Source: Gelidibacter algens (GTDB lineage Bacteria > Bacteroidota > Bacteroidia > Flavobacteriales > Flavobacteriaceae). Taken from it: 59,076 bases of DNA. Positions 1-59,076 of the stretch are shown here, in pieces. A program made the translations under genes and the position numbers. The stretch covers positions 1-59,076 of the forward strand of contig NZ_LZRN01000027.1 of NCBI RefSeq assembly GCF_001678675.1, in the 5' to 3' direction. Within the stretch, counting starts at the first letter, position 1. Every line of letters begins with the position of its first letter. The notes under the pieces were generated by a model that was not told where the DNA came from, did no database searches, and saw nothing but the letters and a program-made list of their open reading frames with translations.

Positions 1-81
1 ATCTAATTTTCTTGAATAGTTTCTCGCAACGTTAATGATAACAAACTAAGACCCATTACTCATACTAAATTTTTTTATGGA

Positions 82-89
82 TAAATTTG
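82..89 (+). promoter_or_regulatory. possible -7 box before the NRPS-PKS gene
   Basis: TAAATTTG matches the Bacteroidota -7 consensus TAnnTTTG and lies 85 bp before the ATG of the first biosynthetic gene. I see no convincing TTG at the usual -33 distance, so this is a weak prediction from a short motif in AT-rich DNA. Confidence 0.3.
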
Positions 90-174
90 TTCTTAAAATT
101 AGTTAAGCGGGCATAAAAGATGATACCTTACATAGATTGGATTTACTATACCTCGCTAATCAAATTGGAATAAA

Positions 175-3100
175 ATGCACAACCCTAACAACGTTTACCT
201 ACTTTTTGAAAAGGCAGCAAGGTCTTATCCTGATGGTCTTTGCATCCTAACCGAAACAGACCAACTAACCTATAGACAGACCGAAGAGGAAATTTTAAAA
301 GTTTATAATACTATTTTAGGTCATGCCAGGAATGAAGAAATTATTGGCGTCCCAACATCCCGATGTATTGATCAAATAATCTTTGTATTATCTGTATTAA
401 AAGCGGGTAAAGCATATCTTCCCATTGATTTTGGTTACCCTGAAAAAAGGCTGGAAAGCATCATTGGCAATTCGAAACTATCATTTTGCTTAACTACACA
501 TAAAGACGAGACTAATGTCCTATCAATTGGCCTTAAGCCATTAATTGTTAGTAACATCGATCAACCTGTCGATCATGCAATCATAGAATCAAACACCAAA
601 AATTTAAGCACTTACATATTATATACGTCAGGTTCAACAGGCGAACCTAAAGGCGTTTGTATGGGTGAGAAAGCAATGGTTAATCTCATTACTTGGCAAA
701 ATAACAACTCAACAAGTAAAATCGGCTCACGCACTCTACAATTTGCGCCTCTGACCTTTGATGTTTCTTTTCAAGAAATCATGGCAACCTTAAGCAATGG
801 CGGCACATTGGTACTTATTAACGACGCTTTAAGACTTGATATGGTTGCGCTTTTAAATTATATAGACAAGCAACAGGTGAATAGATTGTTTTTACCTTTT
901 GTAGCATTACAGGCACTGGCTGAAGCCGCTTCGAGTATTGGGCTATTTCCAATGTCTCTTAAAGAAGTAATGACTGCTGGAGAACAACTTAAAATCACAC
1001 CCCAAGTAAGTAACTTTTTTAGCAAAATAAGTGATTGCGTACTCTACAATCAATATGGACCAACGGAATGTCATGTAGTCACGGAACTAAAATTAGATGG
1101 TAATCCTGCCAATTGGCCAACACTGCCAACCATTGGCAAGCCTATTAGCAATACTTCGATATTGATTCTCAATAAAAATCAAGAATTAGTACCTGATGGA
1201 ACGATTGGAGAACTTTATATCGCTGGAGATTGTATGGCAGAAGGCTATTTGAACAATAAAGAATTAACCGACGAGAAATTTATCAATTGGAATTCCCCTG
1301 ATGGGAAAAACACACGTATTTATCGTACGGGAGATATCGCACAGTATTTACCAGATGGCAATATAGAATTTCTTGGGCGTGAAGATGATCAAGTTAAAAT
1401 CAGCGGTCACAGAATAGAACTCGCAGAAATAGAATTGGCAATTAATTCGGTATCTGGTATCGAGCAAACAGTGGTGATTGCTTCCAATCATTTGGCAGGC
1501 CAAACGCGATTGGTCGCCTATATTCAGCCGAGTGAAAAAACTCTGGATGTCGCTGAAATTCGCCAAAAGGTTTCAAATATATTACCAGAGTATATGATGC
1601 CTTCCTATTTTACATTAATTGAAGAGTTTCCTCGGACGTCGAGCGGTAAAATCGACAAAAAGAAATTGCCCGCGCCTCAATACAGTAGACCGAGTTCTGC
1701 GCCTCCTTATAAAGCAGCAACGACCGAAATTCAGAAACATATCGCCAAAGTCTGGGCTGATTTATTGAGCATCCCTAAAATCGGTATTGATGATAACTTT
1801 TTTGAATTAGGTGGAACCTCATTATTAGCCCAAAAAGTAGTTGCCATTCTCTTAAAGGATTACAACTATTCATTACCTGTAACTAAACTCTATCAATTCC
1901 CAAGAATTGCGGAAATTTCCAAATACCTAGACCCTAACAAAAGTACCAAGACTAAAAAAACTATTAAAAAAGGCCCTGTTGACGGTACTTCTAAAGACGT
2001 AGCTGTTATTGGCATGGCAGGGAGATTTCCTGGAGCCAATACCATTCAAGAATTATGGGACGTTCTCAAAGAGGGACGAGAAACGATATCCTTTTTCACT
2101 AAAGAAGAATTGGATAAAACGATTCCTGATGGGTTGCGAAATGACCCTCTTTATGTGAGAGCTCGTGGCATCATTCCATCAGCACAACAATTTGACGCTG
2201 GGTTTTTTGGTTTAAATCCGAAGGTGGCATCAGTAATGGATCCTCAACAACGTTTATTTTTAGAATCAGCATGGGAAGTCCTTGAACAAACAGGATATCT
2301 TCCTAAACATTATGATGGCAGCATCGGTGTGTATGCTGGTACTGGGATGAATACCTATTATCTAAATAATGTCATTCCCAATAGAGAACTATTAAATCAA
2401 GTTGGTGATTTACAGGCAAGTTCGCTTAACGAAAAAGATTATATTGCTACCAGAACGGCTTATCATTTAAATTTAAAAGGACCAGCCGTCAGCGTTCATT
2501 CTGCATGTTCTACGTCTCTACTTGCAATTGCACAGGCAGTTGAAGCTATAAGAAATGGACAATGTGATGTAGCAATCGCTGGCGCATCTAGCGTAACTGC
2601 CCCAATATACAGTGGTCACCTATATCAAGAAGGCTCCATCATGAGTCCCGATGGACATTGTCGCTCATTTGATGCGGAAGCAAAAGGAACTGTCTTTAGT
2701 GATGGATGTGGTGTCGTACTTCTGAAAAGCTTGGAAGCCGCAAAAAAAGATGGCGATTATATTTACGGTACTATAAAAGGCATTGGAATAAATAACGATG
2801 GTGGCGAGAAAGGAAGTTTCACAGCTCCAAGTGTCGAAGGACAATCTGAAGCCATATTTCGAGCATTAAACGATGCGAATATATCTCCTTCTGATATTAG
2901 TTACATTGAAACACATGGCACAGCAACTCCAATAGGAGATCCTATAGAAATTGAAGGTCTGCAAGAAGCGTTTGGTGAGCAGAGTCAGAAAGGCTATTGC
3001 GCGATTGGTTCCATAAAAAGTAATATGGGTCATTTGACTGCAGCGGCTGGTGTGGCTGGTTTTATAAAGACTATATTGGCTCTAAACCATCGTCAGTTAC

Positions 3101-6100
3101 CTCCTTCTTTGGGCTTTTCAGAACCTAATCCTGCCATTGATTTTGCTAACAGTCCTTTCTTTGTCAATACTATTTTACGTGATTGGGAATCTAAAAATGT
3201 GCGACGTGCAGGCATCAGTTCTTTCGGAGTTGGTGGTACGAATGTTCATATTGTCGTTGAAGAGGCTGAAACTAAACAAATAACTTCTGGAGATAGTAAG
3301 CCTTTACAGATTTTGACATGGTCTGCAAAAACAGACAACAGCCTTGAAGGCTACAAAATAGCTTTGGGCAATTATATAAAGTCGTCAACTGAATTAAATT
3401 TAGCTGACGTTGCATATTCGTTAAGTGCGACAAGAGACACGTTTAATAAACGTAGTTTCGTTTTAGCAACTGATTCAGAAAACGCCATAGATCAATTATT
3501 GCTTGATGGTTCAACGTCTGTAAAGAATTCTGATTTGAAAGCTGTACCAAGCAATTTGGCATTCCTTTTTCCAGGACAAGGTGCACAATATTTACAAATG
3601 GGAAAAGCACTTTATGAGCATGAAGAAGTGTTTCAAAAAGCAGTAAATCAATGTGCCGAATTATTACAGGAAGCCTATAATTATGACATCCGAACAATTA
3701 TTTATCCTGAAAGCAATTCACAAGAAGCTGAAGACCGATTAAAGGATACCCAATACACGCAACCAGCATTATTCGTTGTAGAATATGCTTTATCTCAACT
3801 TTGGATGAGCTGGGGAATTCAACCTACAATGCTCTGCGGACATAGTATTGGTGAATTTGTTGCCGCTCATTTGGCTGGCATATTTACATTGAAAGATGCC
3901 TTATTATTGGTTGCCGTTCGTGGGAAATTGGTTAGTGATCTTCCTGGTGGCAGTATGTTATCCGTTAGAACGACGTTTGAGAATCTGTCTGAAATATTAC
4001 CAGAAACGCTCTGTGTTGCTGCTGTAAATTCCGATCAATTATGTGTGGTTTCAGGTGAAGACAAAGACATAGAAGAATTCGCCAAACTATTAGAGGAAAA
4101 GGAAATTCCCAATCGATTACTTTTAACGAGTCATGCCTTTCATTCTACGATGATGGATCCTGTTCTCGAAGAATTTGAATCCGAAGTCAGTAAACTGTCC
4201 TTAAGCATTCCCAGAATACCAATTGTTTCAACAGTCACTGGAACATGGTTAAGCGATTCAGAAGCCACCAATCCTAAATATTGGTCTGACCATTTACGCG
4301 CCACTGTTCGTTTTTCCGACGCTATGGAAACAGCGCTTGGACTAGAAGATATTGTGTTATTGGAAATTGGTCCAGGTCGTGCCCTAACGACCTTATCACA
4401 ACAAAAAAAGAAAACGAAATCCGCAAGTTCAATTGCAACATTGGTTGTTCCTGACGAAAATGAAAATTCATATCATACTGTTTTATCTGCTTTAGGCCAA
4501 CTATGGTTAAAAGGAATAGAACCTGACTGGTCAGCATTTTACGAAGGTCAATCTCGACAAAAGGTTTTACTGCCATCATACGTGTTTGACCGCAAGCATT
4601 GTTGGGTAGATCCACCATTAACAGAAACATCTACTATTAATTTTAATACGCAAACAGAATCGAACCTCAATCAACCGATACAAACTCAAATGAATACCGC
4701 ATTACAACCTAACAGAAAAGCAATACTTCTTGAAAAAATTTCGGATATCGTCATGAATACTTCAGGAATGGAATTAGAATCTTCTGAACACGACCAAAAC
4801 TTTCTTGAACTTGGTCTCGATTCACTTGTTCTGACGCAAATGGCAATAACCTGTAAAAATGAATTTAAAATTCCAATAACATTCCGTCAGCTAAATGGAG
4901 AATTTAGCACACCGAATCTTTTGGCCACTTACTTGGATGATAATTTACCTAAAGAGATTTTTGCTCCAGAGCCTCTACAGATTCCTGTACAACAAACTGT
5001 TCATCATAACAATCCCAGCCTTGTTTCGCAACCGAATGTAACTTCCAATAATAATAATAATAATAACAACAATATCGATAATTCTGCCATAGGCCTTATC
5101 GCACAACAGCTGCAATTATTAGGGAAACAATTGGATTTATTACAAGGCAATGTATCATCTCAACCTTTTCAAGTTCAAAGCCAAAATGCTAATCCAATAC
5201 CGTTCAGTCTTGATCAGATGAATGGAACTTACAAAACACCTTTAACAAACAGTGATGATACGTCTGAAGATTCTTTAACAGAAGAAGAAAAAAAGGAACT
5301 CAAGAAACCATTCGGAGCTTCTCCTCGAATTGAAAAGTCCTCTACTGGACTCAACAAGCAGCAAAAATCATTTATTGATAAATTAACGTTTTCCTACAAT
5401 AAAAAAACGGCTGGTAGTAAAGCGTATACCCAAAAACATCGTCCGCATATGTCCGATCCGCGAGTGGTATCTGGCTTTAAACCATTTACAAAAGAATTGG
5501 TATATCCTATTGTAGTCGAGAAATCATCCGGTAATAGGCTGTGGGATATTGATGGCAATGAGTACATCGATACTCTAAATGGCTTTGGTTCGAGTTTATT
5601 TGGTCACCAACCAGAATTTATAACCAAGGTGCTACATGAACAAATAGAAAGCGGTTATGAGGTAGGTCCGCAGCATCCATTAGCGGGTGAAGTATGCGAA
5701 CTACTTTGTGAATTTACGGGTCTTGAACGTGCTGCACTTTGCAATACAGGATCAGAAGCCGTTTTAGGTGCGATGCGAATTGCTCGAACGGTTACAGGAC
5801 GTTCCCTAATTGTTGCCTTCTCTGGTGCATACCATGGAATCAATGATGAAGGTTTGGTAAGAGGATCCAAAAAATTGAAAACCTTTCCAGCTTCTGCTGG
5901 TATTCTCGGCAATTCGGTACAAAATGTATTGATTTTAGAATATGGTACCGACGAAAGTTTAGAAATTATCCGTAACCGTTCGCATGAACTCGCTGCGGTT
6001 ATTGTTGAACCTGTGCAAAGCCGTAGACCTGAATTTCAGCCGGTTGAATTCCTTAAAGAAATACGAAAAATTACAAAAGCAACAGATACCGCATTTATAT

Positions 6101-6855
6101 TTGATGAAGTTATTACGGGTTTCAGAATTCATCCAGGTGGTGCGCAAGCGTTGTTCGGCATTAAAGCAGATTTAGCTACTTATGGAAAGGTCATAGGTGG
6201 TGGTATTTCCATTGGTGCCATTGTAGGAAGTAAAACGTATATGGATGCACTTGACGGTGGATTTTGGCAATACGGAGATGATTCCTATCCAGAAATTGGT
6301 GTCACCTACTTTGCTGGTACTTTTGTGCGTCATCCATTGGCACTTGCTGCTTCAAAAGCTTCTTTATTACACATGAAAGAAAAAGGAGAATCCCTTCAAA
6401 GAGATCTTAATCTTTTAACCGAAAATTATGCAAAAGATTTAAACAGAGAGTTTGCGAAGCGCAGCCTACCTATGGAGATAAACTATTTTGGTTCTTTATG
6501 GCGACTCAAAATATTGGAAGATATTCCTTATGCTGAATTGCTTTTTGTTATGATGCGGGAAAAAGGCATTCACGTTTGGGATGGTTTTCCTTGTTTTATG
6601 ACGACTGCCTATAAAATGGAAGATATACATACCCTTAAAAATACATTTATATCTTGTGTTGATGAACTTATATCTGCTGGTATTTTAAATTCCCATCAAA
6701 ATGATACGGTAATAAATCATACTGAATCTCCGATCGAAGCTTTAAACAAACCACCAGTGCCTGGCGCACGTTTAGGCATGGATCAGTTAGGCAATCCAGC
6801 GTGGTTTGTGGAAGATTCGAAAGAAAAAGGTAATTTTGTAAAAATTGAGTTATAA
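175..6855 (+). CDS. hybrid NRPS-PKS-aminotransferase (A-T-KS-AT-ACP-AMT)
   Basis: Multidomain synthase of 2226 aa. Domains in order: adenylation (about 1-505; P-loop TSGSTGEPKG near 150), peptidyl carrier (phosphopantetheine Ser549 in GGTSL), ketosynthase (about 607-1030; Cys778 in ACSTS, later HGTATPIGDP and SNMGH), acyltransferase (about 1120-1430; Ser1224 in GHSIGEF; the HAFH motif is the malonyl-CoA type), acyl carrier (Ser1550 in GLDSL), an Asn-rich linker (about 1625-1633), and a class III PLP aminotransferase (about 1750-2180; DEVITGF, Lys2005 in YGKVIGGG). There is no ketoreductase, so the beta-keto group should go straight to the aminotransferase and become a beta-amine. I read the adenylation pocket as D-V-Q-F-M-A-Q-V-V, nearest to proline codes; this substrate call is an inference. 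The C-terminal PPVPGARLG...NPAWFV tail probably hands the chain to the next protein. Confidence 0.93.
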   Translation: MHNPNNVYLLFEKAARSYPDGLCILTETDQLTYRQTEEEILKVYNTILGHARNEEIIGVPTSRCIDQIIFVLSVLKAGKAYLPIDFGYPEKRLESIIGNSKLSFCLTTHKDETNVLSIGLKPLIVSNIDQPVDHAIIESNTKNLSTYILYTSGSTGEPKGVCMGEKAMVNLITWQNNNSTSKIGSRTLQFAPLTFDVSFQEIMATLSNGGTLVLINDALRLDMVALLNYIDKQQVNRLFLPFVALQALAEAASSIGLFPMSLKEVMTAGEQLKITPQVSNFFSKISDCVLYNQYGPTECHVVTELKLDGNPANWPTLPTIGKPISNTSILILNKNQELVPDGTIGELYIAGDCMAEGYLNNKELTDEKFINWNSPDGKNTRIYRTGDIAQYLPDGNIEFLGREDDQVKISGHRIELAEIELAINSVSGIEQTVVIASNHLAGQTRLVAYIQPSEKTLDVAEIRQKVSNILPEYMMPSYFTLIEEFPRTSSGKIDKKKLPAPQYSRPSSAPPYKAATTEIQKHIAKVWADLLSIPKIGIDDNFFELGGTSLLAQKVVAILLKDYNYSLPVTKLYQFPRIAEISKYLDPNKSTKTKKTIKKGPVDGTSKDVAVIGMAGRFPGANTIQELWDVLKEGRETISFFTKEELDKTIPDGLRNDPLYVRARGIIPSAQQFDAGFFGLNPKVASVMDPQQRLFLESAWEVLEQTGYLPKHYDGSIGVYAGTGMNTYYLNNVIPNRELLNQVGDLQASSLNEKDYIATRTAYHLNLKGPAVSVHSACSTSLLAIAQAVEAIRNGQCDVAIAGASSVTAPIYSGHLYQEGSIMSPDGHCRSFDAEAKGTVFSDGCGVVLLKSLEAAKKDGDYIYGTIKGIGINNDGGEKGSFTAPSVEGQSEAIFRALNDANISPSDISYIETHGTATPIGDPIEIEGLQEAFGEQSQKGYCAIGSIKSNMGHLTAAAGVAGFIKTILALNHRQLPPSLGFSEPNPAIDFANSPFFVNTILRDWESKNVRRAGISSFGVGGTNVHIVVEEAETKQITSGDSKPLQILTWSAKTDNSLEGYKIALGNYIKSSTELNLADVAYSLSATRDTFNKRSFVLATDSENAIDQLLLDGSTSVKNSDLKAVPSNLAFLFPGQGAQYLQMGKALYEHEEVFQKAVNQCAELLQEAYNYDIRTIIYPESNSQEAEDRLKDTQYTQPALFVVEYALSQLWMSWGIQPTMLCGHSIGEFVAAHLAGIFTLKDALLLVAVRGKLVSDLPGGSMLSVRTTFENLSEILPETLCVAAVNSDQLCVVSGEDKDIEEFAKLLEEKEIPNRLLLTSHAFHSTMMDPVLEEFESEVSKLSLSIPRIPIVSTVTGTWLSDSEATNPKYWSDHLRATVRFSDAMETALGLEDIVLLEIGPGRALTTLSQQKKKTKSASSIATLVVPDENENSYHTVLSALGQLWLKGIEPDWSAFYEGQSRQKVLLPSYVFDRKHCWVDPPLTETSTINFNTQTESNLNQPIQTQMNTALQPNRKAILLEKISDIVMNTSGMELESSEHDQNFLELGLDSLVLTQMAITCKNEFKIPITFRQLNGEFSTPNLLATYLDDNLPKEIFAPEPLQIPVQQTVHHNNPSLVSQPNVTSNNNNNNNNNIDNSAIGLIAQQLQLLGKQLDLLQGNVSSQPFQVQSQNANPIPFSLDQMNGTYKTPLTNSDDTSEDSLTEEEKKELKKPFGASPRIEKSSTGLNKQQKSFIDKLTFSYNKKTAGSKAYTQKHRPHMSDPRVVSGFKPFTKELVYPIVVEKSSGNRLWDIDGNEYIDTLNGFGSSLFGHQPEFITKVLHEQIESGYEVGPQHPLAGEVCELLCEFTGLERAALCNTGSEAVLGAMRIARTVTGRSLIVAFSGAYHGINDEGLVRGSKKLKTFPASAGILGNSVQNVLILEYGTDESLEIIRNRSHELAAVIVEPVQSRRPEFQPVEFLKEIRKITKATDTAFIFDEVITGFRIHPGGAQALFGIKADLATYGKVIGGGISIGAIVGSKTYMDALDGGFWQYGDDSYPEIGVTYFAGTFVRHPLALAASKASLLHMKEKGESLQRDLNLLTENYAKDLNREFAKRSLPMEINYFGSLWRLKILEDIPYAELLFVMMREKGIHVWDGFPCFMTTAYKMEDIHTLKNTFISCVDELISAGILNSHQNDTVINHTESPIEALNKPPVPGARLGMDQLGNPAWFVEDSKEKGNFVKIEL
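5047..5073 (+). repeat. AAT/AAC codon run in the ACP-aminotransferase linker
   Basis: A run of Asn codons (mostly AAT, some AAC) encodes a short poly-Asn stretch in the flexible linker after the second carrier domain. It is in frame, so unit gain or loss would change linker length only. Confidence 0.7.
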
Positions 6856-7031
6856 AAATTTGAAAAAAATTTGCTGTGCTTACATTGAGTAAACAATTAG
6901 TTCAAAATGCCAAATTTTCAATTTAGAAAAAACCTATTTTTTTGATAAAATTACCATTAATATCTATTTGGAAACTTTTCTATCTTTATCGATAACTTAT
7001 AAAAGCGTTTTAAATTCTTGAATTCAAATTG

Positions 7032-10000
7032 ATGAACCAATCCACTTCTTTGAACACTATTGATAATTTCAATCCTTTTGCAGGACCAGAAATTGAAAAA
7101 GTAATTTATACGACGCAATCACAGGCGGAAATATGGATTGCCTGCAAATTAGGAGATGAGGATGCCAGCAGAGCCTATAACGAATCCATATCTTTAATCT
7201 TAAAGGGCAGTTTGAATGAAACTGCAATTCAAAAAGCTTTAGAAGATTTGGTAAAACGCCATGAGGCGTTACGATCGGTTTTCAGTACCGACGGGCGATT
7301 TATGACTGTTTTTAAAGAACTTCCCATTCAATCACATCAACACGATGCCTCAAGTTTAAGCGATTCTGAAAAAATTAAAGTTGTAAAAGGCTATCTATCC
7401 GCAGATGCCAATTACGTTTTTGACTTATTAAAAGGACCCCTTTTAAAAGTGGGATTAATTAAACTGTCTGAAACTGAACATCACTTGGTACTCACAGGAC
7501 ACCATATCGTTTGCGATGGTTGGTCTTTGGGAATTATGCTTCAGGAGTTGGGAAGTCTCTATTCTGCGACTATTCAAAACACAAATCACAATTTACCAAA
7601 GCCTGAAAGTTTTTCTGCCTATGCCATCGAGCAACAGGCGTATTTAGAAAGTGAGGCACATTCAATCAATGAAACCTTTTGGCTCAATCAATTTAAAGGT
7701 GAGGTTCCGCAATTGACATTGCCTACTGATTTTCCAAGACCACAGTTCAGAACCTTCAAAAGTGAGCGTATTGATCTACCGATGGACATGGATTTGGTAG
7801 ACTCACTGAAAAAAACGGGACTAAAGCAAGGATCAAGTTTTGTAACCACACTCCTATCCGCTTTTGAGATTTTTCTATACACACAAACCGGTCAAAACAG
7901 CATTGTCTTGGGATTGCCATCGGCAGATCAAGCTGCCAGCGGAAAAACCCAAATGATTGGACATTGTGTCAACCTGTTGCCTTTACGAAGTGAAATTGAT
8001 GCGAATATCAGTTTTAACGATTATCTTAAACTACGAAAGCCTCAACTTTTTGATGCTTACGAACATCAAAAATTTAGTTTTGGGGAATTGCTCCAAAAGC
8101 TTTCTATCGCGAGAGATCCATCGCGAGTCCCTTTAGTTCCTGTCGTTTTTAATATTGATATGGGCATGGACGACGCAGTGTCGTTTTCAGGATTGAATTA
8201 CGAACTAAAAAGTAATCCAAGAGCCTACGAAACCTTCGAAATTTTCCTAAATGCATCTGGATCGGCAAAAGATCTCATTTTAGAATGGTCTTATAATTCA
8301 AGTCTCTTCAAACCAGAAACCATACAAAAGATGATGGCTTCTTTTGAAGACATCATCACTACTGTAGTTGCTAATCCCAATATTAAAATTGGTGATATTC
8401 TTAAGGTAGATGATTCGGCGTATTTAGAGCTGAACAATACTTCCGCTGCTTATCCGCAGCTGCCATTGCATGAATTAATTTTAAAACAAGCGCTTTTCAA
8501 TCCCTCAAAAATAGCATTGAAATTTAAGAAAGAAGAAATTTCCTATGGCGATTTAGAGAAAAAAGTGCACCAAATGTCGCATTATTTGAAAGATAATGGT
8601 GTGGAAAATGGTGATTGTGTAGGAGTTTCATTACCAAGATCCATTGATTTGCTAATCACATTGATTGCTATTATGGAATGTGGTGCGACTTACCTCCCAT
8701 TAGATCCCAGCTATCCTATCCAACGCTTGGAATTTATGTTGGAAGACTCGGAAGCCAAATTCATTATTTCTACAAAATCCGCGTCGTCAGCTCTACTGTC
8801 TAACGCGACATTATTTCTTTTAGAGGATATTTTACCTGAATTATACAAATATCCGCATACGCCATTAACTGAAAAGGTAGATATTCATCAAGCCGTTTAT
8901 ATACTTTATACTTCAGGCTCGACAGGAAGGCCCAAGGGAGTCCCAATTTCGCACAGGAATTTGGTAAATCTTCTCTACAGTTTTTTGGAAAAACCAGGTA
9001 TAATAGAAACAGATATTCTAATTTCAATAACAACAATTTCTTTTGACATTGCTATGGCGGAATTATTTGCGCCACTTTTAAAAGGCGCCAAATTGGTTCT
9101 AACCGACGAAGAAACTGCCAAGGATACGCGTTTACTTCTAAATCTTATGAAAGATGAAGGGATCACAATGATGCAGGCGACTCCAGCAACTTGGCAAATG
9201 CTGCTCTATTCTGGATGGGAAGAACCGTTGCCGATTAGAGCCATATCCACAGGAGAAGCGTTACCTATGATTTTGGCAAAAAGCATCATGGCGAGGGTAA
9301 CTGAACTTTGGAATATGTATGGTCCGACGGAAACTACGATATGGTCTGCAATGAAGCAAGTTTTGAAGACTGATGATGTCATTACCATAGGTCGTCCTAT
9401 GGCCAACACCCAACTTTATATTGTAGATGAACAGAATAGATTGGTAGCACCAGGTAAAACTGGCGAGCTTTGTATTGCTGGAGATGGCGTTTCAAAAGGC
9501 TATTGGAAGCGAGAGGATTTGACTATTGAAAAGTTTGTAGAGAATCCATTTAAAACGGAGATAGGCGCTGTTTTATATCGCACAGGAGATTTAGCCAAAC
9601 TACTTCCAAATGGAGATGTCCATTGTTTGGGTCGTATAGATGATCAAGTTAAAATTAGAGGACAACGAATAGAATTAGGAGAAATAGAGCAGGCTTTGGA
9701 TGCGTTGGATGGAGTACATTCTTCCGTAGTATTGGTCAATGAAGATCTTTTAATAGCCTTTGTGATTTCAACTGAAAAGACCATTGATGAAACAAATAAG
9801 GTGAATGTCTGGAAAGCAACGCTGAAAAAAGAGCTTCCGGCGCACATGTTGCCACAACAATTTATTTTAGTTAAAGAATTTCCTAAAACCTTAAGTGGCA
9901 AATTAGATCGGAAAGCCTTGCTTCAGCTTGTAGCGAATACATCTGAAAAGATCGGTTTTACGGAACCTACTACGCCATCAGAAAAGATTATTGCGACCAT

Positions 10001-11024
10001 TTGGCAAGACTGTCTAAAAATAGATAAGATAGATGCCAACAGCGATTTTTTCGAGATTGGTGGACATTCCATTGTTGGTGTTCAGGTGATGGCTCGAATT
10101 GAAAAGGAAACTGAAAATAGATTGCCGTTGGTTGCATTGCTCAAACACCCTACAATTAAACAATTGGCTGCCTATATGGACAAAGAGTTCATTACTTGGG
10201 ATTCATTGGTCCCCTTAAAAACGGGAGGAACCAAACCAGCGTTATATGTAGTTCACGGAGCTAATCACAATGTTTTAATGTTCAATGCGTTGGCTCATAG
10301 ACTAGATAAAGACCAGCCTGTGTATGGCCTTCAGTCTAGAGGATTAAGTGGTGTAGACGAACCTCATGATTCCATTGATCAAATGGCAGCAGATTATATT
10401 GCTGAAATTGTTGCCTCCAATCCAGACGGACCTTATGCTTTGGGTGGCTTTTCTTATGGCGGCATTGTCGCTTATGAAATGGCAAGGCAATTGCTGGCAC
10501 AAGGGAAAAAAGTAACCATTTTAGCACAATTTGACACTTATGTATATCCATCTTACTATTACACAAGTCCTTTTAAGAAAAAACTACTAATGAACTTATT
10601 CCAGATGGGAAAAGTAGTGTACTTAAGTTTCAACATGTTTGCCAGCAAAAAGCATTTTATACGAAGAAAGGCACTATTGAAAATCCAAATTTCGGGCTTG
10701 TTTTTAAAGTTAAAACATGGAACAGAGAAGCAATACGAAATGCAGTTTAACGTGCCTTATAAAATGGAACACAATCATAGCATAGCCACCAACGCCTATA
10801 CCATAACGCCACAGGATATTGTGATTGATTTATTTAGAGCACAGGAAGAAATTAATTTTGTCCACGATCACGATTTATTGGGATGGAAAAAAATGGGTGG
10901 TAGAGGCATTCGAAAACACATGGTACCTGGTAATCACGTTGATATGTTTGATGAGCCCTATGTAGAAGCCTTAGCAAAAAGCCTTCAAAATGTACTGGAC
11001 ACCAAGAACTTAAAAAGTGTATAG
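7032..11024 (+). CDS. NRPS module with thioesterase (C-A-T-TE)
   Basis: Second assembly-line protein, 1330 aa from the ATG; a TTG one codon upstream is less likely. It has a condensation domain (about 20-450; HHIVCDG with His157, His158 and Asp162), an adenylation domain (about 470-960; TSGSTGRPKG and SGKLDR), a carrier domain (Ser1013 in GGHSI) and a type I thioesterase (about 1070-1325; Ser1141 in GFSYGG, late His in GNHVDMF). I read the pocket code as D-I-A-Q-I-T-M-I-W-K. It resembles the glycine-type DILQLGMIWK found in other bacteria but differs at three positions, so a small residue is only a guess. It should accept the beta-amino acyl chain from the upstream protein, add one amino acid and release the product by hydrolysis or cyclisation. 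The 176-bp gap to the upstream gene shows no clear terminator. Confidence 0.93.
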   Translation: MNQSTSLNTIDNFNPFAGPEIEKVIYTTQSQAEIWIACKLGDEDASRAYNESISLILKGSLNETAIQKALEDLVKRHEALRSVFSTDGRFMTVFKELPIQSHQHDASSLSDSEKIKVVKGYLSADANYVFDLLKGPLLKVGLIKLSETEHHLVLTGHHIVCDGWSLGIMLQELGSLYSATIQNTNHNLPKPESFSAYAIEQQAYLESEAHSINETFWLNQFKGEVPQLTLPTDFPRPQFRTFKSERIDLPMDMDLVDSLKKTGLKQGSSFVTTLLSAFEIFLYTQTGQNSIVLGLPSADQAASGKTQMIGHCVNLLPLRSEIDANISFNDYLKLRKPQLFDAYEHQKFSFGELLQKLSIARDPSRVPLVPVVFNIDMGMDDAVSFSGLNYELKSNPRAYETFEIFLNASGSAKDLILEWSYNSSLFKPETIQKMMASFEDIITTVVANPNIKIGDILKVDDSAYLELNNTSAAYPQLPLHELILKQALFNPSKIALKFKKEEISYGDLEKKVHQMSHYLKDNGVENGDCVGVSLPRSIDLLITLIAIMECGATYLPLDPSYPIQRLEFMLEDSEAKFIISTKSASSALLSNATLFLLEDILPELYKYPHTPLTEKVDIHQAVYILYTSGSTGRPKGVPISHRNLVNLLYSFLEKPGIIETDILISITTISFDIAMAELFAPLLKGAKLVLTDEETAKDTRLLLNLMKDEGITMMQATPATWQMLLYSGWEEPLPIRAISTGEALPMILAKSIMARVTELWNMYGPTETTIWSAMKQVLKTDDVITIGRPMANTQLYIVDEQNRLVAPGKTGELCIAGDGVSKGYWKREDLTIEKFVENPFKTEIGAVLYRTGDLAKLLPNGDVHCLGRIDDQVKIRGQRIELGEIEQALDALDGVHSSVVLVNEDLLIAFVISTEKTIDETNKVNVWKATLKKELPAHMLPQQFILVKEFPKTLSGKLDRKALLQLVANTSEKIGFTEPTTPSEKIIATIWQDCLKIDKIDANSDFFEIGGHSIVGVQVMARIEKETENRLPLVALLKHPTIKQLAAYMDKEFITWDSLVPLKTGGTKPALYVVHGANHNVLMFNALAHRLDKDQPVYGLQSRGLSGVDEPHDSIDQMAADYIAEIVASNPDGPYALGGFSYGGIVAYEMARQLLAQGKKVTILAQFDTYVYPSYYYTSPFKKKLLMNLFQMGKVVYLSFNMFASKKHFIRRKALLKIQISGLFLKLKHGTEKQYEMQFNVPYKMEHNHSIATNAYTITPQDIVIDLFRAQEEINFVHDHDLLGWKKMGGRGIRKHMVPGNHVDMFDEPYVEALAKSLQNVLDTKNLKSV

Positions 11025-11790
11025 TCAATTATTTTGTGGGACGTTAGAAACTTCCATACCTGATTTAAATCGCAAGAAGGGTGATGATTTCTTGATAAAG
11101 ATTTATAAAATTGAGCTATCAAAATACCAAGAGTTAGCTTCGAGCACCATAACCGTTTTGTCGGACTCTGAACGCAGTCGCGCGGATAGATATCACTTCG
11201 TAAAAGATAAAAATAGATTTATAATATGTAGAACGCTATTAAAATTCCTTTTGGCGGAACATATTGGTTTAGATGTCAATAAAATTATTATTGACATTGA
11301 CTCTAACAAAAAACCCTATTTATCATCTCATCCATCAGTTTTTTTTAATGTTAGCCATTCTGGAGATTATGCCGTTATTGCGATAGCGAAATGTCCCGTA
11401 GGCGTTGATGTCGAATATGTGAATAAGGATTTTGAATATGAGGAGATTTTACCAACGGTATTTAATCAACTTGAAATAGATAAGATTCAGAATAGTATAA
11501 ATAAACATCATACTTTTTATACATATTGGACACGCAAGGAAGCAATTGTCAAAGCCATAGGCAAAGGTATTGATGATGATTTAATAAAACTATCTGTCAC
11601 TGAAGGGCTGCATTCTGTACCACGAGCTTTAGTTGGTAATTTTGAAAAGATTAATGTGTTCAGCTTCAATATTAATCAAGATTATGTCGGAGCTTTAGCA
11701 ATTACAGAAGACATACATGATTTTGAGAAAATTATTTTTTATCCTTTACCCACTTCTGATAAATTGAAGTCCTTATTATTAAAACGCTAG
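11017..11790 (+). CDS. Sfp-type 4'-phosphopantetheinyl transferase
   Basis: Transfers the phosphopantetheine arm of CoA to carrier-domain serines, here presumably the three carriers of the two upstream synthases. The family motifs are visible: GVDVEYV in the middle and WTRKEAIVKAIGKG in the C-terminal half. Length (257 aa) is normal for the Sfp group. The GTG start overlaps the end of the NRPS gene by 8 bp, which implies translational coupling. A later in-frame TTG before IKIYKIELSKY is an alternative start, because many relatives begin near that point. Confidence 0.9.
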   Translation: MYSQLFCGTLETSIPDLNRKKGDDFLIKIYKIELSKYQELASSTITVLSDSERSRADRYHFVKDKNRFIICRTLLKFLLAEHIGLDVNKIIIDIDSNKKPYLSSHPSVFFNVSHSGDYAVIAIAKCPVGVDVEYVNKDFEYEEILPTVFNQLEIDKIQNSINKHHTFYTYWTRKEAIVKAIGKGIDDDLIKLSVTEGLHSVPRALVGNFEKINVFSFNINQDYVGALAITEDIHDFEKIIFYPLPTSDKLKSLLLKR

Positions 11791-11882
11791 CTTGGTATAC
11801 TTAGTTCGACCCACTTAAAAGTTTATCCACTTTAAACTACCCTATTTTTGTTTTGCAATTCTCTGTTATAGCCTCAACTTTT

Positions 11883-11926
11883 GAAACAAAGGTTACATCC
11901 ATTCTGCTCATTGTCTATTATCTTCA
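11883..11926 (+). promoter_or_regulatory. degenerate dyad plus -7 box (CRP/FNR-like site, copy a)
   Basis: GAAAC-AAAG-GTTAC (11883-11896) differs by one base from the GTAAC-N4-GTTAC dyad seen four more times in this window. It is followed after exactly 22 bp by TATCTTCA (11919-11926), a partial -7 box almost the same as the one before the SQR gene. The methyltransferase gene starts about 160 bp further on. Confidence 0.45.
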
Positions 11927-12089
11927 TATTCATTTAAAAATTAACCTTTCAAGAGAAGAGTTATTGTTATTAATCATTTACTCACAATAATATTTGACTA
12001 GTGATTTGACTTAAACTGCACAAAAGCCCTTCGAGATGAATCGTTTTTGAAATAATACATTTTAAGGATCCGATCAAAAATTCATACAA

Positions 12090-12731
12090 ATGGATACAAA
12101 AGAACATTGGGAAAAAGTTTATAAACACAAAAGTCCATACCAAGTTAGCTGGACGCAAGAAAAACCAGAAATCTCCTTAAAATTAATTCAGGAAAGTGGT
12201 ATATCAAAATCTGCTAAAATAATAGACATAGGCGGTGGTGATAGTAAATTGGTCGATTGCTTACTTGAAGGTGGATATAAAAATATTACTGTGCTGGATA
12301 TTTCTGCCATAGCAATTGAAAAAGCAAAAAAACGTTTGGGCAATAATGCTGCCAAGGTACAATGGATTGTTAGTGATATAACTTCGTTTCAACCTCCCAA
12401 TATGTACGATTTATGGCATGATCGGGCTGCTTTTCATTTTTTAACCTCAAAACAGCAAATTGAGAGTTATGTAGCAATTGTTAGTAAATCTGTAACGCAA
12501 AACTTAATTATTGGCACTTTCTCAAAAGAAGGTCCTGAAAAATGCAGTGGTTTGGAAATTTCCCAATATGATGACATTGGATTGACAAAAGTATTTGAAC
12601 ACAACTTTGAAAAGGTCAAATGTCTTACCGCAGATCATATCACGCCTTTCGACACCGTACAAAACTTTCAATTTTGCAGTTTTAAGAAATCCAATGAACC
12701 TAAAATTAGAGCTATACATAAGCAAACCTAA
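12090..12731 (+). CDS. class I SAM-dependent methyltransferase
   Basis: A 213-aa Rossmann-fold methyltransferase with the SAM-binding motif I IIDIGGGDSKL near residue 45, an acidic VLDIS at the end of strand 2 and a WHDRAAFHFL segment where motif IV lies. The substrate cannot be read from the sequence. It sits directly before peroxiredoxin and persulfide dioxygenase genes and behind a degenerate copy of the shared dyad, so a role with reactive sulfur or other small thiol-like compounds is plausible but inferred. Confidence 0.8.
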   Translation: MDTKEHWEKVYKHKSPYQVSWTQEKPEISLKLIQESGISKSAKIIDIGGGDSKLVDCLLEGGYKNITVLDISAIAIEKAKKRLGNNAAKVQWIVSDITSFQPPNMYDLWHDRAAFHFLTSKQQIESYVAIVSKSVTQNLIIGTFSKEGPEKCSGLEISQYDDIGLTKVFEHNFEKVKCLTADHITPFDTVQNFQFCSFKKSNEPKIRAIHKQT

Positions 12732-12771
12732 TTTCAAAATATTGACTTCGGTGCAATTAATACAAAACACT

Positions 12772-12815
12772 GTAACTTGTGTTACTGGCTAACACATTAT
12801 TATAGCTTAACTTTA
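12772..12815 (+). promoter_or_regulatory. GTAAC-N4-GTTAC operator and -7 box (copy b)
   Basis: A perfect dyad GTAAC-TTGT-GTTAC (12772-12785) is followed after 22 bp by TAACTTTA (12808-12815), one base off TAnnTTTG. The layout fits a CRP/FNR-type activator bound near -42. It precedes the peroxiredoxin ATG by 65 bp and overlaps no gene. Confidence 0.65.
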
Positions 12816-12850
12816 ATAAAAAGTTATACTAATAAAAAAATTTAATAGTG

Positions 12851-13513
12851 ATGGAAACAAATTTAGAAATGCAACAAGTAAATTCGATGCCGAGGATTGG
12901 CGATACTGCTCCAGATTTTGAAGCAGTCACAACAAAGGGAAAAATTAAATTTTCAGATTTTGCCAAAGATAAATGGATTGTCATGTTTTCTCATCCAGCC
13001 GATTTTACGCCTGTATGTACCACAGAATTAAGTGGCTTTGCAAAAAGAAAGGGTGAGTTTGACGCGCTCAACACGCAACTTTTAGGTTTAAGTATCGATA
13101 GTATCCACGCCCATTTAGGTTGGGTTCAAAATGTGAGAGAAAACACTGGCGTTTATTTTGATTTTCCTATCATCGCAGATATTGATATGAAAGTTGCAAA
13201 ACTATATGGAATGTTGCAACCTAACGAAAGTGAAACCGCTGCCGTGCGTGCCGTATTTTTCATTGACCCAAGTAAAAAAATACGATTGGTGATGTATTAT
13301 CCATTGAACGTAGGTAGAAATATGAACGAGATTTTACGCGTTTTAGAAGCACTTCAAATTTCAGATGAGTATCAAGTAGCCATGCCTTTAGATTGGAAAA
13401 AAGGTGATAAAGTAATTGTGGGTCCACCAAAAACATTGGATGAACTTAACGCTCGATTAGCAGACGATTCTCTCGAGAAAGTAGATTGGTATTTGGCAAA
13501 GAAAAATATTTAA
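12851..13513 (+). CDS. 1-Cys peroxiredoxin (Prx6 type)
   Basis: Reduces peroxides with the single Cys56 in HPADFTPVCTTE; no other cysteine is present, which marks the 1-Cys Prx6 class. The long C-terminal part (PLNVGRNMNEILRVL...VIVGPP) is also typical, and 220 aa is the usual size. I place the start at the ATG; a GTG lies one codon upstream. It lies downstream of dyad copy b and upstream of the persulfide dioxygenase, suggesting joint protection against peroxides and hydropersulfides. Confidence 0.93.
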   Translation: METNLEMQQVNSMPRIGDTAPDFEAVTTKGKIKFSDFAKDKWIVMFSHPADFTPVCTTELSGFAKRKGEFDALNTQLLGLSIDSIHAHLGWVQNVRENTGVYFDFPIIADIDMKVAKLYGMLQPNESETAAVRAVFFIDPSKKIRLVMYYPLNVGRNMNEILRVLEALQISDEYQVAMPLDWKKGDKVIVGPPKTLDELNARLADDSLEKVDWYLAKKNI

Positions 13514-13522
13514 TTTCTGACT

Positions 13523-13558
13523 ATCAGTCTCGGTTTCTAAAAGCCAAGACTGATTTTT
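13523..13558 (+). terminator. stem-loop between peroxiredoxin and persulfide dioxygenase
   Basis: ATCAGTCT (13523-13530) pairs with AGACTGAT (13547-13554), followed by TTTTT. It lies just after the peroxiredoxin stop and 33 bp before the next ATG, so it could end or reduce transcription between the two genes. Confidence 0.6.
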
Positions 13559-13591
13559 CATGAATTTTTGTAGAATTTAAAACTATAGCAT

Positions 13592-14923
13592 ATGGACATT
13601 AAACAATTTGAATACAAACCCCTCGCCCATTATTCCTACGCTCTTGTTAGTGATGGTAAGATGGCAGTTATTGATCCTGAACGTGATCCACAACAATACT
13701 ACACTTTTGCGAAAGCAAATAACGCTAAAATTGTTGCCATAATCGAGACGCATCCACACGCTGATTTTGTGAGTTCCCATCTTGAGATCCACAAAGAAAC
13801 CGGAGCAACTATTTATAACAGTGAAAAGTTGGGTGCTGATTATCCACATCAGGGTTTTGATGAAGGTGATCATATCACGTTGGGGACTATTACCCTTAAA
13901 GCCATCAATACACCAGGTCACTCCCCAGATAGTATTACAATTGTTGCCACAGAAGGTGATGAAACTGCTATTTTTACAGGTGATACTCTTTTTATAGGAG
14001 ATGTTGGACGTCCCGATCTTCGTGAAAAAGTTGGCAATATGAAAGCAAAACGCGAAGAATTGGCTGAAATGATGTACCACACCATGACCTCAAAGTTTAA
14101 TAAACTACCAGATGATGCTGTGGTTTACCCTGCTCATGGCGCTGGATCACTTTGCGGAAAAAATCTGAGCGAGGCTGCCAGCAGTACCTTAAGTGAGGAA
14201 CGGAAAAACAATTGGGCTTTTAAAGAACAATCCAAGGAAAAATTTATCCAGACTTTGCTCGATGGTCAACCCTTTATTCCATCCTATTTTGGATTTAATG
14301 TGGACATCAATAAAACAGGTGCCAAAGATGTAGCGGCTGCCATCTCTAAAATTCCATTCAAAGAAAATACCACTGCCACAGGACTTATTATTGACATGAG
14401 AAATGAAGTAGACTTTAAAAAAGGACATTTGGAGGGAAGTATTAACATACAAGCAAAAACAGATACTGAAAAATTCGAAACCTGGTTGGGCGCCATCGTG
14501 ACTCCAAAAGAAGCCTTTACCTTAGTCATCGACAGTAAAGAAAACAAGGACAAAATTTTGAACCGGTTAGCGAAAATAGGTTACGAAAAACAGGTTGCAC
14601 AGGTTATTACACTTTCTGAAGAAAACCTCGTGAATACGCCGAAATTGGATTTGAAAGATTTCAAAAAGAATCCTGACCATTATACTATTGTAGATATTCG
14701 TAATCAAAGTGAAATCAATGAAGGCAAGTTTTTTGAAAAAGCACTCGCACATCCTTTGAATACCTTGCGGGATACCGCAGAAAACATTCCGACAAACAAG
14801 CCTATTGTGGTGCATTGCGCCGGAGGCTACCGGAGTGCTGCCGGAAGCAGCATTCTTGAAAACGAATTGCATGGGATAACCGTTTATGATTTAAGTGATG
14901 ATATAGAACAATTTAAAGATTGA
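13592..14923 (+). CDS. metallo-beta-lactamase-fold persulfide dioxygenase with two rhodanese domains
   Basis: An ETHE1/Blh-like protein that oxidises glutathione persulfide to sulfite with a mononuclear iron centre. The metal motif THPHADFVSSH (His54, His56, Asp58) and GDTLFIGDVGRPDL are visible in the N-terminal 250 residues. Two rhodanese domains follow. The first (about 265-345) has no cysteine at its active loop and looks structural. The second has Cys409 in CAGGYRS and should be catalytic for sulfane-sulfur transfer. Length (443 aa) fits the fused family. The neighbouring peroxiredoxin and sulfur genes support a sulfide-detoxification role. Confidence 0.93.
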   Translation: MDIKQFEYKPLAHYSYALVSDGKMAVIDPERDPQQYYTFAKANNAKIVAIIETHPHADFVSSHLEIHKETGATIYNSEKLGADYPHQGFDEGDHITLGTITLKAINTPGHSPDSITIVATEGDETAIFTGDTLFIGDVGRPDLREKVGNMKAKREELAEMMYHTMTSKFNKLPDDAVVYPAHGAGSLCGKNLSEAASSTLSEERKNNWAFKEQSKEKFIQTLLDGQPFIPSYFGFNVDINKTGAKDVAAAISKIPFKENTTATGLIIDMRNEVDFKKGHLEGSINIQAKTDTEKFETWLGAIVTPKEAFTLVIDSKENKDKILNRLAKIGYEKQVAQVITLSEENLVNTPKLDLKDFKKNPDHYTIVDIRNQSEINEGKFFEKALAHPLNTLRDTAENIPTNKPIVVHCAGGYRSAAGSSILENELHGITVYDLSDDIEQFKD

Positions 14924-15369
14924 ACCTAAAAAACCCAATCAAGGACTATGTATTTGTAATGCTACAACTGCTGCTTTTTGTGGCATACGTTGTACCCTTA
15001 AAACTGTCCAACATATACTTACCCGAATGGTTAAACTATTCGGGTTTAATAATTTTAGGACTTTCTGTGATTTTCGGAATGGTAGCCCTTTTGCAATTAA
15101 ACACAAAACTCTCTCCTTTTCCATCTCCGGTTAGTTCTGGCAGGTTGATCACCACAGGAGCATTCCGGTTATCGAGACATCCCATTTACACCGCTTTAAT
15201 CTTTTCAGGGTTTGGATATGCTATTTTTCAGACATCGCTCTATAAGACAGTGATCACACTGATGCTTTTAATCCTCTTTTATTATAAATCCGTTTATGAA
15301 GAAAAGCTCTTGTGTAACAAATTTTCAGAGTATCATGATTATAAGAAAAGGACACGACGGTTTCTTTAG
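14920..15369 (+). CDS. isoprenylcysteine carboxyl methyltransferase (ICMT)-like membrane protein
   Basis: A 149-aa integral membrane protein with about four hydrophobic segments and the family signature TGAFRLSRHPIYTALI followed by a C-terminal E...Y.DYK..T pattern. The family uses SAM to methylate lipid or small substrates; the substrate in bacteria is generally unknown. The TTG start overlaps the stop of the persulfide dioxygenase gene as TTGA, so translation is probably coupled and the protein likely works in the same process. Confidence 0.8.
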   Translation: MNLKNPIKDYVFVMLQLLLFVAYVVPLKLSNIYLPEWLNYSGLIILGLSVIFGMVALLQLNTKLSPFPSPVSSGRLITTGAFRLSRHPIYTALIFSGFGYAIFQTSLYKTVITLMLLILFYYKSVYEEKLLCNKFSEYHDYKKRTRRFL

Positions 15370-15437
15370 AAAACTATAAACGTACATTTTGATGAGACCT
15401 AAGCCGTCTTCAATTTGACTAGGTCTATAAACATAGA

Positions 15438-15474
15438 AAAACCGCATCAGCTTTTAATTCCGATGCGGTTTTTT
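15438..15474. terminator. bidirectional terminator between convergent genes
   Basis: An 11-bp perfect stem AAAACCGCATC / GATGCGGTTTT with a 13-nt loop has a T run on the plus strand and a matching run on the minus strand. It separates the plus-strand sulfur operon from the minus-strand TlpA gene. Confidence 0.85.
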
Positions 15475-15492
15475 AATTCATTTGGTAACTTA

Positions 15493-16119
15493 TTATTTCA
15501 AACTTTTCAGGAATTTTTTAAATTCCTCATCGCTGTAATCGGCCATTCCCTTATGTGTTAAAGCGAGATTTCCATCGGCATCAATAATATACGTGGTAGG
15601 AATTGCAGAAGATTGATACATACTTGGGAGATTGCTTGCTGGTGCATAAATAGGTAGGTTGTAACCTTTTCGTTTGTCAAACGCTTTGGCCAGTTCAAAA
15701 TCCTGATCCAGTGAGAGCATTACAAAAGCCACTTCGTCTCCCATTTCTTCGTGTAATTTATCGATGCTCGGCATTTCGGCAATGCAAGGTGGACACCAAG
15801 TGGCCCAAAAGTTCATAAAGATCACTTTACCTTTCAATGCTTCCAAAGAAGATATATTTCCATCTTTATCAATCAACTTCAGATTGAAGTCTGCTTTGGT
15901 TGACGCTGGTAAATCGGCAGAGGTGCTTTCATTATGTCGCACCTCTGTAATTTCCTTCACATCCGGATTCATCAAACCTGTTGCTAATAATCCGCGTTGC
16001 GCAAAACCAATGACTTCGGTATGCAATCCTGTGGCGTATAACACCACTGCTACTACGGCGAAAACCCCATATTGAATCCAGGTTTTCTTTGTGTCTTTGC
16101 TTTTTTTATTCTTGTCCAT
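15493..16119 (-). CDS. TlpA-family membrane-anchored thioredoxin
   Basis: A 208-aa thiol-disulfide protein. A basic N-terminus (KNKKSKDTKKT) is followed by one membrane segment (about 12-30), which puts the thioredoxin domain (about 75-208) in the periplasm. The active site is WCPPC within NFWATWCPPC, and a cis-Pro loop (AIPTTYII) is present. It is the last gene of the DoxX-DsrE-SoxB-like operon, 11 bp after the SoxB-like gene, so it may reduce that protein or a sulfur carrier, comparable to SoxW. That partnership is inferred from position. Confidence 0.9.
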   Translation of the reverse strand: MDKNKKSKDTKKTWIQYGVFAVVAVVLYATGLHTEVIGFAQRGLLATGLMNPDVKEITEVRHNESTSADLPASTKADFNLKLIDKDGNISSLEALKGKVIFMNFWATWCPPCIAEMPSIDKLHEEMGDEVAFVMLSLDQDFELAKAFDKRKGYNLPIYAPASNLPSMYQSSAIPTTYIIDADGNLALTHKGMADYSDEEFKKFLKSLK

Positions 16120-16130
16120 ATATTTAATTT

Positions 16131-17789
16131 TTACTGAAATTTATAATCTGTTCCTGGTACGGTTGAAAAGGAATAAACACCGAGGTAATCACAATAAGCT
16201 CTTCCTTCTAAAACTGGTGATACGGGAGAATTTTTTTGGAGATATTCCTCAACCACTTCATGAATGGTATAGTCTTTAATCTCAACGTCTTTCACATTAG
16301 GCATTCTACAGAGATTATCGATGGGATCCCCTGGGCGCACACAAGCAGACACCGTATAGTATTGATCATCATTCATCGGTTCACCGTTGACTGTAATCTC
16401 CGAAATACGCTGCCCTCTATCATTTTGACTATTAAAATTGACTTTCATTCCTGAGAATCGGACCAACCAACCACCAAAGCGCTCGGTTGGGTTTTGGGCA
16501 AAAGCATTGTGCATTTCTTTTTCCAACCAGTTTATTATCTGTTTACCTGTAGCTTTTCCAGTTTTAACTTTTTCGTTAACAGGAAGCAAGTTCCATAGGT
16601 TTGCTCTTGTAATGGGCGCAAGTTTTCCATCTTCAGGAACAATGGGGTTACCAAAACGAAAACCATTTGAAATTGAGATATCTGCTCCAGTTTTCCAACG
16701 TGCCGCATCAGTAATCATATTATCCATAGGGTTTTCTACAGTCAAGTATCGGTAGATGGGTGTTTCTGTGTATCCCACAACGGTTTCTAAATAATCTTTA
16801 TAAGGCGCTTTTTCCTTATCCACAAGAGTTTGTATAGCTTCATTTGCGGGAAAAACTTTTGGATCCACATCAATGAGCTCATAATCATCGCCTACTAATT
16901 TGCCCTCTACAAAATGGAGTGTCAGTTTACCAACGAAAGAACCAAACGCGCCTGGTTCAGTAACCTTGGCATATTTACCTTGTATGAGTTCGCGGACTCT
17001 TTCATGGGTATCATTACCAAGCACATAATCTGCATTTTCGGCTATTGGATTATTGGCAAGTTCTAATTGCTTAAAAATGCCAATATGTGTGACCAGAAAA
17101 AGCACATCTATTTTCTCATTGATTTTAATGTCATCTACTATTTTTTTTAATTTATCATCAAGTCCGCTAAAACCAATGCCCTTGCTGAAAATGGGGTTTT
17201 GCCGGATTGGAACATCAGGATCGTTAAGTCCCACAAAACCAATACGAATGCCCTCAATTTCCTTAACCCAAAACGGTGGAAACAATGATTCCTCATTATT
17301 TTCATGATACATGTTCTGGGCAATTATTTGAGTGTCATATCCCTGCATCACATTCATCATGATCTCCTTGCCATAAACTACTTCCCAGTTTCCAGGAATA
17401 ATGACGTCATAACCCATGTTCTTAACTACATCTTGCATCACCTTACCTTCAGATAAAGCGGCATAACCACTACCTTGTATGAGGTCTCCCCCATCAACAA
17501 TGATGGTTTTATCGGGATTTTTTTGGCGTTCTTGATCAAAAAGTGTTTTAATGTTTGCAAGACCACCCCGCTCTTTAAAGACGATTTTTTCATCTTCCCA
17601 AAACAGTTCTGGATGCGGGTCCAACTGTCCATGAATATCCGCAGTTTGTAAAATGGTAATACTCAAGGTATCCTTTAAAGTAGCGTCTTTTGCCATGGCG
17701 TCCGATTTTTCAGTTTTACAGGCAACTGATAGTAGCAAGATCCCTAAAATGGATACAGTTGGCAAAATTTTTCTATTAATTGTTTTCAT
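16131..17789 (-). CDS. SoxB-like 5'-nucleotidase-family lipoprotein
   Basis: A 552-aa dimetal phosphoesterase-fold protein with a lipoprotein signal (LLSVAC, Cys24). N-terminal motifs are TADIHGQLDPH, VDGGDLIQGSG and GNWEVVYG; a later GNDTHERV is the usual GHTH-like block. A C-terminal 5'-nucleotidase domain starts near 340. Ordinary 5'-nucleotidases have GNHE. A tryptophan at this place is a hallmark of SoxB (GHWEFTYG), the thiosulfohydrolase of the Sox pathway, so I favour a SoxB-like sulfur hydrolase. It is flanked by DsrE/DoxX and thioredoxin genes with gaps of only 2 and 11 bp. No SoxYZ, SoxAX or SoxCD gene is in the window. A periplasmic nucleotidase is the alternative. Confidence 0.82.
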   Translation of the reverse strand: MKTINRKILPTVSILGILLLSVACKTEKSDAMAKDATLKDTLSITILQTADIHGQLDPHPELFWEDEKIVFKERGGLANIKTLFDQERQKNPDKTIIVDGGDLIQGSGYAALSEGKVMQDVVKNMGYDVIIPGNWEVVYGKEIMMNVMQGYDTQIIAQNMYHENNEESLFPPFWVKEIEGIRIGFVGLNDPDVPIRQNPIFSKGIGFSGLDDKLKKIVDDIKINEKIDVLFLVTHIGIFKQLELANNPIAENADYVLGNDTHERVRELIQGKYAKVTEPGAFGSFVGKLTLHFVEGKLVGDDYELIDVDPKVFPANEAIQTLVDKEKAPYKDYLETVVGYTETPIYRYLTVENPMDNMITDAARWKTGADISISNGFRFGNPIVPEDGKLAPITRANLWNLLPVNEKVKTGKATGKQIINWLEKEMHNAFAQNPTERFGGWLVRFSGMKVNFNSQNDRGQRISEITVNGEPMNDDQYYTVSACVRPGDPIDNLCRMPNVKDVEIKDYTIHEVVEEYLQKNSPVSPVLEGRAYCDYLGVYSFSTVPGTDYKFQ

Positions 17790-17791
17790 AG

Positions 17792-18214
17792 TTACAGGCT
17801 CAAGCTTTTATATCCTTTTTTCTGAAGTTGGAAATTGTAAAGAATGCCATTTTCAACCGTTATCATTTCCTTGGGTATTTTCGTCTTATCTACTTTGAAT
17901 TTATTGAGAGAAAAACCACAAGCCACTAATTGTACCCCTGCTTTTTCGGCCTTTTTTATAAACTCTCCCATTTTTTCGGAATCGGTAATATCTCCAATCT
18001 CCTTACCACAGATGATGATCTGGAAGTCACCAAATGCATCACCTTCTTCAGTCTTAAGTGCTTCTGCAGTGAGGATTATAGGTTGTAATTGTGCTACTTT
18101 TTTGGTAAGCACCACATAATTGTTTTTGCTGCTGTCCATTTGTTGTGCCTCAAGATTAGTGGCACTAAACAAGGTGAGCATTAAAAATAGTGAACTAAAA
18201 AGATATGTTTTCAT
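17792..18214 (-). CDS. secreted DsrE-family protein
   Basis: A 140-aa protein with a clear signal peptide ending near AQQ (about residue 25) and a DsrE-like core: ILTAEALKTEEGDAFGDFQIIICGKEI and VQLVACGFSLNKF. It has two cysteines (in IICGKE and ACGFSL) that could carry sulfane sulfur. DsrE proteins hand sulfur between enzymes; here it would act outside the cytoplasm. It sits 6 bp after the DoxX gene and 2 bp before the SoxB-like gene. Confidence 0.85.
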   Translation of the reverse strand: MKTYLFSSLFLMLTLFSATNLEAQQMDSSKNNYVVLTKKVAQLQPIILTAEALKTEEGDAFGDFQIIICGKEIGDITDSEKMGEFIKKAEKAGVQLVACGFSLNKFKVDKTKIPKEMITVENGILYNFQLQKKGYKSLSL

Positions 18215-18220
18215 TTTGAT

Positions 18221-18619
18221 TTATTTTAAAAGGTTATTGGTATCATTCAGTATAAAAAAAAGAAGTCCACCTAAAATTGCAATGTTTTTAAATAGTGGTC
18301 CAAGGGTTGTAATCTGTCCTACTTGAACCGTTAAAGTGATGGGAATTAACACCGCCATCAATATTATTGCCGCCCATTTGGTCTTATATCCAATAAGAAA
18401 TAGAAAACCCGCTACCAACATTACGATACCAGATAGGATGATGAGCCATTGCGGCTCGCCAAAAAAATTGGCGAAACCCGCAAAGTTGGCCTGCTCTATC
18501 CGTTGTGCGGTTTTTTCTACATTGAGCAAATGATTAAAGCCGGCTACTAAAAATATACCGCTTACCAAGATGCGCAATAGCTGTATGGAACGGCGACTGA
18601 TTAAAATTTTTGTCGTCAT
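18221..18619 (-). CDS. DoxX-family membrane protein
   Basis: A 132-aa protein with four predicted membrane helices and the DoxX pattern RILVSGIFLVAGFNHL...RIEQANF...FGEPQWLIILSGIVMLVAGFLFLIG. DoxX/DoxD relatives are subunits of thiosulfate:quinone oxidoreductase or membrane partners in oxidative-stress complexes. It is the first gene of the compact minus-strand sulfur operon, so a role passing electrons from the SoxB/DsrE reactions to quinone is plausible. Confidence 0.88.
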   Translation of the reverse strand: MTTKILISRRSIQLLRILVSGIFLVAGFNHLLNVEKTAQRIEQANFAGFANFFGEPQWLIILSGIVMLVAGFLFLIGYKTKWAAIILMAVLIPITLTVQVGQITTLGPLFKNIAILGGLLFFILNDTNNLLK

Positions 18620-18735
18620 TATTGAGATGTAAAAGAGATTGTTTGATGTTTTTAGAAGCTTACCCGAGCCTATTAGCTATAATTTTAGAGCTAAAGAACA
18701 CTCGCGAGCTCTCAAATTGAGTCCGTTAATAGAGG

Positions 18736-19113
18736 TTAGACTAAACGAGGCGGTGGAGAAACGCTTTCTAAGTAGCGATAATTTAAGCGTGATGGTACAT
18801 GATCATCCAAAACTGCAATAGGATCAGAATAATTGATTTCCCAAGTAAAGAGCTCTAAATGAAACGGCGTAGTACATTGACCGCTTAATATTATAAGCTG
18901 TTCTTGATGATGATCTTGTTGAGAAAAGTTTTGTGATGTCTCTGTGGCATCCACAGTAGCTTGCTTCTTACAATAGGGATTCACAAAAACGGTATCAGTT
19001 GCACTGAAGAGCGTTTTTAAGCCATGGGCATCTATAGCAACAAATTTTGCCAAAAAGATAAATGTCAATACGACTGCTATGTAAGTTCTAGTTTTCAAGA
19101 ATGTTGCAAACAT
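18736..19113 (-). CDS. small secreted or membrane-anchored protein of unknown function
   Basis: A 125-aa protein with one N-terminal hydrophobic segment (about 10-26), a Cys/His-containing middle (PYCKKQ, QQDHHQEQ, GQCTTP) and a C-terminal YLESVSPPPRLV end. I do not recognise the family. The ATG given here lies inside a perfect TATGTTTG -7 box placed 22 bp after a GTAAC-N4-GTTAC dyad. If that promoter is real, this ATG is not on its transcript and a TTG at 19098 would be the first usable start. The gene is 116 bp upstream of the DoxX operon and may share its promoter. Confidence 0.6.
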   Translation of the reverse strand: MFATFLKTRTYIAVVLTFIFLAKFVAIDAHGLKTLFSATDTVFVNPYCKKQATVDATETSQNFSQQDHHQEQLIILSGQCTTPFHLELFTWEINYSDPIAVLDDHVPSRLNYRYLESVSPPPRLV

Positions 19114-19150
19114 AAGTGAAAGAATTCGGCCGCTGTGTAACCTTTGTTAC
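19107..19150 (-). promoter_or_regulatory. GTAAC-N4-GTTAC operator and -7 box (copy c)
   Basis: The dyad GTAAC-CTTT-GTTAC (19137-19150) is perfect. Reading the minus strand, TATGTTTG (19114 down to 19107) is an exact TAnnTTTG box 22 bp away, the same distance as in the other copies. It points towards the small membrane gene and the DoxX-DsrE-SoxB-like operon. Confidence 0.65.
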
Positions 19151-19261
19151 CTAGCTGTGTTAAATTCATATTAAAAAGCAGCCCATAGTTACTATCGCTT
19201 CAATTACAGCAAATTAAAAATGTCATTTACCTATAGGATTGCACTGAGTCCTATCACTAAA

Positions 19262-20590
19262 TTACTGCGGATAAATAACCATTTTACTTAATTTTGGAAA
19301 ATATTTTTCAAGTTTGACGGGTATTCTATCCAATTGTCCAAAGTGCGAAATATAGCCTCTTCGGGCCGATACCAAAACGATACAATCAGTGTCACCAAAC
19401 ATATTGGAAAGCGCAAGGAAATTGTCCCAATCATTAAAATAAAAATAATTTACAGTCAAGGTCACCTTATTATCTTTTGCAAACTTCAATATGGCTTGAT
19501 GCGTTTCTTCGACACAATTTAAATGGACAGGTATGGAAAGTTCCAATGATAATTTTGCGATTTTGTTTAACCAGATCGCAAAGCCTTCTTCAAACTCAGC
19601 GTTTGGAGGCACGATCAACACTAACTTTTTATGATTCACAAGGGGTATCTCAAAATCACAAATAAACAGCGTTTTCTCTGTATTTTGTAAAATACCTTCC
19701 ATTTTATCACCGATTAATTTATCCAAAAACCCAGTCTTTTGAGGCCACCCCAACAAAATAATATCGGCCATAATCTCTTTTGCGGTTCTTGAAATGCCAC
19801 TAGCAGCATTATAGTCAATAGTCGCCATAATGGTAGCGTTGGTGTCAGAAGCTGTCGTTTCTTTGAGATAACTTTCCAGCCCTTCTTTAGCTTTGACAAT
19901 GGTTTTTTCTGCTTCATCTGTATTAGGAACTACAGTCAAAATGGAAAGTGGATTATTCGATTTTTTCTCTTTGATCAAGACTGCAAAGTCCAAAACTTTT
20001 TCAATATTTATCAAATTGGCAATTGGGATAAGAATGGTTTCGTTGTTAGTTTTGGAAGTAAGCTGTAGATGGTCATCCTCGTTAGAATTACGGATGATCT
20101 CTTTCGCTGCACTTTCAGTAGCAAAAGAAGCGATGATACAGGTTACAAGAATAAGCACTACAGTTCCATTTAGAATATTGGCGTCCAAAATTCCCGCTTT
20201 ATAACCCACTAATATGACTGCCAAAGTTGCGGCAGCATGTGCACTACTTAAACCAAAAATTAATTTTCGTTGACCTTTAGAAAACTTGAAAATTATCTGT
20301 GTAAAAAATGCTGCGGTCCACTTACTAAAAACAGCTACAAGCGTTAATGTCCCCGCAATAATAAGAGCCATTGGTCCGCTCAAAATTACACTGACATCGA
20401 CAATCATGCCCACACTGATAAGAAAAAAGGGAATGAATAATGAATTGCCAATAAATTCAATCCGGTTCATCAGCGCCGACGAATGTGGAATAAGTTTATT
20501 AAGCGCCAAGCCAGCAACGAAGGCACCAATAATCGATTCCAAACCTGCCAATTCCGCTAAAAACGCAGAGAAAAACACTACAGAGAGCAC
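19262..20590 (-). pseudogene. C-terminal part of a disrupted CPA2 cation/proton antiporter
   Basis: The 442 codons give the last membrane helices of a NapA/KefB-type antiporter (AFVAGLALNKLIPHSS, FFLISVGMIVD, HAAATLAVILVGY), then a cytoplasmic universal-stress-protein-like region to the end. The GTG start shown is only the first usable codon. Homology continues upstream into the other half through ESEKHSHYIFV after a TAG (20621-20623) and a one-base shift. Whether the fragment is translated alone is unknown. Confidence 0.75.
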
Positions 20591-20628
20591 AAAAATATAG
20601 TGCGAATGCTTCTCACTTTCCTAGTTTT

Positions 20629-21288
20629 TTAGAAAAACCATTTTGCGATTTTAGGAATTACCAAAAACATAAAGGCAGAAAATAGTACCAAAGATATTCC
20701 CAAATGGACCCAAAACTCAGTGGTAAGCCCGCCATCATGAGAGCCCAATATAATTGCCAATAAAATAAGTACTGCAGTATCTGTTAAAATGGTACCCCCA
20801 ACTGTTACAGCCACTGCTACGTTTTTTGAAACCCCCAATTTGCTCACTATTGGATATGTTACCAAGGTGTGCGTTGCGAACATACTTGACGTTAGCAGAC
20901 TTGCATTAAATTCAAACCCCAACACATAATAACACACTGGAAACCCTATACTAATTGGAATAGCAAAGGTTAAAAACCCAAACATGAGGCTTTTATTTCT
21001 TGTCGCCTTAAATTCGTTTAAATCCAACTCTAAGCCTGCTATAAACATGATATATAGCAGTCCGATGGTAGAAAAAACATCCACAAACAAACTTTTTTCC
21101 AAAATATTCAAACCCGCCGGGCCTATTATAATTCCGGACACAATCAATCCAATAATTCCTGGAATCCGTATTCTGTGCAGCACTATAGGCGCCAATAATA
21201 TAATGAAGAGAATCAATGAAAAAATTAAAACGGGATTGTGTAGTGGGAGCTGAAATTCTTCTATAAGGTGATTTATAATGTTATCCAT
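20629..21288 (-). pseudogene. N-terminal part of a disrupted CPA2 cation/proton antiporter
   Basis: Starting at MDNIINHLIEEF, 219 codons encode the first five or six membrane helices of the antiporter, including IPGIIGLIVSGIIIGPAGL and FIAGLELDLNEF. The frame runs into TAA (20629-20631) after KIAKWFF. One extra T just before that stop moves the reading frame, and ten bases later a TAG blocks the correct frame too. An upstream extension to 21438 is open but not antiporter-like, so I chose the ATG at 21288. Confidence 0.75.
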
Positions 21289-21757
21289 GGTTGACGATAC
21301 GTATAAAAGATAAAAATACAGCATTTGAGAACACCTTGTTGAAGTGGTCGCTGATGACGAGCAAAAATAATAAAAAGAACCGCATCTTATTCCAAGATTA
21401 TTTGTTATCGGCCTTACTTTTTGGAATTGCATTAGCAACCATGTTGAGAGGCATTAATTGAGGAATGGTCATCGATGGTGGTAAGCAAACGAACCTCCAT
21501 ATTTATTTTTGACTTTATGGAACCCAAGCTTTAGTAAGAAACACCGTTGCAGGAATTTTTGGAAGACTGGGTTTTGATGCCATGTCGATACTGAAAACAG
21601 GAAATGTAAACGGTGTTTTGTTTTGCGATAAATATCTTGGTTTCCGCTCTAATTGATTGATCGCTGTCAAACTGATAAGAGATGAATGAAATGATCGTAT
21701 AATTTAAAATACGAGTTTAAAAACTACTCAAATAGGACACTTGTTCGAGTATTTTTT
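21289..21757. other. gap with no convincing gene; possible gene remnants
   Basis: About 470 bp between the broken antiporter and the tetR promoter. A 35-codon reading frame (21354-21461, plus strand) and a later open stretch reading NTVAGIFGRLGFDAMSILKTG on the plus strand near 21540-21650 look like pieces of protein-coding sequence. I recognise neither, and no start-to-stop gene is present. Confidence 0.35.
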
Positions 21758-21758
21758 G

Positions 21759-21782
21759 TACATTTGTTAACCAAATGGTTAA
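21759..21782 (+). promoter_or_regulatory. tetR promoter with overlapping palindromic operator
   Basis: TACATTTG (21759-21766) is a TAnnTTTG -7 box. It abuts a perfect inverted repeat TTAACC-AAAT-GGTTAA (21767-21782), 15 bp before the TetR ATG. A dyad at this place would let the TetR protein block its own promoter and that of the export operon. Confidence 0.6.
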
Positions 21783-21797
21783 ACTATACAGTTAACA

Positions 21798-22412
21798 ATG
21801 GCGAAAACGAAGGACGAAAATACAGAAGAACAAATATTGGTTGCAGCAAAAACCGTATTTCAAACCAAAGGTATGGATGGCGCCCGCATGCAGCATATAG
21901 CCGATGAAGCGGGCATCAATAAAGCCATGCTTCACTATTATTTCAGAAGCAAACAACTGCTGTTTGAAGCCGTGTTCAATCAGGCTTTTTCGTTGTTGGC
22001 GCCTCAATTGAATATCATTTTGAATGATGAATCTTCAATTGAAGATAAGATCAAAAACTTTACGGTTGACTATACCACTTTTATGATGAAGCATCCGTAT
22101 TTACCAAATTTTATTATTCAAGAGCTAAACAGAAACGAAGATTTCATTGTGAAACTAAAAGAGAATACGGGTTTCCCCAATCTCGATAAATTCAAAGCAC
22201 AAGTGGATGCTGAAATCAACGACGGACTTCTAAACCCCATTGATGCTGATCAATTGTTCGTCAACATCATTGCACTCAACATTTTTCCTTTTTTAGGGAA
22301 ACCATTGATCAAAGCGTTTACCAATAAAGATGAACAGGATTATAAAACATTCGTAGAAAGCCGAAAAACAGAAGTCGCCAATTTTATCATTAATTCCATA
22401 AAACCGCACTAA
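21798..22412 (+). CDS. TetR/AcrR-family transcriptional repressor
   Basis: A 204-aa regulator with an N-terminal helix-turn-helix (ILVAAKTVFQTKGMDGARMQHIADEAGINKAML.YYF, about 14-50) and a variable ligand-binding C-terminal part. The first gene of the export operon starts one base after its stop codon, the classical arrangement for a ligand-released repressor of an efflux pump, as with YbiH/CecR beside ybhGFSR. The effector is unknown. Confidence 0.92.
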   Translation: MAKTKDENTEEQILVAAKTVFQTKGMDGARMQHIADEAGINKAMLHYYFRSKQLLFEAVFNQAFSLLAPQLNIILNDESSIEDKIKNFTVDYTTFMMKHPYLPNFIIQELNRNEDFIVKLKENTGFPNLDKFKAQVDAEINDGLLNPIDADQLFVNIIALNIFPFLGKPLIKAFTNKDEQDYKTFVESRKTEVANFIINSIKPH

Positions 22413-22413
22413 G

Positions 22414-23664
22414 ATGAAACGATTTACCTTCATTTTAATAGTATTTGCTAGCGTTCCAATGTTAGGACAGCAGAATATAAGCTTGGAGGAATGCTATGAA
22501 CTGGCCACCACTAATTACCCATTAGCAAAACAATCGCAACTTTTTGAAGCACAGAGCAAGTTAGATAAAGCCATTATTTCAAATTCTAAATTGCCACAGT
22601 TCAGTGTGGATGCACAAGCCACTTATCAGTCTGATGTGATTGAAATTCCTATTCCCAACACCAACATAGAAGCTTTAAACAACGACCAATATCGCGCAAC
22701 CCTATCAGTCAATCAACTTATTTATAATGCTGGGGCGACAGATGCATCAATAATGGTAAGAGCTGCCCAATTGAAAACACAGCAAAAACAAGTAGAGGTC
22801 AATCTCTATCAGTTAAAACAAAACATCAACCAACTGTATTTTTCAATATTATTATCGCAGGAAACGCAACTATTATTAGCGGCGAAAAAGGAGCTACTAC
22901 AAGTAAAATTAGGTGAGGTACAATCAGGTATCAAATATGGTGTGCTTTTACCAACATCGGATAAGGTTTTAGAAGCTGAATTGTTGAAACTCCATCAGCA
23001 ATTTAGCGAAGTTGAGAGCAATAAGGCTTCCTTGATAGAAACGCTATCGAGCATCATCGGAAAATCTTTGGGCGATTACACGAGCTTTGAAAATCCGTTG
23101 TTAGAAAATCAGTTAAACACCAACTTAAACCGACCTGAACTCCAATTATTTCAACTTAAAAAAAACGAAATTGAAAGCAATGAAGCTTTAATCGCCAAAC
23201 AAAATGCACCCAAGTTATTGGGATTTGCGACCGGTGGCTATGGCAATCCAGGGTTGAATATGTTGGATAATTCCTTTCAACCCTTTTATACAGTCGGCAT
23301 CAAATTGAATTGGAATGTTTTCGACTGGAATTCCAACAAAAAACAACGTGAATCTTTGTCCATTACTAAAGATATCGTCGATACAGAAACCGAATTATTC
23401 AAACTGAATACCGGTATTGAGCTGAATCAGCAACAACAGGAAATCGCTAAAATTGAAAGCTTTATTACTTCAGATTTGGAGATTATTGACTTGCGAAAAG
23501 AAGTCCTAAAATCAGCTGATTCGCAATTGAAAAACGGCGTCATCACCGCATCGGCCTACATTACGGAACTCACAAATTTATATGAGGATGAAAATACCTT
23601 GGTCACACATAAAACACAGCTACAGCTGGCAAAAGCAAATTATAATGTCATTAAAGGACAATAA
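22414..23664 (+). CDS. TolC-family outer-membrane channel
   Basis: A 416-aa outer-membrane efflux protein with a signal peptide (cut after MLGQQ), the N-terminal ISLEECYELATTNYPLAKQSQ typical of the family and long alpha-helical stretches with two OEP repeats. It should form the outer-membrane exit for the HlyD/ABC exporter encoded next. It follows tetR with a 1-bp gap and is separated from the HlyD gene by two hairpin repeats. Confidence 0.92.
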   Translation: MKRFTFILIVFASVPMLGQQNISLEECYELATTNYPLAKQSQLFEAQSKLDKAIISNSKLPQFSVDAQATYQSDVIEIPIPNTNIEALNNDQYRATLSVNQLIYNAGATDASIMVRAAQLKTQQKQVEVNLYQLKQNINQLYFSILLSQETQLLLAAKKELLQVKLGEVQSGIKYGVLLPTSDKVLEAELLKLHQQFSEVESNKASLIETLSSIIGKSLGDYTSFENPLLENQLNTNLNRPELQLFQLKKNEIESNEALIAKQNAPKLLGFATGGYGNPGLNMLDNSFQPFYTVGIKLNWNVFDWNSNKKQRESLSITKDIVDTETELFKLNTGIELNQQQQEIAKIESFITSDLEIIDLRKEVLKSADSQLKNGVITASAYITELTNLYEDENTLVTHKTQLQLAKANYNVIKGQ

Positions 23665-23670
23665 AAAGTT

Positions 23671-23751
23671 TCCCGCAGATGACGCAGATAGACGCAGATA
23701 AATGCAGAATGAATTAAAAATAGTCTGCGTGAATCTGCGAGATCTGCGGGA
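23671..23751 (+). repeat. CGCAGAT hairpin repeat, copy 1
   Basis: Starts with TCCCGCAGAT, contains three CGCAGAT steps and ends with ATCTGCGGGA, the reverse complement of the start. Each arm is itself periodic, so the transcript could fold as one long hairpin. It lies between the tolC-like and HlyD genes. Confidence 0.85.
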
Positions 23752-23766
23752 CACAAAAAGAGAATT

Positions 23767-23839
23767 TCCCGCGGCTTACGCAGATCGACGCAGAAATAAT
23801 TCAAAATAGAATCTGCGAAAATCTGCGAGATCTGCGGGA
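23767..23839 (+). repeat. CGCAGAT hairpin repeat, copy 2
   Basis: Same layout as copy 1, with a diverged left end (TCCCGCGGCTTACGCAGAT) and an intact right end GATCTGCGGGA. It is tandem to copy 1 with a 15-bp spacer. Confidence 0.85.
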
Positions 23840-23859
23840 CAAAAACAAGAAAGATAATC

Positions 23860-24792
<933 letters not shown>

Positions 24793-24803
24793 AATCAGAA
24801 ACA

Positions 24804-25307
24804 ATGAAACATGTAATTATCACACTGGGCCTATTGGCTTTAGTAGGCTGCAAAGACGGCAAAAATGAAGAAACAAACACAACAACAGAAGCCGCCAAAC
24901 CATCTGTAGAAGCTACAAATGAACAGAACAACGATCATAGCGACGAAGTTTCCAACGTGTATCAAAATGCTTGGACGAACGAAATCGTAATGAACAACGG
25001 TAACAAATGGCAAGCCGATGCACCAACAAATGAAGGTGTGCAAAAAATGCAAAACACCATCCAATCACAAATAACAAACACATTGGATGCCTATCACAAA
25101 TTAGCAGAACAGCTAAATGATGACAAGAATAATGTGGTAAAAAACTGCACGATGCAAGGTGCTTCACATGATAATTTGCACATCTGGCTCTTGCCTTTAA
25201 TGGATAAAATTGAAGCGCTATCTGAAACAAAAACGGTTGAAGATGCTGCAAAAATCAAACAAAGCATTAAAGAAAACATCAATGGGTACAACACCTATTT
25301 CAAATAA
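24804..25307 (+). CDS. putative lipoprotein with Cys/His-rich CTMQGASHDNLH segment
   Basis: A 167-aa lipoprotein (lipobox LLALVGCKD). A low-complexity Thr/Glu/Asn linker is followed by a helical domain containing NCTMQGASHDNLHIWLLPLMDKI. The Cys, Met and two His of this segment could bind a metal, and similar segments occur in Bacteroidota proteins near metal-related genes, but I cannot name the family with certainty. It lies in the export operon between the HlyD and OsmC genes, 11 bp after the first. Confidence 0.7.
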   Translation: MKHVIITLGLLALVGCKDGKNEETNTTTEAAKPSVEATNEQNNDHSDEVSNVYQNAWTNEIVMNNGNKWQADAPTNEGVQKMQNTIQSQITNTLDAYHKLAEQLNDDKNNVVKNCTMQGASHDNLHIWLLPLMDKIEALSETKTVEDAAKIKQSIKENINGYNTYFK

Positions 25308-25325
25308 TATTTAAAACAAATCACC

Positions 25326-25784
25326 ATGGATAAACATAGTTATAACGTTGATATCAGTTGGACCGAAGCCCGAAAAGGGATGATGTGCTCCCCAGAATTA
25401 GAACATAAAGACACCCAGGAGACCAACTGCATAGAAGTGGCAACACCGCCAGAATTTCCAGGAGGAATGCCACATATTTGGTCTCCAGAACATTTATTTA
25501 CGGCTGCAGTTGCCAGTTGTTTAATGACCACGTTTTTGGCAATCGCCGAAAATTCAAAAATCGAATTCGTCAGTTTCAAATGCGGTTCTAAAGGCATTTT
25601 GGAGAAAGTAGATGGCAAGTTCGTCATCAGTGAAGTGTTGTTGTTTCCTGAAGTCGTCATCACAGACGAGTCACAACGGGAACGTGTAGAACGCGTCATA
25701 GAAAAGTCAGAAAAGGCATGTTTGATTTCAAACTCCATTACTTCAAAAATCACTATGGACATAAAAGTGAGTATCCAAAATTAA
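25326..25784 (+). CDS. OsmC/Ohr-family protein
   Basis: A 152-aa thiol peroxidase-type protein with the family pattern WSPEHLFTAAVASCLMTTF and a second cysteine in EKACLISNS, spaced as in organic hydroperoxide reductases. It is expected to reduce organic hydroperoxides or fatty-acid peroxides. Its place inside a TetR-controlled exporter operon suggests that the exported compound causes oxidative or membrane stress. Confidence 0.9.
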   Translation: MDKHSYNVDISWTEARKGMMCSPELEHKDTQETNCIEVATPPEFPGGMPHIWSPEHLFTAAVASCLMTTFLAIAENSKIEFVSFKCGSKGILEKVDGKFVISEVLLFPEVVITDESQRERVERVIEKSEKACLISNSITSKITMDIKVSIQN

Positions 25785-25790
25785 CATGAT

Positions 25791-26693
25791 ATGAGCATCT
25801 CCATCAGCCATATCAGTAAATCCTATAAAAAAGTAAACGCTTTAAAGGATATTTCCTTTGAAGTAGAGGCAGGAGAACTCTTTGGACTTATTGGTCCTGA
25901 TGGTGCAGGCAAAACGACGCTTTTTAGGATTTTGACCACTTTATTGATTGCCAATGAGGGTACAGCAACGGTGGCTGGTTTTGATGTGGTTGTCGAATAT
26001 AAAAACATCAGAAAAAGTGTGGGTTATATGCCTGGGAAATTTTCATTGTATCAGGATTTAACAGTGGCCGAAAATTTGAATTTTTTCGCCACTATTTTTG
26101 GAACCACGGTTGAAGAAAATTATGACTTGATCAAGGACATCTATGTTCAGATTGAACCTTTTAAAGACCGTAGAGCTGGTAAACTTTCTGGCGGAATGAA
26201 GCAAAAACTAGCGCTATGCTGTGCTTTAATCCATAAACCAAAGGTGTTGTTTTTAGATGAACCAACCACTGGTGTTGATCCAGTTTCGAGAAAGGAATTC
26301 TGGGAAATGCTAAAACGTCTCCAACTAAAAGGCATTACCATTTTGGTGTCCACACCTTATATGGATGAAGCTGCTTTGTGTGATCGTATCGCATTGATTC
26401 AAGATGGCAAAATACTGGAAATCGATACGCCTGAAGCTATTGTAAGGCATTATCCAAAGGCAATTTACAATGTTAAGGCCAATAATATGTATCAGCTCAT
26501 TAAAAGTTTAAATGACTATGAACATAACCACAGCGTGTATCCTTTTGGAGAATATGTGCATTACACTGACCGTAGAACAGATTTCAACCCCAAAGAATTG
26601 CTTCAGTATTTAGAATCGAACAATCTTTCGGCCATTGAAATTGAACCAACGGTAGCTACTATTGAAGACACCTTTATGGAATTGGCAAAATAA
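25791..26693 (+). CDS. ABC transporter ATPase (YbhF N-terminal-half type)
   Basis: A 300-aa nucleotide-binding subunit with Walker A GPDGAGKTT, signature LSGGMKQKLALCCAL and Walker B VLFLDEPTTGVDP. The unusual GPDGAGKT P-loop is typical of the first half of YbhF, an ATPase that is a two-domain fusion in enterobacteria. Here the two halves are separate genes in the same order. It starts 6 bp after the OsmC stop. Confidence 0.92.
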   Translation: MSISISHISKSYKKVNALKDISFEVEAGELFGLIGPDGAGKTTLFRILTTLLIANEGTATVAGFDVVVEYKNIRKSVGYMPGKFSLYQDLTVAENLNFFATIFGTTVEENYDLIKDIYVQIEPFKDRRAGKLSGGMKQKLALCCALIHKPKVLFLDEPTTGVDPVSRKEFWEMLKRLQLKGITILVSTPYMDEAALCDRIALIQDGKILEIDTPEAIVRHYPKAIYNVKANNMYQLIKSLNDYEHNHSVYPFGEYVHYTDRRTDFNPKELLQYLESNNLSAIEIEPTVATIEDTFMELAK

Positions 26694-26723
26694 CCTGCAA
26701 GGTTTTAAAAACCGTGTAGGTTT
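26692..26723. repeat. short palindromic intergenic repeat
   Basis: AACCTGCAAGGTTTT followed by AAAACCGTGTAGGTT forms an imperfect palindrome of about 32 bp that starts within the last codons of the first ATPase gene. It can fold in either direction and is unlike the CGCAGAT family. Confidence 0.7.
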
Positions 26724-26731
26724 AACTAAAG

Positions 26732-27461
26732 ATGATAAACAACAACGTCATACACGTAGAAGGATTAACCAAAATGTTTGGGGATTTTACAGCCGTAGAT
26801 GCCATCACTTTTGATGTTAAAAAAGGCGAAATCTTCGGGTTTTTAGGAGCTAACGGCGCAGGAAAAACCACAGCGATGAAAATGTTGATTGGCATTTCCA
26901 AACCAACGTCTGGAAAGGCCAATGTCGCAGGATTTGATGTGTTTACACATGCAGAAGACATCAAAAAAAACAATTGGGTACATGAGTCAGAAGTTTGCCT
27001 TGTACGATGACTTAACCGTTAAAGAGAACATCACTTTTTTTGGTGGCATTTACGGATTGACGAGAAAACGCATCAAAGAAAAATCGGAGGCGCTGATTGA
27101 AGAGTTGGGTTTGGAGAACGTCGCTACCAAATTAGTAGGCTCCTTACCTCTAGGCTGGAAACAGAAACTATCCTTTTCGGTGGCGTTGTTGCACGACCCA
27201 AAAATCGTGTTTTTAGATGAGCCCACAGGTGGTGTGGATTCAATTACCAGGCGTCAATTCTGGGAAATGATTTACAAAGCATCGCATCAGGGCACTACCG
27301 TTTTTGTAACCACACATTATATGGATGAAGCCGAATATTGTGATCGGGTTTCCATTATGGTCAACGGGAAAATTGAAGCATTGGATACGCCTAAAAAATT
27401 AAAAGAGCAGTTTAAAGTTACAAATATGAATGATGTGTTTTTGAAATTGGCGAGAGGATGA
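26732..27461 (+). pseudogene. frameshifted second ABC ATPase (YbhF C-terminal-half type)
   Basis: The first frame carries Walker A GANGAGKTT and runs to FDVFTHAEDIKK. After an A8 run (26963-26970) the rest, starting TIGYMSQKFALYDDL, continues in the next frame through LPLGWKQKL, FLDEPTGGVD and HYMDEAEYCDR to the stop. Seven A residues would restore one 242-aa ATPase. The protein could still be made by transcriptional slippage on the A run, or the shift could be an assembly error. Otherwise the exporter lacks its second ATPase. Confidence 0.8.
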
Positions 27462-27468
27462 AAAGGTT

Positions 27469-27561
27469 TCCCGCAGATGGCGCAGATTTACGCGGAAGAA
27501 CACCCAATAAAATCTGCGGTTATCCGCGAGATCTGCGGGAAAAAAAGCGAGATCTGCGGGA
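27469..27561 (+). repeat. CGCAGAT hairpin repeat, copy 3 (duplicated right arm)
   Basis: Begins TCCCGCAGAT 7 bp after the ATPase stop. The right-hand arm GAGATCTGCGGGAA is present twice in tandem. It directly precedes the GxxExxY gene. Confidence 0.85.
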
Positions 27562-27581
27562 AAAAAATAAAATCTAAAATT

Positions 27582-27968
27582 ATGGAACAAAAAACAGAAA
27601 ACGATATTTCATATTTAATTAGAGGTGCGATTTTTAAGATTTACAACGAATTGGGTCCAGGTTTACTGGAATCAGTTTATGAAACGGTCTTGAGTTTCGA
27701 ATTACGAAAACAAGGATTGGAGGTAAAAAACCAAGTGCCATTGCCTGTATTTTATGAAGGCACTAAATTAGAATTAGGATTTAGATTGGATTTACTAGTA
27801 AATGAAAAAGTAGTTGTTGAGATAAAATCGGTTGAAAATTTAGCGGAAGTGCATCACAAACAAGTTTTGACATATTTAAAACTATCTAATTTGAAATTAG
27901 GAATTCTCGTGAATTTCAATGTAGATAATATCGAAAAAGGCATTTTCAGGAAAGTGAATGGATTGTAA
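27582..27968 (+). CDS. GxxExxY protein (PD-(D/E)XK nuclease-like)
   Basis: A 128-aa protein with the defining GPGLLESVYE motif near residue 25 and, in the middle, FRLDLLVNEKVVVEIKSVE, which gives the D...E-x-K arrangement of PD-(D/E)XK nucleases. Its biochemical role is not established. It is unrelated to transport but is inserted between an ABC ATPase and its permease, with CGCAGAT hairpins immediately on both sides. A longer reading frame from 27477 merely translates the repeat, so I use the ATG at 27582. Confidence 0.9.
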   Translation: MEQKTENDISYLIRGAIFKIYNELGPGLLESVYETVLSFELRKQGLEVKNQVPLPVFYEGTKLELGFRLDLLVNEKVVVEIKSVENLAEVHHKQVLTYLKLSNLKLGILVNFNVDNIEKGIFRKVNGL

Positions 27969-27987
27969 AAATGTCTGGGGAAAAAAG

Positions 27988-28085
27988 TCCCGCAGATTCC
28001 GCAGATACACGCAGAAAGAAGAATACGAAAATCAACAGTAACCATAGGAAAAAAAAATCTGCGCCAATCTGCGAGATCTGCGGGA
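27988..28085 (+). repeat. CGCAGAT hairpin repeat, copy 4
   Basis: Has TCCCGCAGATTCCGCAGAT on the left and GAGATCTGCGGGA on the right, with an inner loop containing GAATACGAAAATCAACAGTA that recurs in copies 5 and 6. It starts 19 bp after the GxxExxY stop. Confidence 0.85.
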
Positions 28086-28098
28086 AAGAAAAAAAATG

Positions 28099-28193
28099 TC
28101 CCGCAGATTTCGCAGATGCAAGCAGAAAAAAGAATACGAAAATCAACAGTAATCATGGGGAAAAAATTTGAGCCAATCTCCTGATCAGCGGGA
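28099..28193 (+). repeat. CGCAGAT hairpin repeat, copy 5 (decayed right arm)
   Basis: The left arm and inner loop are nearly the same as in copy 4. The right arm has decayed (CTCCTGATCAGCGGGA), so pairing is poorer. It is part of a tandem array of about 110-bp units. Confidence 0.8.
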
Positions 28194-28207
28194 AATGAAA
28201 AAAAATG

Positions 28208-28345
28208 TCCCGCAGATTTCGCAGATACACGCAGAAAAAAGATTACAAAAATAAACAGTAATCATCGGAAAAAAATCTGCGAAAATCCGCGTGATCTGCG
28301 GGAAAAAAAGCGTGATCTGCGGGAAAGAAATCGAGATCTGCAGGA
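28208..28345 (+). repeat. CGCAGAT hairpin repeat, copy 6 (triplicated right arm)
   Basis: Third unit of the tandem array. Its right arm is repeated three times with 8-9-bp A-rich spacers, the last copy slightly changed (ATCTGCAGGA). Confidence 0.85.
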
Positions 28346-28377
28346 AACAGAAAATTTTAACAATTAAAAACAGAGCT

Positions 28378-28393
28378 CCCTGCCTTCGCAGGG
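28378..28393. repeat. CCCTGC-CTTC-GCAGGG hairpin
   Basis: A perfect 6-bp stem with a CTTC loop lies inside CTCCCTGCCTTCGCAGGGAC, another small flavobacterial-type intergenic repeat, 88 bp before the permease start shown here. Confidence 0.6.
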
Positions 28394-28465
28394 ACTTAGG
28401 ATAGAAAAGATTCATAGGTTTTAATAAAAAAAGAATTCTACCACATTTTTAGGGATAAGCGCTCC

Positions 28466-29509
28466 TTGTTTATTCTCTTCGGAATGCCCATTGCCCAAAT
28501 TTTACTGTTCGGTTTTGCCATTACCAATGAAATCAATAATGTGGACATCGCCATTTTAGACCATTCAAAAGATGCTACCACCAAAGAAATCATCAATAAA
28601 ATAGCAGCTTCAAAATATTTCAGCATCAAGCAAATGATTGAACGTGAAGCAGACATCGCTTCTGTGTTTCAAAAAGGGCATGTGAAAGCCGTTTTGAATT
28701 TTGAAAAGGATTTCAGTAAAAACCTGATCAAAGACCGCAAAGCAACCATTCAAATAATCACAGATGCCACAGACCCAAATACGGCAAACACCATTAGCAA
28801 TTATGTCAACGCCATCCTTCAGCAGTACCAAAAACAACTGAATAAGGACATCACAATTGCTTATCAAATCGTGCCGCAAACACGCATGGTATATAATCCG
28901 GAATTAAAAAGCGTGTATATGTTTGTTCCAGGGGTCATGACCATTATTTTGATGTTGGTTTCTGCAATGATGACCTCCATTTCCATCACAAGAGAAAAAG
29001 AATTGGGCACCATGGAAATTTTATTGGTATCGCCTTTAAAACCGTTTCAGGTCATTATAGGAAAAGTGTTTCCCTATATTTTTCTGTCCATTATCAATGC
29101 TGTAGTGATTGTACTGTTAAGCATTTTTGTATTCAAAATGCCAATTCAAGGCAGCTTGTTTTTATTGGCTTTAGAAAGCATTCTGTTCATCATAAGCGCT
29201 TTGGCATTGGGCATATTGATCTCAACCATTTCAGCAACACAACAAACGGCCATGATGATTTCACTTATGGGGCTCATGCTACCCGTTATATTATTGTCTG
29301 GATTTATTTTCCCGATTTCGAGCATGCCAATGCCACTCCAAATTATTAGCCATATCATTCCGGCAAAATGGTTTATCATCATCATCAAAGGAATAATGCT
29401 CAAAGGTGTTGGATTGGAATATCTATGGAAAGAAACAGTGATATTATTGGGAATGACGGTGTTCTTCATTGCATTGAGTGTGAAGAAATATAAAATTAGG
29501 TTGGAGTAA
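28466..29509 (+). CDS. ABC-2 permease (YbhS/YbhR type), N-terminus damaged
   Basis: A membrane subunit of the exporter: a first helix (SLFILFGMPIAQILLFGFAI), a large periplasmic loop (about 25-150) and five C-terminal helices ending before the last 10 residues. Relatives begin about 20 residues earlier with MK.F..FI.KEF.HIFRDKRS. These residues are still readable upstream (28403-28465) but with one extra A in the ATG (ATAG) and another in the run before the KKEFYHIFRDK coding segment. The TTG start given is therefore a fallback, and the protein may be unstable or unmade. Confidence 0.75.
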   Translation: MFILFGMPIAQILLFGFAITNEINNVDIAILDHSKDATTKEIINKIAASKYFSIKQMIEREADIASVFQKGHVKAVLNFEKDFSKNLIKDRKATIQIITDATDPNTANTISNYVNAILQQYQKQLNKDITIAYQIVPQTRMVYNPELKSVYMFVPGVMTIILMLVSAMMTSISITREKELGTMEILLVSPLKPFQVIIGKVFPYIFLSIINAVVIVLLSIFVFKMPIQGSLFLLALESILFIISALALGILISTISATQQTAMMISLMGLMLPVILLSGFIFPISSMPMPLQIISHIIPAKWFIIIIKGIMLKGVGLEYLWKETVILLGMTVFFIALSVKKYKIRLE

Positions 29510-29529
29510 AAAACGGAAAAGAGAAAAGA

Positions 29530-29615
29530 GAAAATAGACAATAGAGAATAGAAAAAAGACAAAAGATCAACATCGTTATAGAGCATCTTTATTCTCTACT
29601 CTATATTCTTTATTC
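29530..29615. repeat. imperfect inverted repeat between the two permease genes
   Basis: A purine-rich left arm (AGAAAATAGACAATAGAGAA...) and a pyrimidine-rich right arm (TCTTTATTCTCTACTCTATA...) pair imperfectly over about 30 bp. It fills most of the gap between the two permease genes. Confidence 0.6.
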
Positions 29616-29625
29616 CTTTAAAAAT

Positions 29626-30747
29626 ATGAAAATAATCGGCTATATCATCCAAAAAGAGTTCAAGCAAATCTTTAGAAATAAAGGCATGCTTCCCATCATT
29701 TTTGTGCTGCCACTACTCCAACTTATTATTTTATCAAACGCAGCCACTTTCGAAGTTAAGAATATCAAATTTGCCTATATTGATCATGATCATACCTCGA
29801 CATCTAGAGCATTGGTTGAAAAATTCAGTGCCTTCACTTATTTTGATGTGCTTACCCATTTTCCTTCGGAAGGCTTGGCAAGTTCAGCAATGCTGAGGGG
29901 CGAAGTTGATGTGGTTTTAGAGATTCCGCGTTACTTTGAGCGCGATTTACAAAATGAGAAACACAACCCTTTAGGGGTTACCATCAATGCGATTGATGGG
30001 GCAGCAGCAGGAGTGGAAAATGTTTACGTTAATCAGATTATTCAGGGTTTTAACCAACATTTGAAGGTTGATTTGTTACAGCCTTCTGACCAGGTTATTC
30101 AGCCCCTAAGTATTGACACGATTCCCCTATTCTGGTACAACGAAACCTTAAATTATAAAACCTTTATGGTGCCCGGGATTTTGGTGTTGCTGGTTACAAT
30201 GATCACGCTGTTTCTTTCAGGAATGAATATTGTACGTGAGAAAGAAATTGGCACCCTCGAGCAAATCAATGTGACACCTATAAAGAAAAGCCAGTTCATC
30301 ATTGGAAAGCTCTTTCCTTTTTGGGTCATTGGGATGGCGCTATTGACTATCGGGTTGATCATAGCGAAACTCGTTTTCAACGTCCCCATGATTGGCAGCT
30401 TACCGCTCATGTATTTCTACACCTCCATATATATTTTAGTGGTTTTGGGGATTGGTTTGTTTATCTCAAATTTTACGGACACACAGCAACAGGCCATGTT
30501 TATCGCTTGGTTTTTTACGGTTATTTTCATTTTAATGAGTGGCTTATTCACGCCTATTGAGAGTATGCCACAATGGGCGCAAATTGTCACTGAGTTCAAT
30601 CCCATCAAATACTTTGTAGAAGTCATGCGCATGGTCATGCTCAAAGGCTCTGGATTTATGGATATTCTTCCGCAGGTCTTAAAAACATTACTTTATGCAT
30701 TGGTCATGAATGGTTTAGCGGTATGGAGCTATAAAAAAACAAGTTAA
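29626..30747 (+). CDS. ABC-2 permease (YbhR/YbhS type)
   Basis: A 373-aa second membrane subunit, intact, with the N-terminal IIQKEFKQIFRNKGMLPIIFVLPLLQL, an extracytoplasmic domain (about 45-165), the conserved NIVREKEIGTLEQINVTPI loop and five further helices. Together with the other permease, the two ATPase halves, the HlyD protein and TolC it makes a complete tripartite ABC exporter set. No terminator is obvious after it. Confidence 0.92.
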   Translation: MKIIGYIIQKEFKQIFRNKGMLPIIFVLPLLQLIILSNAATFEVKNIKFAYIDHDHTSTSRALVEKFSAFTYFDVLTHFPSEGLASSAMLRGEVDVVLEIPRYFERDLQNEKHNPLGVTINAIDGAAAGVENVYVNQIIQGFNQHLKVDLLQPSDQVIQPLSIDTIPLFWYNETLNYKTFMVPGILVLLVTMITLFLSGMNIVREKEIGTLEQINVTPIKKSQFIIGKLFPFWVIGMALLTIGLIIAKLVFNVPMIGSLPLMYFYTSIYILVVLGIGLFISNFTDTQQQAMFIAWFFTVIFILMSGLFTPIESMPQWAQIVTEFNPIKYFVEVMRMVMLKGSGFMDILPQVLKTLLYALVMNGLAVWSYKKTS

Positions 30748-30754
30748 CCCTTAT

Positions 30755-30798
30755 GTAACTCATGTTACGCTCCACTATAAAAAACAGACTTACCTTCA
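30755..30798 (+). promoter_or_regulatory. GTAAC-N4-GTTAC operator and -7 box (copy d)
   Basis: A perfect dyad GTAAC-TCAT-GTTAC (30755-30768) is followed 22 bp later by TACCTTCA (30791-30798), a partial TAnnTTTG box. The SQR ATG is 16 bp after the box, giving a very short leader. Confidence 0.65.
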
Positions 30799-30813
30799 TT
30801 AAAAAATAAAGTC

Positions 30814-32271
30814 ATGGCTAAAATAGTTGTCTTAGGCGCAGGAATATCAGGTCACGTAGCAGCATCTCATTTACGCAGAAAGCTGCCTAAAGAACATGAA
30901 GTTGTAGTAGTGTCGCCTAATAGTAATTACCAATGGATTCCATCGAATATCTGGGTTGGCATTGGCAGAATGAAATCTGAAAAAATTCTATTCCCATTAG
31001 CACCTTTATACAAAAGGAAGCACATTGGTTATAAACAGGCTAAAGCAGTTTCGTTTTATCCTGAAGGCGATCAAAATGAACAAAAACCTTATGTTTTAGC
31101 TGAATATGTATTTGGCGAACAGAAGGGCCAACAAGAAAAAATCACCTACGATTATTTAATTAACGCCACAGGACCCAAACTTAATTTTGAGGCTACTGAA
31201 GGTTTAATTCCCGGTAAAAACAAAACCTACTCAGTGTGCACCTATACCCATGCAGATCACGCTTGGGAAGGTTTAAAGGCATTGATTGAGCAGATGAAAC
31301 AGGGCAAAAAAGCGAGAATTCTGATTGGCACAGGCCATGCCAAAGCTACCTGTCAAGGGGCTGCTTTTGAGTACATTTTAAATGTGGAAGAAGAACTGCG
31401 CAAACATAAGGTGCGTGACATGGCTGAAGTGACTTGGATTTCCAACGAATACCAATTAGGTGATTTCGGAATGGATGGCATGTTGCTGAGTTACGGCAGC
31501 ATGACCATGAAATCTCACGAAATGATTGAAATGATTTTTGAAGATCGCGATATCAAATGGATCCTGGGTGCTGGTGTCAATAAAATTGAAGATGGTGTAG
31601 CGCATTATGAGAATTTAGAAGGCGAACAGAAATCAGAACTCTATGATTTTGCCATGCTTATCCCCTCGTTTTCTGGTCATGGTTTTAAAGCCTTTAATAA
31701 AAACGAAAACGACATTACAGAAAAGCTCTTCAAAGGATTTATGATTGTCGATGCCAATTATACACCAAAACCATACGAAGAATGGTCTGTGCAAGATTGG
31801 CCAGAAACCTATCAAAATCCGACTTACAAAAACATTTTCGCACCCGGAATAGCGTTCGCTCCTCCCCACAGTATTTCCAAACCAAGAAAAAGCAAAAACG
31901 GAACAGAGATTTTCCCTGCACCACCGCGTACTGGAATGCCTTCAGGTATTACCGCAAAACTTGTGGCCGAAAACATTATAGACACCATCAAAAACGGTCA
32001 AGAATCTTTAAGCCATAAAGGATCTATGGGAAATATGGGCGCAGCATGCATTGCTTCTGCAGGCTTCGGCATGACCACAGGAAGTGGTGTTAGCATCACC
32101 ACATATCCAATTGTACCTGACTACGAAAAATATCCAGAAACACAAGGCCGAAAATTAGGCAAAACCTTTGGAGAAATTGGGCTAGCGGGCCATTGGTTAA
32201 AATTGGCTTTACACCATGCCTTTATCTATAAAGCAAAAATGCGCCCTTTTTGGTGGTTGATTCCTGAATAA
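30814..32271 (+). CDS. sulfide:quinone oxidoreductase-like flavoprotein
   Basis: A 485-aa FAD-dependent pyridine-nucleotide-disulfide-family enzyme with N-terminal dinucleotide motif VVLGAGISGHVAASHL, ATG motif YLINATGPKL and candidate redox cysteines in YSVCTYTHADHAWEG, HAKATCQGAAFEY and GAACIASAGFG. The C-terminal amphipathic end (HHAFIYKAKMRPFWWLIPE) suits membrane attachment near quinone. It should oxidise sulfide to polysulfide or persulfide, supplying the persulfide dioxygenase encoded at 13.6 kb. Both sit behind the same dyad promoter. The FCC-like type or exact SQR class cannot be fixed by eye. Confidence 0.88.
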   Translation: MAKIVVLGAGISGHVAASHLRRKLPKEHEVVVVSPNSNYQWIPSNIWVGIGRMKSEKILFPLAPLYKRKHIGYKQAKAVSFYPEGDQNEQKPYVLAEYVFGEQKGQQEKITYDYLINATGPKLNFEATEGLIPGKNKTYSVCTYTHADHAWEGLKALIEQMKQGKKARILIGTGHAKATCQGAAFEYILNVEEELRKHKVRDMAEVTWISNEYQLGDFGMDGMLLSYGSMTMKSHEMIEMIFEDRDIKWILGAGVNKIEDGVAHYENLEGEQKSELYDFAMLIPSFSGHGFKAFNKNENDITEKLFKGFMIVDANYTPKPYEEWSVQDWPETYQNPTYKNIFAPGIAFAPPHSISKPRKSKNGTEIFPAPPRTGMPSGITAKLVAENIIDTIKNGQESLSHKGSMGNMGAACIASAGFGMTTGSGVSITTYPIVPDYEKYPETQGRKLGKTFGEIGLAGHWLKLALHHAFIYKAKMRPFWWLIPE

Positions 32272-32346
32272 AATAAGTTTTCAGTCGCAGTATTCAGTAT
32301 GCTTTAAAGCAAAATTATCAGTTTAAATATTTTTAAAAAGAACACT

Positions 32347-32484
32347 ATGACACAACGTATCTCAAAATATCAAAGATTTAAAATGATGAATCCTATCATC
32401 CAATTTTTTAAGTTCATTTATTTAAGTATTAAAATAATGGTCATTGTGGCTGGAGGACATGGAGGCACGAGAAAAATAAACTGA
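32347..32484 (+). CDS. 45-aa membrane microprotein with VAGGHGGTR motif
   Basis: A short gene of 45 codons between the SQR-like gene and a terminator. It has a basic N-terminus, one hydrophobic helix (NPIIQFFKFIYLSIKIMVIV) and a C-terminal AGGHGGTRKIN. The clean ATG, its position 75 bp after the SQR stop and the strong terminator right after it support a real gene in the SQR transcript. The function is unknown; a small membrane partner of SQR is a possibility. Confidence 0.6.
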   Translation: MTQRISKYQRFKMMNPIIQFFKFIYLSIKIMVIVAGGHGGTRKIN

Positions 32485-32518
32485 TGTGATTGTCAGTAGT
32501 TTGGTTGTTAATGTTGAA

Positions 32519-32547
32519 AACACTCTTTCTTAAGAGTGTTTTTTTTT
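32519..32547 (+). terminator. intrinsic terminator after the SQR transcript
   Basis: AACACTCTT / AAGAGTGTT form a perfect 9-bp stem with a TCTT loop, then a run of seven or more T. It ends the SQR-microprotein unit just before the next dyad promoter. Confidence 0.9.
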
Positions 32548-32550
32548 AGT

Positions 32551-32594
32551 GTAACATTGGTTACTGACCAAGACTTTTATCCAAAGTACTTTTG
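32551..32594 (+). promoter_or_regulatory. GTAAC-N4-GTTAC operator and -7 box (copy e)
   Basis: A perfect dyad GTAAC-ATTG-GTTAC (32551-32564) is followed after 22 bp by a perfect TAnnTTTG box TACTTTTG (32587-32594). With transcription starting about 7 bp later the dyad would be centred near -43, the class II activator position. Confidence 0.7.
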
Positions 32595-32614
32595 TCTCAT
32601 AAATGATTATAAAA

Positions 32615-33922
32615 ATGAAAAACAACTTTATAATATTAATTCTGGGTTTTCTTGGTTTGGTTGGAAGCATCCAAGCACAAGAACTAGTCCCTATTACAAA
32701 GTCTGAAGTTTTAAACAGGGTAAGCCAAGATAATACCTCACTAAAAATATCTGAACAGGAATTTATTGCCGCCAGAGCTGATTACAGACAAACCAATGCT
32801 GTTTTTTTACCAAATATCACAGCAAGTCATACTGGTATTGCCACTACCAATCCGTTAATGGCTTTTGGCTCAAAACTGAACCAAGAAATATTAACGCAGA
32901 ATGATTTCAATCCGGCGCTATTAAACAACCCGTCGCAAATTGAGAATTACGCGACCAAATTTGAAATTCAGCAACCCTTAATCAATGTAGATGGGATTTT
33001 CCAGCGCAAAGCAGCCAAATCAAAAATGGATGCTATGGCTTTGAAAACGGAAAGAACAACCGACTATCTAGCGTTTGAAGTAGAAAAAGCTTACATGCAA
33101 TTACAATTGGCTTACAAAGGCGTGGATGTATTAGAGCAAGCATTAAAAGCATCTAACGCTAACAAAAGATTAGCTGACAATAGTTTTAAGCAAGGCTATT
33201 TGCAACGTGCCGATGTGCTAAATGTAGAAGTGCGCGTCACCGAAGTGCAAAATCAATTGCAAATGGCAAAAAGCAATGTCCAGAATGCGTCTAACTATCT
33301 TTCCTTTTTAATGAGTGATGATACTTATGTGGCTTATATGCCAACAGACAGCTTAACAATTTCTACTATAACTATGGAGGATAAGACTATTTCTGAAAAC
33401 CGATCAGATATCAGAGCAATGCAATTGGCTACAAACGCATACGAAGCAATGAACAAAGCTGATAAAATGGCATTTCTACCACGTCTCAACGCTTTTGGAA
33501 GTTATGAGTTATATGACGATAAAATGTTCCAAGGAGATGCAAATGGCTATTTGTTTGGAGCACAATTGAGCTGGGATATTTTTCAAGGTTCCAAACGATT
33601 CGGAAAAGCGCAAAAAAGTAGAGCGGAATTTGAAAAATCAAAATTGGAATACAAGCAATATGTCTCGCAAAGTACTTTAGATTTGAATAAAGCGAAACGC
33701 TCTTTTCTTGACGCAGAAAACAAGTTGAAACTTACTTCTCTAGCGCTCGAACAATCTGAAGAATCTTTGAGAATTAGAACCAACAGATTTCAAGAAGGTC
33801 TCGAAAAAACATCCGATTTATTAACAGCCGAAACCCAATACTCTCAAAAGCAATTGGAATATTATCAAACCATTTTCGAGTATAACTATGCGCAGGCTTA
33901 TTTACAATTTTTAGCCCCCTGA
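32615..33922 (+). CDS. TolC-family outer-membrane channel of the RND system
   Basis: A 435-aa outer-membrane efflux protein with a signal peptide (cut after SIQAQ) and two OEP repeats rich in long helices. I use the ATG that begins MKNNFIILILGF; another ATG 12 bp upstream lies too close to the predicted transcription start. It leads the TolC-MFP-RND operon. Its last codons and stop run into a CCCCC-GAA-GGGGG hairpin repeat. Confidence 0.9.
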   Translation: MKNNFIILILGFLGLVGSIQAQELVPITKSEVLNRVSQDNTSLKISEQEFIAARADYRQTNAVFLPNITASHTGIATTNPLMAFGSKLNQEILTQNDFNPALLNNPSQIENYATKFEIQQPLINVDGIFQRKAAKSKMDAMALKTERTTDYLAFEVEKAYMQLQLAYKGVDVLEQALKASNANKRLADNSFKQGYLQRADVLNVEVRVTEVQNQLQMAKSNVQNASNYLSFLMSDDTYVAYMPTDSLTISTITMEDKTISENRSDIRAMQLATNAYEAMNKADKMAFLPRLNAFGSYELYDDKMFQGDANGYLFGAQLSWDIFQGSKRFGKAQKSRAEFEKSKLEYKQYVSQSTLDLNKAKRSFLDAENKLKLTSLALEQSEESLRIRTNRFQEGLEKTSDLLTAETQYSQKQLEYYQTIFEYNYAQAYLQFLAP

Positions 33923-33935
33923 CCCCCGAAGGGGG
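33923..33935. repeat. CCCCC-GAA-GGGGG hairpin at gene junction
   Basis: A GC-rich hairpin in AT-rich surroundings lies right after the channel gene stop. A related element, CCTTT-GG-AAAGG (34063-34074), sits at the other end of the same gap. Confidence 0.6.
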
Positions 33936-34104
33936 AATTAGCAAGTTTGCGGATAAGCTGGCTTATCCCTCAAGGTCTAAACTAAAGTTTAACATAAAAA
34001 AACATCTTATTAATCTTTCCTAAAGGGAAAAAACAAGAACCCTAAACATAACAGTGCCTTTTCCTTTGGAAAGGGTTAGGGATAGGAACCAAAAAGCAAT
34101 TAAA

Positions 34105-35238
34105 ATGAAAAAATATATCTACTTATTCACCTTAACCACCGCCTCTTTATTTTTAGCAAGTTGTGGCAACGAAGACAAAAAAATGGCCGCAGATAATTCG
34201 CCAGCAATTTCTGTAAAAGTCAATGCTTTAGAATCAAATAGCAACAGTCCGTTTTTAAGTGTAAGCGGTAAAATTCAAGCCTCAAACAGTGCTGAGTTAA
34301 GCACCAGAATGATGGGATATGTGAATAGCGTCAACGTGAATGTTGGGGATAAAGTCACCAAAGGACAACTCTTGGTATCTATCAATAACGCTGACTTACA
34401 AGCTAAAAGAGCGCAGGTAAACGCCGGGATTACAGAGGCCACTGCGGCTTTCAATAATGCAAAAAAAGATTACAATCGCTTCCAAAGCTTGTTTGCAGAC
34501 AACAGTGCGTCTCAAAAGGAATTGGATGATATGACCGCTAATTTTGAAATGGCCAAAGCCCGTTTGGAATCTGCCAATCAAATGAAAAACGAAATTAATG
34601 CCCAATTTGCCTATAGCAATATCACCGCACCTTTTAGCGGAATTGTGACCAGTAAAAACATTCAATCTGGCGCTATGGCAAATCCAGGGGTGCCATTGAT
34701 CAGCATAGAAAGTCCAGGTAATTTTGAAGTCATGGCCATGGTACCTGAAACAGAAATTTCGCAAATCAAAAAGAATTCGGAAGTTGACGTTTTGGTGAAG
34801 TCCATAAACAAAACCTTAAAAGGAAAAGTTTCAGAAGTCAGCACCTCTGCCAAAAATACAGGCGGACAATATTTAGTAAAGATCAATTTAGATCAAACAG
34901 AAGCTGATATTCTTTCAGGAATGTTCGTTACTGTTCAATTTCCAGTGGAAAGACAATCGAACACCGAAATCATTTTAATACCAACCGAAGCGCTGGTAAC
35001 TAATGGCCAACTCTCTGGTGTTTATACAGTAAGCCAGACAAACACCGCCTTATTGCGTTGGTTGCGATTGGGAAGAATCTATGGCAATCAAGTAGAAGTA
35101 TTATCTGGTTTAAATTCAGACGAAGCGTATATCGTTTCGGCGGAAGGGAAGCTTTATAATGGGGTGAAAATCATCCCATCCCCTCCCGAAGCTTCGGGAC
35201 TTCCCGAAGGGAAGGGAGCCGACACGGAAACAAACTAA
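34105..35238 (+). CDS. RND periplasmic adaptor lipoprotein (membrane fusion protein)
   Basis: A 377-aa adaptor with a lipobox (LFLASCGN), a lipoyl-like half (GYVNSVNVNVGDKVTKGQLLVSIN), a coiled-coil hairpin (about 100-165) and the second half ITAPFSGIVTSKNIQSGAMANPG followed by beta-barrel and membrane-proximal parts. I chose the ATG at MKKYIYLF because the upstream frame is repeat-derived. The last 20 residues are coded by a CCCGAAG-type repeat, so the natural C-terminus has been rewritten by it. Confidence 0.92.
   Translation: MKKYIYLFTLTTASLFLASCGNEDKKMAADNSPAISVKVNALESNSNSPFLSVSGKIQASNSAELSTRMMGYVNSVNVNVGDKVTKGQLLVSINNADLQAKRAQVNAGITEATAAFNNAKKDYNRFQSLFADNSASQKELDDMTANFEMAKARLESANQMKNEINAQFAYSNITAPFSGIVTSKNIQSGAMANPGVPLISIESPGNFEVMAMVPETEISQIKKNSEVDVLVKSINKTLKGKVSEVSTSAKNTGGQYLVKINLDQTEADILSGMFVTVQFPVERQSNTEIILIPTEALVTNGQLSGVYTVSQTNTALLRWLRLGRIYGNQVEVLSGLNSDEAYIVSAEGKLYNGVKIIPSPPEASGLPEGKGADTETN
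35185..35198. repeat. CCCGAAGCTTCGGG palindrome inside the adaptor gene end
   Basis: A perfect 14-bp palindrome, followed by CTTCCCGAAGGGAAG, lies within the last 20 codons of the adaptor gene. It belongs to the same GC-rich junction-repeat class as the elements at 33.9 and 35.3 kb. Confidence 0.65.
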
Positions 35239-35278
35239 TAAAAGTAAGTTATTAACTAAAAAATATCCCGTAATCGTT

Positions 35279-35294
35279 CTCCCCTTCCGGGGAG
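35279..35294. repeat. CTCCCC-TTCC-GGGGAG hairpin
   Basis: A perfect 6-bp stem lies 18 bp before the RND permease ATG. Its position could let it affect ribosome access, though it may simply be a neutral repeat. Confidence 0.6.
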
Positions 35295-35311
35295 TTAGAG
35301 GGGATCTTATT

Positions 35312-38300
35312 ATGAAAGAAGGTATCGCAGGTAAAATTGCCAAAGTCTTTATGCAATCCAAGTTAACCATATTGTTAATGATTGTATTTATGGTTGTTGG
35401 TGTGTATAGTTCGTTTTTGATTCCGCGCGAGGAAGAACCGCAGATTGACGTGCCTATGGCCGACATCTTTGTGGGGTATCCCGGCGCGAGTCCTACAGAA
35501 GTAGAATCACGGGTCATCAAACCTTTGGAGCAATTGATTTCCAATATCAAAGGTGTCGAATATGTGTATTCTACCTCCATGAAAGAACAAGGCATGGTCA
35601 TCGTCCAGTTTTATGTGGGTGAAGATATTGAGCGCTCGTTTGTAAAACTCTACAACGAAATCAATAAGCACATGGACCAAATGCCGGAAGGCGTCACGTT
35701 TCCGTTAGTAAAAACACGTGCCATTGATGATGTGCCCATGCTGGGATTAACGCTTTGGAGCGAAAACTACGATGATTATCAATTGAGCCAAATGGCGCAA
35801 GAGCTGGAGGCTGAGATCAAAAAAGTAAATGATGTGGCCATTACCCATAAAATTGGTGGGAGAAGTCGTCAATTACGTGTGGTTTTAGACAAAGATAAAT
35901 TGGCTGCCAGCGGATTGGATTTCCTCTCGGTATCTGAAATGATCAAGGCCAACAACAGCCAATTGAGTTCTGGAAGTTTTGATAAAAATGACACTGAATT
36001 CCTTGTCACTACAGGAAAATTTTTAGAATCGGTTACCGATGTTGAGAATTTGGTAGTCGGAGTGCAACAGGATCGGCCTATTTATTTAAAACAAGTTGCT
36101 ACCATTATCGACGGCCCTGAAGTACCGCTAAACTATGTGAGTTTAGGATTTGGACAAGGCAGCGTCAAATCAGCAGATTATAAATCAGAATATCCTGCTG
36201 TTACAATATCTGTCGCCAAAAGAAAAGGCGCTGATGCGATGAAAATTTCAGAAGTCATTATTGATAAGGTTGAGCATTTACGAAGCACCTTGATTCCTGA
36301 TGATGTGCATGTGGAAATTACCAGAAACTATGGCGAAACGGCTTCAGACAAAGTTTCTGAACTCTTATGGCACTTGGTAGGATCAATCTTTGCAGTGACA
36401 CTTGTAGTCATGCTAGCCATGGGCTGGAGAGGAGGATTGGTCGTGTTTTTATCCGTCCCAATTACCTTTGCATTGACCTTGTTGAGCTATTATATGATGG
36501 ATTACACGCTCAACAGGATTACGCTGTTTGCGTTGGTATTTGTAACCGGAATTGTGGTAGATGATTCTATCATTATTGCCGAAAATATGCACAGGCATTT
36601 TAAAATGAAACGCCTGCCCTTTAAACAAGCAGCATTATACGCAATTAACGAAGTTGGAAACCCTACCATTTTAGCAACATTTACAGTTATTGCATCCGTT
36701 TTACCAATGGCTTTTGTTTCGGGATTAATGGGACCTTATATGGCACCAATGCCAATAGGCGCATCTATTGCGATGATTCTATCCCTATTTGTCGCTTTAA
36801 CCATAACACCATATTTGGGCTACATTTTCTTAAGAGAAAAAGAAAAGAAAGGGCAACCTGAAAAAGTTGAGAAACCCTTAGAAGAAACACTTATTTACCG
36901 TCTTTACGACAAGTTTGAGCGTCCTTTAATGGAAAGCAAATCCAAACGTTGGTGGTTTTTAGGGGGAACCTTTGCGGTATTATTGGGCACTATGGTCCTG
37001 TTTTTTACCAACTCGGTGGCCGTAAAGATGTTGCCATTTGATAACAAGAATGAGTTTCAGGTGGTCATCGATATGCCAGAAGGCACCACTTTGGAGCGCA
37101 CAGGCGTTGTGACACAAGAAATTTCACAGTATCTATCCACACGTCCAGAAGTGGTGAACTATCAAAATTATGTTGGGACCTCTGCTCCTATTACGTTTAA
37201 CGGTTTGGTACGTCATTACGATTTACGAGGTGGAAGTAATACCGCTGACATTCAAGTGAATTTAATTGCTAAAGGCGAGCGATCTGCACAAAGTCATGAC
37301 ATTGCCAAATTATTACGCCCAGACATTCAAAAGATTGCTTCAAAATACAATGCGAATGTCAAATTGGTAGAAGTGCCGCCAGGACCTCCTGTATTATCTA
37401 CAATTGTTGCAGAAGTTTATGGACCAGATTATAAGGAGCAAATTAAAATTGCCGATCATATTCAGGACATCCTAAATAATACAGCTGATGTTGTTGATGT
37501 GGATTGGATGGTTGAAGCTGATCAAACCGAATATCAATTTGAAATCAATAAGGAAAAAGCCATGTTATACGGCGTGGCACCACAACAGATTGCTTATACC
37601 ATGAATATGGCCTTATCCAATAGAGCCATCACCACTTTATATGATGAAGATGCAAGCAATCAGGTGGGACTGGTATTGGCTTTAGATGAAAAAGAGAAAT
37701 CGACAATAACAGATATTTCCCAACTTAATGTCAAATCCAAACAAGGAAAAATGATCCCAATTGCCGATTTGGTGACCATTAACAAAACGATAGGCGATAA
37801 AAGTATTTATCGTAAAAACCAAAAGCGTGTGGTGTATGTTTTAGCTGATATGGCTGGCGAATTGGAAAGTCCTGCCTACGCTATTTTGGGCATGGACGAA
37901 ATATTAAAGGAAATCCCGTTACCACAAGGTTATGAACTCAATGAAATGTATTTGGGTCAGCCTGATTTTGAAGATAATTATACGGTGAAATGGGATGGCG
38001 AATGGCAAATTACTTTAGAAGTGTTTAGAGATTTAGGAATTGCCTTTTTAGGAGCCATCATCTTGATTTACATCTTGATTGTAGGCTGGTTCCAAAACTT
38101 TAAAGCCCCAATTGTGATGATGGTGGCCATTCCTTTATCCTTAATCGGGATTATTATTGGCCACTGGATTATGGGCGCATTTTTTACGGCAACATCATTT
38201 ATTGGAATGATTGCGCTGGCAGGAATTATGGTGCGAAACTCGGTACTTCTGATTGACTTTATAAATCTCCGTACCGCAGAAGGCATCCCATTAAAACAAG

Positions 38301-38506
38301 CCGCCATTGAAGCTGGAGCCGTCAGAACGACACCAATTTTATTAACCGCAGGAACAGTGGTTATTGGAGCATTCGTGATCTTGTTTGACCCCATTTTCCA
38401 AGGATTGGCCATTTCGTTGATGGGCGGAACGATTGTTTCAACGGTTTTAACCTTATTGGTTGTCCCATTGGTTTATTATATGATTGAGAAGAAGAATTAT
38501 AAATAA
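35312..38506 (+). CDS. RND-family efflux permease
   Basis: A 1064-aa inner-membrane pump of the AcrB/CzcA superfamily with twelve membrane helices in two halves. The first helix follows MQSKLTILLMIVFMVVGVYSS; the proton-relay segment reads FALVFVTGIVVDDSIIIAENMHRHF, and the second half ends with GIMVRNSVLLIDFINLRTAEG. Two large periplasmic domains lie between. The substrate is unclear. Its single Asp-Asp relay fits multidrug (HAE-type) as well as other classes. Its dyad-driven promoter ties it to the sulfur genes, so a sulfur-related substrate is a possibility. Confidence 0.92.
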   Translation: MKEGIAGKIAKVFMQSKLTILLMIVFMVVGVYSSFLIPREEEPQIDVPMADIFVGYPGASPTEVESRVIKPLEQLISNIKGVEYVYSTSMKEQGMVIVQFYVGEDIERSFVKLYNEINKHMDQMPEGVTFPLVKTRAIDDVPMLGLTLWSENYDDYQLSQMAQELEAEIKKVNDVAITHKIGGRSRQLRVVLDKDKLAASGLDFLSVSEMIKANNSQLSSGSFDKNDTEFLVTTGKFLESVTDVENLVVGVQQDRPIYLKQVATIIDGPEVPLNYVSLGFGQGSVKSADYKSEYPAVTISVAKRKGADAMKISEVIIDKVEHLRSTLIPDDVHVEITRNYGETASDKVSELLWHLVGSIFAVTLVVMLAMGWRGGLVVFLSVPITFALTLLSYYMMDYTLNRITLFALVFVTGIVVDDSIIIAENMHRHFKMKRLPFKQAALYAINEVGNPTILATFTVIASVLPMAFVSGLMGPYMAPMPIGASIAMILSLFVALTITPYLGYIFLREKEKKGQPEKVEKPLEETLIYRLYDKFERPLMESKSKRWWFLGGTFAVLLGTMVLFFTNSVAVKMLPFDNKNEFQVVIDMPEGTTLERTGVVTQEISQYLSTRPEVVNYQNYVGTSAPITFNGLVRHYDLRGGSNTADIQVNLIAKGERSAQSHDIAKLLRPDIQKIASKYNANVKLVEVPPGPPVLSTIVAEVYGPDYKEQIKIADHIQDILNNTADVVDVDWMVEADQTEYQFEINKEKAMLYGVAPQQIAYTMNMALSNRAITTLYDEDASNQVGLVLALDEKEKSTITDISQLNVKSKQGKMIPIADLVTINKTIGDKSIYRKNQKRVVYVLADMAGELESPAYAILGMDEILKEIPLPQGYELNEMYLGQPDFEDNYTVKWDGEWQITLEVFRDLGIAFLGAIILIYILIVGWFQNFKAPIVMMVAIPLSLIGIIIGHWIMGAFFTATSFIGMIALAGIMVRNSVLLIDFINLRTAEGIPLKQAAIEAGAVRTTPILLTAGTVVIGAFVILFDPIFQGLAISLMGGTIVSTVLTLLVVPLVYYMIEKKNYK

Positions 38507-38512
38507 TAATTG

Positions 38513-38571
38513 TCCCGCAGAAAGCGCAGATTCACGCAGAATAGAGTAATAGATCTGCGAATTCTGCGGGA
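38513..38571 (+). repeat. CGCAGAT hairpin repeat, copy 7
   Basis: Shortest copy: TCCCGCAGAAAGCGCAGATTCACGCAGA on the left and GATCTGCGAATTCTGCGGGA on the right, with a loop of only about 10 bp. It sits 6 bp after the RND stop and far from the GxxExxY gene. Confidence 0.85.
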
Positions 38572-38587
38572 AACAAAAAAATGTGAA

Positions 38588-38893
38588 ATGAAATTAGTAA
38601 TCGTAACAGCAGTCGAAGAATTTCAGAAAGATATTTTGAAACTTTTCAAATTAGCCAATATCGAGAATTTTAGTAGTTCAGATATTGATGGGCACAAAGA
38701 TGGTGCGTCAGTTTTAATGGGCTCTAGTTGGTTTTCTGGCGCAAAATTGGGTAATGAGTCGCGTATGTTTTTCTCCTTTACAGAAGATGAACATATTGCG
38801 GCCTTGTTCAACCTTATCGAAGAATTTAATAAAAATCTGGAAACATACAATCCCATAAAGGCGGTTGTGGTTCCCATAGAGAAGTTTATATAA
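38588..38893 (+). CDS. PII-like small protein of the RND operon
   Basis: A 101-aa protein starting MKLVIVTAVEEFQKDILKLFKLANIENFSSSDIDG, with alternating beta-alpha-beta segments like the ferredoxin-like fold of PII/CutA proteins. The PII T-loop residues are not evident. Small PII-like proteins are known beside metal and other RND pumps. I set the start at this ATG because the upstream frame (from 38510) translates the hairpin repeat. It is probably co-transcribed with the pump. Confidence 0.65.
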   Translation: MKLVIVTAVEEFQKDILKLFKLANIENFSSSDIDGHKDGASVLMGSSWFSGAKLGNESRMFFSFTEDEHIAALFNLIEEFNKNLETYNPIKAVVVPIEKFI

Positions 38894-38911
38894 TCTTAAA
38901 ATTAATTCATC

Positions 38912-39127
38912 ATGTTAAATACATATTTTAGAGTAATTGTGGGCACTATGGTGCTATTGAGTGTTGTACTGACTGTTTATGTCAACCCAAATTGGATGTG
39001 GCTTACCGTATTTATAGGTATCAATTTAATTCAGTCAGCATTTACAAAATGGTGCTTGTTGGAAACAATTTTGCAGAAGTTAGGTGTTAAAAACACCGCT
39101 GGCGCTAGCTGCTCAACGAAAATCTAA
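38912..39127 (+). CDS. DUF2892 (YgaP transmembrane-type) protein
   Basis: A 71-aa membrane protein with two helices and the pattern NTYFRVIVGTMVLLS...NPNWMWLTVFIGINLIQSAFTKWCLLETIL. This matches the membrane domain attached to rhodanese in E. coli YgaP, here encoded separately. It has cysteines in KWCLLE and near the C-terminus (ASCSTK). It starts 18 bp after the PII-like gene, and a rhodanese gene follows. Confidence 0.82.
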   Translation: MLNTYFRVIVGTMVLLSVVLTVYVNPNWMWLTVFIGINLIQSAFTKWCLLETILQKLGVKNTAGASCSTKI

Positions 39128-39234
39128 TCTAGCGCACTTCAATTTTTTACTGCTCATTGGTGGATATGGAAGTGTGTCTATAGATTTTTGTAAATTCTAA
39201 TGTAGAGATTACAGTGCCCCTAATTAAATAGTTC

Positions 39235-39242
39235 TACTTTTG
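39235..39242 (+). promoter_or_regulatory. possible -7 box for the rhodanese gene
   Basis: TACTTTTG matches TAnnTTTG exactly and is identical to the box of the TolC-RND operon. The dyad position upstream holds only a half-site (ATTAC), so I do not count it as a further copy. It lies 113 bp before the ATG. Confidence 0.35.
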
Positions 39243-39355
39243 AACGGATCTCAAAAAACGGCACATTCCAAAGATTTTGGATGTAGCTATCTAGGCATCG
39301 CTCTATTCAACTTCTTGAGAAGTTTAATTGCAATCTTAGATAAAACACGATAAAA

Positions 39356-39718
39356 ATGAAAACATTCATACTTACCATAATGCTATTTGGAGCATCATTA
39401 CTGGCCCAAGCGCAACAAGATGACCGTATTCATATCTTAGAAGTGACCACATTTAAGGATTCCATTGCCCAGGCAAAAGTGCAGTTGATTGATGTGAGAA
39501 CACCTGAGGAATTTGAAGCTGGACACATTGAAACTGCATTGAATATTGATTTCTTTTCAGAACAGTTCAATGCCGATTTTGAAAAACTTGAGAAAGACAA
39601 ACCAGTTTATATTTACTGTAAAAGTGGCAATAGAAGCGGTCAAGCAGCAAAAAAACTAGCAGAAATGGGTTTTGAAATGATATACGATTTAAAAGGTGGC
39701 TTTTTAAATTATCAGTAA
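39356..39718 (+). CDS. secreted single-domain rhodanese
   Basis: A 120-aa sulfurtransferase with a signal peptide (cut after LAQAQQ), the rhodanese entry LIDVRTPEEFEAGHIETALNI and the active-site cysteine in YIYCKSGNRSGQAAKKL. It should work in the periplasm on sulfane sulfur or thiosulfate. With the DUF2892 gene 228 bp upstream it resembles YgaP split into two genes. Confidence 0.9.
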   Translation: MKTFILTIMLFGASLLAQAQQDDRIHILEVTTFKDSIAQAKVQLIDVRTPEEFEAGHIETALNIDFFSEQFNADFEKLEKDKPVYIYCKSGNRSGQAAKKLAEMGFEMIYDLKGGFLNYQ

Positions 39719-39760
39719 ATTTAAGATTTGATAGGTTTTGTCTGATTAAAAGAACACGCT

Positions 39761-40873
39761 CTATTCCTCCTTTGACTTCTCTTTTATCGCCACCTCATCA
39801 TTTATCATATAAATAGTTCGTGTTGGATAGGCCAATTCAATATTAGCGGCATTATAACGTTTTATCGTACTTTCAAAAACATCACATTTCATAGAAAACG
39901 AATCCGTGTAATTTCGAGCCCAAGCCCAAGCTCTTATCGTATATGAAGAATCGTTGATTTTTGTTAGGGCTGTTCTCACCATAGGCATCCCATCTTTTAT
40001 GTCAAGTTCTGAACGGTTGTCATAAATTAAAGGATGATTTTCACATTCTTCCTGTAAGATTTTTTTCGCATTATCAATATTACTGTCATATGAAATCCCT
40101 ACCTCAATGTGTTCGCAACACTTGGCTTCGAACAAGTCATAATTGATCAATTTTTCTTTGTTGATCACCGCATTAGGGATAACAATCATTTTGTTCTCAA
40201 AATTTCTAATAACGGTATGGCGCAAGGTAATGTCTACGACGGTGCCTAACATGGTATCTGTAACTTTGATCACATCGCCAATTTTGAAGGGTTTAAAAGA
40301 AATAATAAACACCCCTCCAACCAAGTTTGATAGGGCTTCTTGAGAGGCGACACCAGCAATGAGAGCCAATACACCTGCACCGCCCAAAGCCGTTTGCGCT
40401 ACACCTTTAAGCGAAGGAAAAGCCAATAATCCAAAAAGTAAACCTACAAAACAAATAAGAAAAACAACAACATAGCGCATAAATTTATAACTCGTAGGGT
40501 CATATTGGGAGACTATTTTCTCTTGAATTTTGTGTTTAAACCACATGTTGGTAAGTGTCGCGCCAACAATGGTCACCACAGCCACTAATCCCAAATAGCT
40601 TGCCAATTTAAAATAGGTCCTTAAGGTGGCATCTTTCTCATTGTCAACAAAAATAAAGCTCAATGCAATAACTCCTAAAACTAACCACAACGTGTTTAAA
40701 GTGCTTTTCAGTATTTTAACTGGCCCAAGTGGTGTGCCCGGAAATTTTTGCGCTTCTTTTTCAATCAACCACTTAATGATGAAATTTGTGACTATACGAA
40801 GTGTAACCGCTATGACAATAACTACTGCTCCATAAATGATTTGTGATTTGTAGGTTTCAAAAAATTCAGTCAT
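39761..40873 (-). CDS. MscS-family mechanosensitive channel
   Basis: A 370-aa small-conductance channel with three or four helices. It has the pore-lining GVAQTALGGAGVLALIAGVASQEALSNLVGGVFI, then FKPFKIGDVIKVTDTMLGTVVDITLRHTVIRNFENKMIVIPN of the beta domain. It protects against osmotic downshock. A TTG five codons upstream is possible, but the ATG gives a normal N-terminus (MTEFFETYKSQ). Confidence 0.92.
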   Translation of the reverse strand: MTEFFETYKSQIIYGAVVIVIAVTLRIVTNFIIKWLIEKEAQKFPGTPLGPVKILKSTLNTLWLVLGVIALSFIFVDNEKDATLRTYFKLASYLGLVAVVTIVGATLTNMWFKHKIQEKIVSQYDPTSYKFMRYVVVFLICFVGLLFGLLAFPSLKGVAQTALGGAGVLALIAGVASQEALSNLVGGVFIISFKPFKIGDVIKVTDTMLGTVVDITLRHTVIRNFENKMIVIPNAVINKEKLINYDLFEAKCCEHIEVGISYDSNIDNAKKILQEECENHPLIYDNRSELDIKDGMPMVRTALTKINDSSYTIRAWAWARNYTDSFSMKCDVFESTIKRYNAANIELAYPTRTIYMINDEVAIKEKSKEE

Positions 40874-40992
40874 TTGTAAGTATTTCAATTTTTTATGTTA
40901 CTGTAGGTTTAAAGTATAGTCTCGTGAAACAAACTTTTCGACATGCACTAAAGTAATAGTTTTAATGATAATGGAAAGCCTCCATTCTAAAA

Positions 40993-41028
40993 AAGGCTAA
41001 ACCCAAAATTTAATTTGAGTTTAGCCTT
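40993..41028 (-). terminator. terminator of the Dps gene
   Basis: A 15-bp stem with one mismatch (AAGGCTAAAC.CAAA / TTTG.GTTTAGCCTT) has a six-base loop and, on the minus strand, a T6 tail. It follows the minus-strand Dps stop. Confidence 0.88.
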
Positions 41029-41052
41029 ATCAAAATTTAGTGATGTTGCGTT

Positions 41053-41529
41053 TTATTTAGCGATCGTTGCTCTGAGCATCCAAGCCATCTCTTCGTGCTC
41101 CATCATAATTCCAGTCAAGAAATCTGCTGTTCCTGCATCTTTCAAGTCGTCTTCCACCTTCGAGATATTTTCACGAATATATTTTATGATGGTATCATGG
41201 TCATCTAATAAGGTAGCAGTGTAATCATGACTTGTGTTGTCGCCCTTATATTTTTCAGAAAGGTGCGTTAACTCCAAAAATTCTTTCAAGGTTCCTGGTG
41301 CATAATGCCCTACCTTTCTGATGCGCTCTGCAACGCTATCTGTAAATCTTTTAATATCGTTGTAATGCTCCTCAAAAAATAGATGTTTGGTATGGAAATC
41401 ATGGCCTTCTAAATTCCAGTGCGCTTTCAATGTTTTTGTATAAAGTACAAACTCATCTGCTAACAATTTAGCAAGGATGTCAGATACTTCTTGTCTGTGT
41501 TCTTTTGAAATTCCAATATTCGTATTCAT
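41053..41529 (-). CDS. Dps-family ferritin-like DNA-protection protein
   Basis: A 158-aa four-helix protein with the Dps iron-site pattern KAHWNLEGHDFHTKHLFFEEHYNDIKRFTDSVAERI. It stores iron, detoxifies peroxide with it and may bind DNA as a 12-mer. The gene stands alone between the MscS and VOC genes and has its own terminator. Confidence 0.93.
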   Translation of the reverse strand: MNTNIGISKEHRQEVSDILAKLLADEFVLYTKTLKAHWNLEGHDFHTKHLFFEEHYNDIKRFTDSVAERIRKVGHYAPGTLKEFLELTHLSEKYKGDNTSHDYTATLLDDHDTIIKYIRENISKVEDDLKDAGTADFLTGIMMEHEEMAWMLRATIAK

Positions 41530-41774
41530 GGTTTTTTATTTAAGTTATTATTTATTTTTCTTTGAATATTCAATACTATTGAAAACTTAAAGTTTTGCTT
41601 CCAAAGTACCTTAATTTGTTGGGGTAATCGTGCTTATAAGCTAGTATTCTTGACTGTTTTGGACATTATCACTAGCTCTAACTCATTGGTGTTTTTGATC
41701 GATCAATCTTTAGATCCTAATTAAATTCATGTGATTTTTTTATAACCGATAGTTATAAAGTTACCCATTTTCAA

Positions 41775-42284
41775 TTAGATTAAAGGCCCTTTTGGTCCTA
41801 TATTATGGAGCTCATAGCTATGTGAATATATTTCAATGCTATTCCCAAACGGATCTTCAGCAAATGCCATCACATAAGGCTTCTCATCAGGATATTCTAC
41901 TTGCGGCTCCATGGTAATCTTTCCACCGCCTGCTTCAATGCGCTCTAAAAGTTCTTTGGGATTGGGATGTTGAACGCAAAAGTGAAAGATGCCTGTTGCA
42001 AAAGGTGTATTTATGGATGCCTCTGTAAAATTCTCTGAAAATTGAAAAAGCTCCAAACCTATCCCATCTGCAGATGACAGATGCGCAAAGCGAAAGGATT
42101 TCCATCCCTTACCATAGATCAACTTGCTGATTCTGCTGAGATTGTTTCCCTCGTCTTCAGAGACACGCATAGGTCCAGAAATATGGTACCAGCCCATCAC
42201 TTCAGTGTAAAATTTTATGGCTTTTTCTAAGTATGGAACGGTGAGTCCAACATGGGAGAAATTTACAGGATATGCTTTTTTCAT
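41775..42284 (-). CDS. VOC-superfamily (glyoxalase/bleomycin-resistance fold) protein
   Basis: A 169-aa protein starting FSHVGLTVPYLEKAIKFYTEVMGWYHI and ending AFAEDPFGNSIEIYSHSYE, both diagnostic of the VOC metal-binding fold. The substrate is unknown. It is 15 bp downstream of the DUF981 gene and followed by no close partner, so it probably belongs to the Ndh-SDR-DUF981-VOC unit. Confidence 0.88.
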   Translation of the reverse strand: MKKAYPVNFSHVGLTVPYLEKAIKFYTEVMGWYHISGPMRVSEDEGNNLSRISKLIYGKGWKSFRFAHLSSADGIGLELFQFSENFTEASINTPFATGIFHFCVQHPNPKELLERIEAGGGKITMEPQVEYPDEKPYVMAFAEDPFGNSIEIYSHSYELHNIGPKGPLI

Positions 42285-42299
42285 TTGTATTGAGGTTTA

Positions 42300-43022
42300 T
42301 TATTTCATGGTATTTACAATTAAGCCGATGTGCGAAAAATAGTTGAACGCCCCAAACAGCAAAAACACAATGCCCAAGCCGTATAAAAGAATGTATGCCG
42401 CCTTTAATTTAGTGGTTGCAATAATTTGTCCTTCAGAAAAACTCTTAAAAACACTTGGGATCAATAGTGAGGCCACGCCGGTCAATGCCCATAGGCCGGA
42501 GATAAAAATAGCTTCTACAAGAGGATATTCTGCAAATTGTCCGCTTACGGGTTCTTCCGGAGGTGCGGCAAACAATTGATACTTTACGCCGGCAACGCCA
42601 ATAGCAATAAGGGCTAAACCAATTCCGTAGAAAAAATATTTAAATTGATACCCGATTTTCGCGATAGGAACGAGCGGGTTTTCAGAGGTCTGCAACAGCT
42701 GCGACGCTTTCCAGAAATAGAATGAAAACGCCAAAAGTAAAGTTCCAAAAGCTAATGCAGGTTCTCCAAATACAATATTATCAAACGGAAAATATTTCGC
42801 CAACGGCCAAGTCAGCGTCATGTGCAACCCTGTAAGAAACAGCAATATCCCGAGAACGGCCAAATTGAGCGACCATCCCTTTGGTTCTATTGGCTTTTTC
42901 TCAAGCATTTGTTTTCCCATAACTGCCAAAGAACATAAGGCGGCACCAACCGCCAAACACATAATGGTATTATAGGTTGGCATATTCATCCAATCTATAA
43001 TCAGACCCTGATCATCTTTCAT
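42300..43022 (-). CDS. DUF981-family membrane protein
   Basis: A 240-aa protein with six or seven helices; the DUF981-like segment LTGLHMTLTWPLAKYFPFDNIVFGEPALAFGTLLL is clear. The function is not established. It lies between an SDR and a VOC gene on the same strand. Confidence 0.8.
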   Translation of the reverse strand: MKDDQGLIIDWMNMPTYNTIMCLAVGAALCSLAVMGKQMLEKKPIEPKGWSLNLAVLGILLFLTGLHMTLTWPLAKYFPFDNIVFGEPALAFGTLLLAFSFYFWKASQLLQTSENPLVPIAKIGYQFKYFFYGIGLALIAIGVAGVKYQLFAAPPEEPVSGQFAEYPLVEAIFISGLWALTGVASLLIPSVFKSFSEGQIIATTKLKAAYILLYGLGIVFLLFGAFNYFSHIGLIVNTMK

Positions 43023-43090
43023 ATGATTTTAATTAAAATGATCAACTTTGTTAGCTAAAAAGAGCCTCGTAAATAGTTTAGGTTGTGCTT

Positions 43091-43846
43091 TTAGACTGCT
43101 AGATAGCCACCATCTACTGGGTAATAATCTCCCGTTGAAAAAGACGATTTATCAGAAGCCAAAAACAAGCACATTTCTGCCACTTCTTCAGGTTTTCCCA
43201 ATCTGCCAATCGGATGTTTGGACTCTAAACCCTGAATGCCTTCTTTACCCATAGACTCTTCATTTACCAATCCTGTATAAATAAATCCAGGACCAACGGC
43301 ATTAACGCGTATGTTGTCTTTAGCATGATCTATAGCTGCTGTTTTTGTAAGACCAACCACAGCATGCTTAGCTGCAACATAACCTACAGATCCACCAAAA
43401 CCTACCTGCCCGAGTATGGAGGCCATATTGATAATACTGCCAGAACCACTTTTTTTCATTGCAGGAATTTGATATTTCACGCCATAAAAGACTCCTGAAA
43501 GATTGATGTCCAAAACCTTCTTCCAATCCTCAATGGGATAGTCGGCTACTGGTTCTTGAGTACCTCCAATTCCTGCATTGTTCACGGCAATATGAAGTGC
43601 GCCATACTTTGCTACGGTTTGCTTCACTAAGTGTTCTACAGCTTCAGGGCTGCTTGTATCCGCTTTGATGAAGAACGCAGTGCCACCGTCTTTTTCAATG
43701 GCCTCAACCGCTTCATGCCCTTTTGCTTCATCAATATCACTAACAATTACTTTGGCACCTTCTTTAGCGAATAGGAGCGCTGTGGCTCTACCAATTCCAG
43801 ATGCTGCACCCGTTATAATGGCCACTTTATCTTCTAAGATTTTCAT
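43091..43846 (-). CDS. short-chain dehydrogenase/reductase
   Basis: A 251-aa classical SDR with TGAASGIGRATA (cofactor glycine motif), NNAG, the serine of SIINMASILG, the catalytic YVAAK and the late PVDGGYLAV of the glucose-1-dehydrogenase-like group. Asp in VSDIDEAK suggests NAD preference. The substrate is unknown. Confidence 0.92.
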   Translation of the reverse strand: MKILEDKVAIITGAASGIGRATALLFAKEGAKVIVSDIDEAKGHEAVEAIEKDGGTAFFIKADTSSPEAVEHLVKQTVAKYGALHIAVNNAGIGGTQEPVADYPIEDWKKVLDINLSGVFYGVKYQIPAMKKSGSGSIINMASILGQVGFGGSVGYVAAKHAVVGLTKTAAIDHAKDNIRVNAVGPGFIYTGLVNEESMGKEGIQGLESKHPIGRLGKPEEVAEMCLFLASDKSSFSTGDYYPVDGGYLAV

Positions 43847-43867
43847 AATTATAGATTTTTTAAAAAG

Positions 43868-45163
43868 TTACATAGTGTTCTGTTCTAACACTGTAGAATC
43901 TGTTGCTGTTTGCCCAACCATAACGCCTTGAGAATGGCCTTTGCCTAGGTAGGCGTTGAACCAATTCCAGAAGGTTCTGAATTTATTTCTATAACCCACC
44001 AATAAAAATAAGTGCACAAACAACCATAAAAACCAAGCAAACCATCCTGTAAGGGTTGTTTTTGGAAAAGTCATATCAGCAACCGCTTTTTTATCGCCAA
44101 TAATGGCCATGGTACCTTTATCATTGTATTTAAAAGCTTCAAGTTTTTTATTTTTGGTCATCGCAATAAAATTTTCAGCCATCGCTTTGCCTTGTTGTTG
44201 TGCAACACTGCCCAATTGCGGATGTCCTTCCGGGAAATCAGGGTCCGTTTTTTGTATACACGCATCTCCAATGGCATATATATTATTATAATGTACTACC
44301 TGATTATAGGCATCTACGTTGAGTCGGTTGCCATCTTCATAACAGTCTTCCTTAATGCCCTTAAACTTAATTCCGATAACTCCAGCTGTCCAGATTAAGG
44401 TTTTTGTTTCAATGGTTTCACCATCTTTGAAGAAGACCTTATCATCTTTATAATCAGACACCATTTTGTTTAATTTCACGATGATCCCCAAATTCTCAAG
44501 GGTTTTTAGGGTGTATTGCTGTGACTCTTTACGCATAGGTGGGAGTACCGTTGGTGCTCCATCTACCAAATAAATATTCAATTGCTCTCCTACGAGCTCT
44601 GGATAAATGTCAATAAGTTTACGTTTCCGCATTTCAGCAATCATTCCTGCTATTTCCACTCCTGACGGGCCCGCGCCGGAGATAACGATGTTTCGCATTT
44701 TCCGTTTTTCATCTTCGTCTGTACAAAAGGTATATTTTTCACCTTCCATGATGAGATAATTTCTCAATTTTATCGCATCGTTGACGGTTTTCATTTTTAG
44801 TGCATTTTTCTCAATATTGTCCATACCAAAAAAATTGCTCTTAGTACCAATAGCAATAACCAAATAATCGTAATGTAGATCTCCTGTGGATAGCTTTATT
44901 TTATTAGCTTCTGGGATTATTTCTTCCAATTCACCCAACCTGAAATGCAAGTTCTTTTTTTTATTGAAAAGTGCCCGAAAAGGAATGGTTATACTTGAAA
45001 TGTCTAGCATTCCCGTAGCCACTTGGTATAATAGGGGTGGAAAGAAATTATAATTATTCCGATCCACCATAGTCACCTGCAATCCTTTTATGCCGTCCAA
45101 TTCTTTCGCCAAATTAATACCCGCAAAACCGCCACCTACAATGACAATATGTTTATCTTTCAT
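43868..45163 (-). CDS. ndh: type II NADH dehydrogenase (NDH-2)
   Basis: A 431-aa FAD enzyme that passes electrons from NADH to quinone without pumping protons. FAD motif IVIVGGGFAGINLAKEL at the start, ATG-like IAIGTKSNFFG, NADH-binding NIVISGAGPSGVEIAGMIAE and a late AIGDA are all visible. The C-terminal hydrophobic helix (GWFAWFLWLFVHLFLLVGYRN) anchors it to the membrane. It heads the downstream SDR-DUF981-VOC genes. Confidence 0.9.
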   Translation of the reverse strand: MKDKHIVIVGGGFAGINLAKELDGIKGLQVTMVDRNNYNFFPPLLYQVATGMLDISSITIPFRALFNKKKNLHFRLGELEEIIPEANKIKLSTGDLHYDYLVIAIGTKSNFFGMDNIEKNALKMKTVNDAIKLRNYLIMEGEKYTFCTDEDEKRKMRNIVISGAGPSGVEIAGMIAEMRKRKLIDIYPELVGEQLNIYLVDGAPTVLPPMRKESQQYTLKTLENLGIIVKLNKMVSDYKDDKVFFKDGETIETKTLIWTAGVIGIKFKGIKEDCYEDGNRLNVDAYNQVVHYNNIYAIGDACIQKTDPDFPEGHPQLGSVAQQQGKAMAENFIAMTKNKKLEAFKYNDKGTMAIIGDKKAVADMTFPKTTLTGWFAWFLWLFVHLFLLVGYRNKFRTFWNWFNAYLGKGHSQGVMVGQTATDSTVLEQNTM

Positions 45164-45685
45164 GTTCTTTTTTTATTAGAAGCCAAATTGTCTTCAATCT
45201 ACAAGACCAACTCAGAAAAATCAATTTTTTTTTCGTTATTCAATAGCCTCTTAAAGCCTAAATACCGCGGATTATTGAATTGTTTGGAGAGTTATCGGGT
45301 GATTTAATGACTTGCAATTTTTTTAATTTTATTGAATTTAGGGCTTTTCAGTAAGGGTCCTTGTCGCATTTAACATAACTATTGACGCTATAAGATTGGA
45401 GATGTTCCATTTCAGTTTGTTAAGAAAATTGGCAGGGAAAGCCTTTGTGCAAAAGGTACGAAACATTCCTATTACCAAAATATGGGATGCATGGGGTTAT
45501 AGTGGGATGGCAAAACTACATCGGTTTCAAAATGGGCTTTATTATTTGATACCGTCAATAATTGAATCAGTTAGTTCTTTCTTATTCTAAAAGAGTTGAA
45601 TAAAATGAGTGTGTTCTGACATACATCTGTGTAAGCGAATGATAAGTAAACAGGCGTTAAATGGCTGTAGGCTTTTGGAACTCTA
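45164..45685. other. intergenic gap; one doubtful small reading frame
   Basis: About 520 bp upstream of ndh and downstream of nhaA. A plus-strand frame from an ATG at 45402 to 45590 (62 codons) is open but has no recognisable family or motif and no ribosome-binding site. I see no repeat or RNA gene here. Confidence 0.3.
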
Positions 45686-47005
45686 TTAGGAAGTGTGCTT
45701 AAAAGAATCCGTTTTGTCTGATCCTATTCTTAAGATGGTATAGCCAATAATTGCAGATATAAAAGAGCCAATAAGAATACCAATTTTAGCGGAATCGACG
45801 TATTCAGGATGTGTAGCAAAAGCTAAACTTGCAATAAAAATAGCCATCGTAAAACCAATACCTGCTAAAAACGAGACCCCAATAATTTCCTTAAAGCTGA
45901 TATCGCTCGGGACTTCTATGATCTTGATTTTTTTTGCAATCAAAACCAGAGAGGATACACCAATACCTTTACCTAAAATCAAACAAATGATAATATTGAT
46001 GACCAAGGCGGTATCCAAATCTACTGAACTGTCAATAAGCACCCCTGCATTGGCGAGTGCAAAAATTGGAATAATAAAATAGGCCACCCAGCCGTGTAGG
46101 CTCTGTTCTAAATGTTGCAAAGGCGATCTAAATTTTAAAGTCCAATCTTGTAAATCGTCTATATTCACTATTTGCTCATCTGAGAGGATGGGTGTCTGCA
46201 GAATGCTGGATGTTTTAATGTCATTATAGACATTTTCCAATTGCGTTAAAAACGTAGATGTATCTATCTTTTGGCGGATAGGGATAGAAAATGCCAATAA
46301 TATTCCAGCAACCGTAGGATGTATACCAGATTTCAAAAACAAGAACCAAACGGCTACACCCAAAAACAACATTACAAATTTTGAATAATAACCTTTATAG
46401 GATAGTAAGTATAAAACCACCAATAAGCCCAAGGCAATCAGCAATAACATAATATTGATTGTACCGCTGTAAAACAAAGCAATCACTAAAACAGCGCCAA
46501 TATCATCTACGATGGCGAATGCTGTTAAAAATATTTTAAGACTCAAAGGCACCCGTTTTCCTAAAACGTTTAGAATGGCTAATGAAAATGCAATGTCTGT
46601 AGCCATGGGAATCCCCCACCCTTTAACGGTCTCAGGATTTTGATTCAACACTAAGAAAAATACCACTGGTACCACCATCCCACCTAAAGCTCCAACTAGA
46701 GGAAACATGATTTTTCTAGTAGAATTAAGTTCTCCAATTAATAGTTCCCGTTTGATCTCAAGACCTATTAAAAAGAAAAATATTGCCATCAAGCCGTCAT
46801 TAATCCAAAGAATCAAAGGTTTTTTGAACTCAAAACCTTCAGTAACTATACCAATATCATACTGCCAAAGCTCTCGATAAGAGTCGCCCAAAGGAGAATT
46901 AGCCCAAATGAGAGCCAAAACTGTACTTAGCATCAGTAGAATACCACTAAAACTTTCAATTTTTACGAATTTCTGAAATGGAGTAAGGAATATTTTTCTA
47001 ATCAT
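45686..47005 (-). CDS. nhaA: NhaA-type Na+/H+ antiporter
   Basis: A 439-aa antiporter with the family patterns INDGLMAIFFFLIGLEIKRELLIGEL, WGIPMATDIAFSLAILNVLG and FAIVDDIGAVLVIALFY (the Asp pair that binds Na+ and H+). The central cytoplasmic insertion (about 250-300) is longer than in E. coli, as in other Bacteroidota. It keeps sodium low and pH stable, which fits a marine-type lifestyle. Confidence 0.95.
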   Translation of the reverse strand: MIRKIFLTPFQKFVKIESFSGILLMLSTVLALIWANSPLGDSYRELWQYDIGIVTEGFEFKKPLILWINDGLMAIFFFLIGLEIKRELLIGELNSTRKIMFPLVGALGGMVVPVVFFLVLNQNPETVKGWGIPMATDIAFSLAILNVLGKRVPLSLKIFLTAFAIVDDIGAVLVIALFYSGTINIMLLLIALGLLVVLYLLSYKGYYSKFVMLFLGVAVWFLFLKSGIHPTVAGILLAFSIPIRQKIDTSTFLTQLENVYNDIKTSSILQTPILSDEQIVNIDDLQDWTLKFRSPLQHLEQSLHGWVAYFIIPIFALANAGVLIDSSVDLDTALVINIIICLILGKGIGVSSLVLIAKKIKIIEVPSDISFKEIIGVSFLAGIGFTMAIFIASLAFATHPEYVDSAKIGILIGSFISAIIGYTILRIGSDKTDSFKHTS

Positions 47006-47281
47006 TTAATATTTATTTTCGGTAAAGTTAAAGAAAAGGTAATAGCAATTGTACTATTTTTTCAAACAACTAACCATGATCTGGATGGTTTAACCACAAA
47101 TTTCGGTTAATTTTAATAGACTGTTTTTATTTCAATTATAAAGGTTTCTGTGACTCGTTTTGCTGGGTACATACTAAAAATAATGCATTATTTTCAACAT
47201 CACAATAAAATACACCTTCTATAAAAGTCTTGACAAGCCCCAACTCTACTGCTCTTAATTGTTTTAAGAATTGAACATGTC

Positions 47282-47725
47282 TTAAACAGTTTGCTCAGTT
47301 ATAAGCACTCGGGGCTCATCGTCTAAGTAATAATTGTCATAGGTGGCAGTGACTTCAAATCTGGCTTTTTTGTATAGTTTAATGGCAATGGCATTGTTTG
47401 GGTGCACTGTTAAAAAAATTTCACGGCTTTGGCTGTTTTCTAAAAGTTTCACCAACTGTTCCGCAAGTTTTGCTCCTACGTTCTTTCCTCTCGCATCAGG
47501 ATGCACTCCTAAATAAAGCAGCAAGCCTTGATCATTTTCTTTTGTGTGATTCCCAATCACATAACCCAAAACTAAAGTTTCTTTTTGGGCTACCAAAAAA
47601 TAATCTTGAGAACTATCAATTAATTGTCTGTTGAAAAATAGCGGATAATTGTCATCATGGAAGCATAACTTTTTTATGCTGTGGATACTTTCCAAATCTA
47701 ATTTTGCTTTTCTGATAGAATTCAT
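47282..47725 (-). CDS. GNAT-family N-acetyltransferase
   Basis: A 147-aa acetyltransferase with acetyl-CoA motif A LGVHPDARGKNVGAKLAEQLV and the C-terminal NAIAIKLYKKARFEVTATYDNYY. The substrate is unknown. In the 275 bp between it and nhaA a 55-codon minus-strand open stretch without a start (…VFYCDVENNALFLVCTQQ…) may be a gene remnant. Confidence 0.9.
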   Translation of the reverse strand: MNSIRKAKLDLESIHSIKKLCFHDDNYPLFFNRQLIDSSQDYFLVAQKETLVLGYVIGNHTKENDQGLLLYLGVHPDARGKNVGAKLAEQLVKLLENSQSREIFLTVHPNNAIAIKLYKKARFEVTATYDNYYLDDEPRVLITEQTV

Positions 47726-47795
47726 CTGCCTTATGTTTTATGTTGGACAGTGTGGGAAGGTCACTTCGCTACCATCTGTTTACTTTGATGTAGTT

Positions 47796-48212
47796 CTAAT
47801 TAATGACTTTTATTTTCATCTCCAAATCTGTTGTTAAAGAGAATTTACAATCTTCAAAAGATGGTGCCGAAAACCTAGGTTTGACATTATTGGAAAAGCC
47901 ATAGCCTTCTTTTGGAATACCGAGAAAATTACGATTAAATTTGTTGTCAGAATTTTCATCATGATACAATGAAATGGCGTAAACCCCTTTTGGTAAATCA
48001 GTAATTACAAAAGTTTCATTGGCAGAATTAACATCAACCGTATAATTTTTGACAGCAACACCATCCTTCAAAAAATCTTTGTCGGTGTTAAATACGCCAA
48101 TAATTATTTTGCCCTTACCAGATTCAATATTTTGGATGTGGAGCGTTAATTTCGGTTGGTCTGTTGCACATAAATTAGATAGCAGAAAAAATAAGGATAT
48201 TAGATAAGTCAT
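47796..48212 (-). CDS. DUF2141 secreted protein
   Basis: A 138-aa protein with a signal peptide (MTYLISLFFLLSNLCA) and the DUF2141 beta-sandwich pattern GKGKIIIGVFNTDKDFL...LPKGVYAISLYHDENSDNKFNRNFLGIPKEGYGFSN. The role is not known; it is likely periplasmic or surface located. Confidence 0.88.
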   Translation of the reverse strand: MTYLISLFFLLSNLCATDQPKLTLHIQNIESGKGKIIIGVFNTDKDFLKDGVAVKNYTVDVNSANETFVITDLPKGVYAISLYHDENSDNKFNRNFLGIPKEGYGFSNNVKPRFSAPSFEDCKFSLTTDLEMKIKVIN

Positions 48213-48473
48213 AATTTTGCATTTAGAATATGATAATAATTCATTTGATTGGTGAACGTTTCACTACATTTTCTCCTTGGTCATGAAGCAAAAGTTGTTA
48301 TTGATCTCCGTTACTAAAGATAAGACAATTGATTTTCATGCCCTTAATCAACTGCGTAATTTCGATAATCTGGATTTCAAATGCCTAAAATTTGACACCT
48401 TTTTTACAGCACTCTCCAAAGAACCTTCTGAAGCATCTAATTTTGCGTTGTTTATAAGTAAATCTAACATAGG

Positions 48474-49640
48474 TTATGACAGTGTTTTTTTCTTAAAAAT
48501 TAAATGCACTAGAGCTATGACTATTGACAAAGAAAGCCCGAGTAGCGAAACCCCATTCCAACTATAATGTTCCCAAGCTAAGGCACCAAGGGTTGTACCA
48601 AGCGCTCCGCCTATAAAGAAACCAACCATATAAATGGTGTTAACGCGATTTCGAGCTTCAGGATTTTTTGAAAATATAATATTTTGATTCGTGATATGTA
48701 AAGCTTGCAAACCCAGATCCACCAAAATCACTCCGATAACCAATCCAATGATTGAAAAATCTGAAAACAAGAAAATTACCCAAGAAATAATTAATAAGAT
48801 GACCGAAAACGTAATAATATGGTTCTTATTAAATCTGTTATTTAATTTTCCAACTACTGTTGCTGCCAATGCGCCCACAATTCCGACTAGTCCAAAGGCT
48901 CCGGTGATGCTGCTCCCATATCCAAAATTATCTTCCATTAAAAACACTAAGGTCGTCCAAAATGCGCTTAAGCCTGCAAAGGCCAAACCACCCCTTAAAG
49001 CTGCGAGCCTCAATGAGGGCTCTGTTTTAAAATAATACCACAATGAAGACATTAATTCACCATAAGTACCCTTGTATTGCGGGGTTAGTTTAGGTAATTT
49101 CCAACGCAATAATGCAAACAGGGCTACCATAATAACAGCTCCTGCATAGTACATTACCCGCCATCCAAATAGATCGCCAACAAAACCACTTATGATACGG
49201 CTGCCCAAAATACCAATGAGCAAGCCACTCATCACGATTCCGATGGCTCGTCCTCTCCCCTTTTCGTCCGCCAATTGCGCTGCCATGGGTACAAATAACT
49301 GAGGAATAGCCGATGTAAAGCCGATACAAAAACTACTGATAATTAAAAGCAGTAAAGACTTTGACAATCCTGCTGCTACGAGAGAAATGACCATGAGCAG
49401 AAAGTCAAATTTTAAAATTTTGTGATTGGAAACTTTGTCTCCCAACGGAATCACGAACAATAGACCTAAGGCATACCCCAATTGTGTGAATAATGCAACA
49501 TTACTCACAGCTGATTCCGTAACATTGAAGGTAACTGAAATTAGGTGCAGTAAAGGCTGGTTGTAATATAGGTTGGCAACTACCAAACCAGCGGAAATGC
49601 TCATTAGGTATAGGACTGGATTGGAAAGTTTTGACGTCAT
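48474..49640 (-). CDS. MFS transporter
   Basis: A 388-aa major-facilitator permease with twelve helices. It has LYYNQPLLHLISVTFNVTESAVSNVALFTQLGYALGLLFVIPLGDKVSNHK in the first part and PMAAQLADEKGRGRAIGIVMSGLLIGIL typical of the drug/sugar exporter branch. The substrate is unknown. It is monocistronic on the minus strand. Confidence 0.9.
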   Translation of the reverse strand: MTSKLSNPVLYLMSISAGLVVANLYYNQPLLHLISVTFNVTESAVSNVALFTQLGYALGLLFVIPLGDKVSNHKILKFDFLLMVISLVAAGLSKSLLLLIISSFCIGFTSAIPQLFVPMAAQLADEKGRGRAIGIVMSGLLIGILGSRIISGFVGDLFGWRVMYYAGAVIMVALFALLRWKLPKLTPQYKGTYGELMSSLWYYFKTEPSLRLAALRGGLAFAGLSAFWTTLVFLMEDNFGYGSSITGAFGLVGIVGALAATVVGKLNNRFNKNHIITFSVILLIISWVIFLFSDFSIIGLVIGVILVDLGLQALHITNQNIIFSKNPEARNRVNTIYMVGFFIGGALGTTLGALAWEHYSWNGVSLLGLSLSIVIALVHLIFKKKTLS

Positions 49641-49655
49641 TAAGTAATTTGATTC

Positions 49656-49811
49656 TTATTTTAATATTTGAGGAATTCTATAATAGGTGAGTAATTTTAC
49701 GGAAACATATCGAATGACATCATAGATAGCATCAGTCAAAAGTACGGTTATTAGAAGTGATAAAATCAGAATTATAGCGATGGGATCATCGTTTACTAAG
49801 ATAGATGACAT
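49656..49811 (-). CDS. possible 51-aa single-helix membrane protein
   Basis: A short frame from ATG (MSSILVNDDPIAI) with a central helix IILILSLLITVLLTDAIYDVIRYV. It lies 50 bp after the TrkA-C protein gene on the same strand and 15 bp before the MFS gene. No family is recognised; position is the main support. Confidence 0.4.
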   Translation of the reverse strand: MSSILVNDDPIAIILILSLLITVLLTDAIYDVIRYVSVKLLTYYRIPQILK

Positions 49812-49861
49812 TTTTTTAAAGCTGTTGACCTCAATCAAAGTTTTTTAGAATCAATGACCCT

Positions 49862-50629
49862 TTACAATTCCTTTTTACGTTGTTCTTGATCTTCGAGCCT
49901 TTCTTCTTCCATTTTGACAAACGCTTCATGCTCTAAGGTAGCCTTGAAATCCCGCTTTCTCCCAAAAACACTTTTTATAACTTCCGACTTGCCATAAACA
50001 GTAATGACATCATCTGGTAAAATCATGGCATTTCCGGCAGGAGAGCCTAAATAGTCGTCACCATGTCTATCAATTCCCAAAATGGTTAAGCCTTCGTGCA
50101 TTAAGTTGAGATCCTTCAACGTTTTATTGGCCATCCAATCTTCATCATCAATCAACTTTTCACTGATTTTAAAATCGTCCTTCAAATGTAAAACAGCTGC
50201 AAAATCCTGTATGTGTAAATCTGTATAGCGCTTCAGCATCCGATTGATTAGAGCAGACAAGGCTTTGTCAACCCATTTGCTTTTTATGGCCCACCAGACA
50301 AATGACATTCCGAAGACAACAATGAGTAGCCCGTAGAGTTTTGAGGCCAACGTTTCGGGCAACACAAATGTCAGTATTAATGAGGACATGACTGTTACAA
50401 TTCCTGCGTTGCCAACAAGCATTAAATGGAATATAATCCGTCTTCGCACAGGATGGTTCATTATTTTTTCCGATTCAGTGGTACTGAATCCAACCCCTGT
50501 GTAGGCTGAGCGCGACTGAAATTTGGCGCTATCAGTAGACAAACCAGTATGTACCAAGGCGATAGTCGCAATTTTAGTGATCAAGGCGGAAATAGAAACG
50601 ACTAAAAAAAGCGTAATGGCTGCAATCAT
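49862..50629 (-). CDS. membrane protein with TrkA-C (RCK-C) domain
   Basis: A 255-aa protein with four helices (MIAAITLFLVVSISALITKIATIAL first; the last near 110-135) and a cytoplasmic TrkA-C domain ending ...ILPDDVITVYGKSEVIKSVFG. It probably responds to a cation or nucleotide in ion transport. Longer frames start at a TTG 38 codons upstream, but the ATG before the first helix fits relatives better. Confidence 0.82.
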   Translation of the reverse strand: MIAAITLFLVVSISALITKIATIALVHTGLSTDSAKFQSRSAYTGVGFSTTESEKIMNHPVRRRIIFHLMLVGNAGIVTVMSSLILTFVLPETLASKLYGLLIVVFGMSFVWWAIKSKWVDKALSALINRMLKRYTDLHIQDFAAVLHLKDDFKISEKLIDDEDWMANKTLKDLNLMHEGLTILGIDRHGDDYLGSPAGNAMILPDDVITVYGKSEVIKSVFGRKRDFKATLEHEAFVKMEEERLEDQEQRKKEL

Positions 50630-50845
50630 ATCATTGACAATTGAAAAAGTTACTTTAAAGAAAGTGAAAATAATCAAACGCTTTACCACATTTAATTCAA
50701 AAGATAACTGTTTTCGTTTTAAATAGGGATGAGAATCATCCAATTTGAGATTGAATATTTGGAAGCCATTTTTACACTAACCTTATATGAGCTAGAAATT
50801 AATTTAAACTATTTCGTTTTAGTATACAATCCAGTATTGTAATGG

Positions 50846-50853
50846 TATATTTG
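50846..50853 (+). promoter_or_regulatory. -7 box of the glutamate-synthase-like gene
   Basis: TATATTTG fits TAnnTTTG and ends 21 bp before the ATG. The -33 element is not clear. Confidence 0.5.
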
Positions 50854-50874
50854 CGTTTTTAAACCAATTTGAAG

Positions 50875-52464
50875 ATGAAAGTTCGCGAGATATTTATTTT
50901 AATTTCGGTTATCTCAGTGTTAGCCATAGTTGGAATCGCTTTTTTATGGAGCCCTATCTTATGGGCTTTCCTTATTGTTATTCCTCTAATTGTTTTAGGT
51001 CTAATTGACATCTTTCAAAAGAGTCATACCATCCGTAGAAACTTTCCGCTATTGGGTCGTTTCAGGTACATATTAGAGTCGATTCGTCCTGAGATTATGC
51101 AATATTTTGTTGAAACTGATACCGAGGGAAGACCTCTAAATCGGATCCTGAGATCTTTGGTTTACAGAAGAGCTAAAGGCGAAAATGATACAGAACCTTT
51201 TGGTACACAAATGGATTTATACCACTCCGGTTATGAATGGATGGAACACTCCATGTATGCCAAGAAAAATCCTCAAGAAATTGGGGAGTTTCCTCGCTTG
51301 CTGATTGGTGGCAAGGAATGTAAACAACCTTATTCTTCAAGTTTATTGAATATTTCAGCCATGAGTTTTGGCTCCTTAAGTAAAAATGCAGTGTTGGCAT
51401 TAAACAAAGGTGCTAAAATGGGAAATTTTGCCCATAACACCGGAGAAGGTGGTATTAGCGATTACCACTTAGAAAATGGTGGGGATCTTATTTGGCAAAT
51501 TGGAACAGGATATTTTGGATGCAGAAATGAGGATGGCACCTTTAACGAGGTCACCTTTACAAAAAATGCCTTACTACCACAGGTAAAAATGATTGAAATA
51601 AAACTGTCCCAAGGTGCAAAGCCTGGGCATGGTGGAATTTTGCCGGCTTCCAAAAATACTGAAGAGATTGCACGAATAAGACACGTAAAACCAGGTATTG
51701 CCTTACACTCACCGCCATCCCACTCTGCTTTTGCTGACCCCATTCAGTTTATGTATTTTATTAAGCGTCTCAGAGAACTGTCTGAAGGGAAACCTATTGG
51801 TTTTAAATTGTGTTTGGGAAGAAAACAAGAATTCATGGATTTCTGTGAAGCGATGATTTTTACAGGGATACGTCCTGATTTTATCACCGTTGATGGTGGT
51901 GAAGGTGGTACAGGTGCAGCACCTGTCGAATTTTCAAATTCGATGGGAATGCCACTTAGAGAAGGTTTGATTTTTGTTCATGACACCTTGATAGGATTTG
52001 GATTACGAGATGACATTAAAGTTATCGTAGCAGGAAAAATTATAAGCGGATTCCATATGGCACGTGCCATCGCGTTTGGAGCAGATGGCTGTAACAGTGC
52101 TCGCGCCATGATGTTGGCTATTGGCTGCATTCAGGCTTTACAGTGCAACACCAACACCTGCCCTGTAGGTGTGGCAACACAAAACCCGTCTTTGGTAAGA
52201 GGATTGGTTGTAGAAGATAAAGCGCCTAGAGCTAAAAAATACCATCAGGCCACCATTCATAGTTTCCTGGAGCTTGTTGCTGCCGCTGGCTTAAATGACC
52301 CAAGTGAATTGACGCGTGAACATATCAGCAAAAGAATTGGCCTTTTGGAAGTAAAAACTTTTGACGAAATTTATCCTGCCATGGCACCTAACTCTTTACT
52401 GGACATTAATACCATTCCTGAAAGTTACAAGAAGTTCTTTCAAATGACCCGTATTATGAAGTAG
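50875..52464 (+). CDS. FMN-binding glutamate-synthase-family protein
   Basis: A 529-aa membrane-anchored protein with two N-terminal helices (about 5-45) followed by the FMN/Fe-S domain of the glutamate synthase large subunit: ISAMSFGSLSKNAVLALNKGAKMGNFAHNTGEGG, KPGHGGILPASKNTEEIARIRH, DFITVDGGEGGTGAAP and the cysteine cluster ALQCNTNTCPVGVATQ. No glutaminase domain is present, so it is not a complete GltB. The physiological reaction of this standalone family is not defined. I prefer the ATG over a TTG two codons upstream. Confidence 0.92.
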   Translation: MKVREIFILISVISVLAIVGIAFLWSPILWAFLIVIPLIVLGLIDIFQKSHTIRRNFPLLGRFRYILESIRPEIMQYFVETDTEGRPLNRILRSLVYRRAKGENDTEPFGTQMDLYHSGYEWMEHSMYAKKNPQEIGEFPRLLIGGKECKQPYSSSLLNISAMSFGSLSKNAVLALNKGAKMGNFAHNTGEGGISDYHLENGGDLIWQIGTGYFGCRNEDGTFNEVTFTKNALLPQVKMIEIKLSQGAKPGHGGILPASKNTEEIARIRHVKPGIALHSPPSHSAFADPIQFMYFIKRLRELSEGKPIGFKLCLGRKQEFMDFCEAMIFTGIRPDFITVDGGEGGTGAAPVEFSNSMGMPLREGLIFVHDTLIGFGLRDDIKVIVAGKIISGFHMARAIAFGADGCNSARAMMLAIGCIQALQCNTNTCPVGVATQNPSLVRGLVVEDKAPRAKKYHQATIHSFLELVAAAGLNDPSELTREHISKRIGLLEVKTFDEIYPAMAPNSLLDINTIPESYKKFFQMTRIMK

Positions 52465-52536
52465 TGTACAAATGACACGTACTATGAACTAATATAATCC
52501 CCAAAATGACAAACGAAAGAGTTGTCGCTCCTTTTG

Positions 52537-52992
52537 TTAGTCCATCCTCATTTTACCTGTGATCTCTTCAATTTTTATGACGAAGATCATTGGTGAATTT
52601 TCATCGATCAATTTGCTGGAAAACTCACTGATAAAACTCAAATCTTTCAGTTCCTTTTCTGCTACCAAAGATTTAATTCCCAAGGAAAAATCATGCAAAT
52701 AAGATTTTGCTTCACTGGCAAATAGCTGTTCAAATGTGCCATGTACCAATACTGATTTCCAATTGGTAAGTGCATCCACATCAACGATATTCATAGCAAC
52801 CTGCTTGTTTTTGCGCATGGCATTCATTTTATGGCCTTCAGCAGAATAACAAATGATGACATTTTTTGCAGGATGATAAAAGTAGGTGATGGGTACAACA
52901 AATGGTCTATTTTGATAGATGTATGCCAGATGTCCCAAATAGTTGTTTTCCAAAACAAATTTACTGTCTTTATCTTCTAGGTTGATATACAT
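52537..52992 (-). CDS. pyridoxamine-5'-phosphate-oxidase-like flavin-binding protein
   Basis: A 151-aa split-barrel protein: GHLAYIYQNRPFVVPITYFYHPAKNVIICYSAEGHKMNAMRKNKQVAMNIVDV. This resembles the NimA/FMN-binding group that uses reduced flavin or related cofactors. The substrate is unknown. Confidence 0.85.
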   Translation of the reverse strand: MYINLEDKDSKFVLENNYLGHLAYIYQNRPFVVPITYFYHPAKNVIICYSAEGHKMNAMRKNKQVAMNIVDVDALTNWKSVLVHGTFEQLFASEAKSYLHDFSLGIKSLVAEKELKDLSFISEFSSKLIDENSPMIFVIKIEEITGKMRMD

Positions 52993-53091
52993 GATTAATC
53001 TGTTTTTATCTCACTAAGATACCGTTATGGCGCAAAGACAACTATGATATTAGTCAGTTTATGATTGACCAACTAAACATATAAACACCTA

Positions 53092-53394
53092 TTAATGTGA
53101 TTTAATCACTTTGATCAAGTCATCTTTTTGAAGCACTCCAGATTGTCGCCAAACCTGTTTACCATTCTTAAAGAGCAATAATGTAGGCACACCTTTTACT
53201 TGGTAATTGGAGGCTAATAACTGATTTTTGTCCACATCTATCTTTACTATTTTTACAGCCTCTCCCATCTCTGTCTTGACCGTCTCCAATATAGGGGCCA
53301 AAGTTTTACAGGGCCCACACCATTCCGCATAGAAATCCACCAGCACTGGTGTGTCCGAATTTATGATTGTTTTGAAACTATTTTTCATCTTCAT
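53092..53394 (-). CDS. thioredoxin
   Basis: A 100-aa single-domain thioredoxin, active site WCGPC in VDFYAEWCGPCKTLAPIL, with the cis-Pro loop VKGVPTLLLFKNGK. A cytoplasmic disulfide reductant. It lies 19 bp downstream of a small charged protein gene on the same strand. Confidence 0.93.
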   Translation of the reverse strand: MKMKNSFKTIINSDTPVLVDFYAEWCGPCKTLAPILETVKTEMGEAVKIVKIDVDKNQLLASNYQVKGVPTLLLFKNGKQVWRQSGVLQKDDLIKVIKSH

Positions 53395-53413
53395 ATATTT
53401 TTAATTGTGATAA

Positions 53414-53611
53414 TTACGCAGAGTCAGAATCGTTAGGCTTTCTAACATCCCTATTTCGTTCCAATTTTTCGTCATCACTTAATGCCTCTTCGTTAGGATC
53501 CCGATCAGGATCCCACTCTTTTTCACTAGGCGTTGTTTTATCTTTTACCTCTTGCGGTCTAGTTTCATCCTGTTTTCTATTGTTCTGTTTTTTTTCTTTT
53601 CGATTTTCCAT
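53414..53611 (-). CDS. small highly charged protein of unknown function
   Basis: A 65-aa protein almost without hydrophobic residues (ENRKEKKQNNRKQDETRPQE at the start, then an acidic DPDRDPNEEALSDDEK part). It is probably disordered. It has an ATG start and close spacing to the thioredoxin and hydrolase genes. No family is recognised. Confidence 0.6.
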   Translation of the reverse strand: MENRKEKKQNNRKQDETRPQEVKDKTTPSEKEWDPDRDPNEEALSDDEKLERNRDVRKPNDSDSA

Positions 53612-53648
53612 AATCTTTTTTTTTACTAGTCCTCATCTAAATTCCTTC

Positions 53649-54482
53649 TTATTGATTTGCCTCTATAAATTTGATGATTTCGTCATATCGATCATTCCAG
53701 GGGAAGAAATACTGACTCATCATAGGAACATGTTTTTTATTTAAAATCTCCAAAGAGACGCCCGGCTGATAATTCTTTAATTCTTTTATAAACGCATCAT
53801 TTGAAACACTGATGGACTCATGTGTTTTACTGCCCACATAAATTTTGAAAGGAGCCGTCCCATCATTTAAAAAATATATGGGGGATGCTGCTTTCCAATT
53901 TTCAGGATTTTCCGTCCACGTTGTCTTGTAATGATGTTTCTCTGTAGGCGGATACTTTTGCAAATAACTATACATATCCAATCCTGCGGCATCATTTAAA
54001 ATGACGCCTTGGATGACGCTTTTATCTTCAATATACTTAGGACTTGTGCTTACTAAAGCCACCAAATGTCCGCCTGCAGAGTGACCTGTCAAAAAAATAG
54101 AGGTCTCGTCGCCTTTATATTCAGAAATGTTTGCCTTTGTCCAAGCAATAGCTTGGGCAACTTCTTTGGCCATGTCATCATAGTTGGCTTTTGGGCTGAG
54201 TGTGTAATCAATGATCACAGTCACGATGCCTTTTTTAGCAAAATTCCTTCCCAAAAATCCGTAGGTTTCTTTTTTTCCTTCCTCCCAATAACCGCCATGA
54301 ACAAAAATTAAAACAGGATTTGAAGCCTTGCCCTTATTTGGCATAAACACATTTAAGGTGGGCTGGGAACTGGCAGTTGAGTTTGAAACTTGAGTGTACT
54401 GAATATTTTTGATTTTTGTTGATGCACAATTGCAAAGAAGTATTCCTGAAATTAATACTATATAAAGGCTGAGGGTTTTCAT
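53649..54482 (-). CDS. alpha/beta-hydrolase lipoprotein (esterase/lipase type)
   Basis: A 277-aa hydrolase with a lipobox (GILLCNC), the oxyanion HGGYW, nucleophile serine in GHSAGGH, and a late acid/His region (HVPMMSQYFF). The pattern is that of BD-FAE and hormone-sensitive-lipase-like esterases. It is periplasm- or surface-facing. The substrate is unknown. Confidence 0.9.
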   Translation of the reverse strand: MKTLSLYIVLISGILLCNCASTKIKNIQYTQVSNSTASSQPTLNVFMPNKGKASNPVLIFVHGGYWEEGKKETYGFLGRNFAKKGIVTVIIDYTLSPKANYDDMAKEVAQAIAWTKANISEYKGDETSIFLTGHSAGGHLVALVSTSPKYIEDKSVIQGVILNDAAGLDMYSYLQKYPPTEKHHYKTTWTENPENWKAASPIYFLNDGTAPFKIYVGSKTHESISVSNDAFIKELKNYQPGVSLEILNKKHVPMMSQYFFPWNDRYDEIIKFIEANQ

Positions 54483-54511
54483 AAATGCAAAGATAGCTTT
54501 AGGTTATTTCA

Positions 54512-54552
54512 TAAAAAAGTCCTCAAACATAAGGTTTGAGAACTTTTTTTTT
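54512..54552. terminator. terminator between CsbD and hydrolase genes
   Basis: An 11-bp stem with one mismatch (AGTCCTCAAAC / GTTTGAGAACT) has a five-base loop. On the minus strand it ends with TTTTTT, so it terminates the CsbD transcript. The plus strand also has a T8 tail. Confidence 0.85.
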
Positions 54553-54568
54553 AGACCGATTTGGCATT

Positions 54569-54754
54569 CTACCAGTTATCGACTTCTTTTTTAAAATCTT
54601 CTTTTGATTTGCCGTAACGCTCTTGTACTTTACCTGCTAACTTGTCAAAGTCACCTTCGGCTTCCGTATACTCATCATCGGTAATTTTGCCATATTTCTT
54701 TTTGAAATCACCTTTAATCTGTTTCCATTTTCCTTCAAATTGATCTGAGTTCAT
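54569..54754 (-). CDS. CsbD-family stress protein
   Basis: A 61-aa hydrophilic protein with the family pattern EGKWKQIKGDFKKKYGKITDDEYTEAEGDFDKLAGKVQERYGKSKED. CsbD proteins accumulate under general stress; the molecular role is unclear. The gene is monocistronic with its own terminator. Confidence 0.93.
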   Translation of the reverse strand: MNSDQFEGKWKQIKGDFKKKYGKITDDEYTEAEGDFDKLAGKVQERYGKSKEDFKKEVDNW

Positions 54755-54946
54755 ACTATTAAATTTTTTAGTTAATATAAAGTTCTCTGATAAAATTACA
54801 AGTATAACTCCCGTTCACATGACGCAAAAGACCAAAAAATTAATCCGATAGCTAATTTGGGAGTTAATTAACAGATGCCCAATTTTCTGTTGTACAAAAA
54901 GTTAATGACGACTAAGAAATTTTCCGCTTTATAATGGGAATATAAA

Positions 54947-54954
54947 TATCTTTG
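54947..54954 (+). promoter_or_regulatory. -7 box of the DUF3108 gene
   Basis: TATCTTTG is an exact TAnnTTTG box, ending 17 bp before the ATG. Confidence 0.5.
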
Positions 54955-54971
54955 GCGCTTAATTTAGTTTT

Positions 54972-55754
54972 ATGAAACAACTCTTTGGTATTGCTCTCTT
55001 ACTATTCAGTTCCATGCAATTTGCTCAAAACACTACTATTGCAGTAGGTGAAAAACTGACCTTTACAGCATCTTATAACATGTCTGGATTAATGACAGAC
55101 ATAGCTCAGGTTACTATGGAAACCGGGCAGGTCAAAACATCTAAAGCCACCTTATTGCATCTTAAGTGTACGGCAGCCACATTTACCAAATGGGATAATT
55201 TTTTCAAAATCCGCGATTTGTATGAAAGCTATGTGAGCCCAACAAGCTTAGCACCATATTTATATAAACGTGACATTAATGAAGGGAGTTACTATAAGTT
55301 TATGCAGTATACCTTTAGCCATAAAACAAACAGCGTTAAAAGTTTAATGCGTAAAAAGAATGGGAAAGGTGTAATTTATGATGTTAACTCAAATGTACAA
55401 ATAAACGTCGGCACTAAAGATATTGTTTCTACCATATACCATATTCGCAATTTGGACATCCATAAGGCCATGCCAGGTGACGTTCAGAATTTTAAGGTTA
55501 TTTTTGATAACAAAGAACTTATTATCGGCGTAAAATACGTGGGCAAGGAAACGATTCAAACGGCTATTGGCAAGAGGGAGTGTTATAAACTGGCGTTGTC
55601 CCTCAAAAATAACGCTGTGCTCAAAGGCAGCTCTAATGACAATTTATTATACCTCACTGCAGATGCGAACAAAGTGCCCGTTTATGCAAAATTTAAAATT
55701 CCTGTAGGTAATGGCGAACTTAAGATCAAATCAGCAACCGGATTAAAAAATTAG
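54972..55754 (+). CDS. DUF3108 secreted protein
   Basis: A 260-aa protein with a signal peptide (cut after MQFAQ) and the DUF3108 pattern from VGEKLTFTASYNMSGLMTDIAQVTME to SNDNLLYLTADANKVPVYAKFKIPVGNGELK. The fold suggests a lipid- or polymer-handling envelope role, not proven. It is followed after 3 bp by a small membrane gene. Confidence 0.88.
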   Translation: MKQLFGIALLLFSSMQFAQNTTIAVGEKLTFTASYNMSGLMTDIAQVTMETGQVKTSKATLLHLKCTAATFTKWDNFFKIRDLYESYVSPTSLAPYLYKRDINEGSYYKFMQYTFSHKTNSVKSLMRKKNGKGVIYDVNSNVQINVGTKDIVSTIYHIRNLDIHKAMPGDVQNFKVIFDNKELIIGVKYVGKETIQTAIGKRECYKLALSLKNNAVLKGSSNDNLLYLTADANKVPVYAKFKIPVGNGELKIKSATGLKN

Positions 55755-55757
55755 ATT

Positions 55758-56141
55758 ATGAGACGTTTATTTATTGTTTTAGGATTTATCTCAGCAGTTT
55801 TGGCTTTAATAATAGCTGTAACTCCGTTGTCTCAAATTGCTTACGTTCCTGCAGTTGCTGCATTAATTTTTGCTTTGATTGCTTTTTATATGGCAAAACA
55901 AAAACAGTATCCCAAAAAATCGATACAACTTATTTTTCTATTGACTTTTATAGCATTGGTGCTCACCACTTACAAATCGGTTTTCAATGTAGCTGAAGTT
56001 GGGAACCTCGATGAATTGGAACTTAAGGAAGAAGCGTCCATAGAAGATTCAAAAGAACTATTGGAAGAGTTGGATCTTGAAATAGACGAGTCAGAACTTG
56101 AAATAGAAACGGAAGATTTAGAAGGGTTGCAAGAAGAATAA
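55758..56141 (+). CDS. small membrane protein with acidic tail
   Basis: A 127-aa protein with three hydrophobic segments (about 3-22, 27-45, 55-72) and a strongly acidic C-terminal third (ELKEEASIEDSKELLEELDL, then ELEIETEDLEGLQEE). No family is recognised. The tight coupling to the DUF3108 gene suggests joint action in the envelope. Confidence 0.78.
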   Translation: MRRLFIVLGFISAVLALIIAVTPLSQIAYVPAVAALIFALIAFYMAKQKQYPKKSIQLIFLLTFIALVLTTYKSVFNVAEVGNLDELELKEEASIEDSKELLEELDLEIDESELEIETEDLEGLQEE

Positions 56142-56242
56142 ATCTGAGCAATATCTACCTGACCATTTCAAAAAAAAAGACGAGATCACTTCTGTTTTTC
56201 CTTTTTTTTGGTTTTTATTTGATTGCTTATAATCCTTTATAA

Positions 56243-57283
56243 ATGAAAGCCCTCCTTATTGCTTCGGCATTAACGCTGGTTGGTTCTTGCGCCAATCATA
56301 GTTATACCCAAAAAATTGAAAACTTAAAAGAAAGTATCGTTTTTGACTCACCTGAAACTGTCGTCAAATACAGCAATACCATTTCGCCTGACGAACTGAG
56401 CGAACATGTCCACACTTTATCTTCAGAAGATTTTGAAGGTCGGGAAACAGGCCGGCAAGGGTTTCATAAAGCATCCAAATTTCTAAAGGATTTCTATATA
56501 AATAACGGGGTTTTATCGCCACTGGGAGGCGACAATTATTATCAAAACATTCCCAAATCATATTTCACAAAAGACAGTCCTGCCTCACAAAATGTGGTGG
56601 CTTTTATTGAGGGCTCAGAACATCCGGAAGAGATTATTATTGTGTCAGGACATTTAGATCATTTGGGAACTACAGATGAGGCCACGTATTATGGCGCTGA
56701 TGACAATGCTTCAGGAACTGCGGCACTGATGGAAATGGCTCAAGCATTCGCCATAGCAAAAAAAGAAGGTCATGGCCCCAAACGCAGTATTTTATTTTTA
56801 CACCTGACTGCTGAAGAGTCTGGGCTTTTAGGATCAAATTATTACGTAAAAAATCCTATTTACGCTCTCGAGAACACTGTGGTAAATTTGAACATTGACA
56901 TGATAGGACGAGTGGATTCCATCCATAAAGAAAAGCAAGACGAGAACTACATCTATATTATTGGTGCTGACAGATTAAGTACAGAACTCCATTATATCTC
57001 TGAAATTACAAACAACCTGTTCACTAATTTAAACCTCGATTACAGGTATAATGCAGAAGATGATGCCAACCGCTATTACTACCGCTCAGATCATTATAAT
57101 TTTGCCTACCAAGGTATACCTGTAATCTTCTATTTCAACGGAGAGCATGAAGACTACCACAAACCTACTGACACCCCAGATAAGATCAACTATGGGCTAT
57201 TGCAAAAGCGCGCCCAACTTATATTCGCAACCACATGGTATCTCGCCAATAGTAAAGATCGGCTCAAAATAGATAAGATGTAA
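56243..57283 (+). CDS. M28-family aminopeptidase lipoprotein
   Basis: A 346-aa zinc peptidase with a lipobox (LVGSCAN). Zinc ligands are seen as VSGHLDHLG (His), YGADDNASGTAALMEMA (Asp), LTAEESGLLGSNYY (Glu) and the late HYNFAYQGIPVIFYFNGEHEDYH (His). It removes N-terminal residues from peptides outside the cytoplasm. It lacks the PA domain of the next gene and is clearly its paralogue. Confidence 0.92.
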   Translation: MKALLIASALTLVGSCANHSYTQKIENLKESIVFDSPETVVKYSNTISPDELSEHVHTLSSEDFEGRETGRQGFHKASKFLKDFYINNGVLSPLGGDNYYQNIPKSYFTKDSPASQNVVAFIEGSEHPEEIIIVSGHLDHLGTTDEATYYGADDNASGTAALMEMAQAFAIAKKEGHGPKRSILFLHLTAEESGLLGSNYYVKNPIYALENTVVNLNIDMIGRVDSIHKEKQDENYIYIIGADRLSTELHYISEITNNLFTNLNLDYRYNAEDDANRYYYRSDHYNFAYQGIPVIFYFNGEHEDYHKPTDTPDKINYGLLQKRAQLIFATTWYLANSKDRLKIDKM

Positions 57284-57389
57284 TTTTAGTGCCTAAGATT
57301 GTTAAAGTTTGTTAAATGAAGACATTAACAAAGTTAAAATGTATCGTTTTTTCGTAATATCGCAAATCTATAACACATAAATTATATAA

Positions 57390-58958
57390 ATGAAAAAGCT
57401 ATTCATTATCGCAGGTATTGCCCTGACCACCTTAAGTTGTGGAACTTCACAACAGCAAACACCAACTGTCGAGACCATTGCACCTATAGATCCAACGGAG
57501 TATGGCACAAGCATTACTTCTGATGAATTAAAGGAAATGTTATACACCTTTGCTTCTGATGAATTTGAAGGTCGTGAAACTGGAGAAAAAGGTCAGAAAA
57601 TGGCGGTTGAATATTTGAAACAACATTATGTTGACATGAATATCCCTTCGCCAATTTCAGAAGGGGATTACTTTCAAGAAGTGCCATTGCTGAACCAGAA
57701 ATCGCCACAAACAGAAATCACAGTTAATGGGGTTCAATTTAAAAATTATGCCGATTATGTGATGTCTGGTGCTGCTTCTTCACAAGCTATCAAAGCGTCA
57801 GATATTGTTTATGCAGGGTATGGCATTGAAGATGAAAAGTATTCCAGCTATGAAGGTTTAGATGTTGAAGGTAAAATTGTGTTGATAAAATCTGGTGAAC
57901 CAAAAAATGAAGATGGCACATATGTTACTTCTGGCGCCAAGGAAGACACCAAATGGTCAGTGGGTAGACAGGCGCTTTCATCTAAAAGAGATGTAGCACG
58001 TAAAAAAGGCATCAAAACACTCCTTATTATGGATAATGCCTATTTAAAAATGGTTGCAAACTATATGGAAGCAGCCGCCAAATCGGGTAGTGACGGACGT
58101 ATTACGCTTAAAGATAAGCAAGAAGATATGCTTCAAATACTAGTCAGCGAAAAATTAGGAGCATCACTTTTAGCTTCTATTGCAACCGATGACACTTCTA
58201 AAACAGTAAAAACAGATTTAGAAATAGATGTGACCAGCAATTCTGAAGAAGTAAATTCAGAAAATGTGGTGGCATTCATCAAAGGTTCAGAAAAACCAGA
58301 TGAAATTATTGTTATTTCAGCACACTTAGACCATGAAGGTGTTAAAAATGGTGAGATCTACAACGGTGCAGATGATGATGGTTCAGGTACTGTTGCTATT
58401 TTAGAAATTGCTGAAGCATTCAAAAAAGCCCAAGACGCAGGCCATGGCCCAAAACGTTCAATATTATTTTTACATGTAACCGGTGAAGAAAAAGGCTTAT
58501 TGGGCTCTAGCTATTATGCAGATATTGATCCTATTTTCCCTTTGAAGAATACTGTCGCCAATCTTAATATTGATATGATTGGAAGAATAGATCCTAAGCG
58601 CACAGGAGACAGGAATTATGTGTATTTGATTGGTTCTGACAAATTGAGTACTGAGCTCCACAATATTTCTGAAGAAGTCAACAAAAAATATACAAACATC
58701 GCATTGGATTACACGTATAATGATGAAAATGATCCTAATCGTTTTTACTACAGATCAGATCATTATAACTTTGCAAAGAACAATGTGCCTATCATTTTCT
58801 ATTTCAACGGGACGCATGATGATTACCATAAGCCTTCTGACACTCCAGACAAAATAGAATATGATTTGTTGGAAAACAGAACCAGGTTAGTATTCTACAC
58901 CGCTTGGGAGTTGGCAAATAGAGAAGGCCGCATTAGTGTAGATAAGGCAACAGAATAG
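57390..58958 (+). CDS. M28-family aminopeptidase with PA domain
   Basis: A 522-aa lipoprotein (LTTLSCGTS) with a protease-associated domain (about 115-260) inserted before the catalytic domain. Zinc motifs are ISAHLDHEG, NGADDDGSGTVAILEIA, VTGEEKGLLGSSYY and HYNFAKNNVPIIFYFNGTHDDYH. It is a paralogue of the upstream peptidase; the pair probably arose by duplication and PA-domain loss or gain. Confidence 0.93.
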   Translation: MKKLFIIAGIALTTLSCGTSQQQTPTVETIAPIDPTEYGTSITSDELKEMLYTFASDEFEGRETGEKGQKMAVEYLKQHYVDMNIPSPISEGDYFQEVPLLNQKSPQTEITVNGVQFKNYADYVMSGAASSQAIKASDIVYAGYGIEDEKYSSYEGLDVEGKIVLIKSGEPKNEDGTYVTSGAKEDTKWSVGRQALSSKRDVARKKGIKTLLIMDNAYLKMVANYMEAAAKSGSDGRITLKDKQEDMLQILVSEKLGASLLASIATDDTSKTVKTDLEIDVTSNSEEVNSENVVAFIKGSEKPDEIIVISAHLDHEGVKNGEIYNGADDDGSGTVAILEIAEAFKKAQDAGHGPKRSILFLHVTGEEKGLLGSSYYADIDPIFPLKNTVANLNIDMIGRIDPKRTGDRNYVYLIGSDKLSTELHNISEEVNKKYTNIALDYTYNDENDPNRFYYRSDHYNFAKNNVPIIFYFNGTHDDYHKPSDTPDKIEYDLLENRTRLVFYTAWELANREGRISVDKATE

Positions 58959-58978
58959 TACAAATAATTTGCGTGTGC

Positions 58979-59076
58979 CCTACTTGGCTTGAAAAAAGCC
59001 AAATAGGTCGTGCTATCCGCTATATCTTTTTGTTGCAAAGAAGCAACAAAAAGGATGCCGCTCCTATCACTCACAC
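58979..59076. repeat. hairpin-rich dispersed-type repeat at window end
   Basis: Two stems in a row: CCTACTTGGCTT / AAGCCAAATAGG (58979-59007, 12 bp with one mismatch) and CTTTTTGTTGC / GCAACAAAAAG (59026-59053, perfect 11 bp). Between and after them lie GTGCTATCCGCTATAT and ATGCCGCTCCTATCACTC, which look like conserved repeat text. There is no T tail, so it is not a plain terminator. It may continue past the window. Confidence 0.5.

Follow-up and report, generated by a model that had tools for sequence, protein, structure and literature searches.

Do the promoters that share a GTAAC-N4-GTTAC dyad in this stretch of Gelidibacter algens DNA answer to one regulator, and to what signal? The window analysed here is contig NZ_LZRN01000027.1 of assembly GCF_001678675.1 over its whole length of 59,076 nt (positions 1 to 59,076), in which the sequence-only reading had proposed five such dyads, each at a constant distance from a -7 box, as the mark of one regulon for reduced sulfur.

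Five dyad-box sites and the genes behind them

The five dyads, four perfect and one with a mismatch, were found where they had been proposed, and the same distance of 22 bp to the box was measured at all of them. A pattern scan places the perfect dyads at 12772–12785 (plus strand, GTAACTTGTGTTAC; matrix score 24.9), 19137–19150 (minus strand, GTAACAAAGGTTAC; 33.0), 30755–30768 (plus, GTAACTCATGTTAC; 20.5) and 32551–32564 (plus, GTAACATTGGTTAC; 38.6), followed by the boxes TAACTTTA (12808–12815, plus), TATGTTTG (19107–19114, minus), TACCTTCA (30791–30798, plus) and TACTTTTG (32587–32594, plus), respectively. The degenerate dyad at 11883–11896 (plus, GAAACAAAGGTTAC; 15.0), with the box TATCTTCA at 11919–11926 (plus), is the weakest of the five sites, three of the 16 fixed bases of the full pattern deviating there. 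The matrix used for scoring has 47 columns and was built only on sites from other genomes, including one of this genus. Its top five scores in the window are exactly the five dyad-box sites; nothing else exceeds 6 except the 32551 site read in reverse (9.8), and six shuffles of the window reached at most 10.0. The dyad alone, with one mismatch tolerated, is only modestly rare (0.97 matches expected in the window, five being reached in 2 of 100 shuffles).

At class II CRP/FNR-dependent promoters the dimer site is centred at -41.5 and replaces the upstream promoter element. Since the sigmaA box is taken at -12 to -5, its position in F. psychrophilum according to an excerpt of PMC9723704, the dyad centre here comes to -41.5, which bears out the earlier estimate of about -42. 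Judged from this box geometry, the dyads would lie at the position of a class II activator, with the same predicted centre and an apparent replacement of the upstream element, whereas the box is the Bacteroidota sigmaA type TAnnTTTG instead of TATAAT. The information content of the spacer at the family sites described below is low where a -33 element would lie.

The 11883 site precedes, 163 nt from its box, a methyltransferase gene (12090–12731, plus; Pfam Methyltransf_25) whose product might, as a guess, be a thiol methyltransferase. In 3 of 78 named loci, a frame with this methyltransferase as its best match lies in the 1.5 kb downstream of the regulator gene; the methyltransferase does not figure among the 130 first genes collected at sites of the family. 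Behind the 12772 site stand a 1-Cys peroxiredoxin-type gene (12848–13513, plus; Pfam AhpC-TSA and 1-cysPrx_C), the best match of one of the 130 first genes elsewhere, and a persulfide-dioxygenase-like gene with MBL fold and rhodanese domains in Pfam (13592–14923, plus), the best match of two; the paralogue of the latter on contig C63 is that of 18. On the minus strand, the 19137 site precedes a small membrane protein gene (18736–19113; no Pfam match), the best match of six of the 130 first genes, whose true start, to judge from its homologues, is probably a TTG near 19098. It stands first before a DoxX gene (18221–18619; Pfam) and genes for a 140-aa protein (17792–18214), a SoxB-like protein (16131–17789; Pfam 5_nucleotid_C and Metallophos) and a redoxin/thioredoxin-like protein (15493–16119; Pfam), all on the minus strand. 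The 140-aa protein, the best match of one of the 130 first genes, had been labelled DsrE-like in the sequence-only reading; neither Pfam nor NCBIfam gave a match. The SoxB-like protein scores 259.9 bits against TIGR04486, under the SoxB cut-off of 550.

An SQR-like flavoprotein gene (30814–32271, plus; Pfam Pyr_redox_2) follows the 30755 site; its product scores 56.6 bits against the NCBIfam type III SQR family (cut-off 525) and is the best match of one of the 130 first genes (E 4e-8). Finally, the 32551 site precedes a TolC-type outer membrane gene (32603–33922, plus; Pfam OEP), the best match of 21 of the 130 first genes at E ≤7e-140, which opens an RND pump operon. The operon continues on the plus strand with an HlyD-type periplasmic adaptor (34054–35238; Pfam), the RND pump (35312–38506; Pfam ACR_tran), a 127-aa protein (38510–38893; no Pfam or NCBIfam match) and a YgaP-like transmembrane protein (38912–39127; Pfam). 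The adaptor, the pump and the YgaP-like protein are present in 20 of the 20 pump operons examined and the 127-aa protein in 19. A rhodanese gene (39356–39718, plus; Pfam), the best match of five of the 130 first genes, is in none of these 20, and its belonging to the pump operon is doubtful.

The pattern in the genome and in the family

Since the exact dyad is rarer genome-wide than its reversed-pattern control (10 against 29), the dyad alone was dropped as evidence and the signal is taken to be dyad plus box. A TAnnTT box stands at 22 bp in one orientation at seven of the 10 genomic dyads, four of them in the window, against about 0.19 expected from base composition (P ~1e-10); the presence of four of the 10 exact dyads on this 59-kb contig has P ~6e-6. 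The three dyads without a box (contigs C3, C14 and C75) lie within open frames of 1004 (C3), 98 (C14) and 367 (C75) codons. Random scatter of the full pattern, a possibility raised in the sequence-only reading, was not what was found: with up to two mismatches the genome has 10 sites, most of them ahead of sulfur or thiol genes. With up to three mismatches, 64 matches stand against 153 for the control, and the three-mismatch matches were taken as chance. One two-mismatch match, C80:7295, is on a contig that stops 23 bases past the box.

The family survey covered 149 genomes, with a dyad-box spacing of 10–35 bp allowed, and gave 251 matches in all against 51 with the reversed pattern. Related flavobacteria keep both the spacing and the sulfur genes, as had been anticipated: the spacing is exactly 22 bp in 117 among the 150 matches listed (of 251; 63 genomes). 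At least one match is present in 103 of 148 family genomes. A match occurs in 101 of the 126 genomes with a homologue of the regulator described below and in 3 of the 23 without; the latter are on the whole smaller or less complete genomes. A start codon lies 13–30 nt past the box at 81 of 130 sites. Among the 130 first proteins, the Pfam families include Rhodanese (29), TauE (25), OEP (21), Lactamase_B (20), SulP (6) and YeeE-type Sulf_transp (5); CydA-type genes stand behind two of the sites. Sixty-seven sites are more than 10 kb from any of the 137 listed regulator homologues of at least 40% identity. The same TolC gene is found behind 18 of them, in 18 genomes, and others precede rhodanese (5), small membrane (5), thioredoxin (4), MBL-rhodanese (4) and TauE (4) genes; 14 of the 67 are ahead of genes outside the recognised regulon families. 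Sites at 22–23 bp also occur in G372 and G380, two genomes of the same class in which no homologue was found at E 1e-20.

Candidate regulators

The search for a CRP/FNR-family gene with conserved linkage, suggested by the sequence-only reading, led to a gene outside the window. The main candidate is a 229-aa protein of this family (C63:8549–9238, minus), whose gene lies five bases away from a further dyad, itself upstream of a TauE gene. A paralogue, 53% identical (C4:6047–6682, minus), lies next to YeeE genes and a dyad with one mismatch, and among the six CRP-type genes of the genome only these two have an S-R-V recognition helix. The C63 protein cannot be singled out, because a genome of the same genus (G013) has a single homologue, 52% identical and of C4 type, yet four full sites. 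A site lies within 250 bp of the regulator in 24 of the 30 homologues of highest identity and in 22 of 40 in a hand-chosen lower-identity set. In the named genomes it was found near 55 of 78 regulators, all 55 at spacing 22; for the other 23, no nearby site reached the threshold used. In the controls for this set, a site turned up in none of 1600 shuffles and none of 79 coding windows, and in 1 of 79 on the reverse strand. Sites were also seen on the upstream side of the regulators in 21 of 79 control windows, so that the adjacency is not only downstream.

All 48 regulators of set A2 carry PF00027 and 47 of them PF13545, and this cNMP-binding-type N-terminal domain with a Crp-type HTH places the proteins in the CRP/FNR superfamily. 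The AlphaFold model (pLDDT 86.8) has an order of helices and strands that was read as CRP-like. Against the cAMP-CRP equivalog NF008732 the score is 49.5 bits, under the cut-off of 266. FNR with a [4Fe-4S] cluster carries an N-terminal cysteine cluster, which is absent from the C63 protein, its cysteines being only at 96, 102 and 103. Of 51 regulators, 50 have C96 conserved, 47 C102 and likewise 47 C103, and the motif C-x5-CC is kept in 69 of 75 SRV regulators. This stretch is presumably where CRP holds its cAMP-phosphate cassette. The best sequence match among solved structures is PDB 3dv8 (164 residues, E 2.3e-13), which we take to be a Crp/Fnr protein of Eubacterium rectale and which has the C-x5-C spacing in common with the regulator in the aligned stretch.

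Residue 181 (CRP numbering) is Val in 49 and Glu in 2 of 51 regulators, and either Val or Glu, with no Pro, in 91. It covaries with one base of the operator (A in all 57 cases with Val, G in 7 of 8 with Glu); the regulator tree reduces this to two independent pairs, which is not enough for a significant result. A strict residue-181 code is further weakened by L328 and L330, SREV regulators from the named set whose GTAAC sites are perfect.

The proposed regulon and its alternatives

We consider it likely, from the sequence evidence, that a CRP/FNR-superfamily activator of reactive-sulfur genes uses these dyads as class II operators. The C63 protein, with or instead of its C4 paralogue, would bind the DNA directly as a dimer on GTAAC-N4-GTTAC, stand in for the -33 element and assist the sigmaA RNA polymerase at the TAnnTTTG box, probably as an activator rather than a repressor. 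The signal would be sulfide or persulfide, sensed by C96, C102 and C103. The regulon would comprise SQR-like, persulfide-dioxygenase-like MBL-rhodanese, rhodanese, TauE/SafE, YeeE/YedE-type and thioredoxin/peroxiredoxin genes, the DoxX-SoxB-like genes and the TolC-HlyD-RND pump. Computation establishes the sites themselves, their constant spacing, the genes behind them, their conservation and the link with this regulator family, and the earlier proposal of one regulon for reduced sulfur gains support from the spacing, the conserved sulfur genes and the linked CRP/FNR-family gene. Tentatively, and with more reserve, the regulator may be a persulfide sensor of CRP/FNR fold in which the cassette of the cAMP pocket has become a C-x5-CC switch; it could be the general activator of the sulfide response in Flavobacteriaceae and drive the conserved RND pump operon as well, which may export a sulfur compound.

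According to excerpts of Rodionov et al. 2005 (PMC1274295), the consensus GTAACnnnnGTTAC was predicted for HcpR2 at the hcp genes of Clostridium, Bacteroides, Thermotogales and others, the specificity of this branch being ascribed to recognition-helix positions 180/181. The dyad here is identical to that consensus, an identity missed in the earlier note, and both regulators belong to the CRP/FNR superfamily. An HcpR2-like nitrosative-stress regulon, with an NO-responsive regulator and the sulfur genes as part of the response, is nevertheless improbable: HcpR2, in the same excerpts, has Pro at 181 and hcp targets, whereas the regulators here have Val and sulfur genes. No match to hcp (PF03063) was found in this genome, against 5 of 14 control genomes with one, and Prismane, globin and NO reductase are not within the 25 most frequent Pfam families of the 130 first genes. 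With no Pro at 181 and no match to hcp, the name HcpR2 was rejected. The conserved cysteines could instead mediate a general thiol or oxidant response (peroxide, quinones, electrophiles) of which the sulfur genes form one part. This would account for the peroxiredoxin, thioredoxin and RND pump genes in the set and for the retention of the cysteine motif; it is rather unlikely, however, since the commonest genes apart from the pump are TauE, MBL-rhodanese, rhodanese, SulP and YeeE.

CstR is a CsoR-family repressor, and SqrR and YgaV are persulfide-responsive regulators too. Excerpts of PMC7315123 present FisR (a sigma54 activator), BigR (an ArsR-family repressor) and CstR as persulfide-responsive regulators of sqr/pdo/tauE/yeeE operons, and report the induction of cydAB in A. 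baumannii. The content of these operons in SQR, PDO, TauE and YeeE/YedE is similar to that of the regulon proposed here, but their regulators are of other families than the CRP/FNR-type, probably class II, activator. With repressors such as CstR and BigR among those described in that source, the CRP-type protein might itself sit on the promoter until sulfur releases it. This is very improbable, as the centre at exactly -41.5 at most sites and the lack of a clear -33 element fit an activator, and a repressor would not require its site at a constant distance. That the sites are chance dyads near AT-rich boxes is hardly conceivable: the genome shows no excess of the dyad alone and five one-mismatch dyads can arise in shuffles, as noted above, but the spacing, the conservation, the genes behind the sites and the linkage to the regulator hold across genera. 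A chance origin is unlikely for the four perfect sites; the 11883 site may have arisen in this way.

No CRP-type sulfur regulon in Bacteroidota was recognised in the open-access literature, among the matches listed. A CRP/FNR-type activator would join the sulfide and persulfide switches, those found described being of other protein families. Its operator code would be readable from sequence in about 100 flavobacterial genera (103 of 148 genomes with a match), members of a group abundant in the sea. Membership of the regulon would serve as a hint for unknown genes, above all those of the conserved RND pump operon, and sulfide sensing by Bacteroidota would thereby become directly testable.

Dyads and boxes in the window and the genome

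The five GTAAC-N4-GTTAC dyads and their TAnnTTTG-like boxes, each beginning 22 bp after the dyad, were confirmed as the sequence-only reading had described them. A 47-column matrix trained solely on sites from other genomes returned exactly these sites as its top five in the window; the site at 11883, with one mismatch, was the weakest (15.0), and six shuffles reached at most 10.0. The Gelidibacter algens genome (4,506,948 bases, 140 contigs) contains ten exact dyads, four in the window, two on contig C63 and one each on C71, C3, C14 and C75. TAnnTT begins 22 bp past seven of them (window, C63 and C71); the dyads without a box lie inside long open frames on C3 and C75 (1004 and 367 codons, respectively) and inside a frame of 98 codons on C14. 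Allowing up to two mismatches, dyad and box were found together at ten sites: the four perfect dyads of the window, the two on C63, that on C71, C4:6003, C46:11190, upstream of a DUF983 gene, and C80:7295, a possible site whose contig stops 23 bases past the box. At the minus-strand site 19137 the box TATGTTTG (19107–19114) includes the ATG of the listed frame 18736–19113; homologues suggest that this small membrane gene starts a few nucleotides past the box, at a TTG near 19098, which would make the mRNA almost leaderless.

Conservation of the promoter architecture

At least one match to the pattern dyad-N10..35-TANNTTTG was present in 104 of the 149 family genomes searched, which represent 148 genera, with 251 matches in total versus 51 for the reversed pattern. 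The fixed spacing, for which a search of related flavobacteria had been proposed, was kept at 22 bp in 117 of the 150 places listed (63 genomes), with 21 bp in 12 and 23 bp in 6. A homologue of the candidate regulator described below (E 1e-25) is encoded in 126 of the 149 genomes, and the pattern was matched in 101 of these versus 3 of the 23 without it, the latter genomes tending to be small or incomplete. At the phylum level, 34 of 73 same-class genomes had the pattern, versus 10 of 223 outside the class; for the regulator (E 1e-20) the counts were 62 of 73 and 54 of 223. G372 and G380, two members of the class, carry sites with a spacing of 22 or 23 bp and lack a homologue at that threshold.

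In the transcription map of F. psychrophilum (PMC9723704) the sigmaA box occupies −12 to −5, and on this basis the dyad would span −48 to −35, with its centre at −41.5. Over 113 sites the spacer is low in information content, a −33 element is not clearly discernible, and the bases just past the box are rich in A/T. Judged from these sequences, the regulator is most likely a class II activator that, bound at the dyad, would substitute for the −33 element at these promoters.

The candidate regulators and their putative operators

Six proteins of the genome match HTH_Crp_2. The stop codon of the main candidate (C63:8549–9238, minus strand) is separated by five bases from the dyad C63:8530–8543, which has the box TACTTTTG and lies upstream of a TauE/SafE gene; the second C63 dyad precedes an MBL-rhodanese gene followed by a rhodanese gene, and the C71 dyad a Thioredoxin_9 gene. 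Right behind the stop codon of the 53%-identical paralogue (C4:6047–6682, minus strand) lies a one-mismatch dyad, followed by two Sulf_transp (YeeE/YedE-type) genes and one TauE gene. Among the six proteins the recognition helix S-R-V-V-I-S-R is confined to these two, and both contain the motif C-S-M-(T/S)-x-T-C-C. The predicted regulator model is CRP-like (mean pLDDT 86.8), with the cysteine motif in a stretch of lower confidence (pLDDT 75 for residues 91–100 and 69 for 101–110). A genome of the same genus (G013) has full sites and a single homologue, of the C4 type, so that the acting regulator may be C63, C4 or both.

Linkage was scored as a site (score at most 1.5, third base A or G) within 250 bp of the regulator frame end, in three partly overlapping regulator sets picked independently of the dyad. 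Such a site was found near 24 of the top 30 homologues by identity, near 22 of 40 hand-picked homologues of lower identity, and near 55 of 78 in named genomes, every one of these at spacing 22; a CRP/FNR-family gene with conserved linkage, as the sequence-only reading had called for, lies outside the window. The controls at the named loci gave 0/1600 for shuffles, 0/79 for coding windows and 1/79 for the reverse strand. The same scan upstream of the regulator found sites in 21 of 79 named loci, possibly a sign of autoregulation or of regulon genes nearby.

The dyad itself is already published as the motif of HcpR2, a CRP/FNR branch (Rodionov et al., PMC1274295). Identity of the regulator with HcpR2 was rejected, as residue 181 differs and no hcp match (PF03063) was found in this genome. 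The same authors relate positions in the DNA site to residues 180 and 181 of CRP. In a first set of 91 regulators, part of them picked through sites, the third base was A for 57 of 57 Val-181 regulators that had a site and G for 7 of 8 Glu-181 regulators. A quick regulator tree, with the recognition-helix columns retained, contained five changes of residue 181 and three of the third base, and two independent pairs, agreeing in 1.8 on average and opposing never, too few for significance. Two Glu regulators of the named set have GTAAC sites, and the relation is therefore only a tendency. C4-type regulators (L232–L251; G000:C4:6003–6046) often stand beside GTAAC-N4-AT(T/C)AC, again at 22 bp. Three regulators with a T-R-V helix (L254, L256, L258) adjoin GTATCTTTTGATAC (GTATC-TTTT-GATAC), where the boxes, some 23 bp beyond it, are poor; this is possibly a further operator variant.

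Genes behind the sites

The genes behind 131 listed sites of spacing 21–23 were sampled in 117 stretches of other genomes. An open frame follows the box at 130 sites, with the start codon (author's choice of starts) 13–30 nt from the box in 81, nearer in 16 and farther in 33. Among the 25 of 46 Pfam families listed for these first proteins were Rhodanese (29), TauE (25), OEP (21), Lactamase_B (20), SulP (6), AhpC-TSA (5), YeeE-type Sulf_transp (5), Thioredoxin_9 (4), YgaP TM (3), cytochrome bd (2), NrfD (2) and DsrE (2). Their best matches in G. algens were TauE (25), the window TolC (21), the C63 MBL-rhodanese (18), the small membrane gene of 19137 (6), the window rhodanese (5), YeeE (5), the C63 rhodanese, thioredoxin and redoxin (4 each), DUF983 (3), the window MBL-rhodanese (2) and four other genes once each; 29 had no match. 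Sites more than 10 kb from any of 137 listed regulator homologues were set apart, against circularity through gene clusters. TolC was the most frequent gene behind these 67 of the 130 sites (18 in 18 genomes), and 14 of the 67 precede a gene of no recognised family. On these counts the window sites 32551 and 19137 are strongly supported and 12772 (peroxiredoxin and MBL-rhodanese) moderately so; the support is thin for 30755, with a single distant SQR-like match, and weak in the case of 11883.

The operon TolC-HlyD-RND-127 aa-YgaP membrane gene (window 32603–39127) lies behind its dyad and is conserved across many genera. When 20 of the 21 TolC loci were extended (L272–L291), all 20 contained the TolC, HlyD, RND and YgaP-type membrane genes, 19 contained the 127-aa gene, and none contained the window rhodanese. 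Four loci continue with YeeE-type genes after the pump operon; in one of the four these genes come after a C4-type regulator, with TauE and MBL-rhodanese genes farther on. The 127-aa protein (38510–38893) had no match in Pfam or NCBIfam. The pump substrate is possibly a sulfur compound. A TPMT-family (thiopurine S-methyltransferase) gene (L017:4078–4542) occurs near the C63 regulator cluster, and the weakest site has another methyltransferase gene (window 12090–12731); the two may indicate that sulfur compounds are methylated. Elsewhere in the window (25791–28171), a PD-(D/E)XK nuclease-family gene stands between two ABC ATPase frames, the second covering profile positions 52–136 only, and ABC membrane genes, possibly a disrupted or composite operon.

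Published sulfide-response operons under FisR and BigR (PMC7315123) resemble this regulon in gene content. No CRP-type sulfur regulon of Bacteroidota was recognised among the matches listed in the open-access literature. Gene content and the cysteine motif suggest sulfide or persulfide as the candidate signal. Behind sites of other genera, cytochrome bd, NrfD-ferredoxin and cytochrome-c-like genes were observed (L149, L169, L130, L161, L118, L133, L162), which points to respiratory genes as members of the regulon.
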